Positions 1 to 64,000 of a stretch of DNA of 64,000 nt are shown piece after piece (the first letter of the stretch is position 1; each line of letters starts with the position of its first letter). A program made the translations under genes and the position numbers. Source of the DNA: Utricularia gibba. Its lineage: Eukaryota; Streptophyta; Magnoliopsida; Lamiales; Lentibulariaceae. The notes below the pieces were generated by a model that searched no databases, had not been told where the DNA came from, and saw nothing but the letters and a program-made list of their open reading frames with translations. Location: assembly GCA_002189035.1 (NCBI GenBank), contig NEEC01000031.1, forward strand, positions 186,001-250,000, written 5' to 3'.

Positions 1-429
1 CCAGATCCGTTGGTTACGTGTTTTTGGGTTTCAGTTCGATATAATGACAGGGATTTTGAAGGGAAAAAAGAAGATGCGAAACCTGGGCATGGTCCGTGAT
101 TCCGATGGAGGCAACAGGGCCATCGTGCTTCACCCATTCATGGGATTTGGCGTATTTCAGTCCCTCGAGAACTACAACAGAAGCCCAACAAGGAAAAAAT
201 TTATCTTGAAGTCTTGAACAATTAGCGTTTGAAAGATCTGCAGTGGCGTTTACCGGTTGAGAAGCATCTGGAGAGTGAAAATGCGGAGGAAACTGATGCT
301 GACTTCGCTGAAATCTTGAGTGGATTTGCTGCGGAGGAAGCCCAAATTCTGAGTGCCATTTTGTATGAATCTCCCAATCTATTGGAAACGTGGGAGATGC
401 CTTCTTTTTTCAGCACTACGGTGGAATAG
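1..429 (+). other. unrecognised coding-like fragment at the left edge
   Basis: The last open stretch (229-429) encodes an acidic helix-rich tail that ends in a Ser-Pro-Asn-Leu-Leu-Glu-Thr-Trp-Glu motif before its stop codon. Upstream, protein-like pieces occur in other frames (1-96, about 96-206, 196-216, 216-254), so no single frame is open. Joining them would need both apparent insertions and deletions. This could be the 3' end of a gene that starts outside the window, with short introns or sequence errors, or a decayed copy. I do not recognise the family. Coding status is uncertain. Confidence 0.3.
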
Positions 430-717
430 CACTGAAAGCCTTTTCTTTCTGGTTGGTTGTGTTGTTATCTCTGATGAATGGTGGAAAATGAATGCCTCAT
501 CTTTCGACATCATGAGGTTCTTACACCTCACTCCAATTTCGTTCGTGCATCTTTGCAAGTTGTAGCATTTTTAAATGGCCTTTTATCAGTGGCTCTACTG
601 TGTATTTTTAACTAAGAACATGAGAATGCCCAAATACAGTGAAGATTTGTGTATCTGTACCAAGTATACACAGTTGGAGATTTGATGCAGTTACTTGCAG
701 TCATATCTCGGTGAGAA

Positions 718-2275
718 TCATTGGGTGTTCCAGTAAGAGGTGGGAAACCATTTTGACATCAGAGAATGCTTTGCCTTCATTATCAGCATGAAGATGCCGT
801 AGCAGGGAATATGCATCAGGGCAACAACTGAGTACCTACAGAAGTTCATCTACTGACTCGTAATGGAACGAAGGAATAACATTATCAAATCAAAAGTGAT
901 GGAGCTTGCTACCATAAGGGGGAGAATGATGATGAGAGATCAAGGAAAGGGTAAGGCCACCTGATTCAGAGCCGATTTTTTAGTAGGGATTCATCTGATT
1001 TCTATGTTACCAGTGAAATGTCAACAAACATGGCTTACCAAAGTGAGATACAGGCATGGACAATCCATTGAAAGATGACATATACTGAAGTCCAGAGGAA
1101 GAAGTAGCTGATTCTGAACCATGGGAACCTCTGCAAGGATGGGAGACTAAACTCTGTTTTTGTGCTGTTGAAATTTTTTGTGCGTAACAGATCTTTCAAA
1201 AGTACTAACCAAGCAGTTTATGGCAGTATCGCCAAGCAAAAACACCGCGTTGATGAAGTGCATGCTAGCATTCAGCTGATACAGAGATCAAATACAGCTT
1301 CAGAGAAACAGATGGTTTTCTTCTGTACGCCAAAGCTTTGATTCATCAAGACCTTTTGAGGTTTTATGGAAAGGGTATTGTTTGTGACTTACAAAATTCA
1401 GTTTGTAGTCTTTGATGGCAAGAAAGGGAACAATGATGAACCAGAAGACTATATCCGTCAATATAACAGCTCCAGCGTTCATCTTCAAGGCAACAGAAAT
1501 GCAGTCAAATATTAACTAGAGAAAAATTTCAAAATATGTCATTTACCTGGAATATGATCTGAAAGACATAAGACAAGAATCCTGCCTTTTGGTTTTCATG
1601 ATTCATGCCTTCCACCTTCTCTTCGATCTTCGACGATCCAAGGGCTCCATTTTCATGGTCAGAATGCAGGATTTCACTAATTTTATGGACATATTTGTAG
1701 CATCCATAAATGGACAGCAAAGATCCAAGCTGCAGACGCTTAACAGTCAAATTGGAAGGGTGGATTCGGAGTAAATACACTTCTTTTGAATTCTTGATAA
1801 GTATCTTACTGCGAAGTAGATGGTAACCAGTATGAAAGTCCACCTGTTGAGGAACGCAATGAAAGCTTCAGATTGGTTGAAAGATGCAGCGGAAAGGGAA
1901 TGTCATTGTATGATGTGAGGAACCAAGATGGGCCAGGAGTACTCACTGAGTGTAAAAGTAGAAGATGTTTGCTCCATCGAAGCAGACAATCAGTATCAAC
2001 ATGAGCAGAAGCACTTTGAATGCAAAAACTCTAAACACCAAGAGATAAGCAGGGTGCATACTCTTGAGACATGGCCTCCACACTTCATCTTCAATCAGGA
2101 ATCCAGGAGGCTCTTTCTGTTTGCTTAATGTGCTTCCATCGTCTAAATCCGGCTGCCGACATTCGTTCCTCAGTATGAGAATCGAGGCAACAACTATTGA
2201 CACCAGAATCCATATCCCACAGAGCAAGACCCTCCAATTCAGCCAATATGAAGTGGTAGTTGTGTCCACAGTCAT
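718..2275 (-). CDS. plant-specific multi-pass transmembrane protein (AT1G10660/AT3G27770/AT5G62960 type)
   Basis: Eight exons: 2275-1947, 1843-1810, 1729-1547, 1482-1393, 1275-1210, 1130-1039, 960-913 and 835-718. All introns are GT..AG and the total is exactly 320 codons (319 aa). The protein has about seven hydrophobic segments: one near residues 15-35, one near 80-103, and a conserved C-terminal half. Recognition rests on family signatures such as WRPCLKS, GSLLSIYGCY, QIIFQMNAGAV, AVFLLGD and WWPYPFLDLSS, which match an uncharacterised plant membrane-protein family as I remember it. The molecular function is not known to me. The start was placed at the Met of MTVDTTT because the family's conserved region begins there. 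The frame stays open further upstream, so a longer N terminus is possible. It is divergent from the RING gene that starts at 5174. Confidence 0.82.
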
Positions 2276-5173
2276 GGCTGGATGCCAAGACCTATTTGAC
2301 CCTGTTATTGAAGCTGCCAGGGTCGTGCTTTCGTACAAAAGCTTTCGTAATTGCTGCACAGTATGAGGCTGCAAAAGCTCCATGGCTTCTATGAAATCAA
2401 GAGTTTCCTTCTGAAGCTCAGCTGAATGTATGAAGAGAGTCCCTAGTAACCCCCCTTGCTGCTGCGTGCTGAAGCTTAGATGCACCAAATTTACAGCTTT
2501 TGGGATTTCAATCCAAAGCCAGAAATACTAAGAAATCCAAAAAAAAAAAAAAGGAAGAACATGAAGGCAAAGAGTTGAGATCGGCAAGCGTAGGATAGAT
2601 GTGCTGTCAATACAAAAAGCTTGGAATTGCAGGAAAGAATCATATTCACATGGACAAGATTACAGTGAATTCCCTTGATCATGGCTATCTTTGAGGAGGG
2701 CCCATCTAAAGCAAGTTAATCATAACCTTCCTCCAATGTGGGATCATCCCAGCAACTTCATTATGCCTAGAGACACCATAAAACAACCAAGAAAAGTGAT
2801 TAGCTATACCTAGCATAAACAACAACCTTGAAAATAATTGTAATATGTATCTTTCATTGAGGCTTGATTGTTTAGCTCAACTGACCCCACTAGAACAGCA
2901 ACCAAAGATTCATTGCTTCTTCGGGTAATGATAACAGAAATGCACATACGGCCTCCTCCACGGTTCTGCTTTGGAATACACAGGGAGGGGGTGGGGGGAT
3001 CACATGAATGATGCTTTTCTTCGTAAAAAAAACGTGTCAGAGGGAGAGGTTAGAGGAAAAGAAAGGTTTTGAGCGTAAGCTTTCACTTTTCTTCCAGAGA
3101 TGTTCATATTCCTGTTCACCCAGAGTTTCCATTTCATCAATAAAAAATGACATAGTTCCAACACTTCTGTATAAAAAAATAGGAGACCATGGAAGTTTCA
3201 CGTGTGGAAATATGTATGGAAATTGGAAACGTGGGGTGTCAGATGTCAGCCGGATTCTTTTCAGGGGTCCACGTTACACTGGATGCGAGAGAGAAGATGG
3301 GTCTGACTTCAGAGTGCTTTCTTTATTTGCATGGAGTAGGATTTATTTCATTGAGCACCTCATCTTTTCTATTTGGGAATCTGCCTTTTTTTCATCAAAT
3401 TCTTGCAAAAGAACGAACAAGATTTGAACTTGAGGGATTTCTTTTCCCATTCCCATTTTCGATATACATATGGTGTGTGTGTGTTTGCATGCTCGGCCCT
3501 AAAAGATGTTGGGGAAGTGGAGAGAAAGGGACAATTCCATTCGGAATATGAACCCATTCTTGCGGAAAGGGATTTCATGAATCACTCGGTCCATTGCACA
3601 GCAGCAACCCCCTGAGTGCACTGGGCGTGGAAGCACAGAGGGCATGGTGTGAGGATGACTGCTGGGAAGGCTTCGTTCCTGCCCCGCACACAGGCGGGCA
3701 GGCAGGCAGGCAGGCAGGCGGGCAGGCAGGCAGGCGCCACTCCGGTGGAACAAAGCTGAACTGAACTGAACTGGTGGGAGTTGAAAGAAGCAAGTCGTCA
3801 TGGTCATGCTGCTGTGGAAAGCAGATGAAACCCCTACCCGCTGTAGCCTCCTGTAGACACATCAATTACAATCAATGCCCCTGTCCCAAAAGCCTACGTG
3901 AAAAAAAAAAGAATAGTTTTTTTTTTCAGAATAAATTTCATTTTGAGGAGCAATTAATAATTTTGGTGGGAGGTGGGGTGTTTTTAAATAATTTATATAA
4001 TAATTTGAATCTGATTTAATAGTTTTTAAATTATATTAAAATATTTGAAAAAATAAAAATTATTGCTGAACTTGTAGAAATGAGCATTCTTTATATTTTC
4101 TTGACCCAATTATTATTCCACATTTTAATAATATTATTATTATTCTCAACGGCAACAAACATAAAACATGGCAGACGAAAAAAAAATGAATAGAAAAATA
4201 AGACAGTTGATTTCCCAATTTCGCTGGCATTGGCATAACCAACAAGAAAGCTGCTGTGGATTCGGACAACACAGTCAAGGAAAGGGAGGAAGGAAGGAAG
4301 GAAGGCGGAGATGTTGAGGCAAGCAAGGAAAAGGGAAAGCGAAAGATGGCAAGGAAAAGAAAATTCAGCTTGAATTAGGGAGATTGTGATGAAGAAGAAA
4401 ACCGGTCTGTTTGTTCCAGAGACGTCTTCCCTTTCAATTTTTCTCGCCACCAACTACGCAGCAAACCATCAATACCAACGAATGGATTCCTTCCTCTCAC
4501 CTTTTTGATTTTTTTTTTTTTTGGGTGGGTTCTTCTTTTTTCTTACCCGAAACAACATAACAACTACGACTCTTCCCACCACCATTCCACTTTGATAATA
4601 ATGGCTATTATTATTCCTACTATCTCCCAGCTTTTCATTTGCCCTTCTCCCTCTTTCATTATTTCTGTTGCCTAGCACCGCTCCTTGTGGTCATTCCGAT
4701 TGGTTCTAGATGTGGATTCACTGATTAAAGCAACGATTTTGGTGGGTGTTACCTTTTTTACAACTATACAATCGCTTCAAGATCGGTTTCGTGTAACGAT
4801 ACTCGTTTTTTCGATGAGGTCTCTGCTCTGGTTTTCTGGGTTTTTTTAGCTCATATGATTTGTGTGAATCATGGGATTCTTTTTTCTGTTTTCTCTTTTA
4901 AAAGGATCGGTTTTGTGAGATTTTTGAAACCAGTGCCAGGGAAATGCTTACTGCTGGATTGCTATATTGATCATTTTCTGGGTCTGCCAATTGAAAAATT
5001 GGTGGGGATGATGCTATTAGAACCTGATACTTCGATTGCTGTCTCTTTACCATCTTGATGCTTTTTTTTTTTTTTTATCTGGGATGTTTTAAGTTCAAGG
5101 GAACTCATGCTCTTCGCAAATAGTCATCGGGATTGATGTTGATCATATCGATTTCGTTACGATTTTCAGGAAT
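2276..5173. other. intergenic region between divergent genes
   Basis: This is the shared upstream region of the membrane-protein gene (-) and the BOI-type gene (+). It holds poly-A and poly-T tracts, a GGCA repeat at 3691-3735, an AT-rich block around 3940-4150 and pyrimidine-rich sequence near 4480-4680. The first coding exon of the right-hand gene begins just after an acceptor at 5168-5170, so a non-coding 5' exon should lie roughly within 4600-4850. The short ORFs here show no protein-like features. Confidence 0.6.
3691..3735. repeat. GGCA tetranucleotide microsatellite
   Basis: Tandem GGCA/CAGG units, interrupted by CGGG variants, run for about 45 bp in non-coding DNA. Confidence 0.9.
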
Positions 5174-6677
5174 ATGTTGAACCCTGGAGGAACTAATGGA
5201 AACAATATTTTCCCAGGTTTTATGCAGAGCAATATGTTTCCCCAGCTCCAGTTATTTGGGCATGGTTAGTTGTTTACTTTTCCTCACTAATCATAGAAAT
5301 GCTGATCTCCTCTGTAATGTATTAAATGTGATCTCCTATGCTTGAACATTATTGCACTGTGAACAATGCAAAGCTGTTTCCTCGATGTGAAAAAGCTCCG
5401 GTATTTTTCTTTGTACGTTGGTCTCCTGCATCATCTCCCTTTGGAGAGCTCATGTATTTCCCTATTTACCAGTTACTCTGCTTATTTGTTAATGCACTAG
5501 TCATGCTTCGGTCGTATAAAAGAACCCCTGGTTTTTCTCCAATGGCATTCTCATCCATTATGTTGGTATCGCTTGATTGAGAATCAAGTTGTTCGATTTG
5601 AATGTTGGATATCCTCCCTGTATGCTTTCCTCTTCAAATGGGAGTGATCACTTGCTATATGCTCCTCATTTGTGCGATTCCTAGATTTGCTCATGCTACG
5701 CTATGGTGTGTTTTTGCCATTGTTATGCTTTTCTGCGTTCTGATTTTCTGAAATTTTGTTGCAGTTAATCCATCTGCCGGTCCTGGCACCGTGAACTATA
5801 TGAGCGCCAGCCAGGTTGCGGTTGAGAATACTCCCCCTATAAGCAGAGGTGCAGTTGGTGATGCAGTTTGCGGTCAACAGAAGCTTCCGATGTCGAATAA
5901 TAGCTTCTATCCAAGTGAACCTCTCCGAGTCAGATCAGCTTTGAATCATCATCCTGTATCCACAGGGCTTAAACTTTCTTGCGAGGAAGATGAGAGAAAT
6001 TCGACCGTCACTTCAGCAGCTGAGAATGTGACCCCTCTCGGAGTGTCCCTCGGAAATGCTGTCAAAACAGAGCTACATCGGCAAAGAGATGAGTTCTCCC
6101 AGTTCATCAAACTTCAGGTACCTACTCCGGGCTCTTAAGAAAGATGGCTGTAGTGCTTTCCAACATTATTTAACTGTGGCCTTGCATCCAGGAACAAAAT
6201 GTTCTGAAGGGTGTGCAGGAGATGAGTCAGAGACACACGGTCTCGTTGCTCGCTGCATTAGAAAAAGGCATCAACCAGAAGTTGCAGGAGAAGGATGTGG
6301 AAATCGAGAGCATGAACAAAAGAAACAGAGAATTGACTGAGAAGATAAGGCAAGTGGCTTTGGAAGCCCAGTCTTGGCACTGCAAAGCAAAGTACAATGA
6401 ATCGGTCGTGAACACCCTGAAGAGCAACATCCAGAAGCTGATGGCTCAAGGCACGGGGCAAGCTCGTGAGGGCTCGGGAGACAGCGAGGTAGACGATGCC
6501 ACCTCTTGCTCGGGGACCGGAACCCTGCTGACTTGCAGGGCTTGCAAGTTGAAAGAAGTATGCATCTTGATAATGCCCTGTCGACATCTCTGCGTATGCT
6601 CCGACTGCGACGGCTTCGTCCACAGTTGCCCCGTTTGCCAAGCGACGAAAACTGCAAGCCTTCGCGTGTACATGTAA
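5174..6677 (+). CDS. BOI/BRG-type RING E3 ubiquitin ligase
   Basis: Three coding exons: 5174-5264, 5765-6117 and 6192-6677, in total 310 codons (309 aa). The C terminus carries a compact RING: CRAC, CxxxxxPCRHLCVC, then CPVC. It ends 11 residues after the last Cys pair, in SLRVYM, as in the Arabidopsis BOI (BOTRYTIS SUSCEPTIBLE1 INTERACTOR) and BRG proteins. A predicted coiled coil precedes it, with repeated Glu/Lys/Gln residues, followed by a Trp-containing segment that resembles the family's WRD region. Family members are E3 ligases that restrain cell death and gibberellin/DELLA output, so this one is inferred to ubiquitinate nuclear or cytosolic partners. The start lies 3 nt inside an exon whose acceptor is at 5168-5170, so a 5' UTR intron is likely. 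Confidence 0.88.
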
Positions 6678-7071
6678 GCATCCTGATGCTTGCGGATCTC
6701 CTCAAAATGATCACTCCACGCAGATTATCATGGAACTTATTTGGTGAAGGGAGGGCGATGGACACCGCCGGCTTTGCGATGTATTACTACGCTTGAATAA
6801 GTACGTGAACCACCTAATTTTTTTCCCACAGTGAGCTTGCTCTGCCGTAGACGGTGATCAAAAAGAGCTGGTCTGAAAAGAGCGTCATCTCCGGCGAGAT
6901 GGGGGCATTAAAAGTATCGAATTAATCTCCACCCTTGATCCCATCTTTCCATCCAACGGTTGGGAAAATTTTCACCAACCGGAAAATGTAAAACAATCCA
7001 GGCACAGGCACAAGCACAGGGTTGTGTTTAGTATTATTTATTATGAGGAGATGAGGAACAGAGGAATTCAT
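6678..7071. other. intergenic, convergent gene ends
   Basis: This stretch should hold the 3' UTRs of the BOI-type gene (+) and the boron transporter (-). I see no other feature in it. Confidence 0.6.
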
Positions 7072-10000
7072 TCATCGACAAGGAAAACAAGACGCAGACA
7101 GACAAGACACGCAGGCAGAGTCAGCAAGGAAAGGGATCTTTGCCTCGAGAGTACGTACACCATATGATGGATGATGATAAAGACGGCGATCATGGGGATC
7201 CTCGACTGCTTTGGCCGAGCAACGAAGGTCGAGGGCTCGGGTTTGTTTCATTTCTCGGAATCTGGGACTGGGGCTTCGGCTCCTCTCCACCTTTATCTCG
7301 CCCAAACGAGGGCTCACCGCTAGCCGGGGGCTGTAAAGGGATTTCATTTCTGCTCGGGGAGACTGGCTGGAACTCGTCAGTTTTGGGCTGCGACCCACTC
7401 GTATTTCCCCGCGGCTTCTGGTCATGATCTCGTCCAGTACCTCTCCGCTGTCGGGAGTCATTGAATGGGGGGGCTGCTGAACCTGCTCCTGTTCCTGCTC
7501 CTGCAGTGGTTTTGTATCAACAGGTAAGCGAGGGGTTTGGGATGTTTCAGAAGTCCGCTTAAAAATTGCTTCTTGGACCTTAGACTTCGTATAAAACCGG
7601 CCTTTTTTTCAGGTGTCAATTTTACCTCGAAGGGCAAGTTGTAGCTTATAGCGGGTGCTTCTTCGTAGGCTGCAGCATCCAGATCTTGAAGATGAGCCCC
7701 TTTGAAGAACTTTGGAAGAATGTACTGGCGAACAGGGACCAGAAGCATGATCAGCAGAGGGAAAAGGACCCCAGCTATGGGGATCCAGGTGATGCCGAAG
7801 CAGAGGAACAAGTAGAATGTCTGGAACAATGTGAACAATGCGATTGCTTTGAAAGGCACCGTCTCGACAAAAGTTGCATGGTACGCTTCCAGGACCCTGT
7901 TCCAGCGGAGAGAAGCACTTTCTTTGAGAACTAGGAATAGGAAAATGACGAGGATCAATGTGCACGTACATGTATCTTCGGCTAGGAGCAGTAAAAAGCA
8001 ATAGAATCCTCTCCCAGAACTGGTTCCCAGGCAAGCTTTCGATCGCCATGTATGCGAAGTAGCCCCAAAGAACCGAAGTTGGGATCTTTTGTAAGATGGG
8101 CATGGCAGCTACACAAGCTGCGACCATCAATGCCTGGAGCAAATTGCTAAGGCGTTGCTCTTTCACTTCCACGGGGAGAAGATCATCAATTTCCTTATCC
8201 ACATCGAAAATTGTTTCATCAACAGGCGCATCCATATAGCCATCCCTATAAGCTTGTTGGATGGTTGAGTCTTTTAGTTCCTTGAGTCCCTGTTTGACCA
8301 CATATCTGCTGTAAGAGGTTGCTTACTTGCTAGCACGGCAATTCATTCATCATTCAAGAATTAAGCTTACTGAAGCAGCTGGAGTTTGAAAGACAAGAGG
8401 GGTCTGCATTCCCGTGTAAGCATCTTGCATCCTTCTATACAGCTGAGTTAAATTGGCGTTCTTTCGAATGCTGTCACGTGCAGTTGACACAAGCTTATTC
8501 CTCAGAAGCTGTAAGCAGAATAAAAACCAGAGATCAAAATGGTGGTAAAACATAGGGCAGATGGATGAGATTCAGGTTTAGTCATAGAAGCAAGATGCAA
8601 GCTGGATTCCACTTCTCACCTGATGTTTCAAGGTCGCCAAGCTTTTTGTGTGCATTGGGGACTGTGGAATGACTCCGTTGGAGGGAGGTATGCCAAGGAG
8701 TCCACAGATTATGACCTTATGGTTTTCAAATGCATGGAACCAGAGTTAAGAGACACTTCCTAATGAAGCTGAGCATTTTACTTGAATAGCATGACTGTAC
8801 GAATATTTACCAAGAATCCAAGAACAAGAAGATCATAATGATAAGATGAAGGCTTCTTCAGATTGAATTCCTTCTGCTGTGCTAGTTGAGATGCAACGCT
8901 ATGATCGAAGTAGTAAAGAACTGCAATCATTGTTGCCGGAATGAATGCTCCGATTATGTACAGTGCAGGAACTTTCCCCATATCCTGTGCATAATCCATT
9001 GAATTTCTAGAATTCAAGAGTGAAAGATCTCTGCATTTTTTGTATGAGCATCAGTGATAAAGGAGTAGTACCAGAATGATGGTCCAGTTTGCGTATGCAC
9101 CAGCTGACCATGGATTTGGACTGAGAAGCCGTCGTGGGATTCCTCGTGGAACATCATTGGTTGGGATGTAAGATACAGCAGTCCACACAAGAACCATCAG
9201 TGGAACACCATAGTCTGCGATGAATCCTCGAAGCCATCCTTTGAATGGCCACAATATACATCAGCAAAGTCAGGTATTTACACTAGAATGGGAAATGCAG
9301 ATTGAACACTTCGAATACCTGCTCCATATCGCCAAGATCTCGCCTTTCGACTTTTCAAAGCAGTCAGAAGAAGGCCAAATGAGAGCACCAACGCAAACAT
9401 GCCGTTTCCAAAGCGCCAAGAAGGTAAAAATGCTGTATCTTGACCATTCTCTCGTTTGGGGACTCGAAATTCTTCCACTATTCCCTGGCAATGCATCGAC
9501 GAACCTTGTCAGCAGAAAGAATTTCAAGTGTATCGGAGACGTTCTGCCAATGATACTTACCTTGATTGCCTGCTGCATGAAGAGCATTGCAATCAGAAGG
9601 CCAAACAATTCCCCAGCTAGACGTGTAAACCGGTTGATAATCGAGCAAGCACCCAAGATGGCCAACAAGAATAGCAGGAGAGCAGTCCAGACACACACCC
9701 TGAACTCAAGCAGTATAGTATCAGAGATGTACTCAAAAAGGCAAGTATCTTGGTAAGTTAGTTAATACCATCCTGTCCAGGCTAAAAACAGCTCCTGTCC
9801 CAGATCCTTTCGATCCTTAGCAAAATCAAACATGAAGGTGTACATTAAAACAGTTGGCTCTGCTACACCAAGTATAAGCAGAGGCTGCCCGCCAATGACC
9901 GAGTGGATCACACCACAAAGTGCTGTCGATGCCAGAGTCTGAACAGCAGTTAATGTTCCATCTGCAACACAAATAGTACGGTTTCTTCAGTAACTTAAGG

Positions 10001-10368
10001 AAAATGGGGCAGGGGATCCTGAATAGTCCAGGAAACATGACTGACTAGTGTTTCTTTCCAGTTGCTCCCCAAATGAAATAACAGGAATGGCTGATGCGAA
10101 GAATATGTATGTTGTTGGGGCAAGAATCCTGCAGAAGGAACATGCCTTGTTCTTTGAGGCGTCAATTTGAATATGAATATACTGCAAGTCGATGCAAAAG
10201 TCCAAGGAGCAAAGAATACAGAGACAGAACAAAAGCGCTGATTTAGATAATCGAGTAAACACACCTGATACCAGAGCTTAAACCACCGGTCCAGTCTTGC
10301 TTGTAACACAAAAGTCTTCCCTTGATATCATTTTTGATACCGCGAAAAGGAACAAAAGTTTCCTCCAT
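7072..10368 (-). CDS. BOR1: BOR1-type boron (borate) efflux transporter
   Basis: Twelve exons: 10368-10265, 10128-10046, 9961-9769, 9699-9561, 9484-9319, 9238-9072, 8984-8811, 8715-8620, 8508-8371, 8289-7970, 7896-7626 and 7500-7072. All phases agree and the total is 760 codons (759 aa). The protein is an SLC4-like anion-exchanger fold with the family's [43 protein letters not shown] and [16 protein letters not shown] motifs. BOR1 exports borate at the plasma membrane for xylem loading. Two tyrosine sorting motifs (YxxM) fall at residues 398 and 405 in the cytosolic loop, the positions known for endocytosis of Arabidopsis BOR1. A Lys in FFKGAH (about residue 592) corresponds to the region of the BOR1 ubiquitination site. 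The acceptor of exon 10 was chosen at 8290 because it alone keeps the phase and gives the rice-like GLKELKDS junction. The C-terminal tail is Arg/Ser/Pro-rich and less conserved. Confidence 0.93.
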
Positions 10369-13227
10369 GGAAGCACAGGTTTTTTTTTTTTAATTTTTTG
10401 CTCGTTAGGGGTGGGGATGAAATGGAAAGATTTTGAACTTGGAAACGAATCAAAAGGGACTCAAGAGGCAAAGAGACAGCGATTAAACTTGAATAAGCAT
10501 GAAGCCAACGTAGACGGTATCGACAAACTCCCTGATAAGTGCTCTATGACAAAGTTAGAACCTTTACATTATGAAGAATCTATAGCTCCCATATGAATAC
10601 AACGAACTAAATATTACAACTACGGATGAGAAATCATGGATCCAAAACTTTCCTACAGCTACTTGTATTCCATGTTCATCATAAACAAACAAAAAAAGAG
10701 GAACTCTAAGGAGTTGAATCCATAGAATTAACAAGCTTCCGAATGGAGGGAAACCAAGAAAATCAACAAAAACTTGAAACTCAGTCACATGGTTCACTTT
10801 TTATCAAAGTTTTAGAAAATTTAATCCTCTGGTGGAGCTATAGACTGAGAAATGGTAAAAATCAACCTACTTAGCGAAACCCCATTAGCGGAAAGCTTCA
10901 AACATAATCATTCAAGAAAAATGGAATAGGCAAAATAGAAAGAACAGGGAGTAATCTGAGGAATTAACGGGAACCATTACTAGTCACAGGGTAAAGGTGT
11001 GGAGAACAAGTGACAGTTTAATAGCATTAGATCGCAGAGATCCCACCTTTTTTTGCAGTTACATTACTAACACAAAAGACCCTTTTTCTGGAAAGAAACA
11101 GCTTCAAGAACTGAACAGTTCTTATTTGAACAATAAACACACCAAAATGTAACCAGAACAAAGTAGACAGAGAAAGGTGTGGGTTAAATTTCTTCTTTCC
11201 TCCTCTAATAATGTGTGTTGCTGTGCCCGTCACTTGAGAGATCACAAAATGATTCTGCTGGAGTAGGGACTGGAAAATGCAAATAGTGGGTAACAAAAGC
11301 CAGCATAAATAGAACCAAAAGCCTAAAAAGCAAACAAAAAACTCAATATCGCACAGCTAAGAAAGTTTGGTATTTTTTTGGAGGGTAAAGTTTTTTATTT
11401 TTTAGTTCAAAAGCTAGAAGTCAGGCCAGCTATTCCGCGTTGGAGGCCCTATGAATGTAATAGAATATACGCTCATTATGCAGATAAGCCAATCGAAAGG
11501 TTCTTCCTTTCTTGTCGTAAAAAATCAATGAGTCCTAAAGTTTCGATTTTTTAACCGAAATTTGAGTTACAGATTAAAACCGATATTGGGTGAATGATAA
11601 CAGTAGCTATTTTGTTTGAAGCATTTTGTGAACATAGATCACTGTTCCTTCTTCGTATTGTCTCTCTCCTTTAGAATTGCTGATTTTTAAAGGTTTTCTT
11701 TTTGACATTTTGCTTTTGTTGCCTGGGCCGAGAACGAATAAAAATAAAAACAAATAATGGGAGGGGGGGGGGGTGTAAAGGTAACACCAAAAGGGAGCAT
11801 TATTAGCTGCAATCATTCCTATTATTATCAGCAAACTCATTGATTTTTACATGAATGGGTTGCTTAGTGCGCTTGGTAGTTATTCAGGAACCTTGTCCTG
11901 TGGTCGCCTTCTGTCTTTCTTTGAGAAATGCCGCAGTTCTCTAACATGAACAGCACAGCACAGCACAGGTTGGGGGTTTACTCCCCTGGTAATAATAACC
12001 CAACCAGAGAGAGGCACTGGGTGGTTGTCGGCGTGTGTGTGTTTGGAAGAAGGGTGGGGGTATCTTTTTCAAATTCCAAGACAAACGCAAGTGGGGAGTG
12101 GGGGTGGGGGTAGGAGGGGATTGCATAATAATGGAGACAGATGCTCCACGAAGTCAACTCTCACTCATCATCGGGTCGCCAGACTTTTGGATGTTTGGAG
12201 GATGGTGATGCCCATGCCATGGATGCACCCCCCTTCTCACCATCAGCTCAGCAAGAGGGTGAAACGTGAAAAATGATATTCATCATGCGCTTGCTTTTAG
12301 GCTTCATTTTCAAAGTAGGAGCAGGAGGGGCACATCACTGATTGGCTCCCTCCAAAAAGGGGAGAGAAGGAAGGAATTCCAATCTCTCATCTTTAATCTC
12401 GCTCTGGTGTCTGGTCTGGTGTTGCCTAACACGCTAGATGCTGATGGTAGGTTAGAGTTGCTGCACGTCTGCATTGACCGGCCCGGCCCCTGAGGGCAGG
12501 GCTGGTTGTTCCAGTGAGCAGAGCCAACCACTAGGCGGTGATGCTATCACCCACGCCTGAAGACCATGCTCAGTCATGGCTACCCCACTGATGTTTATCT
12601 ACTTAACAAACACTCTCAGGCTACAACCACGCCTCTGGAAAAGCCAAAACTGCGACGACTCAAACCTGGTTGCCGTCCAAATGATGAAGAATGTTTTCTC
12701 AAGGATTGTTGAAGTTTCGAGTTTCCAGAGAGTGAAGACTCACAGCAAAATGCACAAGGTCAGGTGCCCCTGTTGGGTGTGGGTACTCACGCCACAGTCA
12801 AGAAAGGGGTGGATGTTAAAAGAGCAGCCCCTACAACGGACGTGGACTTGATAATTAACTCCACACCATACCAATAATGAACACGGTGCATGATGTTTCA
12901 ACTTCAGAGCATCATGGTCTCTCGAATCATTGGACGCACGTCTCCCCATAATTTTTATATCATAGGCTAGGAAATATAGACAATGGGCAGTACACTTACA
13001 TATTATTAGGCATTTGATGGGCCTCCATCAGCATCAATCCTTACACATGGTCTTTTCATAGCATGTGAAAACCTGCATAAGCGTTTCCCAACATCACCTT
13101 TCCGTGCATTCACATTTCACAAGTTCTGCATGCGTCAATGCCTCACTAGAAGCTGTACCTTCTACACCATCGAATTGGTAAATTCAGGAATCCGTGTCCG
13201 AGTGTTATATTCTCCTCCTTGTCGATT
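10369..13227. other. intergenic region upstream of BOR1-type gene
   Basis: This stretch of about 2.9 kb would contain the promoter and 5' UTR of the boron transporter (-) and the 3' end of the PORR gene (-). It holds a run of 11 G at 11763-11773 and scattered A/T tracts. Short ORFs such as 10564-10797 and 11027-11296 show no family signature. I recognise no gene or transposon. Confidence 0.55.
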
Positions 13228-14862
13228 TTACCACGGGATTAAACTAGAAAATTTTTCCCCCAACAAGGTGCTGCCTGTTTGGGCCTTCCAAAAAATCTCT
13301 CCCTCTTCATCTTCGAGGTCTGTTACAGTCAGCTCACTGAATTCATCATCAGAGGCATATTCATCTAACTGAAATAAATCATCTAAACCATCATCATAAT
13401 CATCCAAGTAATCAACAACGGCTGGCTGCTGCCTGTCTCCTGGTTCTGTATTCCCATGGACGTCTGCTTTTCTCTTCTCTCTGCGCATCATTTTGCCTTC
13501 TCTTATAAGTTGTATCAGCTGGTCTTTCATCTCTAGCACATCATCTTTATGCAAAAGGTTTCCCTTCTCATCATACCCCTCTACCAAAAACACAGAATCC
13601 CTCTGTCCCTTCAGGCTAACATAGAACATCTCAGGGTGCCTTACCAGCATTCCTCTCAGCTTGTTTGACAAACCGAAATCTGTCCGAAAATGTGTCAAAT
13701 GATCGACCAATGTCCTTTTCTCCAGTGTCATCCCCAAAATCTCCCTTACTATTGCGCATGAGCGCTTCTCAGCTTCCAGTGACTCTCTTGCCAATTCTAA
13801 TGGATTGGTCTTGTATGGGCACACATCTGGGAGTTCCTTGAACTTGATCAGATAATCACGATGATGTCTCTTGATGTTCAACCCCTTGCGTAGGGTCAGA
13901 CGCTTGAATTTCAATGGCCTGTCCACAATAAACCCAGGGGGTTTGGCGACTTCATCAAAAGGCAAAACATTGGCCAAGTCTGAATCCCAGGAAACCAACT
14001 TAAGTGCTCGTCCATATGAGGTGTCAACAACCTTAAATTTATCTGGATAATCATGGCAAAGTCGAGACCGGAAGTTGATGGGCAGACCGAGGTCAGGACC
14101 AATGTGCACAAGCTTAGACAGCAATAGACTGTGATATGGGGCAGCAAGCATCAAGAGCTTTTGGAGCTTTTGAGCTAAAGAAACTGACATGCTCTTCTTC
14201 AGATCACCTTCCTTCTTGGCAATGGCTGCAGCAGCTGGTGTGAGACGGACACAGAGTTGAGAGAGCGGGCCAGCAGCATGGAAAGGTGTAGAAGGTGTTG
14301 GAATAGTGAAGAGTTCAAAAATAGAAGGGTAACGATGTATCATACTTAATATTGACCGAGGTTTGGGCAAACCCAAATAAGAACGACACTTGTAAAGAAT
14401 TTTAATAGGCATGAAGTGCTTTGGTTTGGAGAGAAGTAGCACTTTCAGCTTCTGCACAAAACGCATGCATTTTTGTTTTACAACATGCTTATCCAACCTA
14501 GGATCACGGACTATTTTATGCGGAGAGGAGGAACAAGTAATTACAGGGATACAGCAACGACGTGATTGGTTCTTTTTGGTTTTGATCCTGAGGCCGGGAT
14601 GAAGTGCTGACAGACCACTGGAAGAAGAGGAATGGGATGTAATGAGTGATGAATCCAAATAGGATGGTAATGCAAAAGCCGAAGCCAATGCTACGGTAGG
14701 CATTTCTTCTAAACTCAGTGGAGAGTTCACAATGAGGGCAGGGCTTTCGACTGGGGCAATTAAAGGTTTTATCTTTAGAGTGATGGGAAGGAGGCCCTTG
14801 ATAACTAGAGCATTGGAGCAACTCCTGCGGATTGAATGCAACTGAATTAAAACACACGACAA
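13228..14862 (-). CDS. PORR-domain organelle RNA-binding protein (WTF1/RPD1 family)
   Basis: A single uninterrupted exon of 545 codons (544 aa). After a serine-rich, basic N terminus of about 100 residues with the look of an organelle transit peptide, the plant organelle RNA recognition (PORR, formerly DUF860) domain runs from about residue 105 to 430. Markers are LLLSKPKHFMPIKILYKCR, the LGLPKP and LGLPINFR turns, FRTDFGLSNKLRGMLVRHPEMFYVSLKG and KGNLLHKDD. Proteins of this family bind and promote splicing of group II introns in chloroplasts or mitochondria. The C terminus is strongly acidic (Asp/Glu-rich), a feature of some members. Which organelle and which introns it serves cannot be read from the sequence. 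A second Met lies at LEEMPTVAL. An intronless structure is common in this family. Confidence 0.88.
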   Translation of the reverse strand: MSCVLIQLHSIRRSCSNALVIKGLLPITLKIKPLIAPVESPALIVNSPLSLEEMPTVALASAFALPSYLDSSLITSHSSSSSGLSALHPGLRIKTKKNQSRRCCIPVITCSSSPHKIVRDPRLDKHVVKQKCMRFVQKLKVLLLSKPKHFMPIKILYKCRSYLGLPKPRSILSMIHRYPSIFELFTIPTPSTPFHAAGPLSQLCVRLTPAAAAIAKKEGDLKKSMSVSLAQKLQKLLMLAAPYHSLLLSKLVHIGPDLGLPINFRSRLCHDYPDKFKVVDTSYGRALKLVSWDSDLANVLPFDEVAKPPGFIVDRPLKFKRLTLRKGLNIKRHHRDYLIKFKELPDVCPYKTNPLELARESLEAEKRSCAIVREILGMTLEKRTLVDHLTHFRTDFGLSNKLRGMLVRHPEMFYVSLKGQRDSVFLVEGYDEKGNLLHKDDVLEMKDQLIQLIREGKMMRREKRKADVHGNTEPGDRQQPAVVDYLDDYDDGLDDLFQLDEYASDDEFSELTVTDLEDEEGEIFWKAQTGSTLLGEKFSSLIPW

Positions 14863-15659
14863 AAATCAGTAGGAAGATGTGCGCAATCCGATGCCCTGAC
14901 ACCATCACAAATTGCTGATCACAGAAAGAAACATCTGTAGAAATGTAGAGAATCGTAAATACCCCAATTCCAAAGCCTTTCTACTTTACTTTCCGCTACG
15001 AGAGAGAGCAAACGCGCAACAAACCAATGACCAATCATTTGCTTCAAGTTAAATCATCAACGAACCGCGAAAATGCATACAACTGACGCTATCAGAGAAA
15101 TAAGTAATTCATCCACATCCGACTTACTGTTAGAGCCTTGATTCCGCGGCAAATCAAGATTTCACCGCCGAGTTTCCATCCCCCACAAAACATTCAACGA
15201 CGAATCAGAGCAGCGTCCTCGGATTTTCTTTTTTAAAGACAATAGAGCAAAAACGCCATGGGCTTCGTCCAGACCAACCAAACGTGGGCGAACTGCTTAG
15301 CCCAAGATTAATATAACGGTGGGCCGGACCGGGACAACCAAACCGACTCGCGACAAGAAAACATAACCGGCTCGGAGCGGGCCATCATGTGCCCCAGTCT
15401 GCACAAAACATTAATATAATATTCGGTATTACCATAAAATACAAAGAAAAAATAAACACACAAAAGAGTAAATTCCTAAAGACAAGCCACCGTACAATGA
15501 AGTGGTGACGTGACGCACTTTATGACGCCATACGTTTGACTGCACAAATCCCCACCCCTCCCCTCCCCCGGTGTTTGATTTTGTTCGTTTCCCAGCCGCC
15601 TTTCACTTCCAAATTTCCCCAAAATGAAGATATTTAATTTTTTAGGGCTCCTTAGTCAC

Positions 15660-15707
<48 letters not shown>

Positions 15708-16809
15708 GGGTAAAGTGTTGTTGTCTAGAAGTAAGTGCAAGCGTTGTCGGATTCTCTTTCCCCCGGATGCCATGACAACCTTGCGCTGGAAGAAAGGCAC
15801 CGCATTTTTTTTATTTAATTTTCCCGCTATAAAGTTTTATTTTATTGTGATAAAAAATAATCGTAAATCACACTTTAGATCACGTTACCGCAAAAATTCA
15901 ATAAAAGAAGAGGGAGGGAGGCCGGGCGGCCGCCACAAATCTAATCATCCATCATGTGGTTTGCTTTTCATCTTTTTCTATGCCAACGTTTTCCAATTTA
16001 CTACCCCGATTTATTTCGGATTCTGAAGCAAATTTTCTGGGAAATTTATCCAAATGCAATACGCACATTTCGCATGAAGCACCCAAGGGGCACAACTCAC
16101 AAGTGAATGAAGGAAGGGGCGCGGGGGAGGAGAGGGGGGTGCTCAAAAAGGGGTCTTGGGTGAGGAGGATGAGGAATATATACTTTGCTTGCGAATGGAG
16201 GATGTGCTGGCCCCACTTCACCTTCTGCTCTTTATCTTCTACCTAAAAATTCTCCCCGCCTGCGGGGGTAACTTGCTTGTTGCCATCTCACTGACCCGGA
16301 TTCTCCTCCCCTCAAGTCGGGCAGCCCCGGTGCCGACTTATCAGAACACTGGTAGTAACATAGGATGGGATTTGATGGGATGATACTACACCTGATACAT
16401 GCTGATGATGCACTTCCTCATGTAATGTAACGCAGTTGGTTTGGAGGAAGAAAAACAAAACGGGTTGTCGGGTTTTATGGTCCTGCATTGGACTGGTTTG
16501 CTGCGGTTTCGATTTGCTATACGAATTAAAGTACATGGTGGGAAAGTGAGTAGAGTGACTAGTAGTCCCACGTAGCAACTTTTTCTTCCTTCAAATTCAC
16601 AACCTGCTCCTCCTCCTCCTCCCAAGCGCCACTCCTACTCTCCACAACCTCTCTCTTATGAATAACACTGAGCTCCAGGTTTACAATGACGCCCCTCCTC
16701 CGATTGGCTGCAGGTAACACGGTAACTTAAAAGCCAACAGCGCTTTCATGCGCCCTGCATGCTAACTCTACTTGGTTTCCAACTGAATTAGGGTGTGATC
16801 ACGGAGGAT
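14863..16809. other. intergenic region between divergent PORR and Dof genes
   Basis: About 1.9 kb shared upstream of the PORR gene (-) and the Dof gene (+). It contains a TAA/TTA inverted microsatellite (15661-15704), a CT-rich stretch near 15545-15570 and a possible 5-codon upstream ORF for the Dof gene (16748-16765). An AG at 16789-16790 may be the acceptor of a 5' UTR intron. No further gene is recognised. Confidence 0.5.
15661..15704. repeat. TAA/TTA microsatellite forming a perfect inverted repeat
   Basis: Seven TAA-type units are followed directly by eight TTA-type units. The 44-bp tract is nearly self-complementary and could fold into a hairpin or cruciform. Confidence 0.9.
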
Positions 16810-17776
16810 ATGATCGGACCCGGTGTGGATTCTTCTTCCCCTGTGGGAGGTTCCGCGGTCGAGGAAGCGGTTTTCGCATGCGGTCGGCCGTTGATGGAGC
16901 GGCGGCTCCGGCCACAGCATGAGCAGGCGCTGAAATGCCCCAGATGCGAATCGACGCACACCAAGTTCTGTTATTACAACAACTACAGCCTCTCTCAGCC
17001 GCGCTACTTCTGCAAAACCTGCCGCCGTTACTGGACAAAAGGGGGAACCCTACGCAATATTCCGGTCGGTGGCGGATGCCGGAAAAACACAAGAAAATCC
17101 TCCTCCGCAGGAGTTGCTGCAACGTCTAAGAAACCCTCAAATGATTTCCATTTCCCCATTCCATCGCCGTCCGTGCCCATTCATAATCCTGAAAACAATA
17201 GCCTTTCTGCATTCCCATTATCCATCTTCAGCTCCGATCAAACAAACACCGGTGATCTACACCTCAATTTCAATGAGCAGCTTCAGTTCAACCCCCGCTT
17301 GTTTACTCCGGGGGGTTCCTACTCCAAAACCCGTCACAGGTTCATTCAGTTTTCAATCAGTAAGAATCTACATTATGCTCACTCTCTACACGTCTCACTT
17401 GTGAAATTTGGATCAGATTTACGCAGAACAAGGCTGTGGATTCGACCTCATGGAAACCAAGAACGACACTTTTATGGCAGCAGGAGGAGCTGATTTCTCC
17501 AACTCTGGAATAATGGCGGCGGCACACAAGTACCCCTCTGCTTTTGACGACCTCTACGGGCCATGTTTGTCTCTTGATCACCCCGCCGCCGGCGTTCTCG
17601 ACGGATGCCAGAGACTGATGCTCCCCTGCGGCGGCGATGGCACGGCCGACATTAAGCCTGGTGTGAAGCTCTTTTCCGGAAACTCGAGTACCGGGAAAGA
17701 CTCATTCGGGTTCAGAGGGATAAGGTCGTGGACCGGGTTCATGGATGGATCCTCTGCAGCTCATTCTCTTGGTTAA
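16810..17776 (+). CDS. Dof-type zinc finger transcription factor
   Basis: Two exons are proposed: 16810-17359 and 17427-17776, 300 codons (299 aa). The Dof finger spans about residues 41-95: CPRC, 21 residues, then CKTC, followed by [21 protein letters not shown]. This is the plant-specific DNA-binding domain that recognises AAAG elements. The rest is low-complexity, Ser/Pro-rich upstream of the intron and Gly/Asp-rich downstream, ending in a Trp-containing tail (RSWTGFMDG). The start is the first ATG in the open frame. The intron donor (ATCA/gtaaga) is strong. The acceptor at 17425-17426 was chosen because it restores the phase, while the nearer AG at 17415-17416 does not. An intron after the Dof domain is less usual than one before it, so the C-terminal exon should be verified with transcripts. 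Confidence 0.82.
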
Positions 17777-18053
17777 TTAGAATGAGACTAGTCAAAATTT
17801 TCTCTCTGTTGGTTACTATGAATGTGGTGGAAACAAGGAGAAAAAATCGAAAATAGCCTGTCTTCGTTTTGATTTCCAGATGTTTCAGTAGGTGAGTGTG
17901 ATGAGAGAGGAATGAAGGAAAGGTTTGATCTCTAATCATCATTATCGCATAGGTAGAAGCATTATTGTCACAAAGGTCATAACCTGATACCACTGTATGT
18001 ATGCCAAGGGAAACATGAGACGCTTATCTCACAAATGCGCAGATGCAGTGGAG

Positions 18054-19159
18054 TCAAGCATCAGCGGCTTTGTCCAAATGTGAATAACCATCCTTCGCAT
18101 TGAACTTTGCGCGCTTGGAGTGGTAATCTTTGACAGCAGCCTTGATTGCATCCTCAGCGAGCATGCTGCAATGCAGTTTCACCGGTGGGAGGGAAAGATG
18201 CTTTGCTATTTCACTGCATTGAACCAGATTGGATCAGACATCAAGAAGAAGCACAAGTGTAAGATCAACCCAACGAATTCTTCTCGGATTTTGGTGACCA
18301 CAAACAGACACCCTCAAACTTTCAGTAAAGGGCAACATTTTAACAAACTGAATTCACGAATTATGCAATGCATTATCTATTAGACAATCACCAAAAGAAA
18401 TGAGTAGATAAAGCAATTGGTTGCGCATACATAGGATCACCCAAAGACCACGATCAAACTTTTCATAAAGCAGAACCACAAGGTTTTTTGCTTACGTATT
18501 CTTGATTGAGAGAACTTCCTCCATTTGCTTTCCCTTCACCCATTCAGTAGCTGAAAAAAAAAAACACATCTTAGCAACACATACTTGGTAAGGGGAACGG
18601 ATACTCACACTAATCAAGGCATCACTGTGTGATTTATCATTCCAACCAATTGAACCAACAGAGGCAATGGCTAATTACAATCTCCGACAGTGGAGAGCAT
18701 GATAAAAGTTGGATTAAAAATTCCCCATTTCAGGACACCGGGAATCGCAGGATTCAAGTGGACAACAGACATGAGCAACCACAATACGAAAATTCAACTC
18801 CTCGGATGATTTCATATCCAGCTCATAAATCAAAGCTTGATTTTAAGACTCCACGAAATCGAAAGTTCCCCACCTACAGACGAAGAAGCAATAGCGGAGC
18901 CGCAACCAAAGGTCTTGAAACACGCATCGATAATCTTCCCACTCTCCTCATCGACCCTAATCTGCAACTTCATAACGTCACCGCAGGCCGGAGCACCCAC
19001 GAGACCCGTCCCAACATTCGGGTCGTTCTTGTCGAACGAACCGACGTTCCTCGGGTTGTCGTAATGATCCACGACTCTCTCGTGGTAAAGCCTCACCGGC
19101 GGTACAACGGCGGAACGAAGGGCTGGGAACAGAATCTTCGACGCCGCTGGCCTCAACAT
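18054..19159 (-). CDS. ISU1: mitochondrial iron-sulfur cluster assembly scaffold (IscU/ISU1)
   Basis: Three exons: 19159-18874, 18550-18496 and 18213-18054, 167 codons (166 aa). The protein is a complete IscU. The first cluster-ligand Cys is in GAPACGDVMKLQ, the second in TFGCGSAIASSSVATEW and the third in KLHCSMLAEDAIKAA. The LPPVK chaperone-recognition motif falls at about residues 122-126. Residues 1 to about 28 are Arg/Ala/Ser-rich, which fits a mitochondrial presequence. The protein holds the nascent 2Fe-2S cluster made by the NFS1 desulfurase and hands it on with HSP70/HSCB. The start was set at MLRPAASK, which gives a presequence of normal length. An in-frame Met lies further upstream (19231). 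It is divergent from the RRM gene starting at 19982, with about 820 bp between the starts. Confidence 0.93.
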
Positions 19160-19981
19160 TTCCGATTGAATGCAAGGAACTTGGTCGCAATTCCGGATGT
19201 TGAGATGACGATACGAGACTTCTGGAAGCAAATATTTCCTGATTTTCGGGGAATTAAATTCCGTTCTTATGTGTGAAACCTAAGGCGGTTTTCCATTTCG
19301 CAATTGCATATTTATTTAGGTTAATCTAAAAAATATATGTATAAGTTTTAGTTAAAAATTATTAAAGTTAAAAAATCTCATGATTTATCAGGCGACTACA
19401 GTCAGGCGAGTGGCTTTGTTTGTGGCGGAATTCGTTGAAAGCCCTAGGTGGATTACTGATTTTCCGATCTTGCTCTTCGCCGGCGGAGAACAGAGTCTCC
19501 GTGGGCTCGATTTCCCGCGCTGGTTACAGGTTCGAGTGGCCGTGCTTTCATTTATTGCTGTTACACTTACCAAAGGTTGTAGTCGGTGTCAGTTGTGAGT
19601 TGCGGTATATGATTTTTGCTTCTTCGGGTATATGTTTGTCAGAATGTCTGTGGAACTCGTTTATATTCTTGTTGTTTTTAAAACATGAGTTGATGAGGCC
19701 GGCTTGTCAGTGTTCGGTTTCTCTGGAGAAAAGGAATGGTTGCTTTCACCGGATTTGTGATGAGAATGAGAGATGTTGGGTTTCGTTATTTTTTAGATCT
19801 GTGTGAGCTTTTGGTTGTGGGATTCTACTGATGCAGCTCAGATGATCTGTGTTACGGGTTACTGAAAATAGGATTAATTGAGTTTCCGTGAGTTTATCTG
19901 TTTTTAGTCTTGTCTAACGCTGTGAGTTGAATGCTTATGGTGTTTTCCGGTTCCAGGAATCCGTTGTTATTCTGGAGCGCC

Positions 19982-20664
19982 ATGGCTGAGGAAGAAGAGT
20001 ATGCTGCTTTCCTGGAGAGAGTAGAGAGGACAATATGCGTTGAAAACTTAGCACCAGCTGTTACAAGCGCTTCTCTTAAGGGTGCTTTTGGTCAGTTTGG
20101 AACCGTGAAAAGCATAATCTTCATCCCCAATTACTTCGTCGCCAAGAACAGTCCCCAAGCTGCTTTGGTGGAAATGGATAATTCCAAACTAGCTGGTGAT
20201 GTTATAGATCAGACGAACTCTCTCCCTTTTATGATTGGAGGAATTCCTAGGCCTGTCAGAGTGCTCCCTGCCACATATGAAATGTTTGGCGATCGTCCCA
20301 GAATCCCCAAGCGGAAAATAGTATGCTGTTGGTTGGATCGCCAAGATCCTGAGTATGCGGTTGCAAAGAAAGTGAAGGATCTGGTTGTGAAACACATCGC
20401 CGAAGCATCTTTTGTGCTCGAGGTACTCATTTTCTCCCTGCGATGCTGGCTCTTCTCCACTGTAAACTCGACATGTTTTTTACTTTGTTATATCCGCAGC
20501 ACCATCGCGCAGAAGAAGAAAAGCTTGCTGCCGAACAGAGAGAGAAGCTGAAGTTGCATTATCAGAAGCTGGAAATGCTGGATTCATTGGTCGGGGATCC
20601 GTTCTTCAAAGATTTGAAACTCCACTATGGCATGAAGTCCTCGAACGCGTCATCTGGCTACTGA
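19982..20664 (+). CDS. RRM RNA-binding protein, AIPP1/EDM3-like
   Basis: Two exons: 19982-20422 and 20500-20664, 202 codons (201 aa). One RRM-like fold covers about residues 15-95: an RNP2-like ICVENLAP, the QFGTVKSIIFIPNY turn and an RNP1-like AALVEMDNS. A conserved GGIPRPVRVLPA segment follows, then a charged helical tail rich in Lys/Glu. This architecture matches the Arabidopsis RRM protein AIPP1/EDM3, which works with ASI1 and EDM2 in processing transcripts that contain heterochromatic introns. The match is from memory and it could be a paralog. A 5' UTR intron is indicated by an acceptor at 19955-19956, 25 nt before the ATG. It shares its upstream region with ISU1. Confidence 0.75.
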
Positions 20665-21563
20665 GCAAACAGTCTTATCCTTGTTCGGTGTAAGTTTCGT
20701 CCACGTTTTTTGTCCGCTGACGCGTGCATTCTTTTGTTAAATAGTAGAAGGAAGGCGTGCAGGAACACCAATGTGAACTCCCGCGGAAAATCTTCGTGAC
20801 TCTTGTAAATGTCAAGCGATGCATCCGTTGACCATAAGCGCGGGCGATAATTTTCTAACTACAAAACGGCGGTGGCTTCGAAGCCTGTCCGAACAGGGAC
20901 CGCGTTCAAAGGTATCTTGGTCGACACTGACGTAAACACGGCTCCCACAATTGAGTTGATGTGTTTTTCCTTGACAATTCCACGTTTCCAGCCCATTCCT
21001 TTGGGCCCAAGCCGTCTCGTAGTTCCCACCCAGCGAGCGTCTGGGCGAGCAAATTTGTTGGTCACCAAATTCAAACCGCGGTTTCAATGGGTGGAATTTG
21101 AGATCAGAAGCGTTTGAGAGATGACCCACGGCCGCAGGCTGATGCGGTTACCAGGGCAAGCGGAATGGGTATTGTCCTATAACAAGCTGCTAATATATCG
21201 GATGGACACGGAATTCAACTGATTAATGCCTCATTAATCGTCTTTTAATCAGGATTAACATTTATAACCGCTGTAAGTCAATGGCTGTGCTGGTCCCCCG
21301 TATGGAAAACCCTCCACTATTTTTTCGTAATCAGTTTTATATGCCTTGGAACAGGAGAAGAGATGAACAAATAAATGCCGCCACCCTACCGTGGGTATAC
21401 GTGAACCTTACCGCACAGGATTTTGTCTCCGCGGCGCGTATCCGTTCGTTATCGTCCTCCTTCCACTCAGATCTATAAATACATGAGGAGGCCTCGCCCT
21501 CCCGCAATGTGACCGACTGAGGGGACTTTTCCAGGGGTATACGAATCAGATATTTTTCCGGTA
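20665..21563. other. intergenic region with one unassigned ORF on the minus strand
   Basis: A minus-strand frame at 20859-21074 (71 codons, basic) is open across 216 bp of fairly GC-rich sequence, but I recognise no family and see no splice context. A TATA-like element precedes the DUF1645 gene at 21474-21480. Nothing else is evident. Confidence 0.45.
21474..21480 (+). promoter_or_regulatory. TATA box of the DUF1645 gene
   Basis: TATAAAT lies 90 bp upstream of the ATG at 21564 in a pyrimidine-rich context, as expected for a plant core promoter. Confidence 0.6.
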
Positions 21564-22211
21564 ATGGACGGGCGTTTGACGGCGGCGAGGTCTCCTAGCT
21601 TCACCAGCTACTCCAACACTGGATTTATTGCAATCGCCGATCGGGTGGTGGAGGAATTAGCATACGACGTCTTTTACTTCGGGGCGGATTCAGGGGAAGC
21701 GGGATCGGAGAGGAGAAAAGAGATGGTCGAGGAGGATAACGAGACGGAATTCGAATTTGGTACCGTGGATATGGATGCGGTGAGATTTAGGCCGATTTAT
21801 CCGGTTTTCGGTAGGGATTTGCTAACGGAAAGGGTGCGGGCAGGGGAAGGGCTTCTCGGAGGAAAAGAATCGGCAAAATCGGACGAGGATAAACCTCGGG
21901 GGCCGAATCGCCGCCATCCGTTGAGGAAACTGTTTATCGATGAGAGGGAGACGACGATGACGTCTTCTTGCTCTTCGTCGGAGACCGATGAGCTGGAAGG
22001 CGTTCCAGCGGATACGTACTGTGTTTGGCGGCCAAAGGAATCGGCGGTGGATCGGTGTAAGAAAAGTAGTTCGACCGGCGCACACCATAAGAGATGGAGG
22101 CTCAAAGTGAAGGAACTGCTCCGCCGGAGCCACAGCGATGTGAGCGACGACGGCGTCGTTTTCGTGGGAGAGAAGAGTAGGGGCGGTGAGGAAATGCCCC
22201 GCCCCCCGTAG
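21564..22211 (+). CDS. DUF1645 family protein
   Basis: A single exon of 216 codons (215 aa). Family features are the IYPVFGRDLL motif after an acidic EFEFGTVDMDAVRF stretch, the central low-complexity Ser/Glu segment, the PLRKLFIDERE block, the YCVWRP motif and the C-terminal KRWRLKVKELLRRSHSDG-like basic motif. DUF1645 proteins are small plant-specific proteins, often responsive to stress or calcium, with no agreed biochemical function. Some rice members affect grain size and stress tolerance. A TATA box lies 90 bp upstream. GC content is higher than in neighbouring genes, which is common for intronless plant genes. Confidence 0.85.
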   Translation: MDGRLTAARSPSFTSYSNTGFIAIADRVVEELAYDVFYFGADSGEAGSERRKEMVEEDNETEFEFGTVDMDAVRFRPIYPVFGRDLLTERVRAGEGLLGGKESAKSDEDKPRGPNRRHPLRKLFIDERETTMTSSCSSSETDELEGVPADTYCVWRPKESAVDRCKKSSSTGAHHKRWRLKVKELLRRSHSDVSDDGVVFVGEKSRGGEEMPRPP

Positions 22212-22595
22212 CTCTCACCGAAAAAGTTGGAAACGGGAATCCCCGCCGTCCGACGGCAGAAAAATCGGCGGTCAGGATCCATCTAATTTGGTGGTGGGAC
22301 CCGACAACCGCGGAAGTGTGATTCTGAATAAAGGTTTTTAATTTACTTGTTAATTTACGTTGTACGTATATTTTATCCAGCCCATTCCCTTTGGAAAGCT
22401 AAAGTTGATTGCGCAGCCTTTTGCCCATTATGCCCTCCCTCTGCTTTCTGTCGGGCCTGATCCACGCTCCCATGGATCAGACCAACGAATCATCCGCCTA
22501 TCTATCAATCAATCGTTCATGGGAAGGAAACTCCTCTCTATAATAATGGGGTAGAGTAGGGTAGAGCAGAGCAGAGCATTCGGTGCTGCCATTTG
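22212..22595. other. intergenic, convergent gene ends
   Basis: Likely 3' UTRs of the DUF1645 gene (+) and the CASP-like gene (-). A GTAGAGCAGA-type short tandem repeat occurs around 22552-22580. No other feature is seen. Confidence 0.55.
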
Positions 22596-23923
22596 TCACA
22601 CACAGCAGCAGCAGCAGAGGATGTAGCCGGATATGAGAGAGCTAAACCCCAGGGCGATGAATGCCAGGAAGGACATGGCGATGGAGGCGCTAGCCATGGT
22701 CGTGAATTCATCTCTGCCCCAGTTCAGGATCCAGTCGTTGACTCTCGTAGCAGCCGCCGATGATGCAGAGGCTAGAAGGTATGCCAGAATCTGCGCACAA
22801 ACCATTTCTGGAATTAGTAGAGGAGTCTGGAGATGACCCAGTTAGAAACTTGCCGCACCTGATCCATGGAGAAGTCGAAGCAGTAACGGGAACGTTGAGA
22901 GGTGGGCTTCTCGGTGGCCAACCGGAATCCCAGGTCGAAAGCCTGAAACCCCGAGTATGCAAATCCCACAATGTTCACTGCTAGACAGAACCTGCAAACA
23001 TCAAGGCCGCTTTTTTACATTCATCACGCGCCTATCCTGTGCAGATAAACTACCAGCTCTCAAACACAACAACACAGCCAATACTATGTAAAATGAATGG
23101 ATGGTCTCATACACAAATAACAAAAATAAGGCAACTTGGCTAACATAGCAAGAGCATGATGGTCTCAACAAACAAAAAAAACTGATCTTGATGCGGCCAG
23201 ATTACAATACCTGTATTCGACGTATCGATCAAACGAATCGCCACTCCAGCCTTGAGTTCTATCAGCGGCCATAACAGAAAAAGAAATCAAACATATGACC
23301 GCCGAAATTACTCGAAAGGTCAAGGCAGCAGCCATCATCGAAGCAGGCCCCTTCCACCCTCTGAATCTCGTGTTACTCTCGCCCAATTCCTCATCCGTTG
23401 CACGGACGTGCCGCTCCTGCAGCACCCCACCTCCGCGGCCATAAGGCTCCACTTTCTTCACGACCTCCGCCGGTTCCGCCTGCACCAATTTATTTACCCC
23501 CAAAACCACCGACGGATCAACCTTCCCCATCAAATCATGATTCTCTCCTTTCTCTGATTTATATTTAGCCCCTGCGGACGTCTCGCCCACCACCATATCT
23601 TCTTTTCTCGATATGGATTTCTGGGATTGCGGCCACAGACGCCACTCCTTATGTTTTGCCACAGGAGAAAGACTCGATTTTCCAGGAGAGAGTTTTGGGG
23701 AAAAGCATTTATCAGCCGGAAAGCCTAGTGCCTTACTGTTCTTATGACTCGGCCCCTCGTTTTCTGAGTGAAAACAGGGGTCATCGGAGCGAAGCGGCGA
23801 TTCCGAACGGAGAGGGGAGTGCCAATAATCGGTGGGGCTTACCGTAGAATCGGTGTCAGAAATTGATATATGGCCGTTGCTATTGGTCTTCTTACTGTGG
23901 TTGCCGGACTCCGAGTACTCCAT
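22596..23923 (-). CDS. CASP-like protein, subfamily 4A (MARVEL-like membrane protein)
   Basis: Three exons: 23923-23211, 22991-22859 and 22790-22596, 347 codons (346 aa). The N-terminal half (about 1-185) is hydrophilic and rich in Ser/Pro/Lys. Four transmembrane segments follow: TFRVISAVICLISFSVMAA with the Arg typical of CASP TM1, then FCLAVNIVGFAYSGFQAFD, ILAYLLASASSAAATRVNDW, and the last one ending at the C terminus. CASPs form membrane scaffolds that direct wall modification, and the broader CASPL family is thought to define plasma-membrane domains. The long soluble N terminus is what points to subfamily 4A. The start was set at MEYSESGNH. Odd feature: the protein ends in five consecutive cysteines, encoded by a TGC repeat at about 22600-22614. 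Confidence 0.88.
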
Positions 23924-25431
23924 CCCAGGCCCGAGAAAAATGAAAGCTTCACGTGTGGATATGCAAATCCTGCTGAGGTTCAGTGATGATGATGAATTTT
24001 TGGTATTGGGGAGTGACGAAGACAAGCAATCACAATAAGCAGTCAACACGTAGAAGAAGAAAGGCTTGAGGACAAAGCAAGAGTTTTTATCGCAGGCAAT
24101 TTTTGAATTCCACACTTTCCGGTTCCGGTGACAGCGACGTGAATTATTTTTCCGTTGATGCCGTGGCGATTGCGGATTCGTGGAGTCAGCTTTTAAACCG
24201 TGTGGTGCGTCACAGGGAATCCAGTCCGTTGTGGAATACGGAAGCAGGCTTCAAATCGTCAGGCGCCGGCTAGTGAGACGAGACGACGACGTATTAGTCA
24301 ATTAAAATTAGCTCGATTGCGGAAATCCCCTTCCTTCCAAAAGACGCACACCAGCTTTCCATAATTACCCCTCTCTCTATATATATATATATACATGTAG
24401 ACACAGTCAAGATTACAAGAACAGGATTTCCTTCCTAAATGATCATATCATGGTCTTGCCAAGACGCAGAATAAGGATCAGAGAGAGCCTCACTCAAAGC
24501 AAGGAATAAAAAGCTGGGAGAGAACATCCAGCAATAAGCGTGTTTTTGAGTAAGCAGCGCTTTTCCGCTTTCCACCCACTCACTCACTCACTCACCTTCC
24601 TGTGACCTGCTTTTTCCCCTTTACGCTTTAGGGGATGGGTGTTCTCTTCCCCATGCCGTATCCCCTTCAGATCCCCGGTGTCTTGCTGCAGCACCCCTTG
24701 GAGCTCCAAACAATCAATTGCTAAGCCTTGTTTTTTCCACATTGCCTACAATCTGGAAGCTGTAACCAATAGATCAACAGAGTTGACAATGGCTCATTTT
24801 GTAGATATGGCACTTGGTACACAGGGGGAGAGGGGCCCCCACCCCGGTACTTTGATTCATGCAGCAGCTACTACCATGATCACCTTTCCGCCTTTCAAGT
24901 GTAGCTTTAGCATTACACTGAAGGAAAGGATGGCCAGACACCTCTTCAATGATCAGCTTCACAGGTGGCCAACAAACAAAAATAATAAAAAAGCTTCATG
25001 ATTAAGTAACTGAAGGGCCGGCTACGAATACAAATAAAAAAGGAGTGTGGGTCTAGGGTGATGTGAAGCTATGTGAATAATTAAATGACAATACTACATA
25101 ATGCAATGTCAATGTACTGGAGTCTAGGTTTTATCTCGCAGTACAAAAGCAGGAATAGCTCCCAACAAGTGTAATGAGAAGGTGGAAGTTAAACCAGGCT
25201 CTTGCTTCTCCATTCAGCTATCAAAAATAAGGTAAAACTCATGTCGCAATCAACTTAGAGATGACTGATAACAGATGGTAGCGAGGCAATTTCCATTAGA
25301 GTCCTCACCATGGTAAATGAGAGAAAAAAATCTAGAAATCTAATGAACTAACATGTTTTTCCGCTCTGCTCAAGCTCAAATCTTTCGCTTTCCCGTTTTC
25401 AGGTATCGAGCAAACGACACAGGGTGCGGTG
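23924..25431. other. intergenic region between CASP-like gene and TOP1
   Basis: Upstream region of the CASP-like gene (-) and 3' region of TOP1 (-). It contains a TA dinucleotide repeat (24379-24394) and short CACT repeats near 24575-24593. ORF 24639-25001 shows no recognisable family and its composition looks non-coding. Confidence 0.55.
24379..24394. repeat. TA dinucleotide repeat
   Basis: Eight TA units follow a CT-repeat in non-coding DNA. Confidence 0.85.
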
Positions 25432-28400
25432 CTAGAATCTGAAACTTGGATCCACATCCATTGCCCAGGTGAACTTCGCAAGCAAAGACTTGTTAAATAT
25501 CTGCAAGGGGATCGCTTATGAATGGAACAATATTGTATGATGGTGAGACAATGCCGAGAAGAAGAGACTGGGGATGGATAAGCCATGAACCTTTTCGATT
25601 GGGACTTCGTGGCGCTTACACCATGCAACCGTGATCCTAGGATCAAGATAGTTGATCTTGGAAGTGCCCAAGGCTACCGTTTTCAAATCTTCTTTGGTTT
25701 CTATATCTCGCTCCATCTTTTGAATCCTAGCTGTGGTCTGCTCAATTTTTCGCTCCAATCTGCAATATGCTTTCCATTGGCAGGCTGAAGCCATGAAACA
25801 ATACAATACAATAGTAGCATCACTTACACATCGGGATTCAAATTCCTTTTACTTTTCCCATCAGGACTCTTCAGTGGGGGCTTCCCTTTCTTTGCTCTAG
25901 ACAAGTCAGTCTTTAGCTCTTCCAGTACGCCCTGAACAAAGCAATTGATGGATTCAAGCCCTTGCTACATTAGATAAACGTAACATGGGCATAAAGCATT
26001 TCTTATTCCATCAATGCTCTTTCCCACTGCTCAATTGCATCGGACCTTAAGTTCGTTTAGCTTTCCTTCCAAGCGCAGCATTTGGGCACCATGGCTTTTC
26101 GAGACAGTACGCTGATGATTACATATGATAGCAACCTAAAAAGTAGAGAATAATCATAGGTCAGAGACAGGAGCTTAGCACACTAAAATAAAAACTAATA
26201 TGACATTGACAGCCTTTACCTCTTTATTAGCATGTTGATATACAACAACTTTCTCAGCAACAGTCCCACCTTTCGTTTCCCTGCTTAGCTGTGAGAGGAT
26301 CCCAAGGATGAGGAAAAAAAAGCATCTACACAAATGCATGCATGCATGAAAATGAACCTAGTCCAAAGAAGCTAGTTGAAGCTCTACTAAGCTCAAGCTT
26401 AAGGTTAATATTATCAATAGCTTTCAAGGAAACAAGTTTCTTAGTAAAATATCAATAAAAACTCTATCTCGTATGCCCGCAGATGCTGAACTTGAGAAGC
26501 AAGGATTCGTAATCATCTAAAACATACTTTCCAAAACCCTACTTTTGAGAACATATCCTTTCGTTATCCATATCAGTCAACATATTCTGAAGAAAGATCA
26601 GTTGCATCTTACCATTTCATCTAAAGTAATCGATGCATTGTAAGTACGGAAGACTTTGGCTGTGAGCCCAGGCATCAATTCCTTTAAATGAGCATTCAAC
26701 TTGCTTGTGTCTAATTTGTCAAATAAATCATCCCCACCCTTTTTCCCTGGAATTGATGAAAACATCAAATAAAATTCAAGTATGAACAAATGCACTGTAT
26801 GTACGCCATTGCAATAGTGATTTACTAACCACTTCGAAACTGCTGGATTGCTTTGAACACAGGAATTTCCACTTCCACTTCATTTTCATATTTTATAGAA
26901 TCTTTACCAAGGAAATCAAACTGCAGAAAGGAAAGAAATTCAGACAACATATACGTGTTCACATTTCACTGTAATCAAAATAAATTGGACACCAAGATGT
27001 GATACTTGGGGATGATATGAGCAAAACATGAATGAAGTTTAGCCTGACCTTCAAAATATTCGGTGGAACTGGCTCAACATTTTCTACTTTTAATGTGCAG
27101 CAACCCACCGTATCTGCCTCATCATCATCCTATCACATAGAAACAGCTTCACACGTGAGATATCATCATTAGGCATAGGTATGAAAATTGAAAAAAAAAA
27201 TCCAGCCATACAATGTCGCCATGACAGAGATTGTATATACCTTCTCATTGCCCGCCCTAAGAGCTAGTTTGTCAATAAGATAGGTTGCAACTGCTATCTG
27301 CTTCTTTGTTGGATCTTTACTAGTAAAATCCTTTGCGTATGTTGCCCGTATACCTAATATATAATCCTTCGGTCGAAGAGTAACATAGTCAGTACAGCAC
27401 CCAGCAACAAAAAGGTAGGCAACTTATCGAAATAACCTTCAACTTCCTCGCTTTTTCATATTTCTCCTTGTCACTCTGCCCTTTCAGGGTACTGCTTGCT
27501 GCCAAAAATACATACTTGAATTCCTTAGGATTAATGGGATCATTCCAATACGCCAACCATGTCACTGTGTTATCATGCCTAACTTCTTTCCAACTGCCAA
27601 ATGGAATAACAAGTATGGATCAATAGCACTTCAGTCGTGGTGGGGGTGCAACACTGTTTTGTTGAGAAATAAAGTACCTTTCCCCGGGAATGGGACACTC
27701 AGGAATTGGAGCATCCCTTCCAATATTGATAATGATGTCCCTTGGGTGGATACGCTTTTTCAGTCGTCCCATCTGGTGATAGAAAGGTGTTTTCAATCAG
27801 TCAACACTCAAATCTAATTTTTAATCATGCATGCTAAAATTTCGTAATCATCGATGTGATGCTAAAGGATGTAACTGAACATACCTTTGGGTGCTCACCC
27901 CGCCCTCGGAATAATCCAGGTGGCTCAACTCTGAAGTTTCCAACCTGAAGTTTATACTACAGTTAGCCATCAGATATATAGGATCGAAATATGGAGAAAA
28001 AAAGACTACTCTTTTTGCATGTATAGTACACTAGCGGGTGATATGAACAATTCAGAGTATCAAAAAGAGCAGATGAGCGTATATATTCTAGGTTGAGCTC
28101 CACGGGACAAAATAAGTTTCACATAAACATCATGATGATTATAGGATGCACTAAATTTCACATTATTAACGATCATTGCATTAACAGGAGTGAAATATTG
28201 TTAGTTCGCAAGGTGAAATTAGACCTTCTCTTTCACACCATCGACAATAGCCCACATATACTTCTCCTCTTGCTTCAGCTTTTCCTCTCTTAATGCCTTT
28301 TTCTCCTGTGAAAGAGAATGAGCACAGGATATTATGGGACAGTTAAATCTTGAAGAAACATATGGATTGCAAGATAATGAATATCAATCCAAGAGAAAAA

Positions 28401-29772
28401 GAAATCAAATATAAGCCTGAAAGAAATACCTCAGAGGTCATCAGTTTCTTTTTCTCCTTCTCTTTCTGGTGCCATTCATAAATTGGAGTGAAATCACAGT
28501 GTTCCAAACTCTGAATAATGTGATTCTTTCCAAGTATCTTCCTCCAGTCATTCATGAAGTTTACGTTGAACTGATCCTTTGTTACATAATCACTTTCACG
28601 CATTACTGCATACATGGTTGCTACCTGCCAAAATTAGAAACGAATGTAACAAGTCCATAATCTACAAGAAGGGATAGTCACAAATAAAACCTAAAATTCA
28701 CAAAATTAGGTTTCTGTGTATCGCAGAAAAAAAGAGAGACAGAGACCTCTTCCTGTTCGGGTGTTAGATCAACTGACTTTCCCTTGTACAGCATCTTAAC
28801 TCCATGGGGTTTGTATGGAGGAGGAAAAATGACACCATTGTGAACCAACGTTGTCCACTTCTGTCCTTCACCAGAACTTGGTGGGACCTTTGATGACTTT
28901 GAGTATTGTGACTTACTGGCAGCTTTTTCTGGTTTCTTATCTGTCTTCTTCTTGAACGGAGCAGATACAGGTTTATTCAACTTATGCGCAGATACTTGTT
29001 TCTTCTCAGAAGCTGCCGCCTTTTTTAGTCTCTGTGATATAGGAATATCATCCTCCTCGTCATCTTCTTCTTTCACTCGAGGCTTAACTAAATCTTTTCC
29101 AGCAACATCACCAGAATACTTGGGCTTCTTTGAATTAGATTCTTCACTGATTTTAACACTATCCGGAGACCTCTTCTTCAAGGCGTTTAAGGGTTTCCTA
29201 TCCGCTGAAACTGAACCATTTTGGATACTTTTACCCAATAAAGGTTTCTTTTCAGCACGAGTAGACGAGTTTTTAGTTGATTCCAAGGTATTAGACCTGC
29301 CCTTAAACTGGGATGACAGGGGCATTTTGTCACCTGAGTCTTCAGATTTCGGAGTCTTCAGCCCCTTAGAGGTATTTTGATTGGCTTTGGTGGAATTGAA
29401 TTTTGATGCCCTAAGACTGAGGGGCTTATCATCTTCAGAATCCTCAGTTTCAACTGGCTGCTTGTCGTCTCTACCCTGGAGCTTATCCGAACTTTGGCAA
29501 GTTACAGAAGAAAAGTACTTATCGTTCGATGGTTCTTCAGATGAATTCTGCACTCTTGTTCCCCCTGGAGCCTTGGATGGAGATACCATCTTACGATTTT
29601 GAAGGTCAGATTTTGGAATACTCCGAGCACCTGTATCAGATGTGTTAGTATCCTGGTTCAAGCGATTCTGTTTTGAAGAAGAGGAATTCCTTCTAAAAAC
29701 AATGGGTTTATCATCATCATCCTCATCCATATCGACTGCTATTTTTGGTTCATTACATGCCTCAACAGCCAT
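25432..29772 (-). CDS. TOP1: DNA topoisomerase I (type IB)
   Basis: Fifteen exons: 29772-28747, 28624-28430, 28305-28225, 27944-27885, 27772-27678, 27593-27437, 27366-27241, 27129-27049, 26920-26830, 26746-26613, 26288-26220, 26135-26046, 25931-25828, 25759-25591 and 25500-25432. The sum is 849 codons (848 aa), with every phase consistent. The first exon encodes a disordered, Ser/Lys/Asp-rich, nuclear-signal-bearing N terminus of about 300 residues. The core begins at [19 protein letters not shown]. The C-terminal SKINYLDP motif places the nucleophilic tyrosine at about residue 807. The enzyme relaxes supercoils by a transient 3'-phosphotyrosyl nick. Plant TOP1 also affects meristem maintenance and chromatin silencing. 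A 5' UTR intron is likely, because an acceptor lies 14 nt before the ATG. No frame breaks were found across more than 2.5 kb of exons. Confidence 0.95.
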
Positions 29773-31203
29773 TCAAGGCATAATACCTGTACAAAATTAA
29801 TATTGTTAGTATCCATACAGCAGTTTATTTGTCTCCTTTTCATACATAAGCGCAACAATACAAAAAAGAGAACCCTTTATGGACTAATTCACACAGTCGT
29901 CATTCAAAAGGCGTCCAAGAATTCTATACTCATTAGCACAGTCCTCCACCAGTATAAAAAAACTAAACCAAACTGGCCTGCATATAATTCCAGAATGCTC
30001 AAAAGGCCCATGACCGCACAATCCCAGACAATCCCCCAAAAAATAAGCACACACCTGTACATTATTAAACAATAAAAGAGGCAGCCGCTCTACCCATCAC
30101 CAAGAGAATCCCAAAAAAGGGGAAGAAAACCCAACACACGAACTTCAATCATCCAGAAGAAAAATCACGAGAGTTTGACGCGAATTCAAGAAATCCAATT
30201 GAATGCCCAATCTAAACCAACATCAGCTGTCTAAGGGGGTGAACCGATCTGCACCTTTCCGCACCCACAGCTGTTCCTGGCCAGCCGCCGCAGCTCGTCG
30301 GGCCGAAAGGTCTATCAATAAGTCTATGCAGAGTCGATGGAGAAAACCAGGAGAGCGCAAAGAACCAAAGATAGAGTGGGTCTTATATAATACTTTTTTA
30401 ATATACTAATTCTTTATTAAAATTAAAGCGCCATATATATTGTAAATAAATATGGACAGACGCCCTAGTTTAAATTTGACGTCCCGATGTTCTCTGAAAA
30501 TAGGAAATCGGATCGGCATGCGCTGCGAACCAGATTGAAACCTGTCTAAATCCGACAACATCCAATAACCCTTGACAAAGCAAGGAACTCAGCTTGCGCA
30601 ATGAAGGTTCAAGGAATCCGGCCGGCTGTGCCTGAAACTATCTGTGTTTGCCTGCTATCTGCTCTCAACGGACGACTTCAATTAGCCTACCGCTCAACGC
30701 CCCAACCCGAGGTGTGTGCGTGGGTGGGTACAGAACACAGAGTAAGTCGCCATGCGGCGGAGGGTCTGGCCATCCGCCGTCTCCCTGGTGGAATCCGTTG
30801 AAGTAAGTTCTGCCTCTTCTGCGCATCCGGTGCTCCACATCCCATCTTCGGGATGGATGGAATAAGGAAAAAAAAGCGTCCTGATCGGGAAGGGTAGAAT
30901 TGGGAATGCGGGAGGAAAAAGACAAAAGGACACGGAGTTTACAGGCTGACGTTAGGTGGAGGGTTAGTTCAGTCCACAAACGAAATTGCGTGCTTCTCTT
31001 CCTTCGCCGTATCCATCTCGCCCTCATCCCTCCCTGCGCGTTGCGGCAGTTAATTTTGCCGCTGAAGGAAGTTGGATTCCATCTGATTCCTCATCCTCTA
31101 CCCACACAAAGAAACGATTTCAGCGAGTTGGATGTGATGTAGTGGTGAATAAGATCGGGGGCGATCGAATTGGGTTTTTTTTTTTTCCTTTTGAGTGCGA
31201 CAT
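29773..31203. other. intergenic region between divergent TOP1 and a small plant-specific gene
   Basis: About 1.4 kb. It should contain the TOP1 non-coding first exon (probably within 30200-30350), both promoters and an A/T-rich block at 30385-30450. The ORFs at 30665-31142 are in GC-richer sequence but show no family signature. Confidence 0.5.
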
Positions 31204-31670
31204 ATGGAGGGTCATGACATTCCGCGCCAAGGTATGGATCCGATCGACGAAGCGTCGGAGTCGCTCTTCCACGACCGTCGCCGTGGCTGTTTCTCCTTGC
31301 CCTGCTTCGAACGGCCGGCGGATTCCTCGGGGAGAGGGGGGAGACGTCGTGGTGGAGGAAGATGGGGGGAGACGCGCTTTGGGAACGTGGAGTCGACGCG
31401 CTGAAGAAGATCCGTGAGTGGTCGGAGTTACTGGCGGGTCCCCGGTGGAAGACCTTCATCCGGCGGTTCAATCGGAACCGCGGCAGTGCCGGAAAGAACG
31501 CCAATTATCAGTACGATCCGCTGAGTTACGCCATGAATTTCGATGAAGGGTATGGAAATTTGAACGAGGAATCCGACGAGGGGTACTACTCCCGGAATTT
31601 CTCCTCAAGGTACGCTAAGGGCACACTGGACCTTCCCAAAACTGCAGCGATATCACCGAGCTCAGTCTGA
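31204..31670 (+). CDS. small plant-specific protein of unknown function, with one apparent frameshift
   Basis: The N-terminal part (from ATG 31204) has a DEASESLF segment and a Cys-containing RRRGCFSLPCF motif. The C-terminal part (another frame, open from about 31355) has GVDALKKIREWSELLAGPRWKTFIRRFNRN, then YQYDPLSYAMNFDEG and a FSSRYA tail. Both halves belong, in this order, to one uncharacterised plant family of about 150 residues as I remember it. Adding a single G in one of the G runs at 31329-31332 or 31336-31341 joins them into 156 codons. I therefore treat this as an intact gene with a missing base in the assembly. A real frameshift cannot be excluded. Function is unknown. It is divergent from TOP1. 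Confidence 0.7.
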
Positions 31671-32095
31671 AGTTGGGGTGGATTTCAAGCTCCTTTTTTT
31701 ATCTTTTGGGATTGAAAAAAAAAACAAGATCATGATGGTACAAGAAATTCTTCGTTGTAAAATCTGGATTTTTGTTGGTCTGTAATCGTATGTACACTCT
31801 TCTGCTTCATCAATGTTCAAGAGGTGATTGTGGATGGAAGAGGCAATAAAAACTGAATTCTTGACGTGGTTTGTTCGTCGCCAGTCAAGCCCTAGCTGGT
31901 ACCATCCCCTTCATTTCAATCATCAGCACTAGGAGAATATGCCCTTCTGATGCGGGTCTCTCTGACTATGCCTTATAATAATAATGACACTGTCTGAATT
32001 CCATTTTCTTGCTTGTAAGCTGTGAGTTTCAGCTGGTCTACATGATGAGAGGGTACATTTACAGCTTGCTGAGAACAGTCATGGAAAATCCAGGA
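31671..32095. other. intergenic, convergent gene ends
   Basis: 3' regions of the small gene (+) and RDR2 (-). No gene is seen. Confidence 0.55.
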
Positions 32096-35000
32096 TTAAG
32101 AAACCAAAGGCCAAGAATTTCTGCCGGCTTTTATGTCAAGCAAAATGGAGCCTACCGCCCAAGGGAAGCCCAAGCAGTTTCTATTTGGATGTGGATGGTA
32201 GGTGACGAAGTACCAAGCCGAGGCCAATTTTTTGTCATCACCTTCTTCATTACAGCTGATGCTGAACCATTCCTTGACTTCCTCCATAAGGTTCTTCACA
32301 GAAATCATGATCCGTTCCTTAACTTCACTGTACCTCCGATTATCCAGTTGCAGGTACGACGATTTCCGGTTGAGGTTTCCTGTGAGGATCTCCACTTCGC
32401 TCTTGGCTTCGTAGTAGTTGCATAGTATGCTAATCTTTTCCACGTACTCCTTTCTGTGCACCTCTGCTATGCCTAGGAATGCTTGGTACCCCTCCACTAT
32501 GAGATCAGGATCGAAAGCCTCTGAAAAAGCCTGGTCTGCATCATCGCATCTGAGGTTTGTTCTGTTGATGAACTCGATCGTGGCACGGTAGAGCTTTCCT
32601 AAGGCACCTTGAGAGACATACATCGGCTTGCCCCATCTCTCCATGAAATCTGGGAATAACCGGGGCCTCAAGGCTCGAGGCATCTCAGCCGGCGCTCCAG
32701 TTTTGGCGAAGTCTACGGCCATAGAATGAAGGTTGGCGAGCTCCAAACATTTTGAGCTGAGGGCTTTGTCAGGCTCCAGGTCTGCATGGACCAAATGCGC
32801 GTTGGAGATGGCTCCAAGCGTATCGCTCACCATGTAATCAGCGAAAAATCCATGGATTTCCTGAGACGTAATGATCACATAAAGCAGCGCTCTATGAAGA
32901 TGGAGGGCGTTCATGCGTTACCTCCAAGGTGACTTGGTGGTCCATGATGCGTGGCCTTCGGCCAGTGTAGTCCATGGGGTCGACGGTCCGTGGGGGGATC
33001 AGATTCTCGTCCCAGCTTACGAAGTAGAGATCACCATCGAGATCACCACCCGAGCATTCATTCGGGTGAGGCCTGCAAAAGCAGCGTTCAGCTTCCAAAC
33101 TAAATCACACAAGGCAGCCACAAAGTGCCTACCTATGGCCCTTCTGTGGGAAAACAAGGACATCCACCAGATTCTCCTTCAGAAATCTTGAATCCACGAC
33201 AGCTTCAAGCACTCGCACATCCCCGGGATGAAGACATGGATTCTTGGTAACAGTCACTTTGCCAGTTACCACCGCTGTGGTATCGTCCACCTTCGTGAAG
33301 AATGGTTGGGGTCCACTTTGTAGCTCGGACTTCCTCATCGTCACTCTAACATACACCTGGCCATACTCTAATGTCCCTGTTTCATCCATCACCCCAACCA
33401 AGACACGACCTTTTGGGACAAAAATACGGCATCTGCTTCTTAGGTCGGATATCTGACCCTCAAGATAAGACCGAAGCATCATATGCAGATAAGGATCTTT
33501 TGGGGGTGTATAGCCTAGAGCCAACATTCTTGGTATGATGCTTTTGTTACCAACTACGCCACTGCTCTCTAGAACATTGATTGCAACTTGTGGATCCATC
33601 AGAATATTTCCCCATTTCTGCAGTTGATTCTCCAGCATCTCCAAAAAGACACTATCTTTGACTCCCAGAGTCCAGAGCAAGACTACAATCTCCCGGTTCA
33701 AGTAGCAGGGCTGTGATTCACTGCACTTGGTGATGCTGAGCATATAGTTGTTGGACTGAAACTTCAGCATACTACCCCGCAGGCCTAGTTTATGAGAAAG
33801 ATGGTTAACAGCTACAACTCCTTTATAGCCACCATAACGAATCTGGAATGCTGATGGAACATGCTGCAAACGTAACATATCAGCTACATCTCTAGCAAAA
33901 CTAGGTGAAATCTTTCCAATGCCATCCGAGAAGCAGTATTTAACACCGTCAGTGACGACTTCAATGTCAGAAATATCTTCAACATCAGTAGGGGGACAAC
34001 AACGATTTGGGATGATGAGCTAAACAACTGGCCCATCCTTGCTGCACATTTCGAAATGCTTCGGATCTCATTGAAGCTGCCCATCCACACTCTGATATCC
34101 TCTGCTTTGACATGGTCATTTGATGCAAACATCCAAACTGAATTTGAACGCAACTGACTCGCAGAGAAAGCCAAGAACTGAAACTTCTTCTCCCCGATAA
34201 CAATGCCATCTTGGAGAATGGACAGAATGCGGTAATATATATCAGTTCTAAAAGGCATTGCAAAGATACCTCGCCTAACAGTTGTTGATATGGCTCCAGC
34301 AGGAAGGCGACCCCAATCCTCGTCAACAAAAGTTACCCTCACAAAGTCTGTAGCAAAGGAAGCGAACTTCTTCACTATATAGTTGGAACTTTCTAGCTCA
34401 GGACCCATGCAAAAGATCTTTGAGGGAGTCACAAGAATTCTGTGGCAACTCATCACATTCTTATTCTCTAAAAGCTTAGAGGCTGTTACCCTGCGTCTCT
34501 TATTGTTTCGAGTGGCAACAGAAGATTCTCTTTCAATCCACTGGCTAGGGTTGTAACACGTAGATGGCAAGTTGTAAATGTCCTTGAGAAGTTGCAATGC
34601 AGTATCCACATCTAAACTACTAAGGGTTTTGAAAAGATCAGAATTGACTGCAGCTATGCTGATCTTTTGACTATGTACAAGTAAATTCAGCTGAAATAGC
34701 ACCTCATAGTCTATCTGAAAATCAGAGCTGTTCTCAACAACTGGGACTAAGTTCGAGACATGATCCAGTTTAAATTCACTGAGACACAGTTCCCTCACAT
34801 GCTTTGACAAGTATGGCAAAGAGGCCTGTAAATCTGAACCTGACCATCCTTCTTTAATCTCCCAACAAAGAGTTGAAAGATATCCAATTGACTTCAGTTT
34901 TGAAAAATCAGTTGTTCTTACCCACATAAAATCTGTCTCCTCTTTGCAAATATGATACCGGTCATTAGAGAATCTTAAAGCAACATCAGGGCCCGATAGT

Positions 35001-36015
35001 TTTCTAAATACTTTCGGGGCATACTTGAGCTTCAAAAGAAACGAAATTGCACCAAGATTCACTCTACTTATGCAGAAAACGGTTTAGAAAACACAAAATC
35101 ACAGCATAACTCAAGGGCAGCTCAGGTGACACAACTCATCAAAATCCGTAACCTCAAGTCTCACTACATGAAGATGCTGGAAAACAAATATCACCAACGT
35201 ATTCCATAACCTAGTCCTTCTCTCCCTCTCTATATATATGAAATGAATATATATCCCATGCTCTGAGCATGATGCTCATCAAGAATAATTAAGATTCCAT
35301 TTTTCCAAACACGCTTTTTCATCAGGGAATCGTAGTAGTAATATGCGAAAACAGAAGAAATGATAATGGAGCACCTCTTGCACAAAATTCAATAAGGAAG
35401 CGAGATCTGTTTAGAGCACACATTCAACTCTCAGAAAGAGAAAAGAAAGGTTTAAGATGCGCATACCTTCAACACAATGGCAATAGCACCTTCTTCACCC
35501 CCATTCATACGACATACTTGACTCTCTGTAACATCCTCAAACTGTACCTCCAGCTTATAACATTCCCCTTGGTAATTCACAAAGAAGTGAAACTCCCTCT
35601 TCTCAGGCAAGACCCACAACTCAGACCGAACCCAAGATTCCAAAATCCCCATGCAATCCTCTCTCACCATGACTCCAGCATGCACAACCAGCCCATCAAC
35701 CCGGTTTCTAGGATCTATGGGCCTGATGATAACATCTTCAGTAGAATCGGAGACCGATAGATAGTGCCCGTTGAAAACAAGTTTCCCTTTATGGGAAAGT
35801 GATAAAGCCTTGGCCATTGCTTCAAACTCGTTGAATTGCACGCGCCCATGACCTCTGGACTTCCAGTTCCGGCGCTCCGTGAAAATCTCCACGGCGAAGA
35901 CTGAACATTTTCCTAGGTTAGCCTCGAGAAAGGATAAAAGATCTTTCGCTACGGCGCTCTCTGGGATATTTGATACCTTCACGGTGAGAGCCCGTCTCTT
36001 GGAGTCGACATCCAT
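32096..36015 (-). CDS. RDR2: RNA-dependent RNA polymerase 2, with one apparent frameshift
   Basis: Four exons: 36015-35467, 35029-33133, 33072-32922 and 32860-32096. With one added base the total is 1121 codons (1120 aa), close to Arabidopsis RDR2 (about 1130 aa). An RRM-like N terminus (about residues 15-95) precedes the RdRP region. Conserved blocks include FMWVRTTDFS, NSVWMFASNDHVKAEDIR, SKCAARMGQLFSSS, HVPSAFQIRYGGYKG and the catalytic DLDGD at about residues 826-830. RDR2 acts with Pol IV to make the double-stranded RNA that feeds DCL3 and 24-nt siRNAs in RNA-directed DNA methylation. In exon 2 the frame breaks at a run of five G on the plus strand (about 34001-34005). One more base restores the family's DVEDISDIEV..YCFSDGIGKIS segment. 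The start is the first ATG, since the codon further upstream is GTG. It is divergent from the PADRE gene. Confidence 0.92.
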
Positions 36016-37543
36016 GCGGAGCACAGTAGCACGATCAGCCGCTGAGAGTAATAATTTCCTGATGTTTCATTGCCGTGAAACTAAAAAAGAAAATATACTT
36101 AATTACGAAGAGGCCCCCAATTCTTCTGCTTATTTCGATTTTAGGCGGCATAGAACAGTTGAATGGACTTTAAACTCAACAGAGTTTTGTTGGGCATCTT
36201 TACCAAGATATCTTGTTGTAGGAAATAACCACTACTTTCATTTGGTGGTAAACAATGACGTTAGTCTCACTGAATCCACACATTCTTCCGTCTTCCTCAG
36301 AACTTCAACGAAAACAGAGCCGGCCCCGTCCACACTTCGACTCCCACAAACAAGTGGAACAACATCTTAGGTTGGGATGGGTTGCTTACTTATGTGCACT
36401 TTAAAGGCCTCGAGAACGTGCCGTTTTCGTCGAAAGCGTTTGTGCCCGGGGTGCCGGACTTCTTCTTGGACAGCACGCCGGAGAAGAAGGATGAGATAGT
36501 GAGGAAGGGAAGAGGGGAAGCATTGGTGGGACAGGTTCATGTCGTTCAAGGGAGATGCGGGAGAAGTTGGGAGTTGCTCCCTCTCCCTCAATTTGAACCA
36601 GTATTTTCCCTCGTTTGCTTCGAGTCAGCTTCCGCAGAGATGTAGGGTCTGGTCTGTTTTCACCCATTCCATGCTCGAGAGCCCACTGCTCTTTAATCAA
36701 AAAACAATTCGCATACATCAGAAAGACGTGAGCTTTTGTGTTGATCGGGGGACAGGAAAGACGTGAACCAAAAACACAAGTGCAGTTTCAAAAGCTACAC
36801 GCGGCTCCCATCAGCAGCAAAGCTGCAGTCAGGCATCGGGTGACATGGTGTTCCGTGTACGGGATACAACAACTCTCAAAATCTACTAAGCTTTTGCTTC
36901 TTTCTTTCCACTTGCAACATCTCTCATGAACGAAAACTTATGCAGTGGCCGGCCGGCGAACAGTAGCACATGCGCTTGCTCTTTCCTTTCCCGGTTTGTC
37001 TTCTCCAAAGTGTCCCGCGTACTCGCGATCCATTTGATAAAGGTAAAGGAGACACCGCTCGTGTTCCGAGAAAGGCGACACGCGATACGACAACAACTTA
37101 TTGCTAAGGCTTCACGCCTAATCAGAACAAATATTCAACTACCCAACAAGAAGAAAAAGAAAAGGCTTCAAAAAGTGGACGCCATTCAGTCGTTCATGAT
37201 CTTGCCTGCTTGCCCCCATCAAAATGAATTATCTTCACCGGGATGCACCATGCAACTCTGTTGATGTGGGAGATCTCAAAAAGCTCTATTTTCGCGATTT
37301 CGATACCACATGGCGAAGCCTTTAGTGGGTTTGTTGTAGTGCAATGACACACCTTATGCATGCTAACTTTAACGTCTGAATGCTCCAAATTCCAGCTGTA
37401 TGCTGTCACTGACTTTTTCCCTATAAAAAAGTATGTCGTCTACGTGTGTGTATATATACGCATCATACATGTCCAGGTATGGTGGTGTTTGGGCAGTAGA
37501 GTGGAACGAAGGGGCTGCTGCTTGTTGTTTGCTCGGTGAAGAG
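36016..37543. other. intergenic region between divergent RDR2 and PADRE genes
   Basis: About 1.5 kb. A TATA-like element for the PADRE gene lies at 37422-37428. Short ORFs (36382-36645, 36401-36718, 36926-37264) show no recognised domain. No other gene is supported. Confidence 0.5.
37422..37428 (+). promoter_or_regulatory. TATA box of the PADRE gene
   Basis: TATAAAA preceded by a pyrimidine tract, 122 bp upstream of the ATG at 37544. Confidence 0.6.
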
Positions 37544-38121
37544 ATGGGGAACTGCCAAGCTGTGGATACGGCGAGTCTGGTAATTCAGCATCCCAATGGT
37601 AAATCCAACAAGCTCCATGCTCCAATTCTTGCAAAGCAAATCATGAAGGGGAATCCGGGGCATCACGTTGCTCTTCTTCTCACGACCACCGTCTATTCGT
37701 CTCCAGTCGCCGCCGCAGCTGCAAAACAGCCCTACGGTGGCTCCAGGAGCCCCCAGCTTCGGATCACGAAGATTAAGCTTCTCAAACCAACCGATTCCCT
37801 TCTTCTAGGGCATGTGTATAGGCTTGTCACCTTCCAAGGTCTGCTTCCTTCCTTTCTTTCTTCCAGAACCAGACGGTTAGTTATCATCTATCACAGCATG
37901 TTCGGATTAAACTGTGTTTCTCTGTGGTAGCAGAAGTGATGAAAGGACTGATGGCCAAGAGACAGGCCAAGACGAAGCAAATGATCAATGATTTTGAACT
38001 TCTTAGGAAAATGGAGAGTGACAAGGCGAATACTGAAGAGAAGCCAAGGAGGTCCTCTGTATCTTCGAGATCGAAGGCATGGCAGCCATCTCTCAGAAGC
38101 ATATCTGAGGTTGGAGCCTGA
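37544..38121 (+). CDS. DUF4228/PADRE domain protein, putatively N-myristoylated
   Basis: Two exons: 37544-37838 and 37934-38121, 161 codons (160 aa). The protein starts MGNCQA, the classic N-myristoylation plus Cys palmitoylation signal of this family. The PADRE (DUF4228) domain follows: ASLVIQHPNGK near residues 10-20, the HAPILAKQIMKGNPGHHVALLL segment, then LKPTDSLLLGHVYRLVTFQ before the intron. The second exon gives a basic helical region (EVMKGLMAKRQAKTKQ) and a Ser-rich tail. PADRE genes are plant-specific and commonly induced by pathogens and abiotic stress. No biochemical activity is established. The acceptor at 37932-37933 keeps the phase. Confidence 0.85.
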
Positions 38122-38533
38122 TGCACTTTTTTAATAAAGTGGAATGAAAATGCGATTTAAAACCCATCTTGTGGACTGAATCTTGCTCTTCGTGTGATGT
38201 AATCAATCATCTTGCAAGCTGAGTGATGGCGATCAGCCTCTTGCCACAACTCTGAACATGCCGCCGATGTTCTTCTGGGTTTAGATGATCTTCATAGCAC
38301 AAACTTTTGAATAAAAAATAAGAGAATCTACAAGGAAACGTCGATGAATACATTTTGCTACTTTCTGTAGTGCTATAGCATTAAAAGAAGCAAGGGATGC
38401 AAAGTACCTTTGTAATACAAAACATCTAAACATCACTTTGATTCGGACTGCGCCCCGGCGGCAGGCATTAACTTCGCAGGTGTGGTTCCATTAATTCGAT
38501 GAAAGAAGAAGGCTTCATACTCATCTGGTTTAC
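38122..38533. other. intergenic, convergent gene ends
   Basis: 3' regions of the PADRE gene (+) and the mannosidase gene (-). No gene is seen. Confidence 0.55.
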
Positions 38534-41500
38534 TCATATCAACAGCCACTGGCCACAGAATCCAGCCATGCTGCAGGATCTTTTCCTACACGATGTAGAA
38601 TCTATCCCGCAATCCTCGTCGGTTAGGCATCTGTGGTCAGGACGAATATCAGGGACGTGACAAACACTTTCAAACTCCTGATGCCGGTGCTTGAAGAGCG
38701 CCGGGCAGATTTGCAATGACATTGGACTTAGATTGTATCCAGCATCTTCACCCTGAAAGGTTTATCGGCACAACTACAATCTTGATAGAACTTGTGGATC
38801 AGTTGAAAAACGAAATAAGAAGCATGAACAATACCTTAACAGAAGTCCAGTTACAGGATGTGTAGGTCTCAGGAAGTGTCTCGTGCCAAGAGGCTAAGAT
38901 AGGAAGTGGATGGCCTTCTGTTGTAAATATGTAGTTACGGCTGGCTAAAAACGAGTCATCGAACAGAAGGTACAAGTACTTGCACCTGCAGAAGAAATAA
39001 CCATATGAGTAATACTTACACAACAGCCCATATAGTAATAAACATGGCAGTGCATGGAGTATCCTGAATAAGTGGAGACTACCTGATTTTTGAGTTGTAG
39101 ACTTATTCTACATATTTTTATTTCACTCATGCAGTGCGCCAAAAAATTCTCACAGCATAATCCTTGATCCCTATGGTAGCATGATTATATAACGTAAGAA
39201 GCATATCCAGTGGACTCACATCTCCGCAAGGAAGTAACTGTGCTGATGATCTTCCAACTCCATAGTTGTCACATCTCTAATGCTGGCGAAGCCACCTTTA
39301 ACCCGGGTGTAGAAGTTGAGAGAATCAACAATTGACTTGCCAACTTCTAAGTACCATGGATCTGACGACCAGTAACAAAAATTACACAACATGCAAATCT
39401 GAAAGGGAAGGGCTATGGTCAACAGTTGGAATCACCCACATGGTGAAACAGTAAAATGTTTACTTTTGTTATAGCCAAAAGAATCAACCTTTTGTCGCTT
39501 GATAAAGGTAAAATGTTGATTCGGCCAACTCTGGGCGCAGTGGATAGTATTTCTCTGAAGGATGAAGGATTTGATGATCTAAGAGATACCTAAACAAAAA
39601 GCAGAAAGCCTCACCTGAGAAACTGCAATCAAACAAAATATGGTTCTGGAGGCACATTAGTGACCTACCCCCCCCCCCCCCAAAAAAAAATGGAAAAGTG
39701 AAGTACATGACAAGTAAAAGATGATACCTCTCAGGCATTACACCAAATTTTCTCCAAATATTAAAAAATTCACGATGGGATGAGTTTGCAGCTGCAATAT
39801 CCCCAAGAAGAACCTAATGAAAAAAAAAATTCAGGAATGCTTCAACAGAAAGCTAATACGTTGTTGTCCACCTGAAGTCCAGGCCAAAATGCTTGAAGGC
39901 TTGTAAGTTGCCAATAAGTTGCTCTCCCTGTCCGCATGTCAGCTTCATGATACCTGAGAAATGTTTATACTCATTTTAAATGGCCTTCAACTGTTCAGGT
40001 TGGAATAATTACCATTATCAAGTATGAGCAACTAAAACAATAAAACCAGTCCAGAATCAATAACTGGTGGATGCTAAATCGGAACATTACCAAGGGCCAT
40101 GCCTAAAATACTTCTGCACTGCAAGATAGGCAGATTGGAACATCCTCCAGAATTCTTCGTTGCCAAACAGAATATATGCTTTAAGTAGATACTCGTAAAA
40201 TGAATCAACACCTGTGAGACAAAAAAAATTAGGAAATCCACCCATGAGAATGTCTCCACTGAAAGAGATGGTAAATCCAAAAAATAGAGGCCTAAAAACA
40301 ATTACAACAAGAAAAATGCATACCTGCACCAATTCCAGATGAGTACTCAATCCATTCACCAGTTGCAACATCGAGTGTGGTGCCTAAAAGATTCAAGGAA
40401 CTCCTCATGCTCCATAACTTGCGAAGAGCACGAAAAGCAGCAAACTCAAATCTTGAATCTCCAGTTAAACGAGACAGAGCACCCATTTCGAGAATTAGAG
40501 AACCTAAGCAAAAAATCGAATTTGAACTACACAAATATCATGTGCATACCAGAGAGAGACGGAAGAGACGAGTTCTTACCACAACCAGATGTGCTTGTTT
40601 CGGTTGTCTCATTCTCCATCAAACCATGCTGCCACAAATTTATATATCGCTTATAGAAAACTTTAATGAGCGAAAAAAAAAGAACCGCTGTTTGAAACTC
40701 CACACCATCTATTTCTTGAAATACAAACACTTCCCTGCTTTCATCTATTACAATAACCCAGCCACATATTTTAATTGCATTTATCATATTCTAGAGCTTA
40801 GCGTTTACAATTTTCAGTCCTTGAATGAGAAGGATACATATGAAAATAATAAATGTTTCTTTTGAATAAGCTTTAAACTATCCTCCAATAATTAACTAAT
40901 ACCTTCAGATTGATCCATGCGTAAGGCAATCCAGAAGGGGTGTCAAATGCTGGCAAAAGCCGCCTTCCTAAATCTTCAGCTAGGACAAGAAGTTCATTAT
41001 TGTAAGTTCCACTAATGAATCTGCTTGTAGGATCAGTTGCAAGAATATGAGCAGAAACAAGTCCTCCAAGTACTCTTATGTTGCACTACAGAATATCATT
41101 CAAGAAAAAAAAATCAAAAAATAGAGTCTGCAGTCAAGATTAGAGTAACTGCAAAATATTAACAGGGTCTGTAAAGACCAATATTTATATGGCATGTGGG
41201 AGAGCCTAACCTACATGAGATGTAATTAAGTTATCTTAATTAGCATGATCCACTTGAAAAAAATAAGATAATCATAGTACCTCAAACAGATTTACTCTCA
41301 CATCAACGTCAAATGACAGGTTTCTAGATAGCCAAATAACTGCTCTTTCAAACTCGGTATTGTCTCCCAAGACTGCAAGACTGTAAGCAACCATGCACCG
41401 CTTAATGGCCATGGCATATAGAAGCAGCCAAAAAAAAGATAGATTTCACGAAAGGAAATAGAGGTCATTGCTAAAGAAAGCAAATTTTCTTTCTCAGATA

Positions 41501-42512
41501 CGCTATCAACAAACATAAATACCTCGATAGGGAATCAATCAAGGATAGAGCCGATCCATTGTATCCTAGTGACAGATGTTCAAGCTGCAATTTGGAGTTA
41601 AATATCAAGTCAAATATAAAACTAAACATATCAAGATAAAAAAAAAACTCACATTCAAATTTCCGAGTTCAGCGAGAGAATCTGTGTAAGTTTTGCTCAA
41701 AGGCTTCAATTCATCATGCTGAAGAGTAACTGATGTTGATTAACCATATACTTCTAATAAAAGATGCAACGCAACATTCATAGCAGAACACAGATATTTG
41801 ACTCACCGGAAATGCGTATTTCATGTAGTTGTGATATCCATGATAGAACCTGAAACAAAGAGGAAAAATAAAGCAAATCGACAGTGATAACGTGGGAAGC
41901 TCATATAAATGCATGTTTAAGATTGTAAGCCATAAACCAATCTCTTACTACATGTTGCTACAATCTAAGAATGGACTTTTTTTTTTTTTTGTGTGTAATC
42001 AAAATATTAATTAATAATCAAATGCTTACTTCAAGGAAATCGGAAATCCTTGTAACATGAAATCCTATAACTTATATCCATATGCCAAAAAAAAGGGATG
42101 CGATCAATGTTGCTTAAATGCATCAAGAATATTTTTTAAAAAAGAGACAGAAAGTTAAAAGTTGAACACATGGCTGAAAAGCTATCAGTACACAACACCA
42201 ACATGAACTAGAGATTCCCTCTTCGCCAAACGTGACCTCAATCCATTTCAACTATTAGAACAACACTGACCAAGAAAATGCAAATTCTTCAGGTGAGAAA
42301 CGACACGAATCTAGTCTGATACACGGTCCATAGCATAAAATACGAAATCCAAGTAATTCACATGGCACAAGGAGGTGAGCATCCGTACATCCGGCGAACT
42401 TTATCGCTCATTCGCTTCTTCTGAGCAGCAAGAGGATCGGGTTTCAAAAGGGGGAAGCGTTGCATGAGCCTGTGATAATCAGAAGCAATATAAACGCCCA
42501 TTTCGGTGACAT
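38534..42512 (-). CDS. MNS5: GH47 EDEM-type alpha-mannosidase (MNS5-like), with one apparent frameshift
   Basis: Fifteen exons: 42512-42389, 41849-41807, 41718-41653, 41584-41523, 41380-41281, 41085-40903, 40628-40580, 40503-40324, 40211-40091, 39953-39872, 39813-39728, 39589-39489, 39361-39220, 38985-38835 and 38752-38534. With one added base in exon 1 the sum is 570 codons (569 aa). A signal peptide (about [15 protein letters not shown]) is followed by the GH47 barrel: [67 protein letters not shown], and [24 protein letters not shown], ending TTEGHPL. The C terminus is Cys-rich. EDEM-class mannosidases trim glycans of misfolded ER glycoproteins for ERAD. In exon 1 the signal peptide and the body are in different frames. 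One extra base in the AAAA/GGGGG run (42446-42454, plus strand) joins them. Confidence 0.9.
39668..39690. repeat. poly-C run followed by poly-A run in an intron
   Basis: About 14 C followed directly by 9 A on the plus strand, inside an intron of the mannosidase gene. Such runs are prone to length errors. Confidence 0.9.
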
Positions 42513-43413
42513 TCCGCTCGTCGTCGCAGGTTCTCCACCGACAGACAGCAAACTTAGCTGTAGTTGCGTCACGGTGATGGAGATGGCATCGCTCCAGCCC
42601 AATGGGCCGTTGACCACCAAAGAGATGGACGGGCCTTTGGGGGGTGGTGCAGTCACCTTTTCTGTACCCCCCATATTCATCCCGATTTTTTTATTATTAC
42701 GAGCGAGTTCAAGCAATCCCATTATTATCAAATCTGACCCAAGAACTATCTTGAGCTTTTCGCACTTTGGCCCTTTTCAGGAGTCTCCCTCTATATATTT
42801 AGCATTACCCATCTGCCTGCCTGCCTACTCAACTCATGGGGACGGATACCTAGCATTCATGCTGTTAAAGGGTGTTTGATAGTTAGGTATATGAAATTTA
42901 TATCCAAATTGCACTATATTTAAACATGATTATGTTGTGAGGTGTTGGGTGGAATCTATAAGATTTGAATCATTTATGTGCCATTTCGAATGAAGCACAT
43001 GAAATGCAATGATTGCTTTGCTACTTTCAAAACGTACTGAGACAAACGAACTTGCGGGGTGTGTGTGGCATGGAATGGAAAAGGCTCCCTTACCTAATCC
43101 CTAATGATGATGATGATGTGCATGTATCATACATGTATGTAGGTAGGTCTCACCGGGTGCCAAAAACATGTTTAATGAAGAAAGCGGGGACCCAGATGCA
43201 ATTATACCAATCGTCGAGTTTGGCGAAACGGCCTGTCGTCATCTGTGATGTAGGTGACGGCGACCGTGTTCTCACTCTCCTATTTCTCTCTGGCCCAAAA
43301 TCCGGGAATCTTTAGACTCGGTTTCCTCCGATTCTTCCCAAATCTCGGATCTTTTCATCAATTCCTCCATCTTCTAGGTGTCGTTTTTTAATTCCATTGG
43401 TCAGGGGCTGCAG
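42513..43413. other. intergenic region between divergent mannosidase and U-box genes
   Basis: Shared upstream region, with a GAT repeat near 43103-43117 and a TATATATTTA element at about 42793. No gene is seen. Confidence 0.5.
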
Positions 43414-44977
43414 ATGGGCCGAGATGGCAAGTTTCTCCGCCTCTTCAGCTTTTCACCCGCCAGAAAGAAGAAGCTGCCGCCGGAGTATGTTTGCCCCATT
43501 TCCAAGTCGCTGATGTTTGACCCCTATGTTGTTTCTTCTGGCCAAAGCTTCGAGGGTTTGTATGTGCGCGTTTGCAGAGATTTGGGATTCACGCCAACGC
43601 TCGCCCAAGGGTCAACGCCGGATTTCTCATCGATGGTTCCGAATACGGTGCTTAAGAATCTTATCCACGAGTGGTGTTCGCGTAATGGGCTAGAGCTTCC
43701 TAAGCAACCGGCGTATGGTGAGGTAAAGTATATTGTTCTCTCTCTGATGGAGAATGGTGAAAATCCGGGCCTTCCGGCGTCGGAGAGGGAATTGATTCAT
43801 GGTATGCCGGAAACTCCGGGGGTTCTATTCTCACACGCTGACACTGAGTGCATCGGTGGCAAATTTTACCGCTCTTCCAGCTCTGAGGAGTCTGTGGTAG
43901 TCAATAATTCGTCTTTGTTGCCCTTTGCAACTCGACCTTCTTGCCTTTCTTACTGTTCTTCGCCGTCTTCCTGTTCGGGAATGTTCCCACCGAGATTGCG
44001 AGTAATGTTTTCTCAGAATCTTCCGAGGAGGAGGAGTATCTTTCGATGATGCAAAGTCTGGATGTTTCCGACCAAGAGCAGGCCGTGATTCTCCTGCGGA
44101 AGACCACAAAAAGCAGCGTAGAAGCCAGGGCGGCGCTTTGCTCGGAGAAGCTTTTGCTTGCTATGCGCCAGCTGTTGGGCTCACGCTACGCCGCCGTGCA
44201 GATAAACGCCCTGGCATCACTGGTGAATCTTTCACTGGAGAAAGGTAATAAAGGGAAGATCTTGAGAAATGGGATTGTTCCAATGCTAATCGATGTGCTG
44301 AAGAATGGCTCCGATGAGGCCCGGGAGCATGCTGCCGGAGCGATTTTCAGTTTAGCTGTGGAGGATGAGAATCGGACGGCGATCGGAGTTCTGGGAGCGA
44401 TTGAACCGCTGGTTCACGAGCTTAGATCGGGTACGCCGCGAAGCCGCCACGATTCGGCTCTGGCGTTGTATCACTTGACCCTTGTACGCAGCAACCGCAC
44501 AAGAATCGTTCAGCTGGGAGCCACCGTCGTGTTGTTGAGACTACTGAACGACAAAGACGTAGCGTCGCATGTGGCGTTTGTGGTGTGCAACTTGGCGGCG
44601 TCCGACGCGGGGAAAGCGGCGCTGTTCAACAACAAGGCCGTGGAGTGTCTCGTCGACGTTCTGCGAGGCGGGCGGGAGAAGCACTCGGAGGCGACCCTGG
44701 AAACCTGTGCGGCGGCGTTGCAGCTGTTGAGTGACGGGAGCCCGAAATTCAAAGCGGTGGCGATGAGTTGCGGGCACTGGAAGTGCTGGTTGTTGTAGCG
44801 GAGACGGGGAGCAAGCGGGCGAAGGATAAGGCGAAGAGAATACTAGAGCTGCTCCGGCGTGTTGAGACGGCGGAGGATGGAATTGAGGTGGATTGGGACG
44901 CCGTGATGAAGAGCGGCGTGCCACGGCCTGCACACCGGGGCAGCCACCTCCATGCTCCCCACTCAAGTGGATTTTGA
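43414..44977 (+). CDS. U-box/ARM-repeat E3 ubiquitin ligase (PUB38-41 type), with two apparent frameshifts
   Basis: A single exon. With two added bases it gives 522 codons (521 aa). The U-box lies at about residues 20-95: PPEYVCPISKSLMFDPYVVSSGQSFE..., then FSSMVPNTVLKNLIHEWC. After a Ser-rich linker the armadillo repeats begin (YAAVQINALASLVNLSLEKGNK, EAREHAAGAIFSLAVEDENR, RSRHDSALALYHLTLVRSNR, VASHVAFVVCNLAASDAGK) and run to about residue 480. Plant PUB-ARM proteins ubiquitinate receptor kinases and other targets. The frame breaks at a GGG at 43977-43979 and again at a GGG at 44772-44774. One extra G in each restores continuity (SSCSGNVPTEIASN and MSCGALEVLVVVAETG). The start is the first ATG, because the open frame upstream begins with GTG. 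The last 20 residues match the family poorly, so the true C terminus may lie in another frame. Confidence 0.85.
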
Positions 44978-45484
44978 GTTCACTGGAGAAGCTGTTTGGT
45001 GATTCGCGTAGCTGAATTCTTCTTCTACCTTCCTGCTCTTCGTCCTCAAAAAAACTGTAAATGCTCTTTATTTTTAACGATTGAGTTATTCTTGTGAATT
45101 GCAGTATGCGTAATACATGTGAAACCGAGCCGACCAATTATCTTGAGGGTTCTTCTCATCTGATCCAAGCAAAGCTACAGGCATACTGTTATTACACTCT
45201 GCACATGAAATGAATGCTTCTAATCATTCTCCTTATCTCAGCAACCACAAAGATGGGGGACATCACGACATATAGAAGATGGAACCCATTCCTTTCATAT
45301 CTGTTGATCAACATACACACTTACCCCTAGAAAGTTTCCTAATGCCATCAGGTTTCGGCCAGATCAGGTTCTAACGAATCCTCAAAGCGCTTCAGGCGCC
45401 GAGTGGAGCCCAATGGTTTGGCAAACAAGAAAGCAGGTTCACATCGGCATTGGCTCGATGGGTCAATCAGATTCAGTTCTGATG
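44978..45484. other. intergenic, convergent gene ends
   Basis: 3' regions of the U-box gene (+) and pTAC2 (-). No gene is seen. Confidence 0.55.
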
Positions 45485-48423
45485 TCACACTCCACCAGCT
45501 ATAAGTTGGGTGCTTGACCTTGCGCTCCTCGCATTGGCCTTATTCCTGCTGTCTCCGAGTAGGCCTGTTGGGAGAGCGCCTGTTCCAGGCAAGGGGGAGT
45601 TGCATAAACTGAATATTCCAAGGGATTCTGAGTCGTCCGTAGGTGACTTCGTTTTAGAGAAGAGACGCTTCAAGTGGGACTTTTGACAGATTATCCTCCC
45701 CTTGTTCCAACCCGGGAAAAGGAAAGATGATGATACATCTTTCAGCAAAGAATAAGCAGCTTTTGCAACAGGGAAATCTCTTGATGATGCGCTCTTCTCC
45801 ATCATCCCTCGTCTGCATAGAAAAACAAATCCGGTCTATTTGCGCTTTCGGCAACGTCTCTAAAATCAGAAAACCAGTTATTTTGTGCAACCAGAATGAC
45901 CATAAAATATTTAGCAGGATGTCACAGTGAACAGGAATCGTGCACAAAGCTTTTCTTTTGCAAGATTAAACAAACTACGTTTCATTGGGTTGTTTAATTG
46001 GGTTCTCAGAATACTCTACCATGCAATAAAATATAAAGAATTGGCTGTGAGTATGTGATGGAACATGGCCACACAATATTTGGACTAAATACTTACACTA
46101 CGACAACACTTGCCAAATGAGGAGGCTCCCTTCCGTTAGTCAGGAGGTCATGCATATCGTTCAGCCAGACAGATATTGCAGTACATGCACCACCAGGCCA
46201 CATTCTGAAAGATTAAAGATGAGATGCTATCAGCAAAACAAGAAATTACCCTCCTGAAGTTCCTGTTTACGACAAAAACAGAAGGCAATCTACCTGTGAA
46301 CGTCCACAGACCATATGTTATTGTTTTTACGAAATAATTCAGGATACAGACCCCTCTTCGTTGCTTCACGAAGCACTCTAGCTGCCCTTTCCTTCTGCCC
46401 CAGATGCCAGAGCGCTTCCAAAACTGCATTATAAAACTTAATCCCATAACCGCACCCCTCGGAACTGAGTTTGTCAAATGCGTATTCTACCATTTGCCAA
46501 TTACTGCTGTCATCAAAAGATCCCTTAATCATTTGTCCCATAACCTGGTGGGCAGTGGATCCTCTGTTTGTATGCATCTCGGTTAGCAATTCATTTACTT
46601 TGTCCCATCTTTGAGATTTTGCATACACAGCCAACATTGTACAGTAACATGTAACACTTGGTTGTATGCCCAACTCCTTGATTTCAGTAAATTGCCGCTC
46701 ACACTCATCGACAAGGCCTGCAAAGGAATAAACACTCAAGACTGCCTCAAGGGTATATTCGTCAGGATCGCACCTCACCTTTTCATGTCAACATAAGCCT
46801 GTAAGGCATCTTCATATTGTCCAGCTTGTCTATATCCTTCAATCACACCATTCAAAGAATCTCTATTCTTTAACACTCCGAGCTCATTCATTCTTGACAA
46901 TATCGACTCAGTTTCTTTGTAAAGCCCTCCTCTTGCAAAACTATGAATCAGAGTGTTGAAGGTTTCAATTGTTGGAGAACTCCCAACCTCATTCATGGTA
47001 TTGAAAGCAACAACAGCTTCCTCATAAAGCGCAGCCTGACCATAAGCTTCAATTACACTTGTATATACTTTGGAAGTTGGTGTCAAGCTTGCATCATTCA
47101 TATGATGCAAAATCTTCTTTGCTTCTTCATGAAGACCTCCTTTCCCACAAGCATGGATCAGACCTTCATATGTTTCCATATTGGGTTCCACATTCTCTTC
47201 CACCATATCATGAAACAATGTCACTACCTCCTTGAAATACCCCCCTTCTCCAAAAACCTGAATAAGTATATTGTATGAAGCTGCATCTGGTTCCGTGTTG
47301 CTGACTTTCATATCTAGGAAAAGCTCCCTGACCTCATCATACCTTCCATGCCTCCCAAACAATTGTAACAAAATGCCATATGTCCCAGCATTAGGCGTAC
47401 AGCCAGCAGCTTGCATTTGCCTGAAGACACCCATAGCTTCGCTTATCTTCCCAGAACGAGCATAAGCTTCTAACAACACATTATAACTCATCGCCTCTGG
47501 CATATTTCCGGCTGCTTCCATCTCCTGGAGCGACTCGGAAACCTTCTCCAAGTTTCCCGATTTCCCAAATGTCTCCACTAAATACCTGTAGGTAGTAATA
47601 TCCGGCAGCACCCCACTGTCATTCATCGTCCTAAACACCATATGAGCCTCATCTACCAATCCCTGGTGGAGCATGCACTCAACAATGTGTTGTAAGTGAT
47701 CAAATCCGGGTGAACACCCTCATGCCGCATATCACCGAACAAACTCAACAGACCCTCCCATGGATATCCGCCTCTTGCACAAGCATTAATGACGGTATTG
47801 TAAGTCAATATATTAGGCAATATTCTTTCTCCCTTCATTCTATCAAGCAATTCAATGGCAGTCTCATACTGCCCATTTCGACCGTAGGCGTTAATGATCG
47901 CCGTGTAAGAAAGAACGGTTCTGGGAACAGAATGCACCGTCATTTCATCAAATATCTCGGCGGACTTATCCAGAAGCCCTTCACGACCAAGGATTCCGAC
48001 AACGAGAGCGTAAATATGCTCGTTAGGCTTACACCAAATCTGGCGCTGCATATACTTAAACAGGCGAAGAGAGCGCTGCCAATCCCCACGCTGCGCGAAT
48101 TCCTTGAAGACGGAAGAGAAATCAGACAAAGAAAGCTTGTTTTTGAAGGTGTCGAGGCATCTGGCTATGCTTCCGCGTGGCGGGAGGCTAGATAGCTTGT
48201 TAATTAGAGTTTCGACGTCGTAGCTATACTTTCCCTTTTCCACCGTAACGCTTGGGTTCCCAAGGATGAGCTCTTTACTTCTGGACTTGGCCACCACGGA
48301 CAGCCCCCGCCGGGGCCCCGGCAAACGGAAGTGATACCCGCGGCAGGGTTGGAACTCTGCCGCGGAGGTTGGACGCACAAAGGGCGAGAGCAGCGGCCGA
48401 TGGAACAAGGCTAATTTCGTCAT
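45485..48423 (-). CDS. PTAC2: pTAC2, plastid PPR-SMR protein of the transcriptionally active chromosome, with two apparent frameshifts
   Basis: Three exons: 48423-46294, 46204-46097 and 45812-45485. With two added bases the total is 856 codons (855 aa), close to Arabidopsis pTAC2 (AT1G74850, about 860 aa). A transit-peptide-like N terminus is followed by roughly 15 P-type pentatricopeptide repeats (for example HPDLITYNTLLSACS, EPDAASYNILIQVFGEGGYF, TPTSKVYTSVIEAYGQAALYEEA). A C-terminal SMR domain begins near SVDVHRMWPGGACTAISVWLND. The protein is needed for plastid-encoded RNA polymerase activity and chloroplast biogenesis. Frame breaks fall at a CCC run (47661-47663, plus strand) and a TTTT run (46780-46783). 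One base at each restores the family text (STRGLVDEAH; VDMKKVRCDPDE). Long-exon continuity over 2.1 kb argues against real decay. Confidence 0.9.
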
Positions 48424-49528
48424 TGCGGTTACTCCTTCCAGAGCTGCAGAGCATTGCAGTCCGGTGAGGTGAAGTGTTATCTAAATTTTTATAACGCATT
48501 TTATTCAGTTTTTTTTTTCTTTGCGATTGCAGGAAAAAATTGAATTTCAGGTGAGCGTATATGAAGGGAATCCAGATCCAGATCCATCCACCTTGGGCTG
48601 GAGATGCTGTTTCATCCCAAATAAGCCCAGCCCAAATGATGCCCGGAGATCATCGTCTCTCTTGCAACCCAGAACTTGCAGTGAACATAACCAGGCCTGT
48701 CTCAGGGTCTTCACGTGGAATTTGAACGGCAGGTATCGGCAATAAGCTTTCTCGGTGTGAGCCATTTTTGTTATGGCTTCGGCAGCAGCGTTCTCGCCAC
48801 TCAGCAACTCCATCAATGGATTCTTCATTTCATTCCCAGTAATGACTCCCGTAACTCCTATAAGTTTTCCAATCAACGCCGAAGGGGCAGGTTTCGCTTT
48901 AGCTCTCGCATTTGGCCAATATTTCGAGCCTGGGGAGAAACTCTTTCAAGCTACTGGCGTCGGGGTTTCTAGATCCCTCGATTATCGAAGCTACGCACAA
49001 GGCGGCGCCGGTCTGATGTTGGGACCCTGCTCGATAAAGAGGGATTCCAGGAATGGGCTTGCTGAAAGTTGGAGATGTAGGCTGCGGATCAAGTTACCGT
49101 GGTGCTCCGAGACAACAGGAATCAACCGGACGCACTGGCGCAGTACTGGGGATCTGTGGCGGAAATGGAGGAGAGAAATGGGAGATGAGCGGGGATTCAA
49201 GCTCCGTCCCAGCAGCTCCCGGGCCTCCGCCTGCTTGTTGACGTCGTGCAAAGAAAACCAAATGCACCTCTGCCGGGAGGGCGGAGCATGGAAGCAGATT
49301 TCTGGTGGCGCGTGGCGAACTTGGCGACATTCTGAACCATTATGACACATCGACCAAGTTGAGTAAAAAAAATAAATTACAGACTTGGAAATTTGGTGAT
49401 GCTGTAATTCAACCAAAATGGCTACAGACTCCACAATTTCTGTTCCATAATCTCACCGCTTCTGCCATGCTCATTCATTATTCTTTCTGAAGGGACATGT
49501 GTCATGCTGCAACACTTGATTGGCAGTA
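48424..49528. other. upstream region of pTAC2 with an unresolved coding-like stretch (48773-49350)
   Basis: The plus strand has an ORF of 190 codons at 48773-49345 (MASAAAFSPLSN...). From about 49010 another plus frame, broken by stops, also looks protein-like (a TLLDKEGFQEWA piece, then a DQVTVVLRDNRNQPDALAQY piece, then an LPGLRLLVDVVQRKPNAPL piece). GC content is raised. I recognise no family, and a minus ORF covers 48991-49434 as well. It may be a gene with frame errors, a decayed copy, or chance. Confidence 0.3.
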
Positions 49529-51209
49529 TTACAGTAGCCGCTTGTGCTTGTAAAATGCAACTAGAATTACGAACAGGGCGATGCTCGCGACGGTCGATCC
49601 GACGACCAGTCCGAGGAAGTTGGGCATTCCGGACTTCTCGGAATCGTAGAGGCCTATCTTGATGTTCATGGCGAACAGTCCGGACAAGGCCACGTTGGCA
49701 CCGGCCAGCATCGTCCCGGTGCTCACCAGTATTCCAACTCGCAGCAGACTGTTCTGTCTGTCATCCAGAATAATGTTTATGTAGTCCTCTGTGTCGTCCA
49801 CGTACTCCCTCAACTATAAAAAAGCATCAAGAGTGAAGAACACACGGACAACATGAATGGCTGCTCGACAAACTCTAAAGGGGCATTAGGAGCTCACGCT
49901 TGTCAGAGTTTGCAACGTGCCTTGAATCTGCACAAAATATGCTTCCAAGATCATCTCCAGCCCCTGAACATCATGATGCTTTGAGGAAGCAACATCCCTC
50001 GCGCTTCCTTCATCCACCACATTCTTTTCCTTGTCTCCCCTGAAAATGGTGTCCTCCCAAGTCAAGGAAACGACAAAGAGTTGTGTTAGCAAAGTAGAGG
50101 TAGTTTTAAAATGCCTGGCTTCCTCTTCTTCTTCTTCAACTTCATCATCATCATCTCCGTCGGTGATATAATTAAGAATGTTTGAATGTGATTGCTCCAG
50201 CTTGTCTGTTAGATACATAGCTGCCATGTCATCGTCGTCATCCAGAAGATGCTCCAGTTCATCCCTGACCTGGTGTTCGATGATGATAAGCGTAAGGACA
50301 TTTTCACATTCCATCCCGATGTGGGACAATCGAGTACTTACCTTCTGTACACGGCCTGTCAAGGAGGCCAAACGAGCCTTTATATTGCGCACAAGGTCTA
50401 TATTGGGAGAGCTTATCTTGGAGACCAGCTTATCTAACGCTGGATGAGCTTCTTGCTCCAACGCCTTCGCCTTCATTGAGGATTGGTGGAGCGTATCAGA
50501 GGAGAAGGAAGACGTGCTCAAATGAAAAGATGCGCGGTTGGTTACCTCACGGTCCAAGGAGACACAAACACATTGAAGACAGGCTTCGAGCGCGACAAAT
50601 TCAAAGGGGAGAAGCTTTTGGGGGTTGTTCGAATGTTCACTCATGTTATTCCGGTGCTCTTTTTCGTCATCGGAGCATCCATCGCAGCTTTCTCCAGGAC
50701 TGGAATGCGGCTCATTCAGACTACACAAATCTCCACCAGCTTCCTGAAAAATAAAATAATCAACACCCAGAAAAAAAGAGAATCAAAAGATGGCTCGTCG
50801 TGAGTGCTTGTTGGCTAACCCAAGAAGAGGAAATGGCATGGCGGTGACTAAAAATCTGGCGAAGGTTGTCGATAAAAGGTGCGACCAGGGGGTGTTTGAA
50901 ATTCAAAAACATGACTTGTTGGGCGGTGATGATCGCCTTTATGTGTTCGAGGTTGACGACGATGGCTGTCTCCCTCCCCAAGATCCTGGATGGATGCGAC
51001 AGGGAGGGCTCCAAGATCCTAAGATCTCGAGTCGGGATCCCCGTTCGCTTCTTGATTGCATGCTTCCCAACTTGCTCGATCACTCGGACTTGGCCCGTAG
51101 GATCCACCAAGACCCAGGCCTGAACACGCCACCCCTTCTTGTTCATGGGAGCAGCAGGAGGAGGAGGAAGAGGAGGAGGAGCCGTCCACTGTTCATCGTC
51201 GCCCTCCAT
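49529..51209 (-). CDS. MRS2/CorA-type magnesium transporter with AMN in place of GMN
   Basis: Four exons: 51209-50820, 50743-50342, 50269-49898 and 49813-49529, 483 codons (482 aa). Family blocks are KKRTGIPTRDLRILEPSLSHPS and ILGRETAIVVNLEHIKAIITAQQV in the N-terminal domain, PFEFVALEACLQ and HPALDKLVSKISSPNID in the stalk helices, DELEHLLDDDDDMAAMYLTDK, LEMILEAYFVQIQGTL, LREYVDDTEDYINIILD, and two transmembrane helices near the C terminus. The pore signature after TM1, Gly-Met-Asn in nearly all family members, reads Ala-Met-Asn at about residues 436-438 (codons 49672-49664). The intron 50341-50270 is open in frame, so it could be mistaken for coding sequence. It was removed because it interrupts the conserved GRVQK-VRDELEHLL join. 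The exon 1 donor (W/gttagc) is the least certain junction. An acidic insert (DGDDDDEVEEEEEE) precedes an unusual hydrophobic stretch in exon 3. Confidence 0.85.
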
Positions 51210-51655
51210 CGTCGCACAGGCTCTATTTCTTCGATCCAACCCCGTAGGCAGGCGCCATTAATAAAGGGGAGGCCGGAGGGAGCCTGCCTACACATAGCAT
51301 TGGAAGAAGATGTGCTGCCCTGTAGCACTAGAACTTGTGGTGGCCACTGGTGGAGGCACATTGCGATTGGCGAGAATGAAGAAACTGGAGTTAAACTAAT
51401 CAAGATTTGATCATCAATAACCCTTTGACTAATGAACCGTTTCATTGATCACCCTACGACTTTGGACTCCATAGAAGCAAACCATTTGCTGAAGAAAATT
51501 GAATTCAAAAAACATGTGGAGACCGGATGGGTGGACACATCATTCATTGCCTTTTGCTGGGGTTATATCCGTTGGTTAATCAGGGCGGGCGAATTTGGCA
51601 AGACACAACAATATAATGATGATGATGACAGTAATAATAATAATGGTAATATCAT
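51210..51655. other. intergenic region between MRS2 and DOMON genes
   Basis: Promoter and 5' UTR side of the MRS2 gene (-) and the 3' end of the DOMON gene (-). It includes GAT/AAT trinucleotide repeats near 51617-51645. No other gene is seen. Confidence 0.5.
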
Positions 51656-54342
51656 CTATCTGTTCATCGGTTCCAGCTGAACCTCCGACGAAACGCCGTC
51701 CTTCTCTACGCTAACTCCGTTCGGACTCAACAGGTCAATGCCCTCTTCCTCACTGTTGCCCAATACCCAACTGCTTTGTCCGAGGCACTAATGCCTCGGC
51801 GTCGACTCATCGCACGGAACTCTAAATAAACTACGAACAAGGCCGTGACGAGGAACCAGAGTATCAGAGCCCAGCTGAGTCCGTGGACGTTTTCGTCGCC
51901 GTACCGGTCCCCTAAATGCTTCATTCCACTGAAGAGAGCTGCAATGCCCAACCCAAAACCGCATCTCCCGGTTATGACATGGATATACTCCCATATCACC
52001 CTCTTTGTGGAAGCTGCTTCCCCGTTTGCAGGCTTTTTGGGTCTTAGGTACGCGTTGATCGGCTGGGCTACCGCCAGAAATATTGCCACCAACCCCAAAA
52101 TAACATGTAAAGAATCGAGAATTAGACCACGCAGTTCAGCAACGGCAAAAAGAAATCCCAGGAAAACGATCGCCAATCCTGAGCGTTGCATGTACACGTG
52201 AATCCGGAACCAACTATCATCCTTCATGTGTTTTAGGTACCTAGCAGCCAGAATCCCTCCGGGCAGCAAAATCCCCCATGCCAGAAACATCATGAAACCA
52301 TGTACAGCCAAAACTGGCCACAAGCCCTCCTCGGCTTCTGCAGAGCCATGCATCAGCAGCACGCTCATCGGCCTCTTGCTGGTCATGAAATGCATGTTCC
52401 TCTCGCTCAGGTTGCTAGCAGTGGCGGACCACTGAGCGCCCATGGCCCATATAACTTTCAAAGGAGATGAAGGATCAATTATATTGCTGCACTCTGGCCT
52501 TCCCTTTCGATCACAACATGGATTCAGCGGACGTGTAAACTCCAGTGTGATAATGCTATTTTCAGATTTGCATCGTACATATGTCAAGTTCTCCTGTGTT
52601 GGATGCACATTTGAAGCATCCCTTCCATCAATCCAGTAAGTGCTCACATTTCCACCACCACTTTCGCCAATGTACCCCACGTAAACGTAGCTATTCACCA
52701 TCCCACGGCCAAATCCGATTGCAAGATAGCCACTTTTCTTCTCAGCTCTCGCAGCAATGGAGATTGAATTCTCTGACAAAGTCCAGAAGAACATAACTTG
52801 CTGATCATCCAACGCAACACTGTTATTATACATGTCTGGCAAACCTCCATCCACCACCTGGACTTTCCATCCCATTTTCGGCGTGAAAAGAGAATGGTAG
52901 TAAACAAGATCCGGCGTGTTTCTATCAGGTGCCCATGTCAACTCTGTTGGACTTGCTGGAACACCTTCTGCTTCTGGACCCCAAAATATATAGTTTCTGA
53001 CATGTTTCTCAAAGTTGCGTTCCCACCAATAGGATCCGATGTGATATAAAATGCCACATCATGTCCAGCTTGTATCGAAAACTTCACTGGAACACCCCTC
53101 TCTACCCTCAAAAGAGGAGCTTCTTTCTTGTTAATATAAAGAACTTTCGTAGGATTCGGGGGTTCGGATAGTGCAATGCCGGGCCACTCGATATAATGAT
53201 CGGATCCTTTTTATCAGCAATAACAAGATCCTGGTCCTCTTTATCCACAGCATCAAGTGGTCCTATACAATCATTTCTATGCTCAGATATGTTAAGCCTC
53301 AAATGACCAAAACTTCCACCATGATTCTGAGGAAGGTAGAAAGGACGAATACTATCTGGTGGCTTCATCGAGCCAGTAGCCCATATCACAACCATATTTT
53401 CCTTGGGATCAACTTTGATGTCATAGTTGGTATCATTAGATTGCAATTGCCTCCTGTACCTGATAAATGATACTCCATCGCTTCTATGCCATAGACTAAG
53501 CTCGTGTCATTTTCCAGGCCACTGGAAACAGAAGTATTATAGATTGTATCCGGACAAACACCCTGAACAGTTCCATCCTGATTTTTCGTGCATTCAGTCA
53601 TTTTTGTAATATAATAATCATGGGCAAATGGCAAGCCATCATTATCAAAGCCTGCAACAACAACATCACTCCCTATCATCAAAGAACCTGAAGCATTGGG
53701 CTTTGCCCAACCAAAAGCCATGTAACCATCAATTTCAACAGTAGCCTCCAAAGCAATTTCCATGGAATCATTTCCAGTTTCAAAATTCCACCACATCCGA
53801 TATGTATCCAACAAAACTATACAATTTCTTAGAGCAGTAAGTGGTTGGACTATTGATGGATTCACCCCACCATCTGGAGAGTAATTACTCAACAAAACAT
53901 GGCCAAAATCAGAAGATGTTGGAACATCCCAAACTGCAACAACTTCGATTTGATCCCAAGTCAAATTATCCCGCAAATGAACAATAAAGCTCTCATTTTT
54001 GAATGTCTGATTAAGAGGAAAATCTGAAATGATGAAGCCATTAGTGAGATTTTGAAAGTCATCCCCAGCTGCACCCCACCAGTGGACATCAGACCCCGGG
54101 AGCATATCAAACTGAGAAACCCGAAACGAACAGCCATCGAGGATGGAAAACTGACCACGAAGCTGATGCTGAACCATTGTAAATTGTGAGGTAAAGTTGA
54201 GAAGAGACGAATTGGTCAAATGGCATCCCATACCCGGATCAGAATAGGAGAGATGAATAAAACCCAGGAGAACACATGAAATGAAGAGAGCGGTTGGGGC
54301 CATAATGAGAGACTGGCTACGAGGGATCGTACTCCGTCCCAT
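51656..54342 (-). CDS. DM13/DOMON/cytochrome b561 protein (AT5G54830 type), with four apparent frameshifts
   Basis: A single long exon. With four added bases it gives 897 codons (896 aa), close to Arabidopsis AT5G54830 (about 907 aa). Order of domains: signal peptide; DM13 (about 50-160, QHQLRGQFSILDGCSFRVSQFD); first DOMON (about 190-340); linker with HYPNPPNPTKVLYINKKEAP; second DOMON (about 510-650, DDQQVMFFWTLSENSISIAARAEKKSGYLAIGFGRGM); and b561 helices (about 690-840), with candidate haem histidines in VHGFMMFLAWGILLPGG, RIHVY, DSLHVILG and WEYIHVITG. CYBDOM proteins carry electrons across membranes, often using ascorbate. Breaks at 53489-53490, 53158-53162, 52979-52982 and 51775-51777 are each repaired by one base. 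The last repair gives the family's WVLGN...EVQLEPMNR ending instead of a short alternative tail. The start at 54342 could instead be 54303. Confidence 0.9.
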
Positions 54343-54552
54343 GAGAATCCAGTATACTCAAATACACATAATTCACCAGTTTGCAGTCGTCTGCAACTGA
54401 CTGACTAGTTTAGAAAAAAGGAGTTTTTAGAAAGAGAAACCGAAACAAAGAGTTCCCCTGGGTAAGTTGCCCCTTTCAAGTCTGAAGATGCAATTTTGAA
54501 CAGAGAAGTTCTACCTTCCTTCCAAATGCATTCAACCTAGAGCGGAATTTCT

Positions 54553-55695
54553 CTAAACCTGGTTGGTCCCTGTAAGTACAAAGTTAAGACGAGTAGCATG
54601 ATGGGGGATAAATGGGTCTGGGTGGACTAGAACAAACACAGAAATTAGAGAGCGTGATGTTTTTGAGAAGGTCATAACCAGTCGTCAAGGCATGGAATAG
54701 TCAATGACAATCTGGATTACCAGACAGAACCTTGAAATCGATCCAATTCAAATTCAGAAAGGCGGGTGGCTTACCTTGACAGGAATAAAGGTGATGAAAA
54801 CGCTCAATGATCAACGAAACTATCATCAAGATGAGGAACACGGAACTAAAACGGCTGTCCCTCAGCAGAAACTTCCTCGGCGCCGATCTCCGATCTGCCG
54901 TCGTCGTTAGGCGTCTTCGTCCCCGCGAGACATCTAAATTGCGGCCGCCAGGAAATCCTGAAACATTCGATTTCAATTTCAATCCAAAGAAACTCACCAA
55001 GAAAAGGAAGAAATAAACGCGCACACACATGAATCCCTTACACCGCGTATGTAGTAAGATGAATCCGGGATCATCAAACAAACCCATGTATTCATTCAAT
55101 TCAATTGAGAGGGATATTCACCTTCACAGCGCAAAAGCTGATGCTGTAATCAACAGCAAGAGCATGGAACTTGAGAAAAATTGGATTGGGGGTTTTGTTG
55201 ATATGATCCCCCCGAGCCTTTCCCCTTTAACTCGGCCGGCGTATCTTCGGGGAAGGGTGTTATCGTCAGATCACTTTGGTCTGACTTTTTTTAATTAAGA
55301 GCAGTCTTGTAGGCATTTAGGATCTGTCTTTGCTACTTCAACATTAATTTGGAATAAATAAAATAACAATAGCCATCCACATAAAGTTTAAATTTTTAAC
55401 ATCATCGAATGGTCGGTACAGTTGACACTTGACATTGCAACAGTAATTGTGTACAAAAGTCAAAGGGCTGCTCATAAGAAGTATGTACAGCTTCTACTCT
55501 ACTGCATTCCGTTGCGAGGAGGTAGCTCCAAGGGAATGAATGCTCAACAGGGTATTCTATTAATATTTGTGTTACACAATGCACCCGGGTTTGTACTGAA
55601 TGGAAATGAACCAACTCACATCTCATGAAGGGAGGAGGAAACTCACTCTGAAATCCGGAGCCAGCAGCTTCGAGCTTCATAGACAGACTTCCCAT
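54553..55695 (-). CDS. candidate small single-pass membrane protein, unknown function
   Basis: Three exons are proposed: 55695-55647, 54957-54775 and 54569-54553, 83 codons (82 aa). Donors are A/gtgagt and AAG/gtaagc. Acceptors are pyrimidine-rich (ttcag, ttacag) and all phases agree. The protein starts MGSLSMKLE, has an Arg-rich centre (about residues 17-48) and one hydrophobic helix (SSVFLILMIVSLII, about residues 56-69). I do not recognise a family. It lies just upstream of, and on the same strand as, the DOMON gene. Its 3' exon could alternatively be a 5' UTR exon of that gene. Support is from splice signals and phase only. Confidence 0.4.
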
Positions 55696-56451
55696 TCTGG
55701 AACCCGGTTAGCCGCCTTCATCGGGAATGGAGAGCGACCATTTAAAGTGTAAGAAGATGGCTGGCAGCCGCTGTAAATGATTGCTAATTAATCACATCCG
55801 TTCCTGGAAATATATCTATCCATTTCCAGTCAACACCCAGAGCGAGAAGTTTGCGTGGAGAAGGATCCACGTAAAGAAGATAGTGAAGGTGGAACCACAA
55901 AAGTCGCTAATGAATGAGATTGACGGCTTGCGATTCTCTAGTAGAACCACTGTTCAGCTTTTTTACAAAAGAAAAAAATGGGTTGCACGCTCTTAAATTC
56001 GAACATGTTCACCTCCCTCTCCCATGCAAGACGCCAAAAAGAGTTGTATGGGAAGAATTTAAAAAATGTTTCATTATTCCAACATCCCAAGTGGAAAGAA
56101 TGGTGGGAGCCTCTTTAAGTTTTTCCTCTAGGTAGAGCATGTGATCTGAGCAGAGGACGCTCATGAGGGTGACTTGCAACTTCCCCTTTGTTTGGTTTTC
56201 GGCAATTCTTTAAGATAATGGATTTGGACACTTTGGTGTGTATCGCATTCTATTCGGTACTCTATATTTTTATAAAAATCAGTGACTATACTAATATAGA
56301 TACGAAAATCCGATGTTTCAAACGAATGTACACATACTTGGGAGTGGGGTAAAAGGGCACTAAAGTGGAGAAAGAACCAAACTTGGCATAAAAATTTATT
56401 TCAGGAGCGAAACTGTCAGCAACCAAAATGCTTAGCAGACTGTAATCATCA
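55696..56451. other. intergenic region
   Basis: About 750 bp between the small-protein candidate (-) and the end of the dynein-light-chain gene (-). Sequence is mostly AT-rich and no gene is recognised. Confidence 0.5.
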
Positions 56452-57427
56452 TCAATCAGCTCTTTCTACAGTAGTTTTGAAGAGAAGTATGTACAGTTTG
56501 TGATCCAAGCACAAGTAAATGAAGGCACCCACTGAATGAGTCACAAATGAACCGAAGCTGGTCCCCACGATGCAGTGCCAAGCCGGACCATATACCCCGT
56601 CAAACTCCTGCACAAACCCATGTTCATCAATCCACCAAGAAAGGGAAAAACAGAGTTACCATTTACCAGTTTACCACCGGATCCCCTGCATTGAAGGTAG
56701 CACCAACTACCGACTAGTCTGTCTCAATTCAGCATTGACAAGGAGCTTAAACAGTAAGGTGATGCTCTGGTCGATTCCTTACCTTTTTTATGGTTAAAGC
56801 CATTGTCTTTGAGGTGAGCTTCTCCAAACTGTCGTGAGCTCTTCTTGCAGAGTCGACGGCGTGAATCTGCATGAAGGGAGGCATATCTACTGCCAGTATC
56901 TTGCAACCAGATGAAGAGAAGAAATAGGCGAGCTCAAACGGTGAGCTGCCGAACGACAATCTCCCTCTGCATCCGGCTAGCATCGAGGGCGATGGAAATG
57001 AGGAAACAGAGACTCTTCTCACCTCCTTCACCTCATCTTCCTCCGGAATCGGTTGGGGGAATTGGGACCCACTTTTGGAACCCTGTCTACAAAATTTGGG
57101 CTTCTCTAGGGCGTGTTTCATGAAAAATTGAGGCTCTGGGGCGGGGATCGAGCTTCTCCCCTCATGCTGGCTTCTTGATTTCCTCAAAATTGTGGAAGAA
57201 GAAGAGATTGAGGACGGTTTGGATGTGGTATCATCTAACTCGGGCTCAGGGTGGGGGTGGGGAGGTGGGTTGGGGTGCCTCAAGTTGAACCCAAGTTTCC
57301 TGTGATTAGCGTAGAGCTTCGAAAATCTCTGGGAAATGCTGTGGATCATAAACGACGGAGAAGGATGGGGATCTGGGAGTGGATGCAGCGGCTCCGGCGA
57401 TGGGCGACGGTTGTTCTTGGGTTCCAT
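56452..57427 (-). CDS. plant dynein light chain (LC8 type) protein with long N-terminal extension
   Basis: Two exons: 57427-56783 and 56607-56452, 267 codons (266 aa). The C-terminal LC8 domain (about residues 178-266) is complete: [40 protein letters not shown], then [27 protein letters not shown] and a final strand [12 protein letters not shown]8 proteins are dimeric hubs that bind short linear motifs. Flowering plants lack cytoplasmic dynein, so here the partner is something else, such as nucleoporins or kinases. The N-terminal 175 residues are Pro/Ser-rich and probably disordered, as in a plant-specific branch of this family. The start was set at MEPKNNRRP. The frame remains open upstream through a 15-G run (57493-57507), so the upstream Met is unreliable. 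Confidence 0.88.
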
Positions 57428-57492
57428 GTGCCGGCGATGGAGAAGATGGGGCTGAGGGTGCGCTGCGAGATGGATAGGGCAGTAGCAGGGGA

Positions 57493-57507
57493 GGGGGGGG
57501 GGGGGGG
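57493..57507. repeat. poly-G run
   Basis: Fifteen consecutive G in the 5' region of the dynein-light-chain gene. The length is likely unreliable. Confidence 0.9.
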
Positions 57508-58031
57508 TGTTGCTATTGCTATTCTGCTGATGAATATGTACGGTGTGGGAAGAGAGGAGCACTAAAATGCGCCGAGTCCCCCATGATCTGCTGCTTGGTC
57601 GTAGGCAGACAGACACGTGGGACACTGGCTAGCTCGATTCCATTCAATGGCGCTACACTACACTGCTGCTCCTACTCCTACTCCTACTCCGCCCCCCTGC
57701 GCGCAGTTCCGTGACGTAGTGGGAAAGTAAAACAAGCTTCCCACTCCACGGCCCACGCCAAAGAAACATTTTTGTTGCAGAAAAAAGGAAGCTGTTACGG
57801 GGGAACTGGCGATGGGATGTAACAATTGTATGCAGCTGTTGGTGTGTTGGTGATGGTGATGCTTTGCATTACTTATTGTTGTGGACTGGGAGTTGCCACT
57901 TGGTGGTGTAGGTGATTAGTCTGGTTATGCAGTCACGTGGTGTGCCTGGAGTCGTGTTTAGGCCGGAGGGAGGGCGTTACCAAGAGAGAGCTCCTCCTGC
58001 CCCGGGCCCGGTCGTCGGGATCTACCACCCC

Positions 58032-58058
58032 AGGCTCAGGCTCAGGCTCAGGCTCAGG
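58032..58058. repeat. AGGCTC hexanucleotide repeat
   Basis: Four to five tandem AGGCTC units in non-coding DNA. Confidence 0.85.
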
Positions 58059-58325
58059 CCCAGCGGCTCCGTTTTGAATTTCTGTGGAGCCTACTGCTAC
58101 AGTGGACCTATTCCACCTCAGACCATCCGCCCCCTTTGTTTGACCTTTTTTGATTTGTAGATGCTGCTAATTTGTAAGTAAAAGCAGCAGCAAGATTTGA
58201 ACAATCTGTATTTGCACCAGGCGTGTGCAGGTGCTGGGGGATTGGGAAAGGGAAAGGAGGGCAGGGCATCCCCACTCACTCACTCAATCTACCTGGTAAC
58301 AAAATTGAGTAACGGGATCGGTTGT

Positions 58326-58346
58326 GCCTGCCTGCCTGCCTGCCTG
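58326..58346. repeat. CCTG tetranucleotide repeat
   Basis: Five tandem GCCT/CCTG units in non-coding DNA. This is the same motif family, on the other strand, as the GGCA repeat at 3691. Confidence 0.85.
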
Positions 58347-58967
58347 GTTCTAGTTAGTATCTTTCTCTCATCAACATAACACCATTTGCACTTGTTTGAG
58401 CCTTCCCCTTAAACTCCATACCCCATACTTGGTATTTTTGTCTGCCTTCGTATTTCCATGTTTGAATTAGGTAATATATTTATTATTTTCTATCCGGTTC
58501 CCGATTTTAAAAAGGGAAAAAGTTGAATTTGAAAAGGGGGCCGGGGCCGGGGGAGAACTTGGATGCATCGTCATCTTTCACTCGACTACTCAACTTTGGG
58601 GAGGGAATAGGCGCGTGTAACCCTACGATCCCCTTCAACGCACACCACGTCTCCCCCCCTCCTCCCTCTCTCCGCCAATAGATACACTCAACTTGTGTAT
58701 CTACCCCTGTGCCGCTCGAAGACGCGGTCGCGGTGGTGGTACCCCCTTAGGCTCAACCCTGTACTGAACTAATATCCGCCTATTGGAGGAGGCGTTGTTT
58801 CCAGGTCCCGGACAAAAGCGTGCCTCTTGGATTCTATGAACCCCTCCCTATTCTATTTCTTTCTGTTGATCTTCGCTTCATTCGCATGATCGCCGCCCTA
58901 TTTCGCACCATTTCCCCTACACCCTTCTTCCTTTTTATTCTTTTCTGAAAATTCTACCAGTTGGAAG

Positions 58968-61799
58968 ATGAAGTCGGCCAATTCGGAAGTCTTGTTTGGC
59001 GTTGCCCGGAAGAGGTCAGCTCGACTCCTGCTTCTGGTGTTTGTCTTATACGTTATTTTGGTGGGTTTCGAGGTTCCTATACTATTTAGAAACGGACTGA
59101 GTATGGTATCTGAAGAGGGGTTGGTTAGCAGCAGTAACGGGATCATGAATTCAAAGCCTTTTGCACTTGAAAGCGAGGAGAATCTGGAGGAGAAAGAGGC
59201 CCCTATTCGCCCCTTTGATGTTTCATATCAGAGAAACAGCAGAGAGCTGACCAAGCCGTCGCTTTCTACCTTGAATTTCTCTGCAGCCATCGCTGATTCG
59301 AGTATGGAAGGCGGGATGTTTAATTCCGCAAGAGATGCCCTTGAACTCGGTAGAAGGCTTTGGAAAGATGTTGAATTGATCCATAAAAACAATATCAGGT
59401 CTTCTTTCAGCGCACCCACGGGCAGCAGGGATTCTGAGACGTGCCCACATTCAGTATCGGTCACAGACGATGAATTTTCAAGGAATGGGAAACTTCTGGT
59501 GTTGCCTTGTGGGCTCACGTTGGGGTCCCATATCACGGTGATCGGAAAACCGAGGGGGCACACGCTGAAACTGATACAAAGATTTCGCTTTTGAGGGAGG
59601 GGCAGTATATAATGGTCTCACAGTTTATGATGGAGTTGCAAGGGCTGAAGGCTGTGGAAGGGGAGGATCCTCCGAGAATACTGCATTTTAATCCTAGGCT
59701 GAAGGGGGACTGGAGCGGGAAGCCAGTCATTGAGATGAATACCTGTTACCGCATGCAGTGGGGAACCTCGCACCGATGTGAAGGTTGGAGGTCTCGGGCG
59801 GATGAGGAGACGGGTGAGTGCAATATTTATGGGGCAAATGTTACTCCTAATCTGTGTTTTGCTTGCTTTTTGTATGTACTAAGTGTTAAGCCATCTATCT
59901 CATCACGGATGGTTAACTACTGATCTTGATCAAGAAATGGTGACTGCCACCAATGACATCTGTGCAACTTGAAATTGTACTGTCGAAATTGGGTTAACTG
60001 TTGAGGTTGCTAGAAAGTTGAAAATTTATGCTCTTTGTTTTCCCACTTTAGATATGTATTTTCTTAGGATTTTTGTAGTGGAAAAAACGTTGAATGTGAA
60101 TTTTCGTTGCTTCGCAGTGTGCACTGTATGGTATCATCACTCGTATTATATTTGAAGTGCAATATGCAGTCAAGATCCTTGATGGGTACTGCAGCTTATT
60201 TGATGAATTTTGTGCAGTTGATGAAATGGTCAAATGTGAACGTTGGATTCGGGATGATGATATCAAATCAGAGGAATCAAAGTCTGCATGGTGGTTGGCC
60301 CGTTTAATTGGAAGAACCAAAAAGGTTTCTGTTGATTGGCCTTACCCTTTTGTGGAAGACAAATTATTTGTACTCACTCTCACAGCTGGTTTGGAAGGTT
60401 ACCATGTCAACGTTGATGGAAGGCATGTCACCTCATTTCCTTACCGAACGGTGAGAATTCTACTGGATTTCAATGTTCCTTAGTTTTTTAATGTGTTCTT
60501 TTATGAATATTTATGTTTTGAAGTATAAAACTAGGGATTTGCCCTTGAGGATGCTACTGGATTATCAATCAATGGAGATGTCGACATCCAATCTGTTTTT
60601 GCTGCTTCATTGCCATCTTCGCATCCCAGTTTTGCACCTCAGAGACATCTTGATTTGTCTGAAAGATGGAAGGCTCCTCCGATCCCAGACAAACCTGCTG
60701 AACTATTCATAGGTATTCTTTCGGCTGGAAACCACTTTGCAGAACGTATGGCTGTGAGGAAGTCCTGGATGCAGCATAATCTTATCAAATCTTCAAAAGC
60801 TGTTGCACGGTTTTTTGTTGCATTGGTGGGTACATACAAATTGTTTCTTGAATTATGAAAAGATATTCTTGAGCTAAGATTGGAGCCAATGTTTTTAACA
60901 GCACGGACGGAAAGAGGTAAACATAGAATTAAGGAAGGAAGCAGAGTTTTTTGGTGACATTGTTATAGTTCCATATATGGACAACTATGATCTGGTTGTT
61001 CTCAAAACGATAGCCATCTGCGATTATGGGGTTAGTTGTGAATTGCCAACCAAATCTTTACCACTCTGCCACTCTCAGTTTCCTATCTTCAACTCAATTT
61101 GTCTACTGGTGTTGTTGCAGGTGAGGATTGTGGCTGCCAAATATGTTATGAAGGGAGACGATGACACATTCGTAAGGATAGATGCTATTATCGATGAAGC
61201 GAGAAAACTTCAAGACAGGAGCTTTTACATCGGAAATATGAACTACTATCATAAGCCACAGCGTAGTGGTAAATGGGCTGTTACATATGAGGTATATTGC
61301 CTTGCTGTAAGATTGCCCTTATTTTGATGAACTACTATCATGTTTTCATGTTTTTGTTTTGACCTTGTTGCGCTCATTTATGTTTTGTGCTTTTTAGGAA
61401 TGGCCAGAGGAAAGTTACCCACCATATGCAAACGGACCGGGTTATATACTCTCATCCGATATTGCAAAATCCATTCTTTCCGAATTCCATGGAGGCAAGC
61501 TACGGGTAAGCATAGCCAAACCTCTTTATTCTTGTACAATGCAGGTTTTCATTTCCCATTTTTCTTGAGCTGGAACTTGTTATTGGCAGTTGTTCAAAAT
61601 GGAAGATGTTAGTGTGGGAATGTGGGTTGAGAAATTTAATGGCACAACCCCAGTGGAGTATGTCCACAGCCTGAAATTCTGCCAATTTGGGTGTGTCGAA
61701 GACTACATAACTGCACATTACCAGTCCCCAAGGCAAATGCTCTGCCTTTGGGAGAAGCTAATACTTTTTGGTAGGCCTTCTTGTTGCAACATGAGATGA
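58968..61799 (+). CDS. galectin-domain beta-1,3-galactosyltransferase (Hyp-O-galactosyltransferase, GALT2-6 type), with one apparent frameshift
   Basis: Seven exons: 58968-59813, 60218-60450, 60535-60825, 60902-61030, 61121-61291, 61398-61505 and 61590-61799. With one added base the total is 663 codons (662 aa). It is a type II Golgi protein: a short basic N terminus, then a transmembrane anchor ([15 protein letters not shown]). The galectin-like domain covers about residues 180-395 ([55 protein letters not shown]). The GT31 domain follows: [23 protein letters not shown], the DDD motif at about residues 513-515, [27 protein letters not shown] and [13 protein letters not shown]2-6 enzymes add the first galactose to hydroxyproline of arabinogalactan proteins. 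The break is at a GGGGG run (59554-59558) in exon 1. Confidence 0.92.
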
Positions 61800-62081
61800 T
61801 CGAAGCATGGTATCTATACGTAAAGAAACATTAACTGAATTATCCATCGGAATTCAGAATCAGTGATCAAATTTTGCGGAGGGGGCATCACGGTGTGTTG
61901 TAATTCTCTATGTGCAGGTGCTGTGCTCTGTAAAATAGCTTTGGCAGCAGAGGTTGGATAGTTCACTGTTCATAAAAGTTAACACAACAGTTTAACTGGA
62001 TCGTAATCTGAATGAGTTATATATTATCTTTTGAATGACTGCAACTATACATCAAAACAATGAAACGTGTTTTCCATCATC

Positions 62082-64000
62082 TTAGACCAAAATCGTGAGA
62101 AGCAAACCCATGGCTGAAACCAGGAGGAGAGGCCTCCTGCACATATATCCAGCCGGGTTTGCAGGGGGAGGGGGTTGTGCAGCATTGTGGCCCGGTGATG
62201 CCGGCTCAGTGGACTGGCCTTCCCTTGAGCATGTGAAGTTGCAACGGCTTGAGTGAACAACCCTGTAAACTCCACTGTTTGCGAGAAGATAAACATCCTT
62301 GTTGTTATCTTGGCCGAAGGAAAAGATGTAGCTGAGAGAGGGGAACGACTGATTGGGAGCAAACGAGCAATTCAAAGGAGAATCTTGTGCGCAGTTGAAC
62401 GGAATCCTGATGCTGGTGAAGTTTCCGCTGTTGCTAGGACTTTCTGTGCCTGCCCACATAGCGCTACCATAAAGATCCGCATACAAGTACCTGCACATGC
62501 AAGAATTATAGAACCAGCCCTTCAAAAGAATTTCTGTGCCTGTCCAAGATGGTTGCTAGCTTTGGGACGGAGTTGTACCTTCCATACATACAGGGATCAG
62601 TCATAGATCGATACACGTAGCCGCCAGTAATCGATGCGGAGCGTTCGTACGAGCTCACTTCTGAGTGATCATACCCCATGACAGGGAAGATCAGCCTGAT
62701 TGCATCTACATTGATATTGGGGCCAAGAGACTGAGTAGGAGTGTTGGGGTAATGGCCCTCGTATGCACGCCACCCATAATTTCCTTTTTTGGTGATCAAA
62801 TCAACCTCCTCGTATACATCCTGTTGCAGTCAACTAGAATCAAAGTAAAAGCCGTGGCCATGACAACAAAAACTTATCACATGCTGCTGGGAATAACATA
62901 AGAGGAATTCAGTACCTGCCCCACGTCCCCGCACATGAAATATGAATTTCGCTCTGAATCAAAGCTACATCTCCATGGATTTCGGAAACCCAAAGACCAT
63001 ATCTCTTTCTGCGTATCTGGATATTCTCTGTAAGGGTTGTCCTTTGGAATAGAGTAGTTTCCCCATAGGTTAAGTTGAGCAGCCTCGGTTTCACCTAAAA
63101 TAACATTGAACAAGTTGCATGCACAGCAGAATCAAGTCTCTGCTAGGAATATGAATATGCAGGATATATCACACAGAAGCATCTCACTTGGTAAATTGTC
63201 AACGTCAAACCTCATGATCTTCCCAAGCAGAGATTTCTTGTTCAAGGCGAAGTTATATGCGTCTCCTGTAGCCCCACCATCTCCCATCATGAAGTACAAG
63301 TATCCATCGTCTGGTCCAAAAATTATTTGCCCTCCGTGGTGAGTTGTGAATGGGAGCCCCATAGTGAATATTCTGCGAACTTCCATAGGATTACCTCTAG
63401 TTGCCTGAAAAAATAGCCCCTTGTATTATATTTTCATTCAGGCTAAGATAACTTGGGCGGTTTAGCACATACCATTGAAGGGTGTGAAGCTGTTCCATTT
63501 ACGGTAAACTCGGAAATGACGCTATGGTACCGGCAGGGAGATGCACCGTTGACAGGAGTCAGGGTAGAGGGATCACACCCAACATCTGTATTACATGCAC
63601 ATCTACCTACGCAGTCTGGCGACTTTTCCTTATCACAGTTGTAGGAAACAAAGAACCGGCCATTCTCAATAAATCTTGGATGAAAAGCAATTCCAAGCAG
63701 ACCAAATTCATTATCAAAATGAACTTCATCTGTTAAATCTAGAAAAGGTCTGGCCTCATCAAGCTCCAGCACCCCACCTGAACCTATTTCAGGAATGGTT
63801 GCCAACCAAATCCTTCCTGCCTGGTTTGCAAACAATGCCCTGTTAGAGCCATCAGGGTGAGCAGCCATGTCTAAGAATGACCCATTTCCAATTTTCTCTA
63901 GGCACAAACCACTTGGGGGGCTAGCAACATCAGTCACATTTAACACCACCGGTGATCCGCTAAAGCAAGGTAATCCATCAGCCGAAGCTCCACCAAGTGC
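62082..64000 (-). CDS. HIPL-type glucose/sorbosone dehydrogenase-like protein, GPI-anchored, N terminus outside the window
   Basis: Five exons are seen: from beyond 64000 to 63473, then 63404-63188, 63094-62916, 62820-62579 and 62490-62082. The first is open to the window edge, so the N terminus is missing. Signatures of the plant HIPL (hedgehog-interacting-protein-like) family are FLDMAAHPDGSNRALFANQAGRIW, FDNEFGLLGIAFHPRF, GGQIIFGPDDGYLYFMMGDGG, LGFRNPWRCSFD and CGDVGQDVYEEVDLI, which form a six-bladed soluble quinoprotein dehydrogenase propeller. A Cys-rich insert (CVGRCACNTDVGCD) is also typical. The C terminus ends in a hydrophobic tail after a Pro-rich stretch, consistent with a GPI anchor. 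Family members sit at the cell surface and their substrate is not settled. It is convergent with the galactosyltransferase gene. Confidence 0.9.

Follow-up and report, generated by a model that had tools for sequence, protein, structure and literature searches.

A total of 12 single-base frame steps interrupt seven genes in the Utricularia gibba sequence analyzed here—a window of 64,000 nucleotides belonging to contig C416 (298,690 bases) of an assembly that comprises 100.09 Mb in 516 contigs—and we hold with high confidence that these steps arose as errors in the consensus of a long-read, single-molecule assembly that had been polished incompletely or not at all. In the plant itself the breaks are very probably absent, the affected genes being probably intact and ordinary, and we infer that the plant DNA has longer runs of identical bases at the 12 sites. 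According to the mechanism we propose, the consensus would record one base too few at a repeated base, especially where four or more G or C stand in a row; each such error in a coding sequence would shift the frame by one, and an intact gene would thereby appear broken.

Homopolymer under-calling was the explanation already offered in the preliminary description of this DNA, and several lines of evidence support it: the direction of the errors, their dependence on runs, their spread across the genome, the repeated hits at one motif of GRAS genes and, most importantly, a locus that was assembled twice, broken in one copy and open in the other, would all be accounted for by an assembly that under-calls homopolymers. 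Points that speak against it are the possibly allelic nature of some differences between the copies of that locus, an HSP70 step that is identical on two contigs, the high density of steps in the window and the long G and C runs recorded there. That explanation also has to be corrected on two points. Firstly, the fault is a property of the whole assembly and is not confined to the seven genes. Secondly, G/C runs are hit far harder than A/T runs of equal length, whereas the preliminary description was silent on the identity of the base.

Frame steps in seven genes of the window

All 12 of the one-base frame steps that had been described for the seven genes, which lie within 31.2-59.8 kb, are present in the sequence (Table 1), and each of them is phased as one lost base—nine by alignment and three by three-frame reading only. 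The claim that bases had been lost without any being gained also held, as each of the nine aligned steps corresponds to one base lost; frame-aware alignment of the window genes revealed no in-frame stop, gain or longer indel.

Table 1. Position, strand and evidence for the one-base frame steps in the window
Step	Position	Strand	Change and context	Evidence
Small 31-kb gene	31336..31341	+	one base lost, six-G run	three-frame reading only
RDR2	33991..33995	-	one base lost, five-C run (coding strand)	frame-aware alignment, Arabidopsis RDR2 chain 7eu0_M
MNS5 (GH47) exon 1, probable step	42450..42454	-	one base lost, five C beside four T	three-frame reading only
U-box/ARM gene, step 1	43977..43988	+	one base lost between GGG and CCC	frame-aware alignment, C213 paralogue
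U-box/ARM gene, step 2	44763..44774	+	one base lost, up to GGG run	frame-aware alignment, C213 paralogue
pTAC2, step 1	47661..47673	-	one base lost, up to three-G run (coding strand)	frame-aware alignment, chain 8w9z_E
pTAC2, step 2	46780..46786	-	one base lost, four-A run (coding strand)	frame-aware alignment, chain 8w9z_E
DOMON/b561 gene, step 1	53470..53490	-	one base lost, runs of at most 2 only	DOMON profile switches frame
DOMON/b561 gene, step 2	53158..53162	-	one base lost, five-C run (coding strand)	At5g54830-like profile switches frame
DOMON/b561 gene, step 3	52979..52982	-	one base lost, four-G run (coding strand)	At5g54830-like profile switches frame
DOMON/b561 gene, step 4, near C terminus	51759..51775	-	one base lost, loose placement between short runs	three-frame reading only
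Galactosyltransferase	59554..59558	+	one base lost, five-G run	frame-aware alignment, C321 and C255 paralogues

Alignments were computed with a dynamic-programming, frame-aware aligner in which a lost or an extra base was allowed at equal cost. When RDR2, pTAC2, the U-box gene and the galactosyltransferase were compared with their relatives in this way, the aligner returned missing bases only and none extra. The reference letters for RDR2 and pTAC2 were taken from printed alignments, with X standing for the few residues not displayed. Against Arabidopsis RDR2 (7eu0_M), one base is missing near 33994, with residues 179-531 matched in frame A and residues 534-820 in frame B, and pTAC2 lacks two bases (47673 and 46786) when compared with its solved orthologue 8w9z_E. 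Two bases (43978 and 44763) are likewise missing from the U-box gene relative to a paralogue on C213 whose open frame, 524 residues long, is intact. For the galactosyltransferase, one missing base at 59556-59559 is indicated by two of the three intact paralogues compared, those of C321 and C255; the third (L043, on C412) also indicates a single loss, but at 59607, so that the position of the loss varies with the reference by some 50 bases downstream.

Three of the steps in the DOMON/b561 gene are fixed by Pfam profiles, each of them as a loss: the DOMON profile is matched at positions 4-74 in one frame and 85-124 in another, and an At5g54830-like profile spans three successive frames (positions 1-33, 17-85 and 79-126). 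A search of the genome for a close paralogue of this gene found none. Its fourth step, near 51770, lies outside the Pfam domains and was recognized by three-frame reading only, as was the step in exon 1 of MNS5 (near 42452), where a signal-peptide-like start occupies one frame and the remainder of the exon the next. The small 31-kb gene matched no Pfam family. For this gene, for MNS5 exon 1 and for the C terminus of the DOMON/b561 protein, the three-frame reading was guided by the expected sequence of family members, and it serves as a lead only. Over the initial 31 kb of the window, considering Pfam matches only, no frame step was seen in the conserved domains. Additionally, a genome search for a near-identical second copy of window positions 43300-54400 gave diverged paralogues only.

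Association of the steps with homopolymer runs

The preliminary description had placed the steps beside runs of 2-6 identical bases. By our own placement, 10 of the 12 lie at runs of 3-6 identical bases, one is not accompanied by any run longer than two and one is loosely placed. Runs of two constitute no evidence by themselves, since one in two randomly chosen coding positions has a run of at least three within 4 bases. At the 12 sites, the longest run in this neighbourhood has a mean length of 4.0, versus 2.67 at random positions of the same coding sequence, and a G/C run of at least four accompanies seven of the 12 sites versus 6% expected—figures that flatter the claim, the sites having been placed by us at the frame junctions with a preference for runs, whereas the comparison of two contigs presented below is free of this bias. 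Separately, the window contains a recorded run of 15 G (57493-57507) and one of 14 C (39668-39681), both in non-coding or uncertain sequence, even though shorter runs of G or C seem to have been under-called elsewhere; the true lengths of these two runs may exceed those recorded.

A locus assembled twice

Part of C412 is present a second time in C316, a contig of 38 kb, and the two long collinear blocks shared by these contigs amount to 29,286 aligned bases, over which we counted 23 substitutions, 35 single-base indels and 7 longer indels; the central part of the locus diverges. Nearly all of the single-base indels (32 of 35) fall in runs of at least two, and the shorter copy is that of C316 in 26 of the 35. 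Expressed per G/C run, the differences number 0/7158, 7/1554, 3/392, 5/99, 4/13 and 1/3 for run lengths 1 to 6; the corresponding values for A/T runs of lengths 2 to 5 are 2/2406, 1/809, 1/356 and 1/113, several-fold below those of G/C runs at each of these lengths. The effect on coding sequence is illustrated by a GRAS gene that is open over 615 residues in C412 and over 412 in C316, the cause being the loss of one C from a CCCC run.

Of the two, C316 resembles a secondary contig of lower quality. Part of the differences could represent alleles or near-identical duplicates, in view of the longer indels and the divergent central part. In alleles, however, more substitutions than indels would be expected. 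The duplicate locus, located on C316 (L022-L025) and at C412:825679-860421 (L026-L029), offers a ready internal replicate for the estimation of error rates.

Frame steps across the genome

To gain a broader view of the assembly, the genome was searched with profiles for GRAS, BAHD transferase, HSP70 and GT47 genes—families with few introns—which together matched 133.8 kb. A step was counted where consecutive matches on the same strand had continuous profile positions and left no space for an intron, and the resulting list was filtered by hand. This search yielded about 28 intronless frame steps, distributed over the four families and many contigs, of which about 26 were phased as one lost base. 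When the broken genes were compared with intact paralogues by the frame-aware aligner, events with both flanks well matched comprised 14 losses and 2 gains; the GT47 and BAHD genes were aligned with distant paralogues, at low identity and with gains and losses scattered near introns or divergent stretches, and only well-flanked events were counted. The two gain-bearing genes, both of the GRAS family (L012, C414:3443400-3445200, and L019, C244:2105200-2106600), each combine an in-frame stop with an opposite-phase step and could be genuine pseudogenes.

Strongly conserved genes were affected as well. Two HSP70 copies that share 97% and 95% identity with an intact paralogue each lack one base, at CCCC and CCC, respectively; an example is L080, in which 529 of 547 positions match the intact paralogue, with one loss at CCCC. 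The genome contains about 45 GRAS genes, and about a third of them have a step inside one domain.

In a tandem array of HSP70 genes, the same one-base step occurs in C304:2235823-2237462 and C241:16598-18237 (L037 and L038), which may reflect a systematic error, reads common to both contigs or a genuine change. This pair of contigs was considered as a second replicate and dropped, the tandem array being alignable as one locus over about 2.5 kb only. UDPGT was also dropped as an additional family, its profile covering too little of each gene to reveal steps. The same applies to psaA and psaB as a high-coverage plastid control: these genes were found only on the 267.5-kb contig C515 (C515:69900-74700, L036), where psaB is intact and psaA badly damaged. 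Contig C515 may be, and probably is, the mitochondrial genome with inserted plastid DNA.

Alternative explanations for the frame steps

If the seven genes were real, recent pseudogenes, the plant would have lost the single bases by mutation, a possibility that we regard as very unlikely. Slippage at runs is a natural mechanism of mutation, and a loss in RDR2 would not be absurd given the reported reduction of RNA-directed DNA methylation—a pathway described as reduced in U. gibba, yet with RDR2 listed as present (PMC8333044). However, the nine aligned steps are all losses, the window genes show no in-frame stop where they were aligned frame by frame, and both flanks are highly conserved; moreover, the same kind of step recurs in nearly invariant HSP70 genes and throughout the genome, and single-base indels outnumber substitutions between C316 and C412, opposite to the usual course of natural variation. 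Unitary pseudogenes resemble the window genes in having interrupted frames within otherwise conserved genes, but the latter show no mix of gains, longer indels and stops, and their pattern is genome-wide under strong conservation. We likewise give only a slim chance to a narrower version of this explanation, in which at least one of the 12 steps, e.g., that of RDR2, is a true recent loss that adds to the weak RNA-directed DNA methylation reported.

Recoding that restores the frame during translation, by programmed ribosomal frameshifting or otherwise, is exceedingly improbable, even though the steps of several GRAS paralogues coincide at a conserved position and at first resembled a shared signal. 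Five GRAS paralogues have a step at or beside the motif encoding GGPP, four of the five sites being runs of 4-6 C or G; the runs at the step sites are CCCCC, CCCCCC (twice), CCCC and GGGG, and the gene with the GGGG site has lost another base 17 bases upstream, where the run is only two bases long. The place is rich in G and C and the stretch encodes GGPP in most of the five paralogues, but the letters and lengths of the runs differ from gene to gene, and many GRAS paralogues remain open through the same stretch. No conserved slippery signal common to the GRAS paralogues was found at the shared step position, run length being the only feature that the sites have in common, and one locus is broken in C316 and open in C412. 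The clustering at the GGPP motif is context-dependent error and not a shared signal.

Small introns or misread splice junctions are practically out of the question: the window genes do contain short introns, and the split that a sixth GRAS gene (L010) shows at the GGPP stretch, rejected as a frame step, is a real intron of about 80 bases, but this explanation is refuted at the nine aligned sites, where the junction of the two frames, or their overlap, spans only a few bases and profile or paralogue positions are continuous, leaving no intron space.

Local density of the frame steps and assembly background

The 12 steps of the window are spread over coding sequence totalling about 11.2 kb, or one per 0.9 kb, and profile matching across the genome gives about one per 4.8 kb; the window density is about four times the genome estimate, but the methods differ and the window was chosen for its density. 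Within the Pfam-matched sequence of the window, a rough count gives six steps in about 7 kb. Rates of loss also vary between contigs, from about one per 3.3 kb in C412 to about one per 1.1 kb in C316. We suspect that low read depth is responsible for the local excess.

The assembly is, we infer, the PacBio HGAP assembly already published for U. gibba, which is listed with an N50 of 3.4 Mb; HGAP polishes its consensus with Quiver (PMC5793159). As an additional observation, the sizes of six contigs—C1, C2, C505, C409, C507 and C515—are exact multiples of 2,500 (8,500,000; 6,192,500; 3,452,500; 2,492,500; 642,500 and 267,500, respectively), which suggests trimming in fixed blocks.

Relation to known assembly errors and implications for gene content

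The frame steps are very probably an assembly artefact of an already known kind. Residual homopolymer-length errors in long-read-only assemblies are similar to those described here in that single-base indels concentrate in runs and break the frames of intact genes. One report presents homopolymer indels as the commonest residual error in long-read-only bacterial assemblies (PMC8812927), and another names errors of the homopolymer type as a source of false pseudogenes (PMC12007338). The systems described in these two reports are mainly nanopore assemblies and small genomes, whereas the sequence analyzed here is plant nuclear DNA, probably from PacBio reads, in which losses predominate and G/C runs are worst affected.

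One gene in this genome illustrates a different situation. A fourth Dicer-like locus (C213:2751501-2764000, L039 and L040) has two RNase III domains with no match for Dicer dimerisation, and no helicase-like open frame was seen, by reading and not by profiles, in the approximately 8 kb upstream of this DCL3-like locus. DCL3 of U. gibba has been published as truncated and devoid of the Dicer dimerisation domain (PMC8333044); the locus is in line with this published truncation, which one-base frame steps do not explain. Under-called bases, for their part, would cause genes to be split or truncated in automatic annotation, and claims of gene loss or truncation drawn from this assembly alone require checks against reads or transcripts.
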